Positions 1-45,141 of a stretch of 45,141 nt of DNA are shown one piece after another. The stretch is from Clostridiales bacterium. Lineage in GTDB: Bacteria > Bacillota > Clostridia > Lachnospirales > Lachnospiraceae. Where the stretch lies: assembly GCA_020859995.1 (NCBI GenBank), contig JAJBVE010000216.1, positions 1-45,141 of the forward strand, given 5' to 3'. Positions within the stretch are counted from its first letter, which is position 1. Each line of letters begins with the position of its first letter. Made by a program: the position numbers and the translations under genes. Under the pieces are notes generated by a model, which was not told the origin of the DNA, made no database searches, and was given only the letters and a program-made list of their open reading frames with translations.

Positions 1-1977
1 GCCTATGAGAAGGAATTCCCGATCAACTGGTGTCCGTCCTGCAAGACCGGTCTGGCAAATGAAGAGGTCGTCAACGGCTGCTGCGAGCGCTGCGGCTCCC
101 CGGTGACGAAGAAGAACATGCGCCAGTGGATGCTGCGCATTACAAAATACGCAGATCGTCTGCTGAATGACCTGGACAAGCTGGACTGGCCGGAGAAGGT
201 CAAGAAAATGCAGACCGACTGGATCGGCAAATCCTACGGCGCCGAGGTAGAGTTCCCGGTTGACGGAAGAGATGAGAAGATCACCGTCTACACCACCCGC
301 CCGGATACCCTGCATGGAGCGACTTTTATGGTACTTGCTCCAGAGCATGCGCTTGCCGCATCACTGGCGACACCGGAGACGAAGGAGGCCGTGGAGCAGT
401 ATATTTTTGATTCTTCCATGCGTTCCAACGTCGACCGTATGCAGGATAAGGAAAAGACCGGCGTTTTCACCGGCTCCTACGCGATCAATCCGCTGAACGG
501 CAAAAAGATTCCGATCTGGCTTTCCGATTATGTACTGGCGGATTACGGTACCGGCGCCATCATGTGCGTACCGGCCCACGACGACCGCGACTTTGAGTTT
601 GCGACGAAGTTTAACATCCCGATCATTCAGGTTATCGCGAAGGATGGCCAGGAGATCGAAAACATGACGGAGGCTTACACAGCGGCATCCGGCACGATGA
701 TCAATTCCGGCGACTGGAACGGCATGGAGTCCGCTGTTCTTAAAAAGGAAGCGCCGCATATCATCGAGAAGATGGGCATCGGCCGCGCAACGGTTAATTA
801 TAAGCTGCGCGACTGGGTATTCTCCCGTCAGCGCTACTGGGGCGAGCCGATTCCGATCATCCACTGTCCGCACTGCGGCAATGTCCCGGTGCCGGAGGAA
901 GAGCTGCCGCTGCGTCTGCCGGAGGTCGAGTCCTATGAGCCGACCGGTACGGGCGAATCGCCGCTGGCTGCGATCGACGAGTGGGTCAACTGCAAGTGCC
1001 CGGTCTGCGGTGCGGACGCGAAGCGTGAGACCAACACCATGCCCCAGTGGGCCGGTTCCTCGTGGTACTTCCTGCGCTATGTGGACAATAAAAATGACAA
1101 AGAGCTGGTATCCAGAGAGAAAGCAGACAAATACCTGCCGGTCGACATGTACATCGGCGGCGTAGAACATGCGGTGCTGCACCTTCTGTATTCCCGCTTT
1201 TACACCAAGTTCCTGTGCGACATCGGCGTGATCGACTTTGATGAGCCGTTCCAGAAGCTGTTCAATCAGGGCATGATTACCGGCAAAAACGGCATCAAGA
1301 TGAGCAAATCCAAGGGCAACGTAGTTTCCCCGGATGATCTGGTGCGCGACTACGGCTGCGACTCGCTGCGTATGTACGAGCTGTTCGTGGGACCGCCTGA
1401 GCTCGACGCTGAGTGGGACGACCGCGGCATCGACGGCGTATACCATTTCCTGAACCGTTTCTGGAAGCTGGCCTGCGACAGCCTGGAAGCCAATGTGCCG
1501 GAGACGGCGGAGATGGTCAAGATTCGTCACAAGCTGGTATATGACATCACGCAGCGTCTGGAAAGCTTCAGCCTGAACACCGTGATCTCCGGATTCATGG
1601 AATACAACAACAAGCTGATCGAGATCTCCAGAAAGAGCGGCGGTATCGACAAAGAGACCATCGAGACCTTCATCACCCTGCTCGCTCCGTTCGCTCCGCA
1701 CATCACGGAAGAACTTTGGGAGATGTACGGGCACACCGATTCCGTCTTCCACACCACATGGCCGAAGGCAGACGAGGAAGCGATGAAGGACGACGAGATC
1801 GAGATTCCGGTGCAGATCAATGGCAAGACCAAAGCGGTCATCTCCATTCCGGTCGACATCTCAAAGGACGACGCGATCGCGAAAGGCAAGGAAGCACTCG
1901 GAGCAAAGCTTGCCGGTACTGTGGTCAAGGAAATCTACGTGCCGAAGAAAATTGTGAATATTGTAGTAAAACCGTGA
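1..1977 (+). CDS. leuS: Leucyl-tRNA synthetase, 5'-truncated by the window edge
   Basis: This is a class I aminoacyl-tRNA synthetase that charges tRNA-Leu in the cytoplasm. The frame is open from base 1, so about 658 residues remain and roughly the first 150 of a usual ~805 are outside the window. Visible parts in order: a zinc-type knuckle WCPSCKTG...CERC (residues 10-31), the CP1 editing domain with TTRPDT and GAIMCVPAHDDRDFEFA, a second knuckle CPHCGN...CPVCGA, the WAGSSWYFLRY segment, the KMSKS loop (residues 433-437, bases 1297-1311) with GNVVSPDD after it, the anticodon-binding helices, and the small C-terminal domain ending in KKIVNIVVKP. The HIGH motif lies upstream of the window. The gene ends at a strong hairpin shared with the convergent VWA gene. 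Confidence 0.97.
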   Translation, partial: AYEKEFPINWCPSCKTGLANEEVVNGCCERCGSPVTKKNMRQWMLRITKYADRLLNDLDKLDWPEKVKKMQTDWIGKSYGAEVEFPVDGRDEKITVYTTRPDTLHGATFMVLAPEHALAASLATPETKEAVEQYIFDSSMRSNVDRMQDKEKTGVFTGSYAINPLNGKKIPIWLSDYVLADYGTGAIMCVPAHDDRDFEFATKFNIPIIQVIAKDGQEIENMTEAYTAASGTMINSGDWNGMESAVLKKEAPHIIEKMGIGRATVNYKLRDWVFSRQRYWGEPIPIIHCPHCGNVPVPEEELPLRLPEVESYEPTGTGESPLAAIDEWVNCKCPVCGADAKRETNTMPQWAGSSWYFLRYVDNKNDKELVSREKADKYLPVDMYIGGVEHAVLHLLYSRFYTKFLCDIGVIDFDEPFQKLFNQGMITGKNGIKMSKSKGNVVSPDDLVRDYGCDSLRMYELFVGPPELDAEWDDRGIDGVYHFLNRFWKLACDSLEANVPETAEMVKIRHKLVYDITQRLESFSLNTVISGFMEYNNKLIEISRKSGGIDKETIETFITLLAPFAPHITEELWEMYGHTDSVFHTTWPKADEEAMKDDEIEIPVQINGKTKAVISIPVDISKDDAIAKGKEALGAKLAGTVVKEIYVPKKIVNIVVKP

Positions 1978-2000
1978 CGGGGCTGATCCCGGTGCGTAAA

Positions 2001-2036
2001 AACGCTCACTGTCTGATACGACAGTGAGCGTTTTTT
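2001..2036. terminator. Bidirectional intrinsic terminator between leuS and the VWA gene
   Basis: A perfect 13-bp stem pairs 2001-2013 with 2020-2032 around a 6-nt loop and runs into T6 on the plus strand. The A-run before the stem gives a T-tail on the minus strand as well, so it can end both convergent genes. Confidence 0.93.
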
Positions 2037-2042
2037 CTATTT

Positions 2043-3860
2043 TTAAAAATATGCCCCATCCTCTTCGAGCAGGCGGCGCAGATAGCGCGCCACGACCCGG
2101 GCGAAGCCGCTGATGCTGCGGATATAGGTAAAATCCTTTCCGAATATTTTCTTTTCCGTCATCAGATCGGATTCTTTTCCGGTGAATACGCCGAGCACAT
2201 AGACGCCGGCGGCACGCAGTGCGCGTATTTCACGGGCGGTATCCCGGATCGCGTAGTCTCCGCAGTAAGGCCGCGGATTGCGGCTGTTGGGACGGTTGAC
2301 GATGATATCGTTTGGCTTCCCGTCACTGAGGACAATCAGAATTTTGCCCTCCTCCGGGCGCGCCAGCAGCGAATCTCCGATCGCGCGGATGGCCAGCCCA
2401 TCGCGGTTATTGGAGGAGGTCACATAATTTAGCAGCTGCCGGTTTGCCTGCCGGTCTGCTTCATATTCCCGGAACCGCTGCATGACGGTATAATCCCAGA
2501 AGGTGCAGAAGCTGGTTATCTGCAGGGGGATCTGGTTCTGACAGAGAGCTTCGGCGATGATGTAGGCCTGCATGGCGATATCACTCTGCCGGTCACGCTG
2601 GGAGCCGCTCGCGTCGATCAGGATATCGACAGCAAAGTCGGAATTGAGATGGCGCTGCGTCTTTGTAAACAGCGGGCCGGGAGTCTTCAGGCGTCCGACC
2701 TGCCACAGGCGGGCAGGCACGATGGTTCCGGCATAGGCATTCGCACTCTCCGGTTCGCTTCTCTGATGCAGAGAGCGGCGCAGTTCATCGGAGAGCTGTT
2801 CGGAGGATCGCACAATCAGGTTATGATGGTTCCGAAAAAACAGCTCATTTTTCTGCCTCAGCCGGCGCGCGTTCACGTATTGCGCGTTGGAGAGCACCGG
2901 ATGATTTAAAATCCCTTCCGTATAATACAGGCTGCAGTCCGCGTGTGCGCCGCGGCAAAGCTTCGCATTTTTTCTTTTTTGCTCCTCTTTGCCAAGATAG
3001 GACCGGCCGAAATTAAGCTCCATATAAGAATACATTTTTGCCGCGGCTTTTTCATCAATCACGATGATTTTCCTTTTCGCCTCTTTTGGCCGCGTCGGTT
3101 CTTCATCTGGTTCTTCGGACAGCGTTTGAACAGCCTGATTCATTTGATTGAGATACGACTCCAGATCGTCTTCGGAGAGCTCTTCTTTTAGAAAATCACC
3201 CCAGTCAAACTCCCGCAGCTCATCCAGTGTCACTGCGAGTACGGAAGAGAGATCGCCGTGCTTTTTTTCAAAGCTTCGGTCAATCAGCTGATTATAAAGG
3301 ATATCAACAGCCCGGATAATATCAGCTGTCTGGTTTGCGTTTTCAAGAGAACGAAGCAGCTGAACACTTTCCCGGATCTGTTTTTCGCCGCCTTCATCGC
3401 CAAAGAGACAGCAGCGAATCCAGGCAATTTTTACCCGGCCCGGCAACGAGGCGCTCATTTTGTGAAAGGAATGATCCAGCAGATCGGAAAAGGCCCGGCG
3501 GCGAAGGTCGCTGGTTCCCGGGCGTTCCGAGACAGCTCCTGGATAAGAAGCAGCGTCCACGGCAAGCTGCGCCAGTTCTGTGAGCGGCTGTTCGCTGGCA
3601 CCGCAGAAGATTTTTTTCACAAGATAGAGGCTGAATGCGTCTTTATCAAAAAAACGCGCAAAAGCTCCCTGCCGAACTGCGTCATACAGAGAGATATATT
3701 TAGACTGCGCGTAAGATTTCACATCCGGGTTGGTATCCAGTGCGTAATCCCCGCTCACAGTCCACATCAGATTGCGGACTCTGCGCTCCGCGTTCGCGAA
3801 GGGATCCGACTGGTCGAAATAATCAGATTCATCAATAAAGTCAGATGTACCGGCAGACAT
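2043..3860 (-). CDS. VWA-domain protein, partner of a MoxR ATPase
   Basis: This is a 605-residue cytoplasmic protein whose C-terminal ~190 residues form a von Willebrand A domain. The metal-site motif DASGSQ (DxSxS) lies at about residues 416-420, and a later VLSDGKPND strand-loop follows. The N-terminal 400 residues are helical and charged and match no family I can name. The overall build resembles the CobT/NorD-type partners of MoxR ATPases. I chose the ATG at 3860 because an AGAGG lies 5 nt upstream; the GTG two codons earlier would overlap that ribosome site. The MoxR gene sits 135 bp upstream on the same strand. Known MoxR-VWA pairs act as chaperones that insert metals or remodel protein complexes; the client here is unknown. 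Confidence 0.9.
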   Translation of the reverse strand: MSAGTSDFIDESDYFDQSDPFANAERRVRNLMWTVSGDYALDTNPDVKSYAQSKYISLYDAVRQGAFARFFDKDAFSLYLVKKIFCGASEQPLTELAQLAVDAASYPGAVSERPGTSDLRRRAFSDLLDHSFHKMSASLPGRVKIAWIRCCLFGDEGGEKQIRESVQLLRSLENANQTADIIRAVDILYNQLIDRSFEKKHGDLSSVLAVTLDELREFDWGDFLKEELSEDDLESYLNQMNQAVQTLSEEPDEEPTRPKEAKRKIIVIDEKAAAKMYSYMELNFGRSYLGKEEQKRKNAKLCRGAHADCSLYYTEGILNHPVLSNAQYVNARRLRQKNELFFRNHHNLIVRSSEQLSDELRRSLHQRSEPESANAYAGTIVPARLWQVGRLKTPGPLFTKTQRHLNSDFAVDILIDASGSQRDRQSDIAMQAYIIAEALCQNQIPLQITSFCTFWDYTVMQRFREYEADRQANRQLLNYVTSSNNRDGLAIRAIGDSLLARPEEGKILIVLSDGKPNDIIVNRPNSRNPRPYCGDYAIRDTAREIRALRAAGVYVLGVFTGKESDLMTEKKIFGKDFTYIRSISGFARVVARYLRRLLEEDGAYF

Positions 3861-3995
3861 GGGCACCTCTTTTCTGCAAATGAGTTATGTTTGTAATTTC
3901 AGATGAAACAGATGAAAGCAAAACAACAAACGATGTTTTTTATAAAAGCGACAAAGCCACCAATGTCATCATCTGCCATAAGCCATAACCTGGCG

Positions 3996-4922
3996 CTAAG
4001 CTGTCTGAAAAAGATTCTCCGGAGTCCAGCTTTCCGGGATTCTGGTCATGACAATGTCTTCGACTAGCTCACGCTCAAATGGATCAAAGGTTTTATTTAC
4101 GATCCCCATCTGTATGGCAAGCCGGGGGGAAAGGCCTGCCCGTACCGTTTTTAAGGCTCCGATCAGACCGCGCAGGTCAAGAGGCTTTGTAGAAATCTCG
4201 GAATGTTCCACCTTTGTTTGCAGATCCAGAAACAGCCCGCAGACCTGCCGCAGCCCTTCCGGTGTGAGATCAGGAAACAGCTTATCAAATACCGCGTGCA
4301 GCGATTCCTCTGTCGCGGACGGCATTTCAATGACCAGAAAACGGGAGACCAGAGCTTCATTCAGCTCCCTGGTACCGGCGTATCCGTAATTCATGGTGCC
4401 GATAAACCGGGCCGCGTCATGGAGACGAATCGTCTCATAGCCGGGCACATCCAGCACCCGACGGTAATCCAACACCGCGTGCAGGACAGAAATCGCCTCA
4501 TTTTTGGCCATGTTGATTTCATCAAAAATTCCGAAGCCTCCATTTGCGGCGCAATCATAGACCGGCCCCGTGCGCAGCTGTACCTCATTGTCGCGGAACG
4601 TATCGGTGCCGATCAGAGAGCTCGCGTCCATATTGACATGAAACGAAATATTGTAAGAAGGCCGTCCAAACACCCAGGCAAGGTTTTCCGCCAGAATATT
4701 TTTCCCGGTTGCCTTTGTGCCGGTCAGCAGAATGTTCTCACCCTGCAGAAGCGCGGCGGCAGCCATTTCAAAGGTTTCCCGCCCATAATAAGGCATGGCA
4801 GGCGGCGTGAGCCGTCTATTTTTGTAATCCTCCGCTAAATATCGCTGGCGAAAATCCGCAATCGCGTTCAGAAGAGCAGGACTTACGCCCTGGTCTTGCA
4901 GTGACTGAAAAATAGGATCCAT
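3996..4922 (-). CDS. MoxR-family AAA+ ATPase
   Basis: This is a 308-residue AAA+ ATPase. The Walker A region reads LLTGTKATGKN (residues 65-75), Walker B GIFDEIN (131-137), sensor 1 FIGTMNYG (173-180) and the arginine finger LVSRF (about 191-195). Walker A is unusual: the Ser/Thr after the lysine, which normally coordinates Mg, is Asn75 (codon AAT). A longer reading from a TTG at 4991 can be excluded because that codon lies inside the -35 box. The ATG at 4922 has AGGGAG 9 nt upstream. It is the first gene of a two-gene operon with the VWA protein, and the pair probably remodels or activates a client complex not encoded nearby. Confidence 0.93.
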   Translation of the reverse strand: MDPIFQSLQDQGVSPALLNAIADFRQRYLAEDYKNRRLTPPAMPYYGRETFEMAAAALLQGENILLTGTKATGKNILAENLAWVFGRPSYNISFHVNMDASSLIGTDTFRDNEVQLRTGPVYDCAANGGFGIFDEINMAKNEAISVLHAVLDYRRVLDVPGYETIRLHDAARFIGTMNYGYAGTRELNEALVSRFLVIEMPSATEESLHAVFDKLFPDLTPEGLRQVCGLFLDLQTKVEHSEISTKPLDLRGLIGALKTVRAGLSPRLAIQMGIVNKTFDPFERELVEDIVMTRIPESWTPENLFQTA

Positions 4923-4962
4923 AAAGTCTATCTCCCTAGGTAAAAGAATAAAATCGTAAAAC

Positions 4963-4991
4963 ATTATATACAAGCCGGAGTAAATTCGCAA
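4963..4991 (-). promoter_or_regulatory. Promoter of the MoxR-VWA operon
   Basis: On the minus strand TTGCGA (4986-4991), a 17-bp spacer and TATAAT (4963-4968) precede the MoxR ATG by about 40 bp. The promoter diverges from the coaBC promoter. Confidence 0.8.
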
Positions 4992-5023
4992 TCATTTTTG
5001 AGAAAAACGAAGGCGGCCCGCTG

Positions 5024-5052
5024 TTGCGGAATGGGGGAAAGTAGGCTATAAT
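5024..5052 (+). promoter_or_regulatory. Promoter of coaBC
   Basis: TTGCGG (5024-5029), a 17-bp spacer and TATAAT (5047-5052). The predicted leader is about 120 nt. I found no terminator or known riboswitch in it. Confidence 0.8.
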
Positions 5053-5178
5053 GAAGCCGCGCATAAAGGATTTGAGAGCTGCCGCTGCCATGCGTCCAAC
5101 GCACAGTCAGCAGTATAGCCGCAGCTCGAACGAGAACGCGCATGAAAAAGCGAGAATGCAGGAAAGGACAGGGCGATT

Positions 5179-6381
5179 ATGCTCACAGGAAAAACGATTA
5201 TACTGGGCGTGACCGGAAGCATTGCCGCATACAAGGCGGCCAATCTGGCGAGCCTTTTAAAAAAACAGCATGCCGATGTGCATGTGATTCTGACAAAAAA
5301 TGGAGCACAGTTTATTACACCGGTTACTTTTGAAACCTTGACAGGCAATAAATGCCTGACAGATACGTTTGACCGCAATTTTCAGTTTAACGTGGAGCAT
5401 GTGGAGCTGGCCAAACGGGCAGATCTGGCTTTGGTGGCGCCGGCGAGCGCGAATACGGCAGCAAAGCTTGCCTTTGGCCTGGCGGATGATATGCTGACGA
5501 CCACGCTGTTGGCATGCACCTGCCCGAAGCTGATTGCCCCGGCCATGAATACGCGGATGTATGAAAACCCGGTGACGCAGAGAAACTTAAGGACGCTGAA
5601 AGAAGACGGCTGGACCCTGATCGAGCCGGCGAGCGGTCATCTGGCCTGCGGAGATGAGGGAAAAGGAAAGTTCCCGGATGAACATGTGATCGTAGAGCAT
5701 GTTCTGAACGCGATTGCCAGAGAAAAAGATATGAAGGGTTTGCGCGTCCTCGTGACGGCGGGCCCGACGATCGAGGCGCTTGATCCGGTGCGTTTCTTAT
5801 CCAACCATTCCACCGGGAAAATGGGATATGCCCTCGCAAAGGTCTGCGCTGAGCGCGGCGCGTCGGTGACTCTGGTTTCCGGGAAAACGCATCTGCCGGT
5901 ACCTGTCGGCGTGCAAATGGTGCCGATCGTTTCGGCGCAGGAGATGTACGACGAGGTGACAGACCGCGCGAAAGAGCAGGATGTCATTATCATGGCAGCG
6001 GCGGTCGCGGATTACCGCCCGGCGACCGTTTCGGAACAAAAGATTAAAAAGAAGGATGATGACTTAAGCCTTTCGCTTGAGCGGACGCAGGACATCCTGG
6101 CAAGCCTTGGCGCAAATAAGCCGGAAGGACAGATTCTGTGCGGGTTTGCGATGGAGACTGAGAATATGGTCGCGCATGCGCGGGAAAAACTGGAGCGTAA
6201 GCATCTGGATCTGATCGCGGCGAATAATGTGAAGACCAAAGGAGCCGGATTCGGCACCGATACCAACGTGATCACGCTCCTGACGGAAAAAGGTCAAAAG
6301 GAGCTGGCACTGATGAGCAAGGAAGAGGCAGCCTCACAGATAGCGGATGCCATTCTGGAAATACGCTCTGGCTGTATGTGA
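5179..6381 (+). CDS. coaBC: Bifunctional phosphopantothenoylcysteine decarboxylase / phosphopantothenate-cysteine ligase
   Basis: This is a 400-residue enzyme of coenzyme A synthesis. The CoaB half joins cysteine to 4'-phosphopantothenate and the CoaC half decarboxylates the product with FMN. CoaC spans residues 1-180 and shows GSIAAYKAANL (13-23), the catalytic-type His74 in VEHVEL, the PAMNTRMYENP substrate loop (121-131) and Cys157 in GHLACGDEGKGK. CoaB starts near 187 with VLVTAGPTIEALDPVRF and STGKMGYALA, followed by MAAAVADYRP, the KIKKKDD lysine stretch, and NNVKTKGAGFGTDTN. All key motifs are present and the length is normal. A 76-aa gene follows after 24 nt, probably on the same transcript. 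Confidence 0.97.
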   Translation: MLTGKTIILGVTGSIAAYKAANLASLLKKQHADVHVILTKNGAQFITPVTFETLTGNKCLTDTFDRNFQFNVEHVELAKRADLALVAPASANTAAKLAFGLADDMLTTTLLACTCPKLIAPAMNTRMYENPVTQRNLRTLKEDGWTLIEPASGHLACGDEGKGKFPDEHVIVEHVLNAIAREKDMKGLRVLVTAGPTIEALDPVRFLSNHSTGKMGYALAKVCAERGASVTLVSGKTHLPVPVGVQMVPIVSAQEMYDEVTDRAKEQDVIIMAAAVADYRPATVSEQKIKKKDDDLSLSLERTQDILASLGANKPEGQILCGFAMETENMVAHAREKLERKHLDLIAANNVKTKGAGFGTDTNVITLLTEKGQKELALMSKEEAASQIADAILEIRSGCM

Positions 6382-6405
6382 CCAGAAGAAATTTGAGGTG
6401 ACAGT

Positions 6406-6636
6406 ATGAAATGCTATGAAACAGTATGGGAGATTTTCAACGAGTGTCCTAATAATCAGATGCGCGATGTTTTTATAGACGAGATCGAGATTGACGACAT
6501 CGAAACATTCCTGAGAAATAAATTTAAAGGAAAAGAAGTTTCCTGGGAAAGGACTGTGCAGCCGGACGGAACGATCATTTATGATATCGTAGCGTCCGGA
6601 ATCCGACAGAGATATTCTTTTACGGAAATTGCGTAA
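6406..6636 (+). CDS. Small hypothetical protein, 76 aa
   Basis: I do not recognise this family. The 76-residue product is acidic and soluble, with no signal peptide, membrane segment or cysteine cluster; Cys3 and Cys14 are the only cysteines. It contains DEIEIDDIETFLRNKF, likely a helix, and a C-terminal half (VQPDGTIIYDIVASG) that looks like a beta hairpin. The coding call rests on a good GAGGTGA ribosome site 5 nt before the ATG and tight placement 24 nt after coaBC, with which it is probably co-transcribed. Confidence 0.8.
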   Translation: MKCYETVWEIFNECPNNQMRDVFIDEIEIDDIETFLRNKFKGKEVSWERTVQPDGTIIYDIVASGIRQRYSFTEIA

Positions 6637-6687
6637 ATATACGTACGTGTATTTTTCAAATTTAAGAAACTATTCAGAAAAAATAAG

Positions 6688-6716
6688 TTGTCCTGTGCAG
6701 CTTCCTTCTTTATAAT
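6688..6716 (+). promoter_or_regulatory. Promoter of the SH3-domain protein gene
   Basis: TTGTCC (6688-6693), a 17-bp spacer and TATAAT (6711-6716), about 60 bp before the start codon. Confidence 0.75.
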
Positions 6717-6778
6717 GAAGATACAAACAATTGCAGCGTGTAACTGTTACTAATCCAATTTGTAAAGGAGGGAAAGAA

Positions 6779-8011
6779 ATGAAAAAGATAGCTGTTTTCG
6801 TGTTTATGCTTGCGATTTCCATGTCTGTATGTGCAAAAGACACAAAAGCGTCTTCCACAGTAGAGCCGTTGCGAACGGATATCGAGGCACTGTTGGAAGC
6901 GGGAGATGCTGAATTTGCCGCAGAGTTTTCTGCTTCTGATTTTTATACAGAGGAAGATGGCACCTATATGCTGCGTGCGAATGTCTACGAGCGAGAGTAT
7001 TTTGACATGGTAGCCGTCAGTCTTCTGGAGGCAGGAGACGCGATCCTTCTGGATGATGAGACGGTAGTGGTCAAGACTCTGGAGTACGACGAGGATGGTG
7101 CTGTGAATATCAACGGTGGTTTTGGGTCATATGGAGGGTATGTACTTTGGACGGATGAAAATACCGTGTATTACGAGGTGGACACCAATGGAGCCTGGAA
7201 CTATCTGCTGACCGGAGAAGTTGCTTTGCGCCTGGATGAAGAGTTCGTAGTCAGGGATTATGCGGATTCCTCAAATCCGGGAGTGGAATATGGGGCGGCG
7301 GATTTCTTTGACGAGTCGTCAGCAGATCTGCCAGATTTATATTTCAGTTATGAGGATACGACAGTGACGATGGAGAACGGGGCTGTCGCGGAAATCCTCA
7401 GAGAGGCTTCTGCCGGGACGCAGGAAGAGAATCAGGAGGACATTCCTTATACCATTCGCATTTCCAGAAATGATCTGCCCGTTTTTGATGGACCTGGCTA
7501 TGACTACAGCTATGTCAGCACGATTGTGACCGCAGGGACATATACAATTGAAGCGGAAGAAGAGGACTTTGAAGGCAACTTGTGGGGAAAGCTGAAATCC
7601 GGTGCAGGCTGGATTGATCTGGCAGAGGCAGTATCAGATGAGGGCGCATGTATTACGGTCGTATTTGGCAGTGAGCAGATCCCGGAGTACGGCAATGCTG
7701 TGGAGTACATCGCTGACGACTCAGATGACACGATGGTATCGCTGGCTTTCCGGCCCAGTGAAAATCTTACAAACGTGAGCTTTTCTCTGCTGGGTATCGA
7801 TGAGGATGGTAACTGGATTCAGGAGGAAGAACGATATACTATGTCAGAGCTGACAGCCGACTCCTGTTTTGTGGCTGCGGTCTGCTTTTACGGCGATATG
7901 ACAGCCTATGGCATTTCTTTCACAGATGAAGATGGGACGGAGCGCTATTTCGCAGTCCACATCAGCGGCAGAAATGGTTCTCTGGTTCTGGATGAATACG
8001 ATGCGGTTTAA
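6779..8011 (+). CDS. Secreted SH3-like domain protein
   Basis: This is a 410-residue exported protein. The N-terminus MKKIAVFVFMLAISMSVCA is a signal peptide. The Cys could be a poor lipobox (SMSVC), but ordinary cleavage after Cys-Ala is as likely. The mature protein is strongly acidic. Residues about 220-285 look like a bacterial SH3 (SH3b) fold: RISRNDLPVFDGPGYDYSYV, then a turn-rich stretch and GNLWGKLKSGAGWIDL. SH3b domains usually bind cell-wall peptides. The remaining regions match no family I can name. The ATG at 6779 has a full AAGGAGGG site 7 nt upstream. The gene has its own promoter and stands alone, so its function cannot be read from context. Confidence 0.88.
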   Translation: MKKIAVFVFMLAISMSVCAKDTKASSTVEPLRTDIEALLEAGDAEFAAEFSASDFYTEEDGTYMLRANVYEREYFDMVAVSLLEAGDAILLDDETVVVKTLEYDEDGAVNINGGFGSYGGYVLWTDENTVYYEVDTNGAWNYLLTGEVALRLDEEFVVRDYADSSNPGVEYGAADFFDESSADLPDLYFSYEDTTVTMENGAVAEILREASAGTQEENQEDIPYTIRISRNDLPVFDGPGYDYSYVSTIVTAGTYTIEAEEEDFEGNLWGKLKSGAGWIDLAEAVSDEGACITVVFGSEQIPEYGNAVEYIADDSDDTMVSLAFRPSENLTNVSFSLLGIDEDGNWIQEEERYTMSELTADSCFVAAVCFYGDMTAYGISFTDEDGTERYFAVHISGRNGSLVLDEYDAV

Positions 8012-8022
8012 ATGCACGTTAT

Positions 8023-8109
8023 GCATGTTATGGGAAGAAAACCGCTCGTCGTTCCACTTCGGTCGATGAATATCCCGCATAACATGCGGGATGCCCGCGC
8101 CCCATAACA
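8023..8109. repeat. Intergenic palindromic element with competing stems
   Basis: The segment GCATGTTATG (8023-8032) is perfectly complementary to CATAACATGC (8078-8087). The overlapping TGTTATGGG (8026-8034) is perfectly complementary to CCCATAACA (8101-8109). A third, local hairpin pairs 8072-8080 with 8084-8092 around AAC. These pairings exclude one another. There is no T-tail, so it is not a plain terminator. Confidence 0.6.
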
Positions 8110-8233
8110 CTCTAGAATCTGGCGATTTTGTCGCTTATGATCACGATTGGTGTGGATATTGGGTAACAGTGAGAAAATATGTCGTCAAAACTAGATGATG
8201 CGCCGTATAGATGGCACAGATGGGAGGTACCGA

Positions 8234-9784
8234 TTGCGAGAGCTGGAGATTTATATACATATTCCGTTTTGTGTGCGAAAATGCGGTTATTGTGATTTTA
8301 TGTCCGCTCCTGCAAAAAAAGAGCAGCGAGACCGTTATGTCCGGACATTACTGGAAGAAATCAGAAGCGGGGCACCGGCAAGTGCCCTGCTCTGTTTTTC
8401 GGCGCACAAGGACGGAAAGGAAAATTCTTTGCCTTACGGCGTGCCGGATCAGCAGGACTATGTTGTCACCAGCGTCTTTTTTGGCGGCGGGACTCCCTCT
8501 TTGCTTTTTGCATCGCAGATTGAGGAAATTATGGAGGCCCTGCGCGAGAGATTCTATTTTTCGGATCACGCGGAAATTACGATCGAGTGTAATCCAGGCA
8601 GCTTTCATCGGAGAATTGTCTGCGGCAAAGAAAACAGACTCATCGAAGAGAACAGCCCAGTCGAAGCGAACGGTTCCATCGAGGAGACGAAGGCCCAGCC
8701 GGAAAACCGAAGAAAAGAAGAGAAAACAGAGAGTGCAAAAAATGCGGACAAAGCAGAGGAAACGGATGTAGCGGAAAGGGCGAAGATGGAAGCATATCTT
8801 GCCTGCGGCATCAATCGCATCAGCTTTGGCTTGCAATCTGCGGATGACGCGGAGCTGGCGGCTCTTGGCAGAATTCATACGTTTGAAATGTTTCTGCGTT
8901 CTTACAATGCGGCGAGGGCAGCCGGTTTTACCAACATCAATGTAGATCTGATGTCCGCATTGCCGGGACAGAGTGTGGAGTCTTGGGAAAATACGCTGCG
9001 GAAGGTCCTGGCTCTTATCCCGGAGCATATCTCTGCGTATAGTCTGATCATCGAGGAAGGGACGCCGTTTTATGAAAAATATCATGAAGATGATCTGCTG
9101 CGATCAGACGGCGAGCCGCCACGGTTTCTCCCCTCGGAGGAAGACGAGCGGCAAATGACCCGGCTGACCGATCGAATACTTGGAGAAGCAGGGTATAACC
9201 ATTATGAAATTTCAAATTATGCCCTCCCGGGATTTGAGTGCCGCCACAACATTGGCTACTGGCGTGGCAGGGAGTACATGGGCTTTGGGCTGGGAGCCTC
9301 CTCTTTATTGAATCATGTCCGCTGCAAAAATCCAACCGGTCATGAGGAATATGAGAGACTGGTACGTTCACGAACGCATTTCGACACAGATGGTCTTGAT
9401 CCTGGAAAGGCAGCGTATTCCTCCTCGGTCAATGATATGGAAAGCAGTCAGTTTCTGTCTGATGATGAGAAAAGATACCGGCCTCCGTCTGACGACGATG
9501 AGGAAAAGTACCGGCCTCTGCCTGACGGTGATGAGGAAAGCTGTCAGCTTCTTTCTGTGAGGGATGAAATGTCCGAGTTTATGTTTCTGGGACTGCGGAT
9601 GCTCTCCGGCGTCTCAGAAGAGGAGTTTTTCACCCGCTTTGGCGTCCGGATTGATACGGTGTACAGTGAACCTCTGGAACGGCTGCAAGCTTTGGAATTA
9701 CTGCGGCGGGAGAACGGGCGCATCTTTCTGACACAGCGCGGCCTGGATCTGAGCAATCCGGTAATGGCGGAGTTTCTTCTATAG
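8234..9784 (+). CDS. hemW: HemW-like radical SAM protein with two low-complexity insertions
   Basis: This belongs to the HemN/HemW radical SAM family; HemW proteins are heme chaperones rather than true coproporphyrinogen oxidases. The SAM cluster motif is CVRKCGYC (Cys13, 17, 20), preceded by IYIHIPF. FFGGGTPSLL, ECNPGS, GINRISFGLQS, NVDLMSALPGQ and HYEISNYALPG follow in family order. I prefer the TTG at 8234, which has GGGAGGT 5 nt upstream; an ATG at 8195 has no ribosome site. The product is 516 residues, far above the usual ~380. Two insertions explain this: about 60 charged residues at 125-184, and an acidic tandem-repeat segment around 385-440. Both follow intact motifs, so the enzyme is probably functional. 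Confidence 0.92.
   Translation: MRELEIYIHIPFCVRKCGYCDFMSAPAKKEQRDRYVRTLLEEIRSGAPASALLCFSAHKDGKENSLPYGVPDQQDYVVTSVFFGGGTPSLLFASQIEEIMEALRERFYFSDHAEITIECNPGSFHRRIVCGKENRLIEENSPVEANGSIEETKAQPENRRKEEKTESAKNADKAEETDVAERAKMEAYLACGINRISFGLQSADDAELAALGRIHTFEMFLRSYNAARAAGFTNINVDLMSALPGQSVESWENTLRKVLALIPEHISAYSLIIEEGTPFYEKYHEDDLLRSDGEPPRFLPSEEDERQMTRLTDRILGEAGYNHYEISNYALPGFECRHNIGYWRGREYMGFGLGASSLLNHVRCKNPTGHEEYERLVRSRTHFDTDGLDPGKAAYSSSVNDMESSQFLSDDEKRYRPPSDDDEEKYRPLPDGDEESCQLLSVRDEMSEFMFLGLRMLSGVSEEEFFTRFGVRIDTVYSEPLERLQALELLRRENGRIFLTQRGLDLSNPVMAEFLL
9428..9553 (+). repeat. 30-33 bp tandem repeat inside hemW
   Basis: Four in-frame units begin at 9428, 9458, 9488 and 9521. Each encodes an acidic stretch followed by Tyr-Arg-Pro or a Cys/Ser-Gln-Leu/Phe-Leu end. 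The two middle units are nearly identical in DNA, and the outer two share their last 15 bases more closely with each other. Confidence 0.8.
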
Positions 9785-9798
9785 ATAATGAGGCGATG

Positions 9799-9844
9799 AA
9801 AAAAGGTCAGGAATTGGACACGTGCGTTCTGTTTCCTGACCTTT
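9799..9844 (-). terminator. Hairpin with minus-strand T-tail downstream of hemW
   Basis: A perfect 12-bp stem (9802-9813 with 9833-9844) surrounds a 19-nt loop. On the minus strand it ends in T6, while on the plus strand the tail is weak. It could end minus-strand transcripts crossing the palindromic block and may slow those leaving hemW. Confidence 0.5.
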
Positions 9845-9877
9845 CGTTCCTGATATTATCATAAAGTGAAAAAGCAA

Positions 9878-10093
9878 GTCAAATACCCCGATGCAAGCAT
9901 ACGGGGCATCAAATTTGTGGCGATGCAAGCATCGGGGTATTTGACCCTCGCGGCAGTCGCCAAATATCCGTGCAAGCACGGCTACTTGGCTCGTTGCTTC
10001 GCGGGAATAAAGCTGAAATGTATATTGCGAAAAAACGAATATAGCAAAAAGATTACTGCACGAACATTTTTCCCGCGAAGCAACAAGCCAAGT
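9878..10093. repeat. Composite palindromic block between hemW and the HAD gene
   Basis: This block fills most of the 347-bp gap and contains no gene. A perfect 17-bp inverted repeat pairs 9878-9894 with 9929-9945. Between and after its arms GATGCAAGCAT occurs at 9890-9900 and 9923-9932, and CCGTGCAAGCACGG (9968-9981) forms a further AA-loop hairpin. A second inverted repeat pairs 9984-10007 with 10070-10093 (23 of 24 bases). The one mismatch would be a G-U pair in minus-strand RNA but C-A in plus-strand RNA. A small hairpin (10021-10043) lies in its loop. It looks like an interspersed palindromic element or a structured 3' RNA. Confidence 0.65.
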
Positions 10094-10114
10094 CGGTATA
10101 TTGTTAGTATACTG

Positions 10115-10158
10115 AAAAAAGTGCCTGACCTTTACAGCAGGAGTTCCAGCTCACGCAC
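10115..10158 (-). terminator. Terminator overlapping the end of the HAD gene
   Basis: On the minus strand GTGCGTGA (10151-10158) pairs with TCAGGCAC (10121-10128) with one internal mismatch, followed directly by T6 (10115-10120). The upstream arm lies within the last codons of the gene. Confidence 0.5.
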
Positions 10159-10734
10159 GGCCTGCTCCTGGTTCTCAAAGATGATACCGTGAAATCCCAG
10201 TGCCAGTGACGCCTCGACATTCCACGGAGAGTCGTCCAGAAAGACAGATTCTTCCGGCACGACCTGCGGATAGTGTGCAAGGAATGTCTGAAAAATCTGG
10301 GGCTCCGGCTTGATAAGCCCCACCTCGCAGGAAAACAGTCCTCCATGCATCAGAGGAAGAAAATCCAGCGCTTCCTGCGTCCGATCAAGCATCCACTGGG
10401 AATAATTGGAAAGATAAAAGGTCGAAAATCCACGTGCCTGCAGAGAACGGATCCAGGGAATCGTGTAGTCTTTTTTGCTGATCGAAAGGTAGGACTGGTC
10501 AAATACGAGAGAGGCATCCTCCTGGTATGCAGGAGCAACGGATGCGATGATTTCCTCTCGGATCTGTTCGAATGATTTGATGCCGCGATCCAGATCCTGC
10601 CAGTGAGAACTGCCGAAAATGGCCTTGCTTAAATAAGTTTCTTTCTCCTCGTCAAACGCAAATTGCTTTATATAAATATCCGGGTCAAAACCGACTAGCA
10701 CTTTACCGATATCAAAAATAATTGTTTTTATCAT
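10132..10734 (-). CDS. HAD-superfamily phosphatase, YihX-like
   Basis: This is a 200-residue soluble hydrolase. HAD motif I is FDIGKVLV, the version seen in YihX-like sugar phosphatases, where the second Asp of the usual DxD is replaced by Gly. Motif II is the Ser in FYLSNYS, motif III the Lys in LIKPEPQIF, and motif IV VFLDDSPWNVEAS. The substrate is probably a small sugar phosphate, but the motifs do not decide this. The start has GAGGGAG 8-9 nt upstream. It lies 89 bp downstream of mgtE on the same strand with no separate promoter visible, so it may be expressed with mgtE. Confidence 0.92.
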   Translation of the reverse strand: MIKTIIFDIGKVLVGFDPDIYIKQFAFDEEKETYLSKAIFGSSHWQDLDRGIKSFEQIREEIIASVAPAYQEDASLVFDQSYLSISKKDYTIPWIRSLQARGFSTFYLSNYSQWMLDRTQEALDFLPLMHGGLFSCEVGLIKPEPQIFQTFLAHYPQVVPEESVFLDDSPWNVEASLALGFHGIIFENQEQAVRELELLL

Positions 10735-10823
10735 AACAGGTTTCTCCCTCGAAGTTCGAACCGTGTCGAAGCTATTTGAGTATCAGCCGGAGCAGGATGG
10801 ACCTGTCATGCTGCGACTGTTTC

Positions 10824-12215
10824 CTACCCCAGACGCATGATCTGAATCAGCAGAATCCAGCTCAGCCCGTAATAAGTGATGACAGCGACCAGGTCGTTGA
10901 CGGTTGTAATCAGGGGGCCGGAGGCTACTGCCGGGTCTACGTGGATCTTGTTGAAAAACAGTGGGATGCACGTACCGACCATCCCGGAAATGAGCATGGC
11001 GACCATCAGGGCAAACCCCACGCAGCCGGAAACCGCGAAAGAAAATCCGATTGCTCCTCCTTTAAAGAAATAGATATAAAGGCCGACCACCAGAACAGAT
11101 AAAGAGCCAAGAAGCAGGCCGTTGCAGAGACCCACCCGCATCTCTTTCCATACCAGGGAGAGCTTTTGCTTTCCGGTCAGATTTTCATCCGCCAGCACCC
11201 GGATGGTCACTGCCAGAGACTGGGTGCCGACATTTCCCGCCATATCAAGAATCAGGGACTGGAATGCCATGATAATGGTCAGCTGGCTCACCACAGCTTC
11301 AAACGCTCCCACGACGGAGGAGACCAGCATCCCCAGCACCAGCAGTACAGACAGCCAGGGGAGACGCTTTTTCATACTATCCTTCAAAGGTTCGTTCAGA
11401 TCCTCCTCTGCGGCCAGACCAGCCAGCTTTGCGTAATCCTCACCCATCTCACTGTCGACCAGCTCGACGATATCCTGTGAGGTGATGACGCCCAGCAGCT
11501 GGTTGTCATCGCTAAGGACAGGAATGGAGTCTTCCGAGTAATCCTTCAGCTTTTCGATACAATCGTCAATCGATGTATGGCCGTACACATAAGGGTAAGA
11601 AGTAGAAATCAGATCTTCCAGGGGAGTATCCTGCCTGGCGATGATCAGATCCTTCAGGTCGATTGCCCCGTAAAAGGTGTCATCTTCCGCTGTAATAAAA
11701 AGAGTCGTAATATTATCATTTTTCTCAGCCTGCTCAATGAGTGCGCTCATGGCCTGCTTGATGGTGAGATTTTCCCGGAAACTGATATAATTGGTCGTCA
11801 TACAGCTGCCGATCTCGTCCTCGTCGAAAACGGAGATGATGGAGATATCTTTTCTGGCATCCGCGTCCATCAGTCCGATGAGCAGCTGCCTTTTTTCTTT
11901 GGAAAGAGATTTCAGAATCTCCACAGCGGTATCCGTCTCCATTTTTGATAAAATGCCCGCTGCCTTTTTGACATCCATTTCATCAAGATATTTGATCGTA
12001 TCGTCTTCGTCCGTGTATTCAAATATATCAGAGAGAAGATCCTGCCCGAGTATGCGGAACAGCTTCTTCTGCTCCACAGAAGAGAGCTCCGAGAGTGCTT
12101 CAGCCAGGTCATTTTCATGATAGTCGCTCAGCTTACTTCTGAGGACTCCCGGGGAAACATTGCTCCGGATAATTGCGATAATTTCTGATTTGTAATCTTG
12201 TACTTTCTGCTCCAT
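10824..12215 (-). CDS. mgtE: Magnesium transporter MgtE
   Basis: This is a 463-residue Mg2+ channel of the inner membrane. The N-terminal helical domain (about 1-130) contains repeats such as ILGQDLLSDIFEYTDEDD and AAGILSKMETDTAVEIL. A CBS pair follows (about 135-260), including IGSCMTTNYISF and DSIPVLSDDNQLLGVITSQD; in MgtE these domains close the pore when cytoplasmic Mg2+ is high. The C-terminal ~190 residues hold five membrane helices with AGNVGTQSLAVTIR and ASGPLITTVNDLVAV. The ATG at 12215 has a long AAAGGAGGAGG site upstream. A reading from a TTG at 12311 would be translated out of the leader terminator and is rejected. Confidence 0.96.
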   Translation of the reverse strand: MEQKVQDYKSEIIAIIRSNVSPGVLRSKLSDYHENDLAEALSELSSVEQKKLFRILGQDLLSDIFEYTDEDDTIKYLDEMDVKKAAGILSKMETDTAVEILKSLSKEKRQLLIGLMDADARKDISIISVFDEDEIGSCMTTNYISFRENLTIKQAMSALIEQAEKNDNITTLFITAEDDTFYGAIDLKDLIIARQDTPLEDLISTSYPYVYGHTSIDDCIEKLKDYSEDSIPVLSDDNQLLGVITSQDIVELVDSEMGEDYAKLAGLAAEEDLNEPLKDSMKKRLPWLSVLLVLGMLVSSVVGAFEAVVSQLTIIMAFQSLILDMAGNVGTQSLAVTIRVLADENLTGKQKLSLVWKEMRVGLCNGLLLGSLSVLVVGLYIYFFKGGAIGFSFAVSGCVGFALMVAMLISGMVGTCIPLFFNKIHVDPAVASGPLITTVNDLVAVITYYGLSWILLIQIMRLG

Positions 12216-12278
12216 TTCCGATCCTCCTCCTTTGACGTCTATGCTGCCTTTTACGTATGGGAATGCCAGAAAGGCAAC

Positions 12279-12306
12279 AAAAAAACTGAAGAATAGAAAT
12301 TCTTCA
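12279..12306 (-). terminator. Intrinsic terminator in the mgtE leader (attenuator candidate)
   Basis: On the minus strand TGAAGAAT-TTCT-ATTCTTCA forms a perfect 8-bp stem, followed after one G by T7. It ends 63 nt before the mgtE ATG, so mgtE expression needs read-through or an alternative fold. Confidence 0.78.
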
Positions 12307-12415
12307 AACAATGCTGCGCATCAAACGGCAAAAATTCGTTTGTCGTTTACTGGAAATAAGGATAGTTTGTCCTGAAACAGGATAGGAAATGAATATGATA
12401 ATCAGACAGCGTCTT

Positions 12416-12496
12416 TCAGATGGAACAGAACAGACGACTGTGACTGCATTTCCTTCCTGTGCCGCTAGATCGACCTCGACCGTCGCCGTTATCCAT
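12416..12496 (-). CDS. Candidate 26-codon leader peptide ahead of mgtE
   Basis: The ATG at 12496 has AGGTGA exactly 5 nt upstream, as good as that of many genes in this window. The 26-residue product starts MDNGDGRGRSSGTGRK, is rich in Gly, Arg and Ser, and has two Cys residues near its end. It lies in the mgtE leader about 110 nt before the terminator. I do not recognise the peptide. It may be a leader whose translation controls terminator formation, or the same bases may serve as RNA structure. Confidence 0.5.
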   Translation of the reverse strand: MDNGDGRGRSSGTGRKCSHSRLFCSI

Positions 12497-12541
12497 TCTG
12501 TTCACCTGCCTTTCTTTATGTAGATACTCTGTGGCTTACTT

Positions 12542-12570
12542 ATTATAATATGTTAGCTGCTCTGAAACAC
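12542..12570 (-). promoter_or_regulatory. Probable mgtE promoter
   Basis: A good TATAAT lies at 12542-12547 on the minus strand. The hexamer 17 bp upstream is GTGTTT, a poor -35 match, so the position is less certain than for the other promoters here. Confidence 0.45.
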
Positions 12571-12713
12571 TGTTTTTATTTTAGCAAAAGAATCAGGAAG
12601 ACGCAAGCTGTTTTCTGAATTTAGATTGTAAAATACACGTGAAACTTTACTATTTATGGGGGGAGAAAAGCGCGGCTGCTTCACCACTCTGTATATCATA
12701 ACGTTTCACACAC

Positions 12714-12768
12714 ATTTTAACGCACGCGTGCGTTAAAATGCTTGACTTTAACGCACGCGTGCGTTAAA
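12714..12768. promoter_or_regulatory. Two perfect palindromic operators
   Basis: Two copies of a perfect palindrome share the core AACGCACGCGTGCGTT. Copy 1 spans 26 bp (12714-12739) and copy 2 spans 22 bp (12747-12768). Their centres are 31 bp apart, close to three helical turns. Copy 2 fills the spacer of the promoter at 12742-12770. A further half-site ACGCACG lies at 12833-12839 in the leader. A dimeric repressor bound here would block RNA polymerase. Confidence 0.85.
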
Positions 12769-12770
12769 AT
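12742..12770 (+). promoter_or_regulatory. Promoter of the AlbA_2 regulator gene
   Basis: TTGACT (12742-12747), a 17-bp spacer and TAAAAT (12765-12770), each hexamer matching consensus at five of six bases. The spacer is the second palindromic operator. Confidence 0.82.
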
Positions 12771-12861
12771 GTGCGTTGGAAAGTGAGGAACATCACAAAA
12801 AACTCGTTTTGACGCCTGCTATACGCACGAAAATGACCGTTTATAAGCAGAAGGAGGGCGT

Positions 12862-14502
12862 ATGAATATTGGATTTAAAGAAGATATGACTCATGAATTC
12901 AAAAGTGATAAAAGCTATCTGCCGGATAATGCCATTCTTGACGCAGTGGTTGCTTTCGCCAACACCGATGGAGGCGAGTTATATCTGGGCGTAGAAAATG
13001 ATGGTGAAATCACCGGGCTTCACAAAAGGCACATGGATATCACGCAGCTGGCGGCATTTGTAGCAAACAAAACTGTACCATCCGTGGCTGTCAGAACAGA
13101 AATTCTGGATTATGATCTGCCGGTACTGAAAATAACTGTGCCAAAGCGCACGGTTGTGGTGGCAACCGCTGATGGGAAAATACAGCGGCGCCGTCTTAAG
13201 GCAGATCATACTCCGGAAAATGTTCCCATGTACCCTTACGAAATTACGACCAGGCTCTCATCCTTAAGTCTGTTTGATTACAGTGCACAACCGGTTCCGG
13301 ATGCGGATATATCTATTCTCAATCCGGTGGAGCGGGAGCGGCTGCGAAACACAATTCGTACCTATCGGGGGGAACCATCACTTTTGGAACTGAATGACAG
13401 CGAACTGGATAAGGCTTTGCAGATGGTTACTACGGTCAATGGGATTACGGTACCGACTTTTTGTGGATTGTTGCTAATCGGTCGTCCGGAAGCAATACGA
13501 AAATATATGCCAACCGCCGAGGCATCGATTCAGATTTTGTCCGGCACAGATATCCGGGTAAATGAATCCTTCTATCAGCCTGTATTGGCTGCATTTGAAA
13601 AAATTGAGGAATATTTTAATGCGGCGAATTCATCGCGCGAATTGGATATGGGACTTTATCGCATGACGATTCCGGATTATGATTTTCGTGCTTTTCGCGA
13701 AGCGCTGGTCAATAGCTATTCGCACCGCGATTATTCCGTGCTTGGCCGTGTTCGTGTTCAGATCGATGACACTGGTATGACGATTACTAACCCTGGCGGT
13801 TTTATTGAGGGGATTTCCGCAGATAACCTGCTGGATGCTGAGCCTCACGGCCGCAATCCTGTTCTTGCAGACGCGTTAAAACGTGTCGGACTGGCGGAAC
13901 GAACAGGTCGAGGAATCGATCGTATTTTTGAAGGCTCCCTGCTTTATGGCAGGCTTCTTCCGGATTATTCGAAATCTACGTCGACTTATGTGCACCTGTA
14001 TATTCCGAAAGGACCGACGGATGAAGCCTTTATTCAAATGATTTCAGAGGAACAGAAACGAACCGGGCGCTCTCTGCCGATCTATTCACTGATGGTTATG
14101 GATGCTTTAAAGAAAATGCCGCACTCATCCGTGCATGAGGTTGCGCAAACCTTGTGTACAGATGACGGGCGCATTCGGATTACGCTGGATTCTCTGCAAA
14201 AGGCTGGCTTGGCAGAGGCGTCCGGCACGGGTCGGGGACGAAATTACATGCTCAGTTCCGCTTATTATAAGAAAATCAGGGATACGGAAACATACGTCAG
14301 ACTGAAAGATATCGATGCTGCACGGCAGGAAGAGATGATTCTGAATATGGCCAGGGAACAGAAAAGCATCTGCCGCGCGGATGTCGTGCGGCTGCTTCGC
14401 GTGACAGACTCTCAGGCGTATCGACTTTTACAGTCGCTTGCGGGGAAAGGAAAATTACAATTAATCAAACAGGGAAGATACTCGAAATATATACCGATAT
14501 GA
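12862..14502 (+). CDS. AlbA_2 (Schlafen-like) DNA-binding / ATPase-like transcriptional regulator
   Basis: This is a 546-residue cytoplasmic protein. The N-terminal ~115 residues form an AlbA_2/Schlafen-type domain with the hallmark EFKSDKS, followed by AFANTDGGELYLGVENDG. Residues about 275-355 look like a GHKL-type ATP-binding fold: ALVNSYSHRDY (N-box, about 280), TNPGGF (about 308) and GLAERTGRGIDRI. The C-terminal ~140 residues contain two winged-helix-like segments (SSVHEVAQTL and CRADVVRLLRVTDSQAYRLL). Such proteins are usually called ATP-dependent transcriptional regulators; some relatives sit in defence or stress loci. The start has AAGGAGGG. The gene has a strong promoter covered by palindromes, which suggests autoregulation. 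An aldo/keto reductase gene follows after 75 bp. Confidence 0.9.
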   Translation: MNIGFKEDMTHEFKSDKSYLPDNAILDAVVAFANTDGGELYLGVENDGEITGLHKRHMDITQLAAFVANKTVPSVAVRTEILDYDLPVLKITVPKRTVVVATADGKIQRRRLKADHTPENVPMYPYEITTRLSSLSLFDYSAQPVPDADISILNPVERERLRNTIRTYRGEPSLLELNDSELDKALQMVTTVNGITVPTFCGLLLIGRPEAIRKYMPTAEASIQILSGTDIRVNESFYQPVLAAFEKIEEYFNAANSSRELDMGLYRMTIPDYDFRAFREALVNSYSHRDYSVLGRVRVQIDDTGMTITNPGGFIEGISADNLLDAEPHGRNPVLADALKRVGLAERTGRGIDRIFEGSLLYGRLLPDYSKSTSTYVHLYIPKGPTDEAFIQMISEEQKRTGRSLPIYSLMVMDALKKMPHSSVHEVAQTLCTDDGRIRITLDSLQKAGLAEASGTGRGRNYMLSSAYYKKIRDTETYVRLKDIDAARQEEMILNMAREQKSICRADVVRLLRVTDSQAYRLLQSLAGKGKLQLIKQGRYSKYIPI

Positions 14503-14577
14503 GCATATTTATGACAGATGCAGAAAACTGGCCGGATGATACCATTCATTTGGTCTCATGAACAAGGGAGGAAAATT

Positions 14578-15600
14578 ATGGATACAGTAAGACTTGGCAA
14601 AACAGAGATTGTGACGAATAAAAACGGATTTGGCGCTCTGCCGATTCAGCGGATCAGCGATGAGGATGCTGTGAAAATCATTCGCAGGGCCTTTGAAAAC
14701 GGCGTGACGTTTTTTGATACGGCGCGTTTTTATACGGACAGCGAGCATAAACTGGGGTTGGCACTCGCGGATGTGCGCAGCCAGGTGTTTATTTCATCAA
14801 AGACAGCGGCGGTGACGCCAGAGGATTTCTGGAAGGATCTGGAGACGACCCTTTCCAACCTGAAAACGGATTATCTGGATATCTACCAGTTCCACAATCC
14901 GTCTTTTTGCCCGAAGCCGGGAGATGAGAGTGGCGTCTATGAATGCATGCTGGAGGCGAAAAAACAGGGGAAGATCCGCCATATCGGTATCACCAACCAT
15001 CGGCAGAACGTGGCGCGGGAGGCCATTGAATCCGGCCTGTATGAGACTTTGCAGTTTCCGTTCTGCTATCTGGCGACCGAGGAAGATGAGGCGCTCGTGG
15101 CAGAGTGTAAAAAGCGGGACATGGGCTTTATCGCGATGAAAGCGCTCTCCGGCGGATTGATTACAAACTCTGCGGCTGCGTATGCGTTTGAGGCACAGTA
15201 TGATAATGTACTTCCGATCTGGGGCGTGCAGCGGATGAGCGAGCTGGAGGAGTTCCTCTCTTACATAGTCTGTCCTCCGGTGATGACGGATGAAATCTGT
15301 GCTTTGATTGAAAAAGACCGTCAGGAGCTGATGGGTGATTTCTGCCGGGGCTGCGGATATTGCATGCCATGTCCGGCCGGGATTGAGATCAACAATTGCG
15401 CAAGAATGTCCCTGATGATTCGCCGGGCGCCTTCCGACGCGCAGCTGACGCCCGAGATGCAGGTAAAGATGATGAAAATCGAGGAGTGCCTGCATTGCAA
15501 CCAGTGCAAGTCGAAATGCCCCTATCATCTGGACACGCCCGCGCTGCTGGCGAAAAACCTGAAGGACTATAAGGAAATTCTGGCTGGGAAAGCGTATTAA
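14578..15600 (+). CDS. Aldo/keto reductase with C-terminal ferredoxin domain (first copy)
   Basis: This 340-residue oxidoreductase has an aldo/keto reductase barrel at about 1-250: FFDTARFYTDSEHKLGLAL carries the Asp and Tyr of the active site, ISSKTAA the Lys, YQFHNPS the His, and IRHIGITNH follows. After it comes a two-cluster ferredoxin-like tail with CRGCGYCMPCPAG (from about 256) and CLHCNQCKSKCP (from about 304), predicted to bind two [4Fe-4S] centres. Such fusions are common in anaerobic Clostridia; the substrates are mostly unknown. The ATG at 14578 has GGGAGGA 5-6 nt upstream. The gene lies 75 bp after the AlbA_2 regulator and 38 bp before the TtcA-like gene, with no separate promoter, so the three may be co-expressed. 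Confidence 0.93.
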   Translation: MDTVRLGKTEIVTNKNGFGALPIQRISDEDAVKIIRRAFENGVTFFDTARFYTDSEHKLGLALADVRSQVFISSKTAAVTPEDFWKDLETTLSNLKTDYLDIYQFHNPSFCPKPGDESGVYECMLEAKKQGKIRHIGITNHRQNVAREAIESGLYETLQFPFCYLATEEDEALVAECKKRDMGFIAMKALSGGLITNSAAAYAFEAQYDNVLPIWGVQRMSELEEFLSYIVCPPVMTDEICALIEKDRQELMGDFCRGCGYCMPCPAGIEINNCARMSLMIRRAPSDAQLTPEMQVKMMKIEECLHCNQCKSKCPYHLDTPALLAKNLKDYKEILAGKAY

Positions 15601-15638
15601 GCAGATATTTGAGTAACATTGCCGGAGAAAAACAGAGA

Positions 15639-16934
15639 ATGAAACAGATCACAATTGAGGAATTGCAGCAAGGCAATCCTGCGGGAATCGTAATCGACAT
15701 CCGCAGGCAGGCAGACTATGACAAGGGAAGTTTTCCAGGTGCGGTGCATGCAGATGCATCTCAGATCAGAGCGGACAGCGGGATTCTGCCGATGGATCGG
15801 CCGATCTACTTTTTGTGTTACACCGGTGAGGAGAGCGATGAGCTTGCCTGCGAGATGGAAGAAAAAGGATTTGATGCGTACAGTGTCGCGGGCGGTTTTC
15901 ACAGCTACCTGCGGGTTCAGCTGCAGAAGGTGATGCGCGTTTCCGCAGGAGAAGCGAAAGACGAATTACCACAGGATAAAAAAGCCGAGGGAGAAATACA
16001 GGCTCAGGCATCGCTTAGCAGGGCGCGGGAAATCAATAACAGTCAAACCAATAACAGCCAAACCGGCAATGTACAGAGCGGAAATTTTCCATGTCGGAAC
16101 GCGGAACGCAGCATTATAAAAAAATTCCGCAGAGAGCTCTGGGGAAGATTTACGAAGGCGATCAAAGAATATGATATGATCCAGGATGGAGACCGGATTG
16201 CCGTCTGCATCTCCGGCGGGAAAGACTCGATGCTGATGGCGAAGCTTTTTCAGGAGTTGTATCGCCATGGAAAGAGAAACTTTGAACTGGTTTTTCTGGT
16301 GATGAATCCCGGCTATAATGAAAAAAATTACCAGCGAATCCTGGACAACGCCAGGATTCTGAATGTGCCGATTACGGTTTTTCATTCTGAAATCTTTGAC
16401 ATTGTCGCGTCGGAGGAAAACTCGCCATGCTATCTGTGTGCGAGGATGCGCAGAGGATATCTGTACAGCAAAGCGAAAGAACTGGGCTGTAATAAGATTG
16501 CGCTTGGACATCACTATGATGATGTGATTGAGACGATCCTGATGGGAATGCTCTATGGCGGGCAGGTGCAGACGATGATGCCGAAGCTATGCAGTGTCAA
16601 TTTTGAGGGAATGGAACTGATCCGGCCAATGTACCTGATCCGGGAAAAGGATATTATTCATTGGGCGAGCTACAACGACCTCCATTTTATTCAATGCGCG
16701 TGCCGGTTCACGGAGAACTGTGCTTCCTGCGGCGGTACGGAGAAGGGCTCCAAACGGGCAGAAGTGAAGCAGCTGATTTCATTGCTTGCTGAGCGCGATC
16801 CGGTCGTTGAAAGCAATATTTTTAAAAGTGTCGAAAATGTCAACCTGAATACGGTTATTGGCTGGAAACAGGATGGTGTGCGGCATCATTTTCTGGATAC
16901 CTACGCGATGGACAGCACAAAGTCCAGAGAATGA
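15639..16934 (+). CDS. Rhodanese-TtcA-like fusion (tRNA thiolation-type PP-loop protein)
   Basis: This 431-residue protein has two enzymatic parts. Residues 1-95 are a rhodanese domain: IVIDIRRQADYDKGSFPGA and the persulfide-loop Cys59 in LCYTGEES, then VAGGFHSYL. A polar linker of about 55 residues (103-156, Asn/Gln/Ser-rich) follows. Residues about 160-431 are a TtcA-type adenylating domain with the PP-loop SGGKDS (about 191), CYLCARMRRG (about 264), LGHHYDDVIET and a late Cys cluster CACRFTENCASCGG. TtcA enzymes bind an Fe-S cluster and add sulfur to cytidine 32 of tRNA. The rhodanese could pass the sulfur within one chain. The start is the ATG at 15639; its ribosome site is weak (GGAG, 12 nt away), fitting translation coupled to the upstream gene. 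Confidence 0.9.
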   Translation: MKQITIEELQQGNPAGIVIDIRRQADYDKGSFPGAVHADASQIRADSGILPMDRPIYFLCYTGEESDELACEMEEKGFDAYSVAGGFHSYLRVQLQKVMRVSAGEAKDELPQDKKAEGEIQAQASLSRAREINNSQTNNSQTGNVQSGNFPCRNAERSIIKKFRRELWGRFTKAIKEYDMIQDGDRIAVCISGGKDSMLMAKLFQELYRHGKRNFELVFLVMNPGYNEKNYQRILDNARILNVPITVFHSEIFDIVASEENSPCYLCARMRRGYLYSKAKELGCNKIALGHHYDDVIETILMGMLYGGQVQTMMPKLCSVNFEGMELIRPMYLIREKDIIHWASYNDLHFIQCACRFTENCASCGGTEKGSKRAEVKQLISLLAERDPVVESNIFKSVENVNLNTVIGWKQDGVRHHFLDTYAMDSTKSRE

Positions 16935-17030
16935 TGCTTTGGGCGAAGGGTGAGGGTGCGAAGCCCTCTGCAACAGCGGTCATTATCCCATAAATCTCGT
17001 AACAGAAATTTTTACATCAGGAGTTTCACA

Positions 17031-18398
17031 ATGGAAAAAGACTTAACCAAAGGAAGTGTCTGGAAGGTACTGCTTAAGTTTTCTCTGCCGTATCTTCTTT
17101 CCTGCTTCCTGCAGACATTTTATGGAATGGTAGATTTGTATGTGATCGGGCAGTTCAATGGAGCTGCCTCGATCTCTGCGGTATCAATCGGCAGCCAGGT
17201 GATGCATATGATCACGGTGGTCATCGTCGGTCTGGCGATGGGGGCGACGGTCGGACTTGGCGTGGCTGTTGGCAGCAGGCACACAGAGCGTGCTTCGCGT
17301 ATCATCGGCAATACGGTGACGCTGTTTGCACTGGGAGCCGCTGCACTGGTAGTCATCCTTCTGCTGTGCAGAGACGGAATCATTTTAGTGATGTCAGTCC
17401 CCTCTGAAGCGGTTTCACAGACGAGAGATTACCTGACTATTTGCTTTGCGGGGATTCCGTTTATTACTGCATACAATGTCATCAGCTGTATCTATCGGGG
17501 AATGGGAGATTCCAGAAGTCCGATGTATTTCGTCGGAGTGGCCTGTGTTCTCAATATCGCGCTGGACTTTCTGTTTATTGGGGTGCTTCACATGCAGGCC
17601 GCGGGCGCGGCATATGGCACGGTGATTTCTCAGGCAGCCAGCGTTGTGTTTGCTCTTATTTATTTAAAGAAGAAACAGGTGGAAGGAGTACAGAACGGAT
17701 TTCGGCTGAAAAAGGCGGATTTTCGCCCGGAGAAGAGCGTTCTGTCAGATATTTTAAAGGTAGGTGTGCCGGTCGCCTGCCAGGATGGGTTTATCCAGGT
17801 GTCCTTTCTGGTCATCACGATGATTGCCAACCGGCGCGGAGTTGATGTGGCGGCAGCGGTAGGAATCGTGGAAAAAATCATCAGCTTTCTGTTTCTGGTG
17901 CCTTCGGCGATGCTTTCCTCCGTATCCGCGATCGCCGCGCAGAACCGAGGAGCCAATCTGCACGGCCGTGCCAGACAGACGCTGCTGTACGCAATTCTGA
18001 TCTCAGTATCGTTCGGGGCGGTTTGCTTCGTACTCTGCCAGATTCTTCCGGGCCAGTTTGTCGGACTGTTCTCAAATGAAGAGAACGTGTGTATACTGGG
18101 AGCGCAGTATCTGCGGTCATATTCCTTTGACTGCATGATGGCGGGTATTCATTTTTGCTTCAGCGGTTTTTTCTGTGCATATGGGCTTTCCGGTTTTTCA
18201 TTCGCGCACAATCTTATCTCGGTGCTGTGTGTGCGGATTCCGGGAGCTTATTACGCTACAGTAACATTTCCGAATACATTGTTTCCCATGGGTATGGCAG
18301 CGCCCGCAGGCTCTGCAGTATCGTCCCTGATCTGTGTGTCTCTGTTTTGGATTTTCCGGCGTAAATTCGGGCTGGCGGAAGGGGAGACCGGGCAGTGA
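17031..18398 (+). CDS. MATE-family multidrug exporter (first copy)
   Basis: This is a 455-residue integral membrane protein with about twelve hydrophobic helices in two similar halves, as in MATE exporters that use Na+ or H+ gradients to expel drugs or metabolites. Family signatures include the early FSLPYLLSCFLQTFYGMVD and YRGMGDSRSPMYF, then IALDFLFIGVLHMQAAGAAY. The ATG at 17031 has CAGGAG 8 nt upstream. It lies 96 bp after the TtcA-like gene; that gap holds no clear promoter or terminator. The substrate cannot be inferred. Confidence 0.93.
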   Translation: MEKDLTKGSVWKVLLKFSLPYLLSCFLQTFYGMVDLYVIGQFNGAASISAVSIGSQVMHMITVVIVGLAMGATVGLGVAVGSRHTERASRIIGNTVTLFALGAAALVVILLLCRDGIILVMSVPSEAVSQTRDYLTICFAGIPFITAYNVISCIYRGMGDSRSPMYFVGVACVLNIALDFLFIGVLHMQAAGAAYGTVISQAASVVFALIYLKKKQVEGVQNGFRLKKADFRPEKSVLSDILKVGVPVACQDGFIQVSFLVITMIANRRGVDVAAAVGIVEKIISFLFLVPSAMLSSVSAIAAQNRGANLHGRARQTLLYAILISVSFGAVCFVLCQILPGQFVGLFSNEENVCILGAQYLRSYSFDCMMAGIHFCFSGFFCAYGLSGFSFAHNLISVLCVRIPGAYYATVTFPNTLFPMGMAAPAGSAVSSLICVSLFWIFRRKFGLAEGETGQ

Positions 18399-18789
18399 TT
18401 CTGACCTGGAAAATCCATCGTGACCGGAACATGATGACTGGATAACTATAACCAGAATTAAGAACACTATAATTTATAATTGAAACACTGTATTGGAACA
18501 CTTCAATAGGAACACTCTAACCTGAATAAGAATACAAGAACCAGAACATCAAGTCTGGAAAACTGCGAATGGAAAAACATAACTGGGAAAAATGACCGGA
18601 GATTTATTTTCAACTGGCAAATTTTTTTACTTGCAGCGGAGCGCGTTCTGGCGTATAGTACAGGTAGTGAAAAATTTCGATGCAGGACACAATATGTTGA
18701 GAATCCTGCCTTCTTATCACACGGATGTGCGGTGACGGCTTTACAGTCCCGTATCAAATTTATATCTGAACTTCAGGGAGGAATATACT
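18399..18789 (+). other. Gene-free gap with degenerate repeats and a 5' leader
   Basis: The first part (about 18420-18560) is A-rich and contains GAACACT or AAACACT at 18462, 18483, 18496 and 18510, the last three 13-14 bp apart. The second part holds the promoter at 18631-18659 and a ~124-nt leader with a GCAGGA/TCCTGC hairpin. I see no ORF with a ribosome site and no terminator for the MATE gene. Confidence 0.6.
18631..18659 (+). promoter_or_regulatory. Promoter of the second aldo/keto reductase gene
   Basis: TTGCAG (18631-18636), a 17-bp spacer and TATAGT (18654-18659). Confidence 0.75.
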
Positions 18790-19902
18790 ATGGGCAAACT
18801 GGGATTTGGACTGATGCGCCTGCCGCTTCTGGATCCGAAAAATGAAAAAAGCATAGATAAGGAGCAGGTCTGCCAGATGGCAGATGTGTTCAAAGAGCGT
18901 GGATTTACCTATTTTGATACGGCATACATGTATCATGATCACGAAAGTGAGCGCGCGGTAAAGGAAGTGCTCGCGAAACGCTACGAGCGAGACAGCTACA
19001 CACTGGCAACGAAGCTTCCTCTGTTTCAGCTGAAAGAAGAGGAAGATATGGAGCGTATTTTCAATGAGCAGCTGGAGAAGACCGGCATGGAGTATTTCGA
19101 CTATTATCTTCTGCATGCCATGAGCGGAGACCGGTATGAGCTGGTACAGCGCCTGGACGCCTTTGGCTTTATTGCGCGGAAGAAGGCGGAGGGGAAGATC
19201 CGTCATATCGGGTTTTCGTTCCACGATAAGGCAGATGTGCTGGACCGTATCCTTAACGATCATCCGGAGGCGGAGTTTGTACAGCTTCAGTTGAATTATC
19301 TGGATTGGGATGATCCCAAGGTACAGTCCCGCAAATGTTATGAGACGGCTGTAAAACATGGCAAAAAGGTCGTGGTTATGGAGCCGGTCAAAGGCGGCAC
19401 GCTTGCGAAGCTTCCGCCTAAGGCAGAGAAACTCCTTCGCGAGCTCCATCCGGACTGGTCCAATGCCTCCTGGGCAATCCGCTTTGCCGCGAGCCTGGAA
19501 AATGTGATGATCGTCTTAAGCGGTATGTCTTCAATGGAGCAGATGCTTGACAACAGCGGATATATGCAGGATATGGAGCCTTTGAATGAAACTGAGAAAA
19601 AAGCGCTTGCGGAGGTGGTAGACATCATCCATGAGGCAGCGAAGATCCCCTGCACCGCATGCCGCTACTGCGTGGAAGGCTGTCCGATGAATATTGCCAT
19701 CCCGGATTATTTCGCGCTCTATAACGCAAAAGTAGACAATTCTGAGGACACCGCGCCAAAGGAGCGCTACGCCGAGCTGGCAAAAGATCACGGAAAAGCT
19801 TCTGACTGTGTCGAATGCGGTCAGTGTGAAGGCGTCTGTCCGCAGCAGCTGCAGGTGACACACTACCTGAAAGAGACTGCAAAGCTTTTTGAAAATAGTT
19901 AA
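18790..19902 (+). CDS. Aldo/keto reductase with C-terminal ferredoxin domain (second copy)
   Basis: This 370-residue enzyme starts directly in the barrel (MGKLGFGLMRLPL) and shows YFDTAYMYHDHESERAVKEVL (active-site Asp and Tyr), ATKLPLF (Lys), YYLLHAM (His) and IRHIGFSFHDK. The tail carries CTACRYCVEGCPMNIAI and CVECGQCEGVCPQQL, two predicted [4Fe-4S] sites. It shares its architecture with the copy at 14578, but the two differ in most residues, so they are old paralogues rather than a recent duplication. It has its own promoter and GGGAGGA ribosome site and stands alone. Confidence 0.94.
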   Translation: MGKLGFGLMRLPLLDPKNEKSIDKEQVCQMADVFKERGFTYFDTAYMYHDHESERAVKEVLAKRYERDSYTLATKLPLFQLKEEEDMERIFNEQLEKTGMEYFDYYLLHAMSGDRYELVQRLDAFGFIARKKAEGKIRHIGFSFHDKADVLDRILNDHPEAEFVQLQLNYLDWDDPKVQSRKCYETAVKHGKKVVVMEPVKGGTLAKLPPKAEKLLRELHPDWSNASWAIRFAASLENVMIVLSGMSSMEQMLDNSGYMQDMEPLNETEKKALAEVVDIIHEAAKIPCTACRYCVEGCPMNIAIPDYFALYNAKVDNSEDTAPKERYAELAKDHGKASDCVECGQCEGVCPQQLQVTHYLKETAKLFENS

Positions 19903-20223
19903 CATATGCCTGCACATGCAACATATGCATGACAACCGTGGAGCGATTTTATTTGTGCGACGCTAAAATGCCTTATTTAGAATATAAATTAGACATGATC
20001 TGCAGATGTGTACCTGCTTAATATCAGGTGATTTTGATAGAAAACCGGATTTTTCCACGTTTTGCTCCTGATTTTGCCGCACATTTCGCGCACATTTCGC
20101 GTAATTTACACTTGAAATTCGTGAACATGGGGCGTATAATATCTATAAATTTTGGCAAACATATACGTGTTTCAAAATATCACATAATGAAACAAATGAA
20201 ACACAGGAATTATGGAGTACATA
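19903..20223 (+). other. Gene-free gap upstream of the envelope operon
   Basis: This stretch is AT-rich with no credible ORF and no clear terminator for the upstream gene. It contains an exact 11-bp direct repeat GCACATTTCGC at 20078-20088 and 20089-20099, just upstream of the promoter at 20112-20140, and an ~80-nt leader. Confidence 0.6.
20112..20140 (+). promoter_or_regulatory. Promoter of the envelope operon
   Basis: TTGAAA (20112-20117), a 17-bp spacer and TATAAT (20135-20140). It is the only strong promoter seen before the five-gene run 20224-24737. Confidence 0.82.
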
Positions 20224-20994
20224 ATGGCGAAAGAACAAAGAGAACAGGCTGGACAGACAGAAGCGAGCCGGGGGACTGCCGCATCGGCGGCCGTCGATTT
20301 ACGCTCAGCGGAACAGTCCCAGGACGTAGTTGAGATTGATTTAAAAGAGTTGTTTTTTGCATTACTGGCCCAGTGGAAGCTGATATTGCTGGTGACTCTG
20401 ATCGGAGCAGTGATTCTTGGAGCGTACCATACTTTTTTTGTGGATTCTTCTTATGAGGCAGAGGCGATTATTTATATCACGAGTAATGATTCCGTGATTT
20501 CACTTTCTGACCTGCAGGTTAGTTCGCAGCTGACAGAGGATTACGCGATTATCATCAAAAGCCGTCCGGTACTGAATCAGGTAATCGAGGAATTAGGGTT
20601 GGATATGGATTATAAAGAGCTTGAGGAGCTTGTCAGTGTGAATAATCCGGACTCTACTCATATGATTGAAATTACGGTCGTGACGGATAATCTGGAAATG
20701 AGCAGAAATATTGTTAATTCCCTGTTGAATGCCAGTATCACGCAGATTTATCAGGTCATCGGATCCGGCGAACCGACGATTGTCGATTACTCGGAGGCAG
20801 AAGCGGTCGAGGATGTGACTCCGAGCCTTCTGAGGTATATTGTGCTGGGTGCTTTAGCCGGATTTGTACTGGCGTGCATGTTTATCGTTGTCCGGGTTTT
20901 GATGAATACTTTGATTCGGACAGAAGAAGATGTCGAGAAGTACCTGGGACTGCCGGTACTTGCGTCCGTTCCATACTACAGGGCCGCGAAATAA
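20224..20994 (+). CDS. CpsC/Wzz-type tyrosine kinase modulator
   Basis: This 256-residue membrane protein of the polysaccharide co-polymerase family has two membrane helices, one near residues 50-70 (LILLVTLIGAVILGAY) and one near 200-225 (IVLGALAGFVLACMFIVV), with an extracellular loop between. The loop has the usual EAEAIIYI, SRPVLNQVIEELGL and MIEITV segments. The short cytoplasmic tail ends TEEDVEKYLGLPVLASVPY, the piece that in Gram-positives activates the separate CpsD kinase. I chose the second ATG (20224), which has GGAG 7 nt upstream; the one at 20212 adds four residues. The kinase gene follows after 39 bp. Confidence 0.93.
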   Translation: MAKEQREQAGQTEASRGTAASAAVDLRSAEQSQDVVEIDLKELFFALLAQWKLILLVTLIGAVILGAYHTFFVDSSYEAEAIIYITSNDSVISLSDLQVSSQLTEDYAIIIKSRPVLNQVIEELGLDMDYKELEELVSVNNPDSTHMIEITVVTDNLEMSRNIVNSLLNASITQIYQVIGSGEPTIVDYSEAEAVEDVTPSLLRYIVLGALAGFVLACMFIVVRVLMNTLIRTEEDVEKYLGLPVLASVPYYRAAK

Positions 20995-21033
20995 TCTGAG
21001 CCCGATAAAAGAAAGTGAGAGAAGACATAGAAT

Positions 21034-21795
21034 ATGGATGAGATACAATACCAGCGCAGAAGTCCGGAGGATGTTAGAAACAGGGTGGTTCCGAAAATAG
21101 AGCCTCTTCCGGCTCTGGCGAAAGAAGCGATTAATATTCTGAGGGGAAATATCCAGCTCAGCGGAATGGATCTGAAAACCATTGCCATTACCAGCACCTT
21201 TGCGAATGAAGGAAAGTCCAGTACGGCTTTCTGGCTTGCAAAGTCGCTTGCCGGCCTGAAAAAACGGACATTGTATCTGGACTGTGACATACGAAATTCC
21301 ATTACCTTAAACAGATACGATATTCAGCTGGATACACCTGGACTGACGGAGTTCCTGTGCGGGCAGGCAGCGCTCCTGGATATTATTAACAGGACTGATG
21401 ACAAATATTTTGATATGGTTTTTACCGGTGCGGTAGCCCCCAATCCCAGTGAGCTGGTCTCCAGTCCGCTCTTTAATAAGATGATGATCTATTTGAGAGA
21501 CAAGTACGATTATGTGATTGTGGATGTTCCGCCTATCATGCCTGTGATTGACGGCCTTCTGATTGCCAAACAGTGTGATGGCGCGGTATTTGTGGTAGAG
21601 AGCGGCGAGACAGACCGCAATGAAGCACTGAAGGCGAAGAAAAAGATGGAGTATGCCGGGATCCGTATCCTTGGGACTGTGCTGAACAAAGCTGGTGGTG
21701 GAAGCCGTTATGGCAGGTACGGTTACGGAAAATATGGTTATGGCTACGGAAAATATGGCTATGGTTACGGGGAAGAAAAAGACGAAAAGAAGTAA
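21034..21795 (+). CDS. CpsD/CapB-type tyrosine autokinase (BY-kinase)
   Basis: This 253-residue cytoplasmic kinase is of the P-loop type. Motifs: Walker A STFANEGKSST (54-64), Walker A' TLYLDCD (79-85), Walker B YVIVDVPP (160-167) and the EAINILRGNI helix (31-40) used for ring contacts. The C-terminus (226-245) is an exceptionally dense tyrosine cluster: nine Tyr in 20 residues, alternating with Gly. BY-kinases autophosphorylate such clusters and thereby control polymer length or export. Its membrane activator is the gene just upstream. The DNA of the cluster is a 21-bp tandem repeat. Confidence 0.95.
   Translation: MDEIQYQRRSPEDVRNRVVPKIEPLPALAKEAINILRGNIQLSGMDLKTIAITSTFANEGKSSTAFWLAKSLAGLKKRTLYLDCDIRNSITLNRYDIQLDTPGLTEFLCGQAALLDIINRTDDKYFDMVFTGAVAPNPSELVSSPLFNKMMIYLRDKYDYVIVDVPPIMPVIDGLLIAKQCDGAVFVVESGETDRNEALKAKKKMEYAGIRILGTVLNKAGGGSRYGRYGYGKYGYGYGKYGYGYGEEKDEKK
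21721..21772 (+). repeat. 21-bp tandem repeat encoding the kinase tyrosine tail
   Basis: Two full units (21721-21741, 21742-21762) differ at only two bases, and a partial third follows. Each unit encodes Gly-Tyr-Gly-Lys-Tyr-Gly-Tyr, so unit gain or loss would change the number of phosphorylation sites without a frameshift. Confidence 0.85.
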
Positions 21796-21839
21796 TTTAA
21801 ATCCCGTTGACAATGGGTTCTTGATAGGGGAAGGTCGTT

Positions 21840-22547
21840 ATGTCAAAAAAACAAGCTAAGAATGATGTATATAAAAAACGAAGAAGTCCTTTCCTGATTG
21901 TTTTATACGTTATTGTTTTACTTGCTCTGATTGGCTGTATTGGATACTTTTTTTACAGTTCCATGCTTCGCCAGTCAGATTATGAAGATATCGTTCGCCA
22001 GGCTTCTCTTAACGAGACGGAAATGATAATTACACGTATCGAAGAAGAGAGCGAAACAGAGTCCGAGACTGAGACGGAAACAGAGGCTGTGACAGAGACA
22101 GAAGCTGTGACTGAGCCGGAATCAGAAAGCGGCACCGAGACTGAGGCAGAAACAGACAGCGCAGCAGAGCAGGAGACGGAAGAAGCTGGTCAGACTCAGG
22201 CAAGTTCTTACGCACCGGTTCTCACAGTATCCGCCAACAGTGAGGTGATCACAGCCGGAGATTCTTTTGATCCGGTATCCTATGTGGAGTCCATTACGGA
22301 CGATGTGGATAATATGTACACCCTCTGGAGAAATATCAATGTGGAAGGGGATTACGATGTCGAAGTCCCGGGTGTGTATGAACTTACGATTTATGCGGTC
22401 GATTCTTCCGGATATGTTTCAAACAAAGAATCCTTTATTCTGGTAGTGCTGGAACCGGAAACGGAAACAGCCTCTGAAACAGCCTCTGAGACAGAGTCTG
22501 AAACAGAGTCCGAGACGGAGTCTGAAGCAGAGCCTGACGCGGTTTGA
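21840..22547 (+). CDS. Membrane-anchored acidic repeat protein with an Ig-like domain
   Basis: This is a 235-residue protein of unknown function. A basic N-terminus (KKQAKNDVYKKRR) precedes one membrane helix (about 18-39, FLIVLYVIVLLALIGCIGYFF), so the rest is predicted to face outward. Next comes a Glu/Thr/Ser repeat stretch (about 66-118, units like ETESETETE), then a domain of about 80 residues (APVLTVSANSEVITAGDSF ... VEVPGVYELTIYAVDSSGYV) resembling surface Ig-like/DUF5011 modules, and a second acidic repeat tail to the end. There is no sortase signal. GGGGAAGG is the ribosome site. Its place between the kinase and LCP genes suggests an envelope role. Confidence 0.87.
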   Translation: MSKKQAKNDVYKKRRSPFLIVLYVIVLLALIGCIGYFFYSSMLRQSDYEDIVRQASLNETEMIITRIEEESETESETETETEAVTETEAVTEPESESGTETEAETDSAAEQETEEAGQTQASSYAPVLTVSANSEVITAGDSFDPVSYVESITDDVDNMYTLWRNINVEGDYDVEVPGVYELTIYAVDSSGYVSNKESFILVVLEPETETASETASETESETESETESEAEPDAV

Positions 22548-22580
22548 CAGATTTTTGAATGATTGAAGGGAATTGATTGC

Positions 22581-23654
22581 ATGGCGCATGGTTCTGACAG
22601 ACGACATCACAGTCACCATCACAGACATGGGATCCGCTATCGGATACGGAGATGGGTGAAACACAATAAAAAATGGTTTGCGTTCTGTACTGTTTTTTCT
22701 GTGTGTATAGTTATTGGTATGCTTTATCTTATAAATAATACATACAAAAGACAGGTCAGTTACCATGTGACATCATCGAACTCCATAGATGTTGGAACAG
22801 GGTATAGGAATATTACGTACAATGGGCAGGATTACCAGTATAATAACCTGGTTACATCTATTCTTGTAATAGGGGTGGATTCCACCGGTACGATGGAACA
22901 GACCGCTTACACGGAAGCCCCAAGGGCGGACAGTGTCAATCTGGTAGTAATAGATAAGTATAATGAAAAGATTACCATTCTGGCCTTTAACCGCAACACT
23001 CAGACAGAAGTGCATCGTTATACAGTGGCGGGCACGGATCGAGGTACCTATACGACATTCCTGTGTTATGCGTACACTTACGGTGATGGTCTTGAGGTGA
23101 GTTGTGAAAATGTAGTTACGGCTGTGGAGGATCTCCTGGGAGGTATTCCGATTGATGAATATGTCGCAGCAAATGTATCGTCTCTGTCCTATATCAACTC
23201 CATGGTAGGCGGCGTTACAGTAACAGTTCCCAATGATGATCTCTCTGATGAATATCCGGAGCTGTCTTCCGGGGCGGTCGTTACTTTGGATGACTCCAAT
23301 ATTGAAGCTTTTTTGAGGTCAAGGGATCTTTATTCTCATTTCAGTAATGATTCGAGAATGGAAAGGCAGCGCGCGTTTATGACGGCGTATGCGGATCAGT
23401 TTATTGACTGTGTCAGCGAGGATCTGGAAGGGGTCTGGGATGGCCTGCAGCAGGTTGATGATTACGCGGTTACAAGTATTACCAGAAGCCAGTATATTAC
23501 TCTCGCAAATCTGCTGGGTTCGATCGATTTTGACGAGATCGAGTACATTACTCCGGAAGGAGAAGACGTGGTTGGAGAAGAACATGATGAGTTTTATATT
23601 GATGAGGAAGCTCTGATGGATACGATCATTGATCTTTTCTACATCGCCGTTTAA
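22581..23654 (+). CDS. LytR-CpsA-Psr (LCP) family envelope protein
   Basis: This 357-residue protein belongs to the LCP family, whose members attach polymers such as teichoic acid or capsule to peptidoglycan outside the membrane. A His-rich basic N-terminus (HHSHHHRH within the first 15 residues) precedes one membrane helix (about 33-53). The LCP domain shows SILVIGVDSTG, APRADSVNLVVID and ERQRAFMTAY. The usual PRDT segment reads NRNT here (Arg138, Asn139), so the conserved Asp is Asn. The ATG at 22581 has GAAGGGA 9 nt upstream. It follows the acidic protein gene by 33 bp in the envelope operon. Confidence 0.9.
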   Translation: MAHGSDRRHHSHHHRHGIRYRIRRWVKHNKKWFAFCTVFSVCIVIGMLYLINNTYKRQVSYHVTSSNSIDVGTGYRNITYNGQDYQYNNLVTSILVIGVDSTGTMEQTAYTEAPRADSVNLVVIDKYNEKITILAFNRNTQTEVHRYTVAGTDRGTYTTFLCYAYTYGDGLEVSCENVVTAVEDLLGGIPIDEYVAANVSSLSYINSMVGGVTVTVPNDDLSDEYPELSSGAVVTLDDSNIEAFLRSRDLYSHFSNDSRMERQRAFMTAYADQFIDCVSEDLEGVWDGLQQVDDYAVTSITRSQYITLANLLGSIDFDEIEYITPEGEDVVGEEHDEFYIDEEALMDTIIDLFYIAV

Positions 23655-23723
23655 TTATTTTGGTTTAGACTGGAGACAGTTTAAGCATATACATTTCTAT
23701 AAATAAGAAAGGAGCGAAAGGAA

Positions 23724-24737
23724 ATGAGAAAGTTTTGTGCAATACTTTGCACAGTGGCACTGACGGTTGGCATGGCTACTTCTGCATATGCTGAGGAGGT
23801 AAATGAGTCTCCATCAAGCGTTAACGAATCTTCAATCGTTGCTGTGGATTTGGCAGTGGAAACAGCGAATACACAGGCGGCGGTGTCCACAGCGGTTGAA
23901 TCAGGCGCATTGGACACGAGCGATTACACGGTCGCGGATGACGGCAGCATTGTTTTACAGCTCACGTCTTCGGATGGTTCAGCTGTAGAGATTTCCTTAG
24001 ACAAAGCGGTACTTGTCCTGAAATCTGTGGATAAGACCGTAATGGCTGACAAGTATACTGCCCAGGCTGATGCCCTTTCCGAAGAGCTGGCGGCAGCAGA
24101 GGCAGCCGGAGATGAGGAGACAGTTGCGAAGATTAAGACCGCGATCGCAGTCAACAATGCAACCGCGTCTGTTCTGACCGCAATCGCAAATGGCGATGTA
24201 GAGCAGCCGGCGACTCTTCAGGCGTATGTTGATCTGATCTTAGCGGCAGTGGCTGAAGCGGAAGACGGCGCAGAGTACACCATCGATATCATGGAAGTTG
24301 ATCCGGAAACCGGCGAAGTAAAGACACCGGAAGTTGAACTTTCTTCCCTGGAATCAGTGACAGCGCAGACATATGAAGTTGCGTTTACTGACACGGATAA
24401 TCTCGTGGATAATGGTGATGGAACTTACACTGTAGCGGATACTGATACCTATATCGCGAAGAATGGTAAGTCATCTGACCATGCTGCAGCGGCTGCAGAT
24501 GATACAGTAGAATCTGGAGATACTCTGGTGTATCGCCCGACTTCCATCAATGTATCTGATGCACTGAGCGATTTTGACTGGGAAGCGAATAATCTTTATT
24601 TCGCTGTTCAGGATGTAAACGCGTCTATTTATTTAGTTCCGGTTACATCGAATGATGTGGCAGAAGATATCATGACTATTTCTGTTCCTGCTACTGGTTC
24701 AGGTTCTTTCTATCAGGCTCCGGTTACTGAAGAGTAA
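23724..24737 (+). CDS. Secreted protein of unknown function, last gene of the envelope operon
   Basis: This is a 337-residue exported protein. A clear signal peptide (MRKFCAILCTVALTVGMATS then AYA|EE) is followed by an acidic, Ala/Asp/Thr-rich mature part. A helical Ala/Glu segment (DALSEELAAAEAAGDEETV) and a C-terminal beta-rich part (NLYFAVQDVNASIYLVPV) can be seen. There is no anchor, sortase motif or recognised domain. It lies 69 bp after the LCP gene and ends before a nested hairpin. By position it may be a matrix or surface protein made together with the polymer machinery; this is inference. Confidence 0.85.
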   Translation: MRKFCAILCTVALTVGMATSAYAEEVNESPSSVNESSIVAVDLAVETANTQAAVSTAVESGALDTSDYTVADDGSIVLQLTSSDGSAVEISLDKAVLVLKSVDKTVMADKYTAQADALSEELAAAEAAGDEETVAKIKTAIAVNNATASVLTAIANGDVEQPATLQAYVDLILAAVAEAEDGAEYTIDIMEVDPETGEVKTPEVELSSLESVTAQTYEVAFTDTDNLVDNGDGTYTVADTDTYIAKNGKSSDHAAAAADDTVESGDTLVYRPTSINVSDALSDFDWEANNLYFAVQDVNASIYLVPVTSNDVAEDIMTISVPATGSGSFYQAPVTEE

Positions 24738-24792
24738 TAAAAGGAGTTTGCGACAGGATAGTTTGATATTTGCGGAACTTTTCAAAAGTAAT

Positions 24793-24848
24793 CAGAAACA
24801 ACAGAGGAAGCTTTTCCTGGAAAGGAGAGCTTCCTCTATTCGTTTCTG
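24793..24848 (+). terminator. Nested hairpin after the envelope operon
   Basis: An inner perfect 10-bp stem (24803-24812 with 24828-24837) sits inside an outer 7-bp stem (24793-24799 with 24842-24848). No U-run follows, so it may end or stabilise the operon mRNA rather than act as a classic terminator. Confidence 0.5.
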
Positions 24849-24909
24849 GCTTCAGAACAACGTCAGAATGACCGTCAAAACAGCATATCAAAGATTTTGC
24901 AAATAGGTC

Positions 24910-24937
24910 TTGCATATTCCATTTTCTGTGATATAAT
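24910..24937 (+). promoter_or_regulatory. Promoter of folT
   Basis: TTGCAT (24910-24915), a 16-bp spacer and TATAAT (24932-24937) with an extended -10 TG one base before it. Transcription would start near 24944, about 20 nt before the riboswitch. Confidence 0.82.
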
Positions 24938-24963
24938 CCATTTCAATATAAATAATAGCGAAG

Positions 24964-25045
24964 TAGGAATCTATGCGTTAAGTGTTCATTGGATGGGGAG
25001 TCGCCGTGAAACGAAAAATCCGGCCGCCGAGGTGTCAATTCCCGG
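24964..25045 (+). promoter_or_regulatory. Tetrahydrofolate (THF) riboswitch
   Basis: The element matches the folT-leader THF class. It has the signature GCGTTAAGTG (24975-24984), then GGATGGGGAGTCGCC (24991-25005), ACGAAA, and CGCCGAGGTG on the 3' side. The closing stem P1 pairs GGAAT (24966-24970) with ATTCC (25038-25042). GTGTC (25032-25036) can also pair with GACAC (25045-25049) around the 3' strand of P1, a possible competing fold. It lies about 280 nt before the folT start, farther than usual. Confidence 0.85.
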
Positions 25046-25321
25046 ACACATCGGTATGGAAGAGATTTACGATATATTTTCCGCACCCGTTGCTACAATT
25101 ATGAGACATCTCATAATGTGGAGGGCATATTATTTATGGATGGCCTGGGCTATCCAGAGGATAGCCGTGGTCGCAACCTGTTGATAGAGCGTCTGGAGTA
25201 TATCGGACTTGGAACTCTCAGGGTTGTTGGCAGATTGCCATTGTGATCTGTCGCCTGCCGTACTGACTGGCAGTGATGATTGCTCCGGAATGCTGTGTTC
25301 ACATTATGGAGGTGTTTTCTT
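25046..25321 (+). promoter_or_regulatory. Structured leader between riboswitch and folT
   Basis: Several perfect hairpins follow one another: ATTATGAG/CTCATAAT (25098-25117), GGCTATCC/GGATAGCC (25148-25166), TGGCA/TGCCA, and CTGCC/GGCAG near 25255-25275. None has a T-tail. The folT ribosome site GGAGGTG ends the region. Confidence 0.6.
25136..25246 (+). CDS. Candidate 36-aa ORF in the folT leader
   Basis: The ATG at 25136 has GGAGGG 10 nt upstream, directly after an 8-bp hairpin. The product begins MDGLGYPEDSRGRNLL and is amphipathic, with no known relatives that I can recall. Its early codons lie in the GGCTATCC hairpin. It could be a small protein, a translated leader, or chance. Confidence 0.35.
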   Translation: MDGLGYPEDSRGRNLLIERLEYIGLGTLRVVGRLPL

Positions 25322-25900
25322 ATGCGTAAAAATAAGAAAAACAGGTGGGATACCCGTACGCTTGTGTTCATGGGACTTCTGGTTGCCATGCACATCGTCC
25401 TCACGCGTCTTCTGGTGATTGAGCTTGGCTCTTATCGAATTACGGTCGGTGTAGTATGCACGATTCTCTCCGGACTCTGGTTCGGGCCGCTCGCTGGCGG
25501 ACTGTGCGGCATGGTCGCGGATCTGCTGGGCTGCCTGCTGAAAGGCTACGCGGTCAATCCGTTCATCACGGCGGCCGCGATGTGCTGGGGCATTGTTCCT
25601 GCCCTGTTTCGTCCGCTTATGCATGGGACCAGGCGAAGAAGGGTGGTCTTTGTGTGCATCGGCGTGTTCCTTGCGTCTGTTTGCTCCACGCTTGGTCTTA
25701 CGACGACCGGTCTGGCCGTCTATAACGGCGGAGAATTTGTGGTGAGTTTTATGGCACTGATTCCGGGCAGACTGCTTCAGTGGGCGATTATGATGCCCAT
25801 CTATTGTGTGTTGAGCTCGCTTCTGTACATCAGTCCGATGACTGCTTTCGTTATGACTTCATCCGGGACGAAGCCTGTTGATCATACTGTGAAAGCTTAA
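25322..25900 (+). CDS. folT: ECF transporter S component for folate
   Basis: This is a 192-residue membrane protein with about six hydrophobic helices, the substrate-binding unit of an energy-coupling-factor importer. The family-type start reads TLVFMGLLVAMHIVLTRL, then GSYRITVGVVCTILSGLWFG, GPLAGGLCGMVADLLG and NPFITAAAMCWGIVPALF. The folate assignment comes from the THF riboswitch in its leader and fits the sequence. The ATPase and T subunits are not in this window, as usual for S units that share a common module. The ATG at 25322 has GGAGGTG 8 nt upstream. Confidence 0.9.
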   Translation: MRKNKKNRWDTRTLVFMGLLVAMHIVLTRLLVIELGSYRITVGVVCTILSGLWFGPLAGGLCGMVADLLGCLLKGYAVNPFITAAAMCWGIVPALFRPLMHGTRRRRVVFVCIGVFLASVCSTLGLTTTGLAVYNGGEFVVSFMALIPGRLLQWAIMMPIYCVLSSLLYISPMTAFVMTSSGTKPVDHTVKA

Positions 25901-26014
25901 GTACCAAAGAGCATAATAAAATGAATGCCGGAACAGGCAGGATTCATGACGAAAAGTCCATACCTGTTGATTCTGTATTTTATAATCCGCCCGATTCCCG
26001 GCGGAAAGGGAAGC

Positions 26015-26047
26015 TGGCTCCGCGAAAGCGGAGCCATTGCTAGTTTT
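26015..26047 (+). terminator. Terminator of folT
   Basis: A perfect 9-bp GC-rich stem (26015-26023 with 26028-26036) carries a GAAA tetraloop; a short T4 run follows 8 nt later. The stem is strong but the tail is weak. The rest of the 25901-26155 gap holds only the next promoter. Confidence 0.65.
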
Positions 26048-26065
26048 CTCATATGTTTTTAAGTG

Positions 26066-26094
26066 TGGACAAAACAAAAAAAGCGCGGTAAGAT
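26066..26094 (+). promoter_or_regulatory. Promoter of pheA
   Basis: TGGACA (26066-26071), a 17-bp spacer and TAAGAT (26089-26094). Confidence 0.65.
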
Positions 26095-26155
26095 AGGATG
26101 AAACTAAAGAGAAGATCAGGAAAAAGATCGGATATATAATGGAGAGTATGACAGC

Positions 26156-27286
26156 ATGAAAGATTTGCAGGAACTGAGACAGGAAATCGATGATGTGGAC
26201 CGTCAGATTACGGAGCTGTTTGAGCGCAGAATGGATATCAGCGAGGAAGTGGCCCGCTATAAAATTGCGAATGGCAGAAAGGTTTTTGACAAAGAGCGTG
26301 AGCAGAGTAAGCTGGAGGCACTGGGCGGGATGGCTCATAACGATTTTAACCGCCATGGAGTACAGGAGCTCTTTTCTCAGATTATGTCGATGAGCCGCAA
26401 GCTTCAGTATCAGCTTCTGGAGGAAAATGGCGCCGCGGGACGCCTGCCTTTTATTGCGGTTGATGACATTGACCGTGCGAATATTCGCGTCGTTTATCAG
26501 GGCGTTGAAGGCGCTTATAGTCATATGGCCATGCGGGAGTATTTCGGGAAGGATGTTAACTGCTTTCATGTGAGAAAATTCCGCGACGCGATGGAGGCAA
26601 TCGCAGAGGGTTCCGCGGATTACGCGGTGCTGCCGATTGAGAATTCTTCCGCCGGTATTGTGGCGGATAATTATGACCTGCTGGTTAATTTTGAGAACTA
26701 TATTGTCGGAGAGCAGATTGTAAAATGCGAGCATGCTTTGTTGGGACTTCCGGGCGCGAAGCTGGGGGATATCAAACGTGTATATTCTCATCAGCAGGCT
26801 TTGTCCCAGTGTGAGGAATATCTGTACCGTCATCCCGAATGGCAGCTGATCCCGTTTGACAATACCGCCCGCGCGGCCAAGAAGGTGGCGGAAGACGGAG
26901 ACCCGACTCAGGCGGCTGTGGGCAGTGCCTTTGCGGCGGAATATTTTGGCCTGGAGATTCTCGAAGAGAAGATTTACTACAATGAGGCGAATTCGACCCG
27001 CTTTATCGTCGTCACAAATCAGCGGATTTTCCGGCGGGACGCGAAAAAAATCAGTATCTGTTTTGAAGTGCCCCATTCGAGCGGCTCTTTATATAATATT
27101 CTTTCGCATTTTATTTACAACAACCTGAATATGAATAAAATTGAATCCCGTCCGATTCCCGGACGAAACTGGGAGTACCGCTTCTTTATCGATTTTGACG
27201 GCAATCTTACGGATGGAGCTGTCAAAAACGCGCTGCGCGGCATCCGCGAGGAAGCGATCAATATGAAGATTCTGGGGAATTATTAA
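26156..27286 (+). CDS. pheA: Bifunctional chorismate mutase / prephenate dehydratase
   Basis: This 376-residue enzyme of phenylalanine synthesis turns chorismate into prephenate and then phenylpyruvate. The mutase domain (1-88) is the AroQ type: LRQEIDDVDRQITELFERRM, then IANGRKVFDKERE. The dehydratase domain (about 105-285) shows YQGVEGAYSHMA, ADYAVLPIENSSAGIV, VYSHQQALSQC, AAVGSAFAA and the catalytic NSTRF (Thr near 278). A C-terminal ACT domain (about 290-376) carries IESRPIPGRNWEYRFFIDF, the phenylalanine-binding ESRP site for feedback inhibition. All motifs are present. The DUF815 gene follows 34 bp later. Confidence 0.97.
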   Translation: MKDLQELRQEIDDVDRQITELFERRMDISEEVARYKIANGRKVFDKEREQSKLEALGGMAHNDFNRHGVQELFSQIMSMSRKLQYQLLEENGAAGRLPFIAVDDIDRANIRVVYQGVEGAYSHMAMREYFGKDVNCFHVRKFRDAMEAIAEGSADYAVLPIENSSAGIVADNYDLLVNFENYIVGEQIVKCEHALLGLPGAKLGDIKRVYSHQQALSQCEEYLYRHPEWQLIPFDNTARAAKKVAEDGDPTQAAVGSAFAAEYFGLEILEEKIYYNEANSTRFIVVTNQRIFRRDAKKISICFEVPHSSGSLYNILSHFIYNNLNMNKIESRPIPGRNWEYRFFIDFDGNLTDGAVKNALRGIREEAINMKILGNY

Positions 27287-27320
27287 GAGAGATTATTTAG
27301 AGAAAGCGAGAAACACGGAA

Positions 27321-28688
27321 ATGGGCAATCTTGATGAATTGATTCTGTACCGTGGATTTGAAAACGGACAGATTCTGGAAGATATGGAATGGGTGCTGGA
27401 GCACAGAACATGTGAAACCGTTCGGAATGAAGTGAAGAAGCGCTTCTTTTCCTGTATGCATGCCCTGATCGATCTGGCGGGCACGTATGGCTTTGAGGGA
27501 AATCTCTGGCATGATTATCTGACACTGATTCTGGTCAACCACGAGAATGTATTTTCTACATCCTGTGAAATCCGGGGAATGACCGATGGAAGTCTGCTGC
27601 ATTTTGCCAGGCATGATTTTTCCATTTTTATGCAATTGTTCGCGCTGGATTTTGATGGGATAGAAAAGGAGCTTGATGCCGGATTTTTCGAGGAAGTCCT
27701 TCATTACCAAAGAGGAAGCGCGGAAGGAAAGGTATTCAACCGGCGTATCCGGGACCGTATCTGCGAACTGAGCGCGCAGCTGGCATTGGACGCGCAGGAC
27801 CTTGACCGGTTCACAGAGCATATGATCTGCTTTTATCAGGAATATGGCGTTGGAAAGTTTGGTCTGCATAAGGCGTTTCGTGTGCGGCATGATGAGCAGG
27901 GGGTGCAGATTCTCCCGATTACAAATATCGCGCATGTGAAACTGGATGATCTGGTCGGATATGAGATTCAGAAGAAAAAGCTGATTGATAATACAGAAGC
28001 ATTTATCCAAGGAAAAACGGCGAATAACTGTCTGCTTTTCGGCGACGCGGGGACTGGGAAATCTTCCAGTATCAAGGGCATCCTGAATCAGTATTACGAT
28101 CGGGGATTAAGGATGATCGAGATCTATAAGCATCAGTTTCAGGATCTGAATGAAGTAATCGCGCAGATCAAAAACCGTAATTACCGGTTTATTATTTATA
28201 TGGATGATCTTTCCTTTGAAGAGTTTGAGATCGAGTACAAATATCTGAAGGCAGTGATTGAGGGCGGTCTGGAGCATAAGCCGGAGAATGTGCTGATCTA
28301 TGCGACATCAAACCGGCGTCATCTGATCCGGGAGCAGTTCGCGGATAATATGGAGGGCGACATTGGAAGACCGGCTGAGCTTCACGCGACACACGGAGGG
28401 GATTTGCATGTCTCAGATACGGTGCAGGAAAAACTCTCGCTTTCCTCACGGTTTGGAGTCACCATTTATTTTGGATCGCCGGATAAAAAGCAGTTTCAGA
28501 ATATTGTGCGTACGCTTGCGGCGCGGTATGGCGTCTCAATGCCGGAGGATGAACTGATGCTGGAAGCAAATAAGTGGGAGTTAAGTCACGGCGGACTCTC
28601 CGGCAGGACGGCAACGCAGTTTATTGACTACATTTCGGCGTGCCAGCCTCAGGGATTGGGGGATTCCGCAGCCGGATTAGAGAGATAA
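27321..28688 (+). CDS. DUF815-family AAA ATPase
   Basis: This is a 455-residue soluble ATPase. The N-terminal ~195 residues are helical and specific to the family. The P-loop region starts near 200 (VKLDDLVGYEIQKKKLIDNT) with Walker A GDAGTGKSSS (from about 241) and Walker B RFIIYMDDLSFE (about 290), followed by ATSNRRHLIREQFADN (sensor 1) and SLSSRFGVTIYF. The biochemical role of DUF815 proteins is not established; they resemble the loader/unfoldase branch of AAA proteins. The ribosome site before ATG 27321 is weak, fitting translation coupled to pheA. The ppx gene starts 47 bp after the stop, so the run pheA to ppk1 may be one transcript. Confidence 0.9.
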   Translation: MGNLDELILYRGFENGQILEDMEWVLEHRTCETVRNEVKKRFFSCMHALIDLAGTYGFEGNLWHDYLTLILVNHENVFSTSCEIRGMTDGSLLHFARHDFSIFMQLFALDFDGIEKELDAGFFEEVLHYQRGSAEGKVFNRRIRDRICELSAQLALDAQDLDRFTEHMICFYQEYGVGKFGLHKAFRVRHDEQGVQILPITNIAHVKLDDLVGYEIQKKKLIDNTEAFIQGKTANNCLLFGDAGTGKSSSIKGILNQYYDRGLRMIEIYKHQFQDLNEVIAQIKNRNYRFIIYMDDLSFEEFEIEYKYLKAVIEGGLEHKPENVLIYATSNRRHLIREQFADNMEGDIGRPAELHATHGGDLHVSDTVQEKLSLSSRFGVTIYFGSPDKKQFQNIVRTLAARYGVSMPEDELMLEANKWELSHGGLSGRTATQFIDYISACQPQGLGDSAAGLER

Positions 28689-28735
28689 TAAGAAAGAGTG
28701 GCACAAAACAGATCAGAATGCGTAAGGAGGACTTT

Positions 28736-30469
28736 ATGGCGTTGAAAACATTCGCAGCGGTCAGCATTGGCTCTGCCGTGACTGAAATGAAGATTTTTGA
28801 GTATACACAAAAGCGGGCCATGCGGGAGATTGAGTGTGTTTCTACCCGTATTAATCTGGGACTGGATGTGTATGAGCAGGGACGTATCAGCCGGGAGCAT
28901 GTGGACGAGCTCTGCGCGGTGCTGAATGATTTCAAACGCACGATGTCCGGCTACCGGGTGGATGCTTATCGCGTATTCGCGACGAGTGCTTTCCGGGAGT
29001 CGCGCAACAAAACATTTCTCTGCGATTACATTGAAAAACAGACTGGACTGGACATTGACGTATTTACAAACTCAGAGCAGAGATTTGTGGATTACCAGGC
29101 GATTGCTTCCGTGTCGGCGGAATTTGAGAGTATCATCGCGAACGAGACAGCGATTGTCGATATCAGCGGCAGCAGCACGCAGATCTCTCTGTTTGATAAA
29201 GATAAGCTGATCACGACCCAGAATATCCGCGTTGGGAATATTACGACGCGGGAAAACCTGCTTCCCATCTCGAAAAACGGGGAGCATTTTGAAAGGCTGA
29301 TCCGTGAACTGATGAATTATGAGCTGGCCAGTTTCACAAAGCTTTACCAGAAAGACCGCAAAATCCGCAATCTGATTGTCTTAGGCGGAGGCTTAAGCGA
29401 GATGCTTTCAATGAAGGAACAGGAAGAAATCCAGGACCTGCTGCGTAAAAGGAAGCTGGATATTTCTCAAACAGCCGCACTTTCTAAAAACGAGTCCTCA
29501 TCCAAAGAAGCGGATGCGCCAGCGCTGGATCCCTCTAAAATGGAGGAGTCCATACAGCATGCCGATTCCGCGGCAAAAGCGCGAAGACAGATCAAAGATA
29601 CGGACGGAAAGAAAATTCATTCTTTATCAAAGGAACAATACGAGATTATTTATCGATATATGATAGCGCATACACCGGATGAAATCGCGAAAAAATATCA
29701 GCTGCCATCGGACATGACGGATGCGATTATTCCGTCCGCGGTAATCTGCCGCAGCCTGATTGAGAATTTTGATGTAGACGTTGTATGGATGCCGGGATTT
29801 TCCCTGAACGACGGAGTCGCGTATGATTACGGCGTGAGGATGGGGCTTCTTACAAGACGTCACAGCTTTGACGAGGATATTCTTGCGGCGGCCCGCAGCA
29901 TTTCCAAACGCTACAAGACCAGCCAGGCACATATTCGGAATATCGGCGATATTGCGGTGGAAATTTTTGACCGTATGAAAAAAGTACACGGCCTGGGAGG
30001 GCGGGAACGTCTGCTTTTACAGATTGCAGTGATATTGCACAGCTGCGGCAAATTTATCAGCCTGACGGATGTCTCGGAGTGCGCGTATAATATCATTCTG
30101 GCTACAGAAATCATCGGTCTCTCTCAGGAAGAACGCTCGATTGTGGCCTATACAGTCAAATATAACACGAGCCGCTTTATCTATTATGATGAACTGGAGA
30201 CCAGGACCGATCTGGATGAAAAGGAATATATGATTGTGGCCAAGCTGACGGCGATTCTGCGGATCGCGAATTCACTCGACCGCACGCATCAGCAAAAGTG
30301 CAGCAGCGTGACGGTGACCCTTAAAGAGCATGAATTACGGATTTCCGTGGCAAGTCAGGCAGATCTTTCTCTGGAGAGAGGAGCCTTCGATGAAAAGGTG
30401 GACTTTTTTGAGGAAGTATTCAACGTGCGCCCGGTGCTGAAGCAAAAGAAGTTTGTGGGCGCTTTGTAA
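28736..30469 (+). CDS. PPX/GppA-family exopolyphosphatase with altered motifs
   Basis: This 577-residue protein belongs to the ASKHA fold. The first nucleotide-type motif is AAVSIGSAVTEMKIFEY, followed by YRVDAYRVFATSAFRES and VDISGSSTQISLF. The last motif is usually DIGGGST; here it is DISGSST (from Asp142). A low-complexity stretch of about 50 residues (244-293) precedes the C-terminal HD-like domain, whose His-Asp/Glu pair reads His435-Ser436 (HSCGKF). The ATG at 28736 has AAGGAGG 5 nt upstream. ppk1 starts 29 bp after its stop, so a role in polyphosphate turnover is likely. The altered motifs could mean a changed activity. Confidence 0.88.
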   Translation: MALKTFAAVSIGSAVTEMKIFEYTQKRAMREIECVSTRINLGLDVYEQGRISREHVDELCAVLNDFKRTMSGYRVDAYRVFATSAFRESRNKTFLCDYIEKQTGLDIDVFTNSEQRFVDYQAIASVSAEFESIIANETAIVDISGSSTQISLFDKDKLITTQNIRVGNITTRENLLPISKNGEHFERLIRELMNYELASFTKLYQKDRKIRNLIVLGGGLSEMLSMKEQEEIQDLLRKRKLDISQTAALSKNESSSKEADAPALDPSKMEESIQHADSAAKARRQIKDTDGKKIHSLSKEQYEIIYRYMIAHTPDEIAKKYQLPSDMTDAIIPSAVICRSLIENFDVDVVWMPGFSLNDGVAYDYGVRMGLLTRRHSFDEDILAAARSISKRYKTSQAHIRNIGDIAVEIFDRMKKVHGLGGRERLLLQIAVILHSCGKFISLTDVSECAYNIILATEIIGLSQEERSIVAYTVKYNTSRFIYYDELETRTDLDEKEYMIVAKLTAILRIANSLDRTHQQKCSSVTVTLKEHELRISVASQADLSLERGAFDEKVDFFEEVFNVRPVLKQKKFVGAL

Positions 30470-30498
30470 ATAACGTAATCGGGAGAGAGGTGCGAAAA

Positions 30499-32847
30499 AT
30501 GGCGAATACGGGATTTGATAAACCGGAATATTTTACTAACAGAGAATTAAGCTGGCTGAGCTTTAATGAGAGAGTGCTTTCGGAGGCACGGGACAAATCG
30601 ATTCCGCTGATGGAGCGGCTGAAATTTTTGAGCATCACGGCGTCTAATCTGGATGAGTTTTTTATGATTCGTGTCGCGTCGCTCAAAGACATGGTTCATG
30701 CGAAATATACCAAAAAGGATATTTCCGGGATGACCGCGAATGAACAGCTGGAGATGATTTCCCGGGAAGCGCATGAATTGGTAAAGCAGCAGTATTCGAC
30801 CTATAACCGTTCTTTGCTTTCTCTGATGAAGCAGCATGGGCTGGAGGTCGTGACCGGGCATGAGAAGCTGACAAAAGAGCAGGCCGAGGCGGCGGACCGA
30901 TATTTCGAAGAGAACGTATACCCGGTGCTGACGCCGATGGCCCTGGATTCCTCACGTCCATTTCCGCTGATCCGCAACAAGGCCTTGAATATCGGCGCCC
31001 TGATTTCCAGAAAAGACGAGAAAGACGCGGACGCGGCAAAGACGGAAACTGAGCAGAAAGAAGAAGCTTTGCCAAAATCCGGAAAAGAGGAAATCGTGTC
31101 CAAACAGGATAAAACGGAGAAGAGCGCGAAAACAGAAAAAACCGATAAAATGGAGAAAACAGCAAAAGCAGATAAAGCGGACAAAGGTGCAAAAGGCGAA
31201 AAGGCGCTCAAACCGGGAAAGATGCATATCGAGTTTGCCACCGTGCAGGTGCCTTCCGTGCTGCCGCGCATTGTGCGGCTGCCGGACGCGGAAGATGGGA
31301 CGAAATGTGTGATTCTTCTGGAAGAGCTGATCGAGCGGAACATTGATAAGCTGTTTTCCAACTATCATGTGGTCTGCGCGCATCCTTACCGGATTATGAG
31401 AAACGCGGACCTGACCATTGATGAGGATGACGCGTCTGATCTTCTGAAGGAAATCCAGAAGCAGCTGAAGAAACGCCAGTGGGGCGAGGTGATCCGTCTG
31501 GAAATTGAGGAAAGTATGGATCCGCGGCTGCTGAAAATCCTGAAACAGGAGCTGGATGTGAAAAACGATGATATTTATAAGATCAGCGGCCCGTTGGATC
31601 TGACGTTTCTGATGAAGCTGTATGGGATTGAGGGAATGGATGCCTATAAGCAGAAGCCTTATCTGCCGCAGCCGGTCCCCGGAATGAATGATGTGGAAGA
31701 CATTTTCACTCAGATCCGCAAGGGGGATATTTTCCTGCATCACCCGTATATGACCTTTGACCCGGTTGTGCAGCTGGTAAAGCAGGCGGCGGCAGACCCG
31801 GATGTGCTCGCGATCAAGCAGACATTGTACCGCATCAGCGGCAATTCGCCCATTGTCATTGCGCTCGCGCAGGCCGCGGAGAATGGAAAACAGGTGTCTG
31901 TGCTGGTGGAGCTGAAAGCCCGTTTCGACGAGGAGAACAACATTAACTGGGCGAAAATGCTGGAAAAGGCGGGCTGTCACGTGATCTATGGCCTGCATGG
32001 CCTGAAGACGCATTGCAAGATTACGCTGGTGGTGCGCCGCGAGGAAGACGGCATTCGCAGGTATGTGCATCTGGGAACGGGAAATTATAACGATTCGACC
32101 GCGAAACAATATACAGACTGCGGCATCATGACCTGCCAGGAAGCATTCGGCGAGGACGCGACGGCTGTTTTCAACATGCTTTCCGGTTATTCAGAGCCAA
32201 AGCACTGGAACCGCCTTTCCCTGGCGCCGATCTGGATGCGTGACCGGTTTATGTATTTGATTGAGCGCGAGACGCAGCACGCGAAAAACGGTCTTCCTGC
32301 CCGCATTATCGCGAAGATGAATTCTCTGTGTGACAAGGAGATCATTGAGGCACTTTATGAGGCGTCGGCAGCGGGTGTGCAGATCGACCTGATCATTCGT
32401 GGGATCTGCTGCCTGAAAACCGGGATTCCGGGCGTCAGCGAGACCATCCATGTGCGTTCTCTCGTAGGTACCTTTTTGGAGCACGCGCGTATTTTCTATT
32501 TCCTGAATGATGAGAATGAGGAATTCTATATGGCGAGCGCGGACTGGATGCCGCGTAATCTGGACAAGCGTGTGGAGATTCTTTTTCCGGTGGAGGATCC
32601 CGCGATCCGGGAGCGGGTGCGCCATATTCTGCAGATCCAGCTGGACGACAATGTGAAGGCGCAGGTGCTTAAGCCGGACGGGACTTATGAAAAGATTGAC
32701 CGCCGCGGCAAAGAGCGTCTCTGCGCGCAGGAGTATTTCTGTGAGCAGGCCGTCCGCGAGGCTCGTGAGGCCAAAAAGGCAGATGAAGAGGCTTCGGATC
32801 CGGTAAAGACCAGACGGTTTGTGCCGGCTGGGTCGGAAGGGGAGTAA
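30499..32847 (+). CDS. ppk1: Polyphosphate kinase 1 with a Lys-rich insertion
   Basis: This 782-residue enzyme moves the terminal phosphate of ATP onto polyphosphate chains, reversibly. The N-terminal domain starts YFTNRELSWLSFNERVL. The catalytic core shows TLYRISGNSPIVIAL, VELKARFDEENNINW, the autophosphorylated-type His505 in GLKTHCK, HLGTGNYNDSTAKQYTD, and a second active-site His662 in HARIFYF. Between residues 171 and 241 is an insertion of Lys, Glu, Asp, Thr and Ala with TEK/ADK-like units. It lies inside the otherwise conserved early head domain, between IGALISRK and MHIEFATVQVPSVLPR. The length exceeds the usual ~690-720. GAGAGGTG is the ribosome site. Confidence 0.96.
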   Translation: MANTGFDKPEYFTNRELSWLSFNERVLSEARDKSIPLMERLKFLSITASNLDEFFMIRVASLKDMVHAKYTKKDISGMTANEQLEMISREAHELVKQQYSTYNRSLLSLMKQHGLEVVTGHEKLTKEQAEAADRYFEENVYPVLTPMALDSSRPFPLIRNKALNIGALISRKDEKDADAAKTETEQKEEALPKSGKEEIVSKQDKTEKSAKTEKTDKMEKTAKADKADKGAKGEKALKPGKMHIEFATVQVPSVLPRIVRLPDAEDGTKCVILLEELIERNIDKLFSNYHVVCAHPYRIMRNADLTIDEDDASDLLKEIQKQLKKRQWGEVIRLEIEESMDPRLLKILKQELDVKNDDIYKISGPLDLTFLMKLYGIEGMDAYKQKPYLPQPVPGMNDVEDIFTQIRKGDIFLHHPYMTFDPVVQLVKQAAADPDVLAIKQTLYRISGNSPIVIALAQAAENGKQVSVLVELKARFDEENNINWAKMLEKAGCHVIYGLHGLKTHCKITLVVRREEDGIRRYVHLGTGNYNDSTAKQYTDCGIMTCQEAFGEDATAVFNMLSGYSEPKHWNRLSLAPIWMRDRFMYLIERETQHAKNGLPARIIAKMNSLCDKEIIEALYEASAAGVQIDLIIRGICCLKTGIPGVSETIHVRSLVGTFLEHARIFYFLNDENEEFYMASADWMPRNLDKRVEILFPVEDPAIRERVRHILQIQLDDNVKAQVLKPDGTYEKIDRRGKERLCAQEYFCEQAVREAREAKKADEEASDPVKTRRFVPAGSEGE

Positions 32848-33037
32848 ATGATGTATTCCAGCTATGTGGAAGATATTGTCATTAGCTGATTCTATGATAA
32901 TCGGTAAGTGAAATGCCGAAGGGCTATCTTTTATTTAGTACAAAATCAGATGCTGCCGCGGTTTATAAAAATAGAAATCTTGTGCAGCAGAAAAGATTGT
33001 ACGCTGGAATAAGTAGTGGAGGATTTGGAGATTTCAT

Positions 33038-34093
33038 ATGACATACAGAGAGAATACAAAGGAAGTCCGGATCGGTGACCGCGTGATCGGCGGCGGCCAT
33101 CCGATTCTGATTCAGTCCATGACAAATACAAAGACAGAGGATGTGGCGGCGACCGTGGCGCAGATACAGGCACTGACTGCAGCCGGCTGTGAAATCATCC
33201 GCTGCGCCGTGCCGACGATGGAGGCGGCAGCAGCGCTTGGAGAAATCAAAAAGCAGATTACGATTCCGCTGGTGGCGGATATTCATTTTGACTATAAGCT
33301 GGCCATCGCCGCGATTGAGGCCGGCGCGGATAAGATCCGCATCAATCCCGGCAATATCGGAGACGCCTCGAAGGTGCGCTCTGTGGTTTCTGCCGCGAAA
33401 GAGCGCGGCATTCCGATCCGGGTCGGCGTAAACAGCGGATCTCTGGAAAAGGAGATTGTCGAGCGGGATGGCGGTGTGACTCCGGAGGGAATTGTGGAGA
33501 GTGCGCTGCGTCAGACGGCCATGATCGAGGATATGGGATATGACAATCTGGTGATCAGCATCAAGGCCTCGGATGTCATGTTCTGCGTGCAGGCGCATCG
33601 GTTGCTTGTACAGAAAACCAATCATCCGCTGCATGTGGGTATTACGGAGTCCGGCACTTTATATTCCGGCAATATTAAATCTTCTGTCGGACTAGGGATT
33701 ATCCTTTCAGAGGGAATCGGTGATACGATCCGCGTATCTCTGACCGGCGACCCGCTTGAAGAGGTGCGTACAGCAAAGCTGATTTTGCGAACATTGGGGC
33801 TGCGCAAAGGCGGCATCGAGGTCGTATCCTGTCCGACCTGCGGACGCACACAGATAGACCTGATCGGACTTGCCAATCAGGTGGAGAAAATGGTGGCGGA
33901 TATACCTCTGGACATCAAGGTCGCTGTGATGGGCTGTGTGGTAAACGGTCCAGGGGAAGCGAAAGAGGCGGATATCGGCATTGCCGGGGGCAAAGGTGTC
34001 GGGCTGCTGATTAAGAAGGGTGAAATTATCCGCAAGGTGCCCGAGCAGGAGCTGCTTTCTGTTCTGCGGGATGAGCTGGAGCACTGGGAGTGA
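33038..34093 (+). CDS. ispG: 4-hydroxy-3-methylbut-2-enyl diphosphate synthase (IspG/GcpE)
   Basis: This 351-residue iron-sulfur enzyme of the MEP isoprenoid pathway turns MEcPP into HMBPP. The TIM-barrel half opens with PILIQSMTNTKTEDV and contains VADIHFDYKLA and KIRINPGNIG. The C-terminal half carries the cluster cysteines Cys265 and Cys268 (SCPTCGRTQID) and Cys300 (CVVNGPGEAKEADIG) with its conserved Glu. GGAG lies 8 nt before the ATG. The 190-bp gap upstream (32848-33037) shows no clear promoter or terminator. polC follows after 109 bp. Confidence 0.97.
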   Translation: MTYRENTKEVRIGDRVIGGGHPILIQSMTNTKTEDVAATVAQIQALTAAGCEIIRCAVPTMEAAAALGEIKKQITIPLVADIHFDYKLAIAAIEAGADKIRINPGNIGDASKVRSVVSAAKERGIPIRVGVNSGSLEKEIVERDGGVTPEGIVESALRQTAMIEDMGYDNLVISIKASDVMFCVQAHRLLVQKTNHPLHVGITESGTLYSGNIKSSVGLGIILSEGIGDTIRVSLTGDPLEEVRTAKLILRTLGLRKGGIEVVSCPTCGRTQIDLIGLANQVEKMVADIPLDIKVAVMGCVVNGPGEAKEADIGIAGGKGVGLLIKKGEIIRKVPEQELLSVLRDELEHWE

Positions 34094-34175
34094 GTGAAAA
34101 CGTAGTTTTGGGAGCTGCCAAAAAGCCGTTTCAGGAGGAACAGGAAGCTGGAGTGCTGGGAGTGAGCGGAAACCG
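34073..34175 (+). repeat. Imperfect duplication of the ispG tail before polC
   Basis: The last codons and stop of ispG (34073-34102) recur 72 bp downstream at 34145-34175, with about 26 of 31 positions alike, including GCTGGAG and CTGGGAGTGAG. The second copy lies in the polC leader and is not in a gene. Confidence 0.6.
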
Positions 34176-34202
34176 TTTGCGCAGGCGGGGAGAATTTGAT
34201 AT

Positions 34203-37200
34203 ATGAGTAAATTATTTACCGAAGTATTTCCGACCCTGGAGGTCAGTGACCCTCTGGAGGGCCTTTTGGAATACGTGACAGTCGATCGCGTCGCGATGAA
34301 CCAGCGGCGCGATTTCATGCATGTATACATTGCCAGTGATCGGCTGATTTACAAAAAATATGTACTGGAACTGGAAAAGGCGATCAAGGAGCAGCTGTTT
34401 TCAGAAGCGTATCTGATGATCAAGGTGATTGAGAAATTTCACCTCTCAAGACAGTATACACCCAAACGGCTGATGCCGCTTTATGAAGAGAGTATCGCGC
34501 TGGAGCTGAAGGAATACAATGCCCTGCTTTACAGTTTGTTTCGGCAGGCAGACAAAGAATTTACCGATGAAAACACGCTGCTTTTGCAGATTCCGGATTC
34601 TGTGGTCGCGGATGGGAAAGAACAGGAGCTTTTGGAAATTCTCGAAAAAATTTTCTGCGAGCGCTGCGGGCTGGATTTTCATGTGAGCGCCGAGCGGACG
34701 AAGCCGCTCAAGAGCCGTCATTCGGAGCAGACTGCTTACGAGCTGGAGCAGGAGATCGAGATGATTTCCAGAAATTATGCCAGAGTGAAACAGGGCGGCG
34801 GGATGGAGCCGGATGCTTCAGGCCATGAGAATGTTTCAGACTCGGATGCCGGTTATTCAAAGAGAAGCACAGGAGCAGATGCCGCGCTGCAGCCGATTTA
34901 CGGCGGCGCGGAAGAAACCTTCCAGGGAGGAGTTACTGGCGCGGACGATCATTTTTCCGGTTCGCGCGGAGGCGCTAAGGGAAGCTTTCAAGGTAGTGAA
35001 GATACTAGCGGTGGCACGAATGGTTCCGGCGTTAAGAGTGTATCTAAAAGCGGAGATAAAGGCAGCCGAAACGACGGCGCCGTAAAGGATGGCATTTTGA
35101 ATGGAAAGAGTGCTGTCTCCGCAAATGGCGAGGGTTCCAGAAAAGGAAGTTCATTATCAAACGGTGGAGGCTTTGACGCAGGCGGGCAGGCAAATGCCGG
35201 CCGGGGATTTCAAAAGAGAAGAACCTCTTCCGACTGGTATGGCGGCTCCAGAAAATCAGACAATCCGGATGTCCTTTACGGAAGAGATTTCGAGGGAGAG
35301 CCGCTGGCGATTGAAAAAATTACCGGCGAGATCGGCGGCGTGATTCTGCGTGGGCAGGTGCTTTCTGCAGAGCAGAGAGAACTGCGGATTGCAAAGATTT
35401 TGTTTATTTTTACCATCACAGATTTTACGGATACCATCAGCGTGAAAATGTTTCTGCAAAAGGAAGAAGCCCAGGAGGTGGCGGACGCTGTCAAGGTGGG
35501 AGCGTTCATAAGCCTGAAGGGCGTGACCACGATCGACCGGTTTGACAGCCAGCTGACGATCGGCAATGTGCAGGGCATCAAAAAAATTGCGGATTTCCGG
35601 GAAAAAAGGCTGGATATGGCGGTTAAAAAGCGCGTGGAGCTGCACTGCCACACCAAGATGAGCGATATGGACGGTGTCTCGGACGTGAAGGATATTATCG
35701 CGCGGGCGATCAGCTGGGGACAGAAGGCGATCGCAATCACCGATCATGGCGATGTGCAGGCCTTCCCGGACGCGAACCATGCCATCCCTAAGGACAGTGA
35801 TTTTAAGGTGATCTATGGGGTGGAAGGCTACCTGGTAGATGACCTGAAAGAAATTGCGGTCAATGAGAAGGGGCAGGAGCTAGGGGCGGATTTTGTGGTC
35901 TTCGACCTGGAGACGACCGGATTTTCCCCACAGGATAACCGCATCATCGAGATTGGCGCGGTGAAGGTGCAGGGAGGGAAAATTACCGATAAATTCAGCA
36001 CATTTGTCAATCCGCAGGTGCCGATTCCGTTTCGGATTGAAGAGCTTACCAGCATCAACGACAGTATGGTGATGGACGCGCCGACCATCGAGAAGATTCT
36101 GCCGGAGTTTATGGAATTTTGCTCCGGTTGTGTGATGGTGGCGCACAACGCTTCCTTTGATATGAGCTTTATCGAAGAAAACTGCGCCAGGCTGGGGATT
36201 CCGTGCGACAAAACCTCCGTGGATACGGTCGCGATGGCGCGTGTCCTGCTGCCGGCGCTGAATCGGTTTAAGCTGGATACGGTGGCCAAAGCGGTGGGCG
36301 TTTCGCTGGCGCATCACCACCGTGCGGTGGATGACGCAGGCTGTACGGCGGAGATTTTTGAAAAATTTCTGGTGATGCTGAACAAACAGGGGATTACGAC
36401 ACTTGCGCAGCTGAATGCCCTGGGGCATTCTTCGAAGGATCAGATTAAAAAGCTGCCGACTTACCATGTGATCATCCTGGCAGCGAATGAGGTGGGGCGG
36501 ACAAACCTTTACCGTCTGGTGTCCTGGTCGCATATTGACTACTATAACCGTCATCCACGGATTCCCAAAAGCGTCCTGCAAAAATACCGCGAAGGACTTC
36601 TGATCGGCTCTGCCTGCGAAGCCGGAGAGCTGTACCGGGCGCTGGTGCGGGGAGCGTCCGCGCCGGAGATCGCGCGCCTGGTGGAGTTTTATGATTATCT
36701 GGAAATCCAGCCGCTCGGCAATAATATGTTTATGACCAGGGACGACGCGGAAGATAAAAAGACAGTTGAAGATCTGCAGAATTACAACCGCCGGATTGTG
36801 GAGCTGGGCGAGCAGTACCATAAGCCTGTGGTGGCGACCTGCGATGTCCATTTTCTGGATCCGCAGGATGAGATTTACCGCCGCATTATCATGGGCAGCC
36901 GCGGATTTAAGGATGCGGATGAACAGGCTCCGCTCTACCTGCGCACGACGGAGGAGATGCTGAAGGAATTCACCTATCTGGGTGAGGAGAAGGCCTACGA
37001 GGTCGTTGTCACCAACACCAACCGCATTGCGGACATGTGCGAGCGCATTTCCCCGGTGCGCCCGGATAAATGTCCGCCGGTCATCGAGAATTCGGATCAG
37101 ATTCTGCGGAACCTCTGCTACGAAAAGGCGCATGAGATTTATGGGGAGGAGCTGCCGCCGATTGTCTCGGAACGGCTCGAGCGGGAGCTGCACTCCATCA

Positions 37201-38966
37201 TCTCCAACGGCTTCGCCGTGATGTATATCATCGCCCAGAAGCTGGTGTGGAAGTCCAACGCGGATGGCTATCTGGTCGGCTCGCGGGGATCGGTAGGATC
37301 CTCCTTTGTCGCGACGATGTCCGGTATCACGGAGGTGAATCCCTTAAGTCCTCACTATATCTGTCCGAACTGTCATTACAGTGATTTTGATTCGGAGGAT
37401 GTCAGGAAATTCGCGGGGATGGCCGGCTGCGACATGCCGGATAAGATCTGTCCGAAGTGCGGCACAAAATTAAATAAGGAAGGATTTGATATCCCATTTG
37501 AAACCTTCCTTGGGTTTAAGGGAAACAAGGAGCCGGATATCGACCTGAACTTTTCGGGTGAGTATCAGAGTAAGGCGCATAAGTATACGGAGGTTATTTT
37601 CGGCGCGGGGCAGACCTATCGCGCCGGGACGATCGGCACTCTGGCGGACAAGACGGCCTTCGGTTATGTGAAGAATTATTACGAGGACCGCAACATCCAT
37701 AAACGAAACTGTGAGATCGACCGGATTGTGCAGGGGTGCGTGGGCGTGCGGCGCACCACGGGGCAGCATCCGGGCGGCATCATTGTGCTGCCGATCGGGG
37801 AGGAAATCTATTCCTTTACCCCGGTGCAGCATCCGGCGAACGACATGACCACGGATATCGTGACGACGCATTTTGATTATCATTCCATCGACCACAACCT
37901 GCTCAAGCTGGACATCCTCGGACACGATGATCCGACGATGATCCGTATGCTCCAGGACCTGACCGGCCTGGATCCGAAGGAGATTCCGCTGGATGATCCG
38001 CAGGTAATGTCTCTGTTTACCAGCACGGAAGCCCTCGGCATCACGCCGGAGGACATCGGCGGCGTGCCTTTAGGCTCTCTTGGCATCCCGGAGTTCGGCA
38101 CGGAATTTGCCATGCAGATGCTGATTGATACCAAGCCGACGCATTTTTCCGACCTGGTGCGGATCGCGGGACTGGCCCACGGTACCGACGTGTGGCTGGG
38201 GAACGCGCAGACCCTGATCCAGGAGGGAAAGGCGACCATTTCCACCGCCATCTGTACCCGTGACGACATCATGATCTACCTGATCGGCAAGGGACTGGAC
38301 AGTGAGCTTTCCTTTACCATCATGGAGAGCGTCCGCAAGGGCAAGGGGCTGAAGCCGGAGTGGGAGACGGAAATGATCGCGCATGACGTGCCGGACTGGT
38401 ACATCTGGTCCTGCAAGAAGATCAAATACATGTTCCCGAAGGCACATGCGGCCGCCTATGTCATGATGGCCTGGAGGATCGCTTACTGCAAGATCAATTA
38501 TCCGCAGGCCTATTACGCGGCCTATTTCAGCATCCGTGCGTCAGGCTTTGACTATGAGCTGATGTGCCTGGGCAAGGAAAAGCTGCTTTACCATATGGCG
38601 GATTATGAAAAACGGATGGATTCGCTCAGCAAGAAGGAACAGGATACTTATAAAGATATGAAGAGCGTATTGGAGATGTATGCGAGGGGCCTGAACTTTG
38701 TGCCGATTGATATTTACAAGGCACAGGCGACCCGATTCCAGATCGTCGGGAATGATCTGATGCCTTCTTTGAACTCCATTTCCGGTCTGGGAGAAAAGGC
38801 GGCCGCTTCTATCGTAGATGCCTGCAAGGACGGGCCGTTTTTGTCGAAGGACGACTTCATGACGCGCGCCAAGGTCGGGAAGACCATGACAGATCTGCTG
38901 GCGGACCTGAAAATACTCGATGGGCTGCCGGAGACAAATCAGCTGTCGCTGTTTGATGTTATTTGA
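34203..38966 (+). CDS. polC: DNA polymerase III, PolC type
   Basis: This is the 1587-residue replicative polymerase of low-GC Gram-positives. Domains in order: N-terminal domain (1-195); a Gly/Ser-rich low-complexity stretch (about 198-355); OB-type segment (GGVILRGQVL, then DTISVKMFLQKEE, about 380-460); PHP domain start VELHCHTKMSDMDGVSD (about 478) and AIAITDHGDVQAF; the inserted DEDD proofreading exonuclease with VVFDLETTGF (about 565), HNASFDMSF and HHRAVDDAGCT; then the polymerase, with GSRGSVGSSFVA, a four-Cys zinc site (CPNC...CPKCG, about 1055-1085) and the catalytic PDIDLNFSGEYQ (about 1112). The usual length is ~1440; the linker accounts for the excess. GGGGAG is the ribosome site. 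Confidence 0.97.
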   Translation: MSKLFTEVFPTLEVSDPLEGLLEYVTVDRVAMNQRRDFMHVYIASDRLIYKKYVLELEKAIKEQLFSEAYLMIKVIEKFHLSRQYTPKRLMPLYEESIALELKEYNALLYSLFRQADKEFTDENTLLLQIPDSVVADGKEQELLEILEKIFCERCGLDFHVSAERTKPLKSRHSEQTAYELEQEIEMISRNYARVKQGGGMEPDASGHENVSDSDAGYSKRSTGADAALQPIYGGAEETFQGGVTGADDHFSGSRGGAKGSFQGSEDTSGGTNGSGVKSVSKSGDKGSRNDGAVKDGILNGKSAVSANGEGSRKGSSLSNGGGFDAGGQANAGRGFQKRRTSSDWYGGSRKSDNPDVLYGRDFEGEPLAIEKITGEIGGVILRGQVLSAEQRELRIAKILFIFTITDFTDTISVKMFLQKEEAQEVADAVKVGAFISLKGVTTIDRFDSQLTIGNVQGIKKIADFREKRLDMAVKKRVELHCHTKMSDMDGVSDVKDIIARAISWGQKAIAITDHGDVQAFPDANHAIPKDSDFKVIYGVEGYLVDDLKEIAVNEKGQELGADFVVFDLETTGFSPQDNRIIEIGAVKVQGGKITDKFSTFVNPQVPIPFRIEELTSINDSMVMDAPTIEKILPEFMEFCSGCVMVAHNASFDMSFIEENCARLGIPCDKTSVDTVAMARVLLPALNRFKLDTVAKAVGVSLAHHHRAVDDAGCTAEIFEKFLVMLNKQGITTLAQLNALGHSSKDQIKKLPTYHVIILAANEVGRTNLYRLVSWSHIDYYNRHPRIPKSVLQKYREGLLIGSACEAGELYRALVRGASAPEIARLVEFYDYLEIQPLGNNMFMTRDDAEDKKTVEDLQNYNRRIVELGEQYHKPVVATCDVHFLDPQDEIYRRIIMGSRGFKDADEQAPLYLRTTEEMLKEFTYLGEEKAYEVVVTNTNRIADMCERISPVRPDKCPPVIENSDQILRNLCYEKAHEIYGEELPPIVSERLERELHSIISNGFAVMYIIAQKLVWKSNADGYLVGSRGSVGSSFVATMSGITEVNPLSPHYICPNCHYSDFDSEDVRKFAGMAGCDMPDKICPKCGTKLNKEGFDIPFETFLGFKGNKEPDIDLNFSGEYQSKAHKYTEVIFGAGQTYRAGTIGTLADKTAFGYVKNYYEDRNIHKRNCEIDRIVQGCVGVRRTTGQHPGGIIVLPIGEEIYSFTPVQHPANDMTTDIVTTHFDYHSIDHNLLKLDILGHDDPTMIRMLQDLTGLDPKEIPLDDPQVMSLFTSTEALGITPEDIGGVPLGSLGIPEFGTEFAMQMLIDTKPTHFSDLVRIAGLAHGTDVWLGNAQTLIQEGKATISTAICTRDDIMIYLIGKGLDSELSFTIMESVRKGKGLKPEWETEMIAHDVPDWYIWSCKKIKYMFPKAHAAAYVMMAWRIAYCKINYPQAYYAAYFSIRASGFDYELMCLGKEKLLYHMADYEKRMDSLSKKEQDTYKDMKSVLEMYARGLNFVPIDIYKAQATRFQIVGNDLMPSLNSISGLGEKAAASIVDACKDGPFLSKDDFMTRAKVGKTMTDLLADLKILDGLPETNQLSLFDVI

Positions 38967-38979
38967 GCTGGAGGTTATT

Positions 38980-39486
38980 ATGCTGGAGTGTTTTTACCCG
39001 GATGAATATCTGGACTCGGCGTATGTGGTAGATTACGCGGGGTTTTATAAGCGGGGGTACCGGGGGATTATTTTTGATATTGATAATACGCTGGTGCCCC
39101 ACGGGGCTCCGGCGGATGATCGGGCCCGGGTTTTGTTTGGTGATCTGAAGTCGCTGGGGTTTGAGTGCTGCCTGCTTTCAAATAATCAGCGGGAGCGGGT
39201 GGAGATGTTTAATGTGGACATCGGGGCGCATTTTATAGAGGATGCGCATAAGCCCTCCCGGAAGGGATACGAGAGGGCGATGGAGCGTATGGGGACGACG
39301 AAGGAAAACACGCTGTTTGTCGGGGATCAGCTTTTTACGGATGTGTATGGGGCGAGGCGCACGGGGCTGTATTCGGTGCTGGTGAAGCCGATCCACCCCA
39401 AGGAAGAGATCCAGATTGTATTGAAACGGTATCTGGAGAGGATTGTGCTGTATTTTTATCAGAGACAGCTGCGGAAGAAGAATTGA
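38980..39486 (+). CDS. YqeG-family HAD phosphatase
   Basis: This 168-residue HAD class IIIA hydrolase has motif I FDIDNTLVPHGAP with both Asp residues, motif II LLSNNQRERVE, motif III HKPSRKGYERAM and motif IV FVGDQLFTDVYGARR. The full set matches the YqeG family, whose physiological substrate is not settled. The ATG at 38980 has GGAGGT 5 nt upstream and begins 13 bp after polC, so the two are translated from one message. A strong terminator follows. Confidence 0.93.
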   Translation: MLECFYPDEYLDSAYVVDYAGFYKRGYRGIIFDIDNTLVPHGAPADDRARVLFGDLKSLGFECCLLSNNQRERVEMFNVDIGAHFIEDAHKPSRKGYERAMERMGTTKENTLFVGDQLFTDVYGARRTGLYSVLVKPIHPKEEIQIVLKRYLERIVLYFYQRQLRKKN

Positions 39487-39490
39487 GACT

Positions 39491-39530
39491 AAAAACTCCA
39501 ATCAAATGACACTGCTGATTGGAGTTTTTT
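39491..39530. terminator. Bidirectional terminator between yqeG-like and MATE genes
   Basis: A perfect 13-bp stem (39492-39504 with 39516-39528) has an 11-nt loop. It ends in T6 on the plus strand and in T5 on the minus strand, serving the two convergent genes. Confidence 0.93.
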
Positions 39531-39564
39531 ATGATGCGCAAAACTCTCTTTGCAAAACAGACAC

Positions 39565-40953
39565 TTATTTAACCGATTCGGAGTCTGAGCCGGTGAAGCC
39601 TCTATAATAAAACCAGACGGAAAGAATGGTTCCGATGGTCCAGCCGACCGGCCATGCACACCAGATCCCGGTGGCTCCGAGGCTGGTTCCGGAAAGTAAG
39701 ATGGCGAGGGAGACACGGAGAATCAGGTCGGTGAAGGTCGAGATCATGAAACGTGTCATCATGCTTGCGCCTTTCAGGATTCCGTCGGCGACGAGCTTTA
39801 CAGAGACAACGAAGTAGAAGGGCGAGAGGATCCGCAGGTAGGTCATGCCGGTCTGCAGCGCGGTCTCTGTAGGACTATCCAGAAACAGGTACAGCAGATA
39901 TTTGCCGCATACAAAGTACAAAAGAGCCAGAGGAAGGCTGATGACCCATACCATCCGGACACCGGCCCGGAACCCGTCTTTTACGCGGGGACGTTTCCCG
40001 GCGCCGATGTTCTGGGCAGTATAGTTGGAAATGCCGTTTCCCAGAGTCGTGAAAGAGGTAATGACCAGATTATTCAATTTTACAGCGGCCGAGTAGCCGG
40101 CCATCACGCCCGTGCCGAAGCTGTTGATGACACTCTGGATCATGATATTTCCGACTGAGATAAAGCTCTGCTGCAGGATGCTGGGTACCGCGACGACCGT
40201 GATCCGTTTCAGGAGACGCGCAGAAAAGACAGGCGCTTTCTCGGCTCCGGGGATTTCCTTCAGACGTTTGGCCACTACAAGCACAGCCAGCACGCAGCTG
40301 ATCCCCTGGCAGAGAAAGGTCGCCCACGCGACTCCGGCGACGCCCATCTGAAATACTGTAACAAAAAAGATGTCAACGGCGATATTGGAGGTCGAGGAGG
40401 CCGCCAGAAATACAAACGGAGTCTTCGAATCGCCAAGCGCGGAAAAAATGCCGGTCGAAATATTGTAAAAGAAGACGAACGGCAGCCCCCAGATGTAAAT
40501 GTTCAGATAAAGCCTGGAATCCGCGAACACCTCATCCGGTGTCTGAATCAGACGCAGCAGTGAGCCGCAGCCCAGAAGTCCAATAATCATCAGAATCACG
40601 CAGAGCGCCGCGCTGGCGATCCAGGCGGTGGACACGGCGGTCTTCATATTTTTATAGTCATGCGCGCCAAAGAGCTGCGAGACGATCACCGAGCATCCCA
40701 TGTTGCATCCGAATGCGAAGGCAATAAAAATCAGTGTCACCTCATAGCTGTTGCCGACCGCCGCCAGCGCGTTTTCGCCGATAAATTTACCAGCCACAAG
40801 GCTGTCGGCAATGTTATAGAGCTGCTGGAAAATAATACTGCCGAACAAGGGCAGGCAGAACTGCCAGAGAACCTTTCCTGGATCTCCGACCGTGAGATCT
40901 TTATTTAATGATTTGCGGGTTTTGTTTTGATTCTTTCGCTGATCGCTGCTCAT
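39565..40953 (-). CDS. MATE-family multidrug exporter (second copy)
   Basis: This 462-residue membrane protein has about twelve helices in two halves. After a basic, Asn/Lys-rich N-terminus it shows QFCLPLFGSIIFQQLYNIAD, VAGKFIGENALAAVGNS, IFSALGDSKTPFVFL and GVAGVAWATF, and in the second half ISNYTAQNIGAGK. It is only distantly similar to the copy at 17031. AAGGGAG lies 10 nt before the ATG. A LysR-type regulator gene is divergent from it with a 152-bp shared region, the usual layout for a regulator controlling its neighbour. The substrate is unknown. Confidence 0.94.
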   Translation of the reverse strand: MSSDQRKNQNKTRKSLNKDLTVGDPGKVLWQFCLPLFGSIIFQQLYNIADSLVAGKFIGENALAAVGNSYEVTLIFIAFAFGCNMGCSVIVSQLFGAHDYKNMKTAVSTAWIASAALCVILMIIGLLGCGSLLRLIQTPDEVFADSRLYLNIYIWGLPFVFFYNISTGIFSALGDSKTPFVFLAASSTSNIAVDIFFVTVFQMGVAGVAWATFLCQGISCVLAVLVVAKRLKEIPGAEKAPVFSARLLKRITVVAVPSILQQSFISVGNIMIQSVINSFGTGVMAGYSAAVKLNNLVITSFTTLGNGISNYTAQNIGAGKRPRVKDGFRAGVRMVWVISLPLALLYFVCGKYLLYLFLDSPTETALQTGMTYLRILSPFYFVVSVKLVADGILKGASMMTRFMISTFTDLILRVSLAILLSGTSLGATGIWCAWPVGWTIGTILSVWFYYRGFTGSDSESVK

Positions 40954-40992
40954 GAAAAATGTACTCCCTTCTTGAAAATCACACCGTTCCCC

Positions 40993-41021
40993 ATTATAAT
41001 CAGATCAGAGTTATATTTCAA
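40993..41021 (-). promoter_or_regulatory. Promoter of the second MATE gene
   Basis: On the minus strand TTGAAA (41016-41021), a 17-bp spacer and TATAAT (40993-40998). Confidence 0.8.
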
Positions 41022-41056
41022 ATATATAAAGAAAATAATGATTATTCTTTTAGAAT
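41012..41056. promoter_or_regulatory. Palindromes in the MATE/LysR divergent region
   Basis: TATATTT-C-AAATATA (41012-41026) overlaps the -35 box of the MATE promoter. ATTCT-TTT-AGAAT (41044-41056) lies just before a TATAAA (41061-41066) that may serve the LysR gene. Both are plausible LysR-type binding sites. Confidence 0.5.
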
Positions 41057-41105
41057 ATGATATAAAAAGAGAGTGAATGAAAAAGCGTTCACAAGGGGAT
41101 TGAGG

Positions 41106-42095
41106 ATGGACATTTCTTACGATTATTACAAGGCCTTTTACTACGTGGCAAAGTATGGGAATATTTCGAAAGCTGCCGAAGCTATGGAGAAGAGTCAGCC
41201 AAATGTGACGAAGGTACTCAATAAGCTGGAGGAGCAGCTGGGCTGCAAGCTGTTCGTGCGTTCTCCGAGGGGAACCAGGCTGACGCCGGAGGGCGAGAAG
41301 CTGTACGCGCATGTGGAAGTAGCCGGGGAACATCTGCAGGCAGGGGAGAGGGAGATTGCTTCCGACCGGAGCCTGCACAGCGGAACGGTGTCCATCGCGG
41401 CCAGCGAGATTGCGCTGCGCTGCCATATGCTGCCAGTGCTGGAGCGGTACCGCCTGCTTTATCCAAACGTGCGGATTCGGCTGGCCAATTTTACGATTTA
41501 TCAGGCCATTGAAGCTGTCAAAAATAACCTCGCGGATTTCGCAGTCGTGACTGCACCGGCGCCGGATGCCGTCCCGAAATCTTTGAAAATGCGGGAAATT
41601 TCGCACATACAGGAGATTTTTGTGTGCGGGGAAAGCTTTCGCTCTTTGCAGTATCAAACGATCACCTACGCGGAGCTGATGGAGCTGCCGCTGATCTGCC
41701 TGAACGCGCAGACCTATACGTATCAATTCCTGACACGGTTTTTTGAACAGCAGGGCGTGGCACTCAGGCCGGATATTGAGGTCACCACAGCAGATCAGAT
41801 CCTGCCGCTTGTGAAAAGCAATCTCGGAATCGGCATTGTACCGGAAAAATTTGTGGAGCAGGAGGCGGGGAAGATGGGAAGCATTCATATGGCTGAAGAA
41901 TCTGCGCTGCCGTTCCGACCGGAGAGTATCCCTTTTTCTGAATTGGACGATCGAAATTCACAATCGGAGATTGGCGGCATATACCGGCTCTCTCTTGAAA
42001 AACCGCTTCCGCAGCGGGCCATCTGCCTTATTAAGCGTATCGACAGTCCACTCAGTGTCGCAGCGAGAGAGTTGGAACGGATGCTGATAGGCTGA
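41106..42095 (+). CDS. LysR-family transcriptional regulator
   Basis: This 329-residue regulator has an N-terminal winged helix-turn-helix at about 5-62 (YYVAKYGNISKAAEAMEKSQ, then PNVTKVLNKLEEQLGCKLF and RGTRLTPEGEKLY). The effector-binding domain starts near 90 (GTVSIAASEIALRC) and runs to about 300, with QILPLVKSNLGIGIVPEKFV as the usual late signature. I chose the ATG at 41106 (AAGGGG 8 nt upstream) over a GTG at 41073, because LysR proteins begin just before the helix-turn-helix. It diverges from the MATE exporter and probably regulates it. The ligand is unknown. Confidence 0.94.
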   Translation: MDISYDYYKAFYYVAKYGNISKAAEAMEKSQPNVTKVLNKLEEQLGCKLFVRSPRGTRLTPEGEKLYAHVEVAGEHLQAGEREIASDRSLHSGTVSIAASEIALRCHMLPVLERYRLLYPNVRIRLANFTIYQAIEAVKNNLADFAVVTAPAPDAVPKSLKMREISHIQEIFVCGESFRSLQYQTITYAELMELPLICLNAQTYTYQFLTRFFEQQGVALRPDIEVTTADQILPLVKSNLGIGIVPEKFVEQEAGKMGSIHMAEESALPFRPESIPFSELDDRNSQSEIGGIYRLSLEKPLPQRAICLIKRIDSPLSVAARELERMLIG

Positions 42096-42188
42096 CAACA
42101 TGACAGGATCTTTTCCGAAATGTGCGCGAATCAGGATGGAGGATGAAAATTGAGACAGACATTTCAATATTTGTTATTCGAAAGTCTA

Positions 42189-42217
42189 TTGCATCAGACA
42201 GCGCGGCGGGTTATAAT
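42189..42217 (+). promoter_or_regulatory. Promoter upstream of the BspA-like gene
   Basis: TTGCAT (42189-42194), a 17-bp spacer and TATAAT (42212-42217), ending 44 bp before the ATG at 42262. Confidence 0.7.
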
Positions 42218-42261
42218 AACGACAGTTTCGCGATTCTTTTGTCAGAGCATGAAAAGGGAAA

Positions 42262-43353
42262 ATGTATGATTACTCGCTAGAAGGGTTTGAAGATACGGAT
42301 ATAAACCCATGGAGGAGCGCGGGGCTTGAGGTAAAATCCGTCGTAATTGAAAATGGAGTGACCAGTATAGGGGACTGCGCCTTCGAAGAACTGGGAATTG
42401 AGAGCGTCACGATGCCGGACAGTGTCACTTCGATCGGCCTGATGGCATTTGCCTTCGCCAATATGAAAACCATCGATCTCTCTGACGGTCTGACTGAGAT
42501 CGATAATTCTGCCTTTTATTCGTGCCAGAATTTAACGGAGATCACGATTCCTTCCGGCGTGAAAACGTTAAGCGGGTGCCTGTTTCTCTACTGCAACTCG
42601 CTGAAAACAATCACTATTCCTGCAAGCGTGACCAGCATAGAAGCCAACGCATTTGGCAGCTGCTATAACCTGAAGGATGTATATTACGCAGGCTCCTCCG
42701 CTTCCTGGGCGGCAATCAATATTTCTGATGAGGGCAATTCGGCGCTTACAGGTGCCACGATCCACTATAATATGTCTGAGGAGAAGGTGGCTCTGTCCGC
42801 ATGCAAGATATCCAGCCTGAAGAATACCGCGAAGGGGATTACCCTGAAGTGGAACACTGTTTCCGCGGCGGATGGATATTATATTTACCGAAAGACCAGT
42901 TCGGGCAGCTACAGCCGGATTAAGACAATCAAGAGCTCTTCCACAGTGAGCTATACAGATACGAAGGTCGCGAATAAGAACGGGACGACCTACATATACA
43001 AGGTGGTTCCTTACGCTGGAAGTGTCAAAGGCACTGTCTCAGGAAAAACGGTGGTTCGTCTGACCGGGGCCACTCTTTCCAGTGTAAAGAATTCTGCCTC
43101 CGGCAAGGCAAAGGTAAAGTGGACAGCGGTTACGAAAGTATCCGGCTATCAGATTCAGTATTCCAAAAGCAAAACATTCGCGAGCGGCAACAAGACAAAG
43201 AAGGTGTCCGGCGCGTCGAGCGTAAGCGTATCTTTAAGCAGTCTTACGAAGGGAAAGACCTACTATGTGAGGATTCGCACCTACAAGACCGTTAATGGTA
43301 CGAACTATTACAGCGCGTGGAGCAGCGTAAAAAAGGTGAAAATCGCGAAATAA
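42262..43353 (+). CDS. BspA-like leucine-rich repeat protein without a signal peptide
   Basis: This 363-residue protein has LRR_5/BspA-type repeats at about 25-150 (VIENGVTSIGDCAF, VTMPDSVTSIGLMAF, ITIPSGVKTLSGCLF, ITIPASVTSIEANAFG). Two fibronectin III-like modules follow (about 170-260 and 265-363; WNTVSAADGYYIYRKTSSG and WTAVTKVSGYQIQYSKS). Such proteins are normally secreted and bind host or matrix. This one has no signal peptide: it begins at the short MYDYS...NPW segment that usually follows a signal and a strand-rich lead-in. A stop codon lies four codons upstream in frame. It may be a 5'-truncated remnant, though a promoter and AGGGAA site precede it. Confidence 0.8.
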   Translation: MYDYSLEGFEDTDINPWRSAGLEVKSVVIENGVTSIGDCAFEELGIESVTMPDSVTSIGLMAFAFANMKTIDLSDGLTEIDNSAFYSCQNLTEITIPSGVKTLSGCLFLYCNSLKTITIPASVTSIEANAFGSCYNLKDVYYAGSSASWAAINISDEGNSALTGATIHYNMSEEKVALSACKISSLKNTAKGITLKWNTVSAADGYYIYRKTSSGSYSRIKTIKSSSTVSYTDTKVANKNGTTYIYKVVPYAGSVKGTVSGKTVVRLTGATLSSVKNSASGKAKVKWTAVTKVSGYQIQYSKSKTFASGNKTKKVSGASSVSVSLSSLTKGKTYYVRIRTYKTVNGTNYYSAWSSVKKVKIAK

Positions 43354-43439
43354 CGCAAAACATAAAGAACGCAAACATAAAGAGCGAAAAGCATAAAGAA
43401 TGAGAAACATTAAGAAACTGACAAAGGATGGCGAAGAGA

Positions 43440-45041
43440 ATGACTAAAAAGAAGAATGCATGGAGCACATACACGAAAGAGCAGCTGGAGGAACTGGAGA
43501 CACTTTCCGAAAATTACCGGGCATTTTTGGATGCCGGTAAGACGGAGCGTGAGTGCGTGACCGAGATCACCAGGATTGCGCAGGAAAATGGCTATCGCAG
43601 TCTGGACGAAGTGCGTCAGTCGGGCAGTTCTCTGCAGCCCGGGGACAAGGTCTATGCGTCTGGCATGGAAAAAACAATCGCCTTGTTTGTCATTGGGAAA
43701 CAACCGCTGGAAGCCGGAATGCGGATCCTTGGAGCACACATTGATTCCCCGCGTCTGGATGTCAAACAGGATCCTCTTTATGAAGATACGGAGCTGGCTT
43801 ATCTCGACACCCATTATTATGGCGGGATAAAAAAGTATCAGTGGGTGACTGTCCCGCTTGCTCTCCACGGAGTAGTGGTCAAAAAGGACGGTACCCGGGT
43901 GCCTGTGTGCATAGGCGAGGATGACGGCGATCCGGTGCTGTTTGTTTCCGACCTGCTGGTGCATCTGGCTGGAGAGCAGATGCAGAAAAAAGCCAGCGTA
44001 GTCATTGAAGGTGAAAATCTGGACATCCTCGTTGGGAGTCGGCCGATTTTGAAAGCGGAAAAAGAGACAAATAAGGATTCCATGGGTTCGGCTAAATGTG
44101 AGGCTAAATGTGAAGCTTCCGCAACGGCTGAAGCGACGGAAAAATCAAATGACGGAACAGCCAAAAGCGATATGTCAGGTGCCGATAAGTCTGAGGCTGC
44201 GGCAATGAAAGATCCAGCAGCAGGAAAGAATGTGCCGGACGCTGAGAAAAAAGAAGCCGCCGAGGATAAGAAGGCAGAAAAGGAGGCCGTGAAGCAGCAT
44301 ATTCTCGCCATCCTCCGGGATAAATACGGGATGGAAGAGGAGGATTTCCTCTCTGCAGAGCTGGAGGCAGTACCGGCAGCGAAGGCGAGAGACTGCGGCC
44401 TTGACCGCAGCATGATCATGGCCTACGGACAGGATGACCGTGTCTGTGCATACACTTCGCTGGCGGCGCTTTTGGATACTCCGGCCCAGGATTACACCTG
44501 CTGCTGTCTGCTGGTGGACAAGGAAGAAATCGGGAGCGTCGGGGCGACCGGCATGCAGTCCCGCTTCTTTGAGAATACCGTCGCGGAGCTGATGGACTGC
44601 ATGGGGCAGTACAGCGAGCTCACGCTGCGCCGCGCCTTAAGCCATTGCCGGATGCTGTCATCAGATGTGAGCGCCGCATACGATCCGCTGTATGCCAGCT
44701 GCTTTGACAAGAAAAACAGTGCTTTCTTTGGAGGCGGACTGGTGCTGAATAAATACACCGGCTCCCGCGGAAAAGGCGGCAGCAATGACGCGAACGCAGA
44801 ATATATCGCATCTGTCCGTGCTTTGCTGGATAAATATGAAGTCCTGTTCCAGAATGCGGAAATTGGCAAGGTCGATGTCGGCGGAGGCGGAACAATCGCC
44901 TACATAGCCGCGCTCTATGGCATGGAGGTCATTGACAGCGGTGTGGCAGTCATGAATATGCACGCGCCGATGGAAGTCACAAGCAAGGCGGATGTATATG
45001 AGGCTTTGAGAGGATACCGGGCATTTCTCGCGGAAGCATAA
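43440..45041 (+). CDS. M18-family aminopeptidase with a low-complexity insertion
   Basis: This is a metallo-aminopeptidase of 533 residues, likely cytoplasmic with two zinc ions. Motifs: GAHIDSPRLD (His100 and Asp102), LDTHYYGGIKKYQW, the DKEEIGSVGATGM catalytic segment (Glu362, Glu363), SSDVSAAYDP (Asp ligand) and NMHAPMEVTSKADVYE (last His ligand). Residues 206-283 are a low-complexity stretch of Ala, Glu, Lys, Asp and Ser between GSRPILKAEKE and KQHILAILRDKYG, where relatives have a short link. I prefer the ATG at 43440, for which AAGGA lies 11 nt upstream; the ATG at 43428 is too close to that site. The next gene starts 36 bp later. Confidence 0.92.
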   Translation: MTKKKNAWSTYTKEQLEELETLSENYRAFLDAGKTERECVTEITRIAQENGYRSLDEVRQSGSSLQPGDKVYASGMEKTIALFVIGKQPLEAGMRILGAHIDSPRLDVKQDPLYEDTELAYLDTHYYGGIKKYQWVTVPLALHGVVVKKDGTRVPVCIGEDDGDPVLFVSDLLVHLAGEQMQKKASVVIEGENLDILVGSRPILKAEKETNKDSMGSAKCEAKCEASATAEATEKSNDGTAKSDMSGADKSEAAAMKDPAAGKNVPDAEKKEAAEDKKAEKEAVKQHILAILRDKYGMEEEDFLSAELEAVPAAKARDCGLDRSMIMAYGQDDRVCAYTSLAALLDTPAQDYTCCCLLVDKEEIGSVGATGMQSRFFENTVAELMDCMGQYSELTLRRALSHCRMLSSDVSAAYDPLYASCFDKKNSAFFGGGLVLNKYTGSRGKGGSNDANAEYIASVRALLDKYEVLFQNAEIGKVDVGGGGTIAYIAALYGMEVIDSGVAVMNMHAPMEVTSKADVYEALRGYRAFLAEA

Positions 45042-45077
45042 GAAGTTCTGGCTGGATAAAATAACGGAGGTCTCAAT

Positions 45078-45141
45078 TTGACAGACTGGCTGGGCAAACC
45101 CTATTACTCATTAAATGCCTGGTTTAGGCACACATACGGGC
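45078..45141 (+). CDS. Start of a radical SAM protein gene, cut by the window edge
   Basis: A TTG at 45078 has GGAGG exactly 7 nt upstream, and the frame stays open to the end. The first 21 residues read (M)TDWLGKPYYSLNAWFRHTY, then Gly. This looks like the N-terminus of the TIGR01212/YtqA radical SAM family, in which a YxSLNxxLRxxFG stretch precedes the cluster cysteines. The SAM motif itself lies beyond the window. The assignment rests on this short stretch only. Confidence 0.6.
   Translation, partial: MTDWLGKPYYSLNAWFRHTYG

Follow-up and report, generated by a model that had tools for sequence, protein, structure and literature searches.

Low-complexity inserts in conserved enzymes of a Parablautia-like Lachnospiraceae lineage

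Inserts in six enzymes of the window

The window, a stretch of 45,141 nucleotides, belongs to a genome (G000; assembly in 239 contigs, GC ~49%) of a Parablautia-like genus of Lachnospiraceae. Six proteins selected from its 30 predicted genes, HemW, a TtcA-like protein, PPX, PPK1, PolC and an M18 aminopeptidase, each contain low-complexity inserts of 47-158 aa. The sequence-only reading had reported such insertions in these enzymes, with compositions differing between sites; alignment to relatives confirmed both points and agreed with the earlier coordinates within about 50 bases. Hydrophobic residues make up 14% of the inserts and 36% of the rest of the six proteins. The comparison set holds one genome per species, and one clade within the genus was defined by tree. 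Between wide anchors, the G000 segment was compared with the median of non-clade members of the genus; since the sites were picked for being long in G000, its rank is inflated. Tests for lengthening in the clade against the rest of the genus used wide anchors. All features below lie on the + strand.

The HemW-type radical SAM protein (529 aa; 8195..9784) scores over the cut-off of the TIGR00539 equivalog, and its translation contains the CX3CX2C motif (CVRKCGYC). Insert 1 (57 aa, Glu/Lys/Ala rich; 8603..8773) directly follows the IECNPG strand. Its site measures 1 aa in 25 of 28 scored relatives (5 from other families), 8 aa in two and 49 aa in G001. Between wide anchors it spans 73 aa against a median of 17 in 17 non-clade members (+56), and the segment is longer in the clade with G000 left out (p<0.0001). 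Insert 2 (61 aa; 9359..9541) is Asp/Ser rich, with a net charge of -9. Because G012, G023 and other genomes have long segments immediately preceding the site, which narrow anchors miss, lengths were taken between wide anchors: 91 aa against a median of 46 (n=17, +45), 36-42 aa in five other-family genomes and 37-171 aa across the genus, 5 of 24 members being longer than G000. Lengthening at this site is not clade-specific (p=0.096) and length varies over the whole genus. Pair alignment with G017 revealed a small extra insert of 17 aa (8387..8437).

The TtcA-like protein (441 aa; 15609..16934) is a fusion of rhodanese and PP-loop domains (PF00581, PF01171) that scores below the cut-off of the TtcA model. 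The linker between the domains (15957..16097) is 47 aa long, or 55 aa by other anchors, against 12-43 aa in the 9 of 29 relatives that have both domains in one frame of at least 360 aa.

The Ppx/GppA-family protein (579 aa; 28730..30469) matches PF02541 and PF21447 and is below the NCBIfam exopolyphosphatase cut-off. At its 65-aa insert (29414..29608), narrow anchors enclose 67 aa in G000, 7-104 aa in seven clade members and 7 aa in all 15 scored non-clade members; by wide anchors it has 87 aa against a median of 27 (n=15, +60), with lengthening in the clade (p=0.0001, G000 left out). Polyphosphate kinase 1 (785 aa; 30490..32847, NF003920 over cut-off) carries a 67-aa Lys/Ala/Glu insert (K18/A10/E10; 31024..31224) that maps between residues 174 and 179 of 2o8r. 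Narrow anchors enclose 71 aa, compared with 5-30 aa in 16 non-clade members; by wide anchors it has 89 aa against a median of 23 (n=16, +66) and is again longer in the clade (p=0.0015, G000 left out). The PPX and PPK1 sites have a median of 6 aa over 76 and 80 scored loci, mostly from Lachnospiraceae. A peptide motif taken from the PPK1 insert was used in part to select the 80 named loci, so they lean towards lysine-rich relatives.

PolC (1587 aa; 34203..38966) scores over the NF001688 and TIGR01405 cut-offs. Its Gly/Ser linker (G37/S24 of 158 aa; 34779..35252) joins the N-terminal domain to the OB fold and measures 165 aa by narrow anchors, against 51-147 aa in the 21 genus relatives scored. 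In five of six scored other-family genomes the linker has 20-32 aa; the sixth (G031, 178 aa) is apparently misaligned and includes the OB fold. By wide anchors it has 201 aa against a median of 110.5 (n=14, +90), and the clade has longer linkers (p=0.0013, G000 left out).

In the M18 aminopeptidase (537 aa; 43428..45041, NF002600 over cut-off), H104, D168, E366, E367, D413 and H512 are invariant across 26 sequences. The insert (A16/K12/E9 of 69 aa; 44052..44258) falls at residue 208 of 2glj. The site has 2-66 aa in 23 other genus members by narrow anchors; by wide anchors it has 93 aa against a median of 29.5 (n=16, +63), five other-family rows being unscorable. Its length varies over the whole genus, with no clade-specific lengthening by wide anchors (p=0.20). 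In a predicted model of M18, the only protein modelled and from a shallow alignment, residues 217-269 are mostly coil with pLDDT <50. The inserts are hydrophilic and the modelled one has low pLDDT, in agreement with predicted intrinsically disordered linkers.

At every site scored with wide anchors, G000 exceeds the non-clade median. The PolC linker is long and HemW site 2 variable across the genus, making both only partly special. The proposed placement at junctions or loops fails as regards domain junctions for PPK1, PPX and M18, whose inserts sit inside domains. Among 14 window genes with close relatives, the median largest insertion is at least 30 aa in four (HemW, PPX, PPK1, PolC), and four are without insertions (LeuS, PheA, IspG and a YqeG-like protein, names read from sequence); M18 had only one and TtcA only two comparison proteins there, and both were judged from other alignments.

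Turnover and DNA origin of the inserts

The inserts change quickly between sister species. G041 and G000 differ at PPX (91 vs 67 aa), PPK1 (51 vs 71 aa) and PolC (177 vs 165 aa). The dN of the inserts is 0.455, about 16 times the 0.028 of the rest, and dN/dS is 0.31 vs 0.05; a ratio below 1 argues against free drift, with dS near saturation and the alignment uncertain. Two other sister pairs gave 0.23 vs 0.03 and 0.16 vs 0.02 for inserts and the rest. Composition at the same site stays alike across genomes (cosine 0.84 vs 0.72), which could reflect selection or shared descent.

Four of the seven inserts in G000 contain significant in-frame internal DNA repeats beyond the codon-shuffled expectation: HemW inserts 1 (offset 18 bp) and 2 (33 bp), the TtcA-like linker (15 bp) and PPK1 (27 bp). 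No significant repeat was detected within those of PPX (p=0.63), PolC (p=0.30) and M18 (p=0.085). Among relatives' inserts, 18 of 48 have internal repeats, compared with 1 of 48 controls, although related genomes are not independent; all 18 offsets are multiples of 3, which points to in-frame tandem duplication. Repeat slippage, as suggested earlier, is supported for many of the inserts but not for every one. GC3 is lower in 44 of the 48 relatives' inserts.

Extent beyond the window

Longer conserved proteins are also found outside the window: HemL, ThiM, ThiD, ArgD, RecD2, PepT and a MutS2-like protein, the excess of HemL and ThiM being protein length minus model length. The HemL insert is absent from 19 of 20 other genus members matched. 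Against G017, G000 shows 17 insertions to 0 in 34 pairs, and 10 to 0 in 25 pairs outside the window. Within the clade, gains and losses are balanced (G000 vs G014, 6 to 5 in 29 pairs). The longest MutL occurs in non-clade genomes.

In a random protein sample, 8 of 20 G000 proteins and 3 of 22 G017 proteins have an excess of at least 12 aa (Fisher p=0.08, rank test p=0.11); entrants were the 20 of 50 and 22 of 40 proteins with a match over a curated cut-off, the others being dropped, and excess, read by hand, was how far the aligned stretch of the protein exceeded that of the best over-cut-off model. The excess of phosphofructokinase may reflect which model was chosen. Outside the window, the count among non-membrane ortholog pairs was 1/20, no more than that of the control pair (2/22). 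SEG content is 6.9% in G000, 5.8% in G017 and G018, 4.9% in G025 and 3.6-6.8% in six other clade samples; as these six are not consistently above the non-clade 5.8%, it is not informative. A scan for hydrophilic windows was not specific.

A tendency of the lineage to lengthen segments is supported. The stronger wording of the sequence-only reading, a genome-wide tendency, is modestly supported: four sites are longer in the clade, two vary genus-wide and outside proteins are longer, but unbiased proteome tests are weak. A composition scan showed no excess over non-clade genus genomes (64/205 vs 94/351, p=0.28), though it did show one over another family (13/93, p=0.0016; GC 0.35 vs 0.49).

A mechanism and its alternatives

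We consider it probable that the inserts arose by duplications in surface loops and linkers, tolerated under weak selection and strongest in one clade. A minority of the conserved proteins would repeatedly acquire in-frame DNA in their surface loops and inter-domain linkers, through tandem duplication or slippage in short multiples of 3 bp, as the repeats seen in many of the inserts indicate. Judging from dN and dN/dS, the added DNA would diverge fast under weak protein-level selection, blurring old repeats into low-complexity, hydrophilic, predicted disordered sequence, and insert length would rise and fall between sister species, as seen with G041. The conserved cores stay well conserved, suggesting that the expansion is, for the most part, probably close to neutral or tolerated. 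Gains may outweigh losses in the clade through weaker selection, a bias towards duplication or a mild benefit. Low-complexity regions have been described in many bacterial proteins, DNA slippage being among the named sources (PMC6821194, PMC12695832); both papers stress conserved regions, whereas the inserts here differ between sister species. Among the matches listed in our literature searches, no earlier report on point was found. Closely related bacteria with several-fold variation in linker length around conserved enzyme cores offer a natural experiment on neutral growth versus use, and the lineage could help find what sets insertion tolerance in bacteria.

A broader claim, which we hold only tentatively and think doubtful, is that the lineage shifted genome-wide to inflate disordered linkers in housekeeping enzymes, through a change, at the level of the lineage, in the rate of duplication, the strength of selection or the demand for disordered regions. 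It would be a bacterial counterpart of the condition in Plasmodium falciparum, in which the coding sequences of proteins, among them enzymes, have low-complexity insertions (PMC11260460). The insertions are alike in this respect; the present ones occur in a bacterium of ~49% GC, have Lys/Glu/Ala/Gly/Ser compositions and are without extreme A+T bias.

Selection of the disordered linkers as interaction or condensate regions, or as solubility or tether modules, is unlikely. Such a role would agree with the dN/dS below 1, the site-specific composition kept across genomes and the presence of long M18 segments in distinct lineages, G003, G007 and G012 among them. However, both the length and the sequence of the inserts shift fast from one sister species to another, compositions differ between sites, the only DNA in common between inserts is two short weak matches, and 12 of the 20 sampled conserved proteins are without an excess of at least 12 aa. 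On a hub or condensate role, sequence comparison gave nothing for or against beyond the rapid divergence and site-specific composition.

Raised slippage through loss of mismatch repair is very improbable. A frame change splits mutS1 in G000, and neither a mutS1 over cut-off nor mutL was found in G008, another member of the clade. Yet the G000 split may be an assembly error or recent, and G041, G001, G010, G013, G015 and G021 have mutS1 over cut-off, without a stop in the matched stretch, together with long inserts at some sites. Such loss as the root cause is largely refuted by these expanded relatives with an open mutS1. The G014 mutS1 has one TGA in the matched stretch.

There is also little to recommend the idea that the segments are old linkers lost by other lineages. 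The PolC linker, long in the whole genus, would fit it, but the 6-aa medians at the PPX and PPK1 loci and the single residue at HemW site 1 in most relatives do not, and short states are mostly seen in deep outgroups.

Insertion of selfish mobile palindromes, inteins or untranslated bypass elements, which could account for in-gene insertions across several unrelated enzymes, is highly improbable. The seven inserts share no DNA with each other or with a 533-kb genome sample beyond two short weak matches, their lengths vary continuously, and the average codon signal favours the reading frame (0.18 per codon vs -0.09 and -0.14 in the other frames), although TtcA has almost no such signal and PolC a weak one. 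The Rickettsia palindromic elements, mentioned in PMC6649704, likewise are in-frame insertions in bacterial protein-coding genes, but the window inserts are without a shared repeated sequence. We rejected Rickettsia-type elements because the same DNA does not recur in different genes beyond those two matches; the lack of shared DNA among the inserts also speaks against inteins or bypass elements.

An artefact of assembly or gene calling in a fragmented genome, which the 239 contigs and the mutS1 frame split might suggest, is barely credible, as many separate assemblies have segments at these very sites, between identical flanks, and the best PPK1 and PolC matches of same-genus genomes are without stops. 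Annotation of such genomes can be led astray by protein length and by split domain matches.

Insert lengths in relatives

Low-complexity linkers, predicted to be disordered, are genuinely inflated in this lineage, apparently through in-frame tandem duplication and with weak constraint allowing them to be tolerated. The window is one entire contig (C229) of a 4.40 Mb genome in 239 contigs, whose genus we infer to be Parablautia-like Lachnospiraceae. Genomes searched comprised 24 of the same genus and 16 of the same order, and segment lengths were taken from MAFFT alignments of relatives of six proteins: HemW (two sites, HemW1 and HemW2), a rhodanese and TtcA-like fusion, a PPX-like protein, PPK1, PolC and the M18 aminopeptidase. 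Between wide conserved flanks, which give a safer count than narrow ones, the window's genome has 73 residues at HemW1, 91 at HemW2, 87 in PPX, 89 in PPK1, 201 in PolC and 93 in M18, compared with medians of 17, 46, 27, 23, 110.5 and 29.5, respectively, in genus members outside its clade; since the sites were chosen for length in this genome, its rank is partly selection. Between the same flanks, genomes of other families are short: 17 residues at HemW1 and 36–42 at HemW2 (five scored at each), 28–29 in PPX, 19–30 in PPK1 and 20–22 in M18 (four each), and 56–68 in PolC in five of six, the sixth (214) being apparently misaligned. The TtcA-like linker has 55 residues, against 12–43 in nine relatives with both domains. 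In a further comparison set of 80 named loci around ppk1, mostly Lachnospiraceae, the medians are 6 residues at the PPX site (three of 76 scored reach or exceed our length), 6 at the PPK1 site (none of 80 reaches it) and 99 at the PolC site (one of 17 exceeds it). Aligned relatives are thus mostly shorter at the sites, confirming the sequence-only reading that these six enzymes carry extra low-complexity residues. The longest HemW2 segment, 171 residues versus 91 in the window's genome between wide flanks, belongs to G012 (contig C11, locus L076), a genus member outside the clade.

Clade pattern and reach beyond the window

In a tree without support values, built from the alignment columns of five proteins that are filled in >80% of rows, the window's genome (G000) groups with G001, G008, G010, G013, G014, G015 and G021. 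With G000 left out, segments in the seven other clade members are longer than elsewhere in the genus at HemW1 (six scored, p<0.0001), PPX (p=0.0001), PPK1 (p=0.0015) and PolC (p=0.0013), with no excess between wide flanks at HemW2 (p=0.096) or M18 (p=0.20); these tests ignore shared ancestry. MutS2-like open frames, a name that rests on length and a partial match to the MutS1 model, span 860–999 residues in the eight clade members versus 795–857 in the 14 genus members outside the clade for which a full-length frame was listed (in G003, G019 and G023 the frame is partial or absent). The longest MutL frames belong to genus members outside the clade (943, 782 and 777 residues in G024, G012 and G018, against 710 in G000), so linker growth is not clade-confined. 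Together, these comparisons indicate that linkers tend to grow throughout the genus, and at several sites more strongly in the clade. The 943-residue MutL frame lies on contig C52 of G024 (279766–281907).

The effect extends past the window and is moderate in size. Against orthologs in the non-clade genome G017, 17 internal insertions of at least 12 residues were found in 9 of 34 genes of the window's genome, and none in G017. Outside the window the same comparison gave 10 insertions in 5 of 25 pairs. Within the clade the counts are balanced (6 to 5 against G014, 29 pairs; 7 to 5 against G013, 24 pairs); the non-clade genomes G018 and G017, compared as a control, gave 6 to 1 in 31 pairs. Among proteins drawn at random that scored above the cut-off of an NCBIfam model, 8 of 20 exceed the model by at least 12 residues, and G017 has 3 such proteins of 22 (p=0.08 by Fisher's test, p=0.11 by rank test); the mean excesses are 16 and 5 residues. 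Longer proteins outside the window include HemL (+42) and ThiM (+125) from this sample and, among ten picked by eye from a list, ArgD (+54) and ThiD (+42) by length minus model length, and RecD2 (+49) and PepT (+23) by aligned span. HemL was matched in 20 other genus members (four had no match); the insert is missing and the halves abut in 19, and it is shorter in G001. These longer proteins and the random sample give the suggested genome-wide tendency modest support; the pairs outside the window without predicted membrane segments, of which 1 of 20 has such an insertion against 2 of 22 in the control, weigh against it. Inserts are probably more plentiful in the window than in most of the genome.

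Position, turnover and origin of the inserts

The inserts had been placed at junctions or loops. This holds for the TtcA-like linker, which separates the rhodanese from the PP-loop domain, and for the PolC insert, which precedes the OB fold. Those of PPK1, in the middle domain between residues 174 and 179 of 2o8r, and PPX, in the Ppx-GppA domain, lie within domains and not at domain junctions. In the radical SAM domain, HemW1 comes immediately after the IECNPG strand. The M18 insert maps to residue 208 of 2glj; a predicted structure of moderate quality, averaging pLDDT 67.8, gives residues 217–269 values <50. The residues that presumably form the M18 metal site are invariant across 26 sequences.

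The nearest sister species (G041, via locus L182) differs by 24, 20 and 12 residues at PPX, PPK1 and PolC, and outside the inserts these proteins are 96–97% identical to ours (HemW, 83%). dN/dS is 0.31 in inserts versus 0.05 outside (dN 0.455 versus 0.028), with an insert dS of 1.46 that is near saturation and an uncertain insert alignment. Of 48 inserts from relatives, 44 have a third-position GC below that of the remaining gene, which would fit sequence that is young or under weak selection. Composition depends on the site: it is more alike among inserts of one site (cosine 0.84) than between sites (0.72), and none of 200 permutations scored as high.

In four of our seven inserts, direct repeats within the DNA exceed those of 200 codon shuffles, at offsets of 18, 33, 15 and 27 bp; among 38 control stretches, four had p≤0.05 and one about 0.01. 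The 48 relatives' inserts (at least 25 residues), which come from related genomes and are therefore non-independent, gave 18 with p≤0.05 and 12 with p≤0.01, compared with one and none of 48 controls; offsets are multiples of 3 in all 18 positives. An origin by repeat slippage, suggested earlier, is therefore backed by in-frame repeats in these inserts, and the others show no significant repeats. In-frame tandem duplication thus appears to feed linker inflation, and weak constraint probably lets the inflated linkers be tolerated.

Loss of mismatch repair was considered as a cause and rejected: mutS1 is split in G000, yet it is open and over the cut-off in the sister species and several long-insert clade relatives. 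A mobile element was also rejected, as the inserts have no DNA in common except two short weak matches. The split mutS1 of G000 (contig C39, about 1271–1284, locus L373) lies in two reading frames, with a stop where it breaks, and the adjoining mutL is open. The search of G008, a clade member 98% complete, turned up neither mutL nor a mutS1 scoring above the cut-off.

Other features of the window

In place of the usual Ppx motif, DIGGGSTE, the PPX-like protein (28730–30469) has DISGSSTQ, and the sequence in six clade relatives is DISGSSTQ or DLSGSSTQ. Against the NCBIfam exopolyphosphatase model the window's protein scores 113.9, well short of the cut-off of 307. As read from translation, a row of genes at 20212–24737 resembles the Wzz, CpsD and LytR families, and amid it lies a Glu/Thr/Ser repeat protein (21840–22547). 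An AT-rich tandem array with periods of 16 and 31 bp is located just upstream of the M18 gene (43348–43416).
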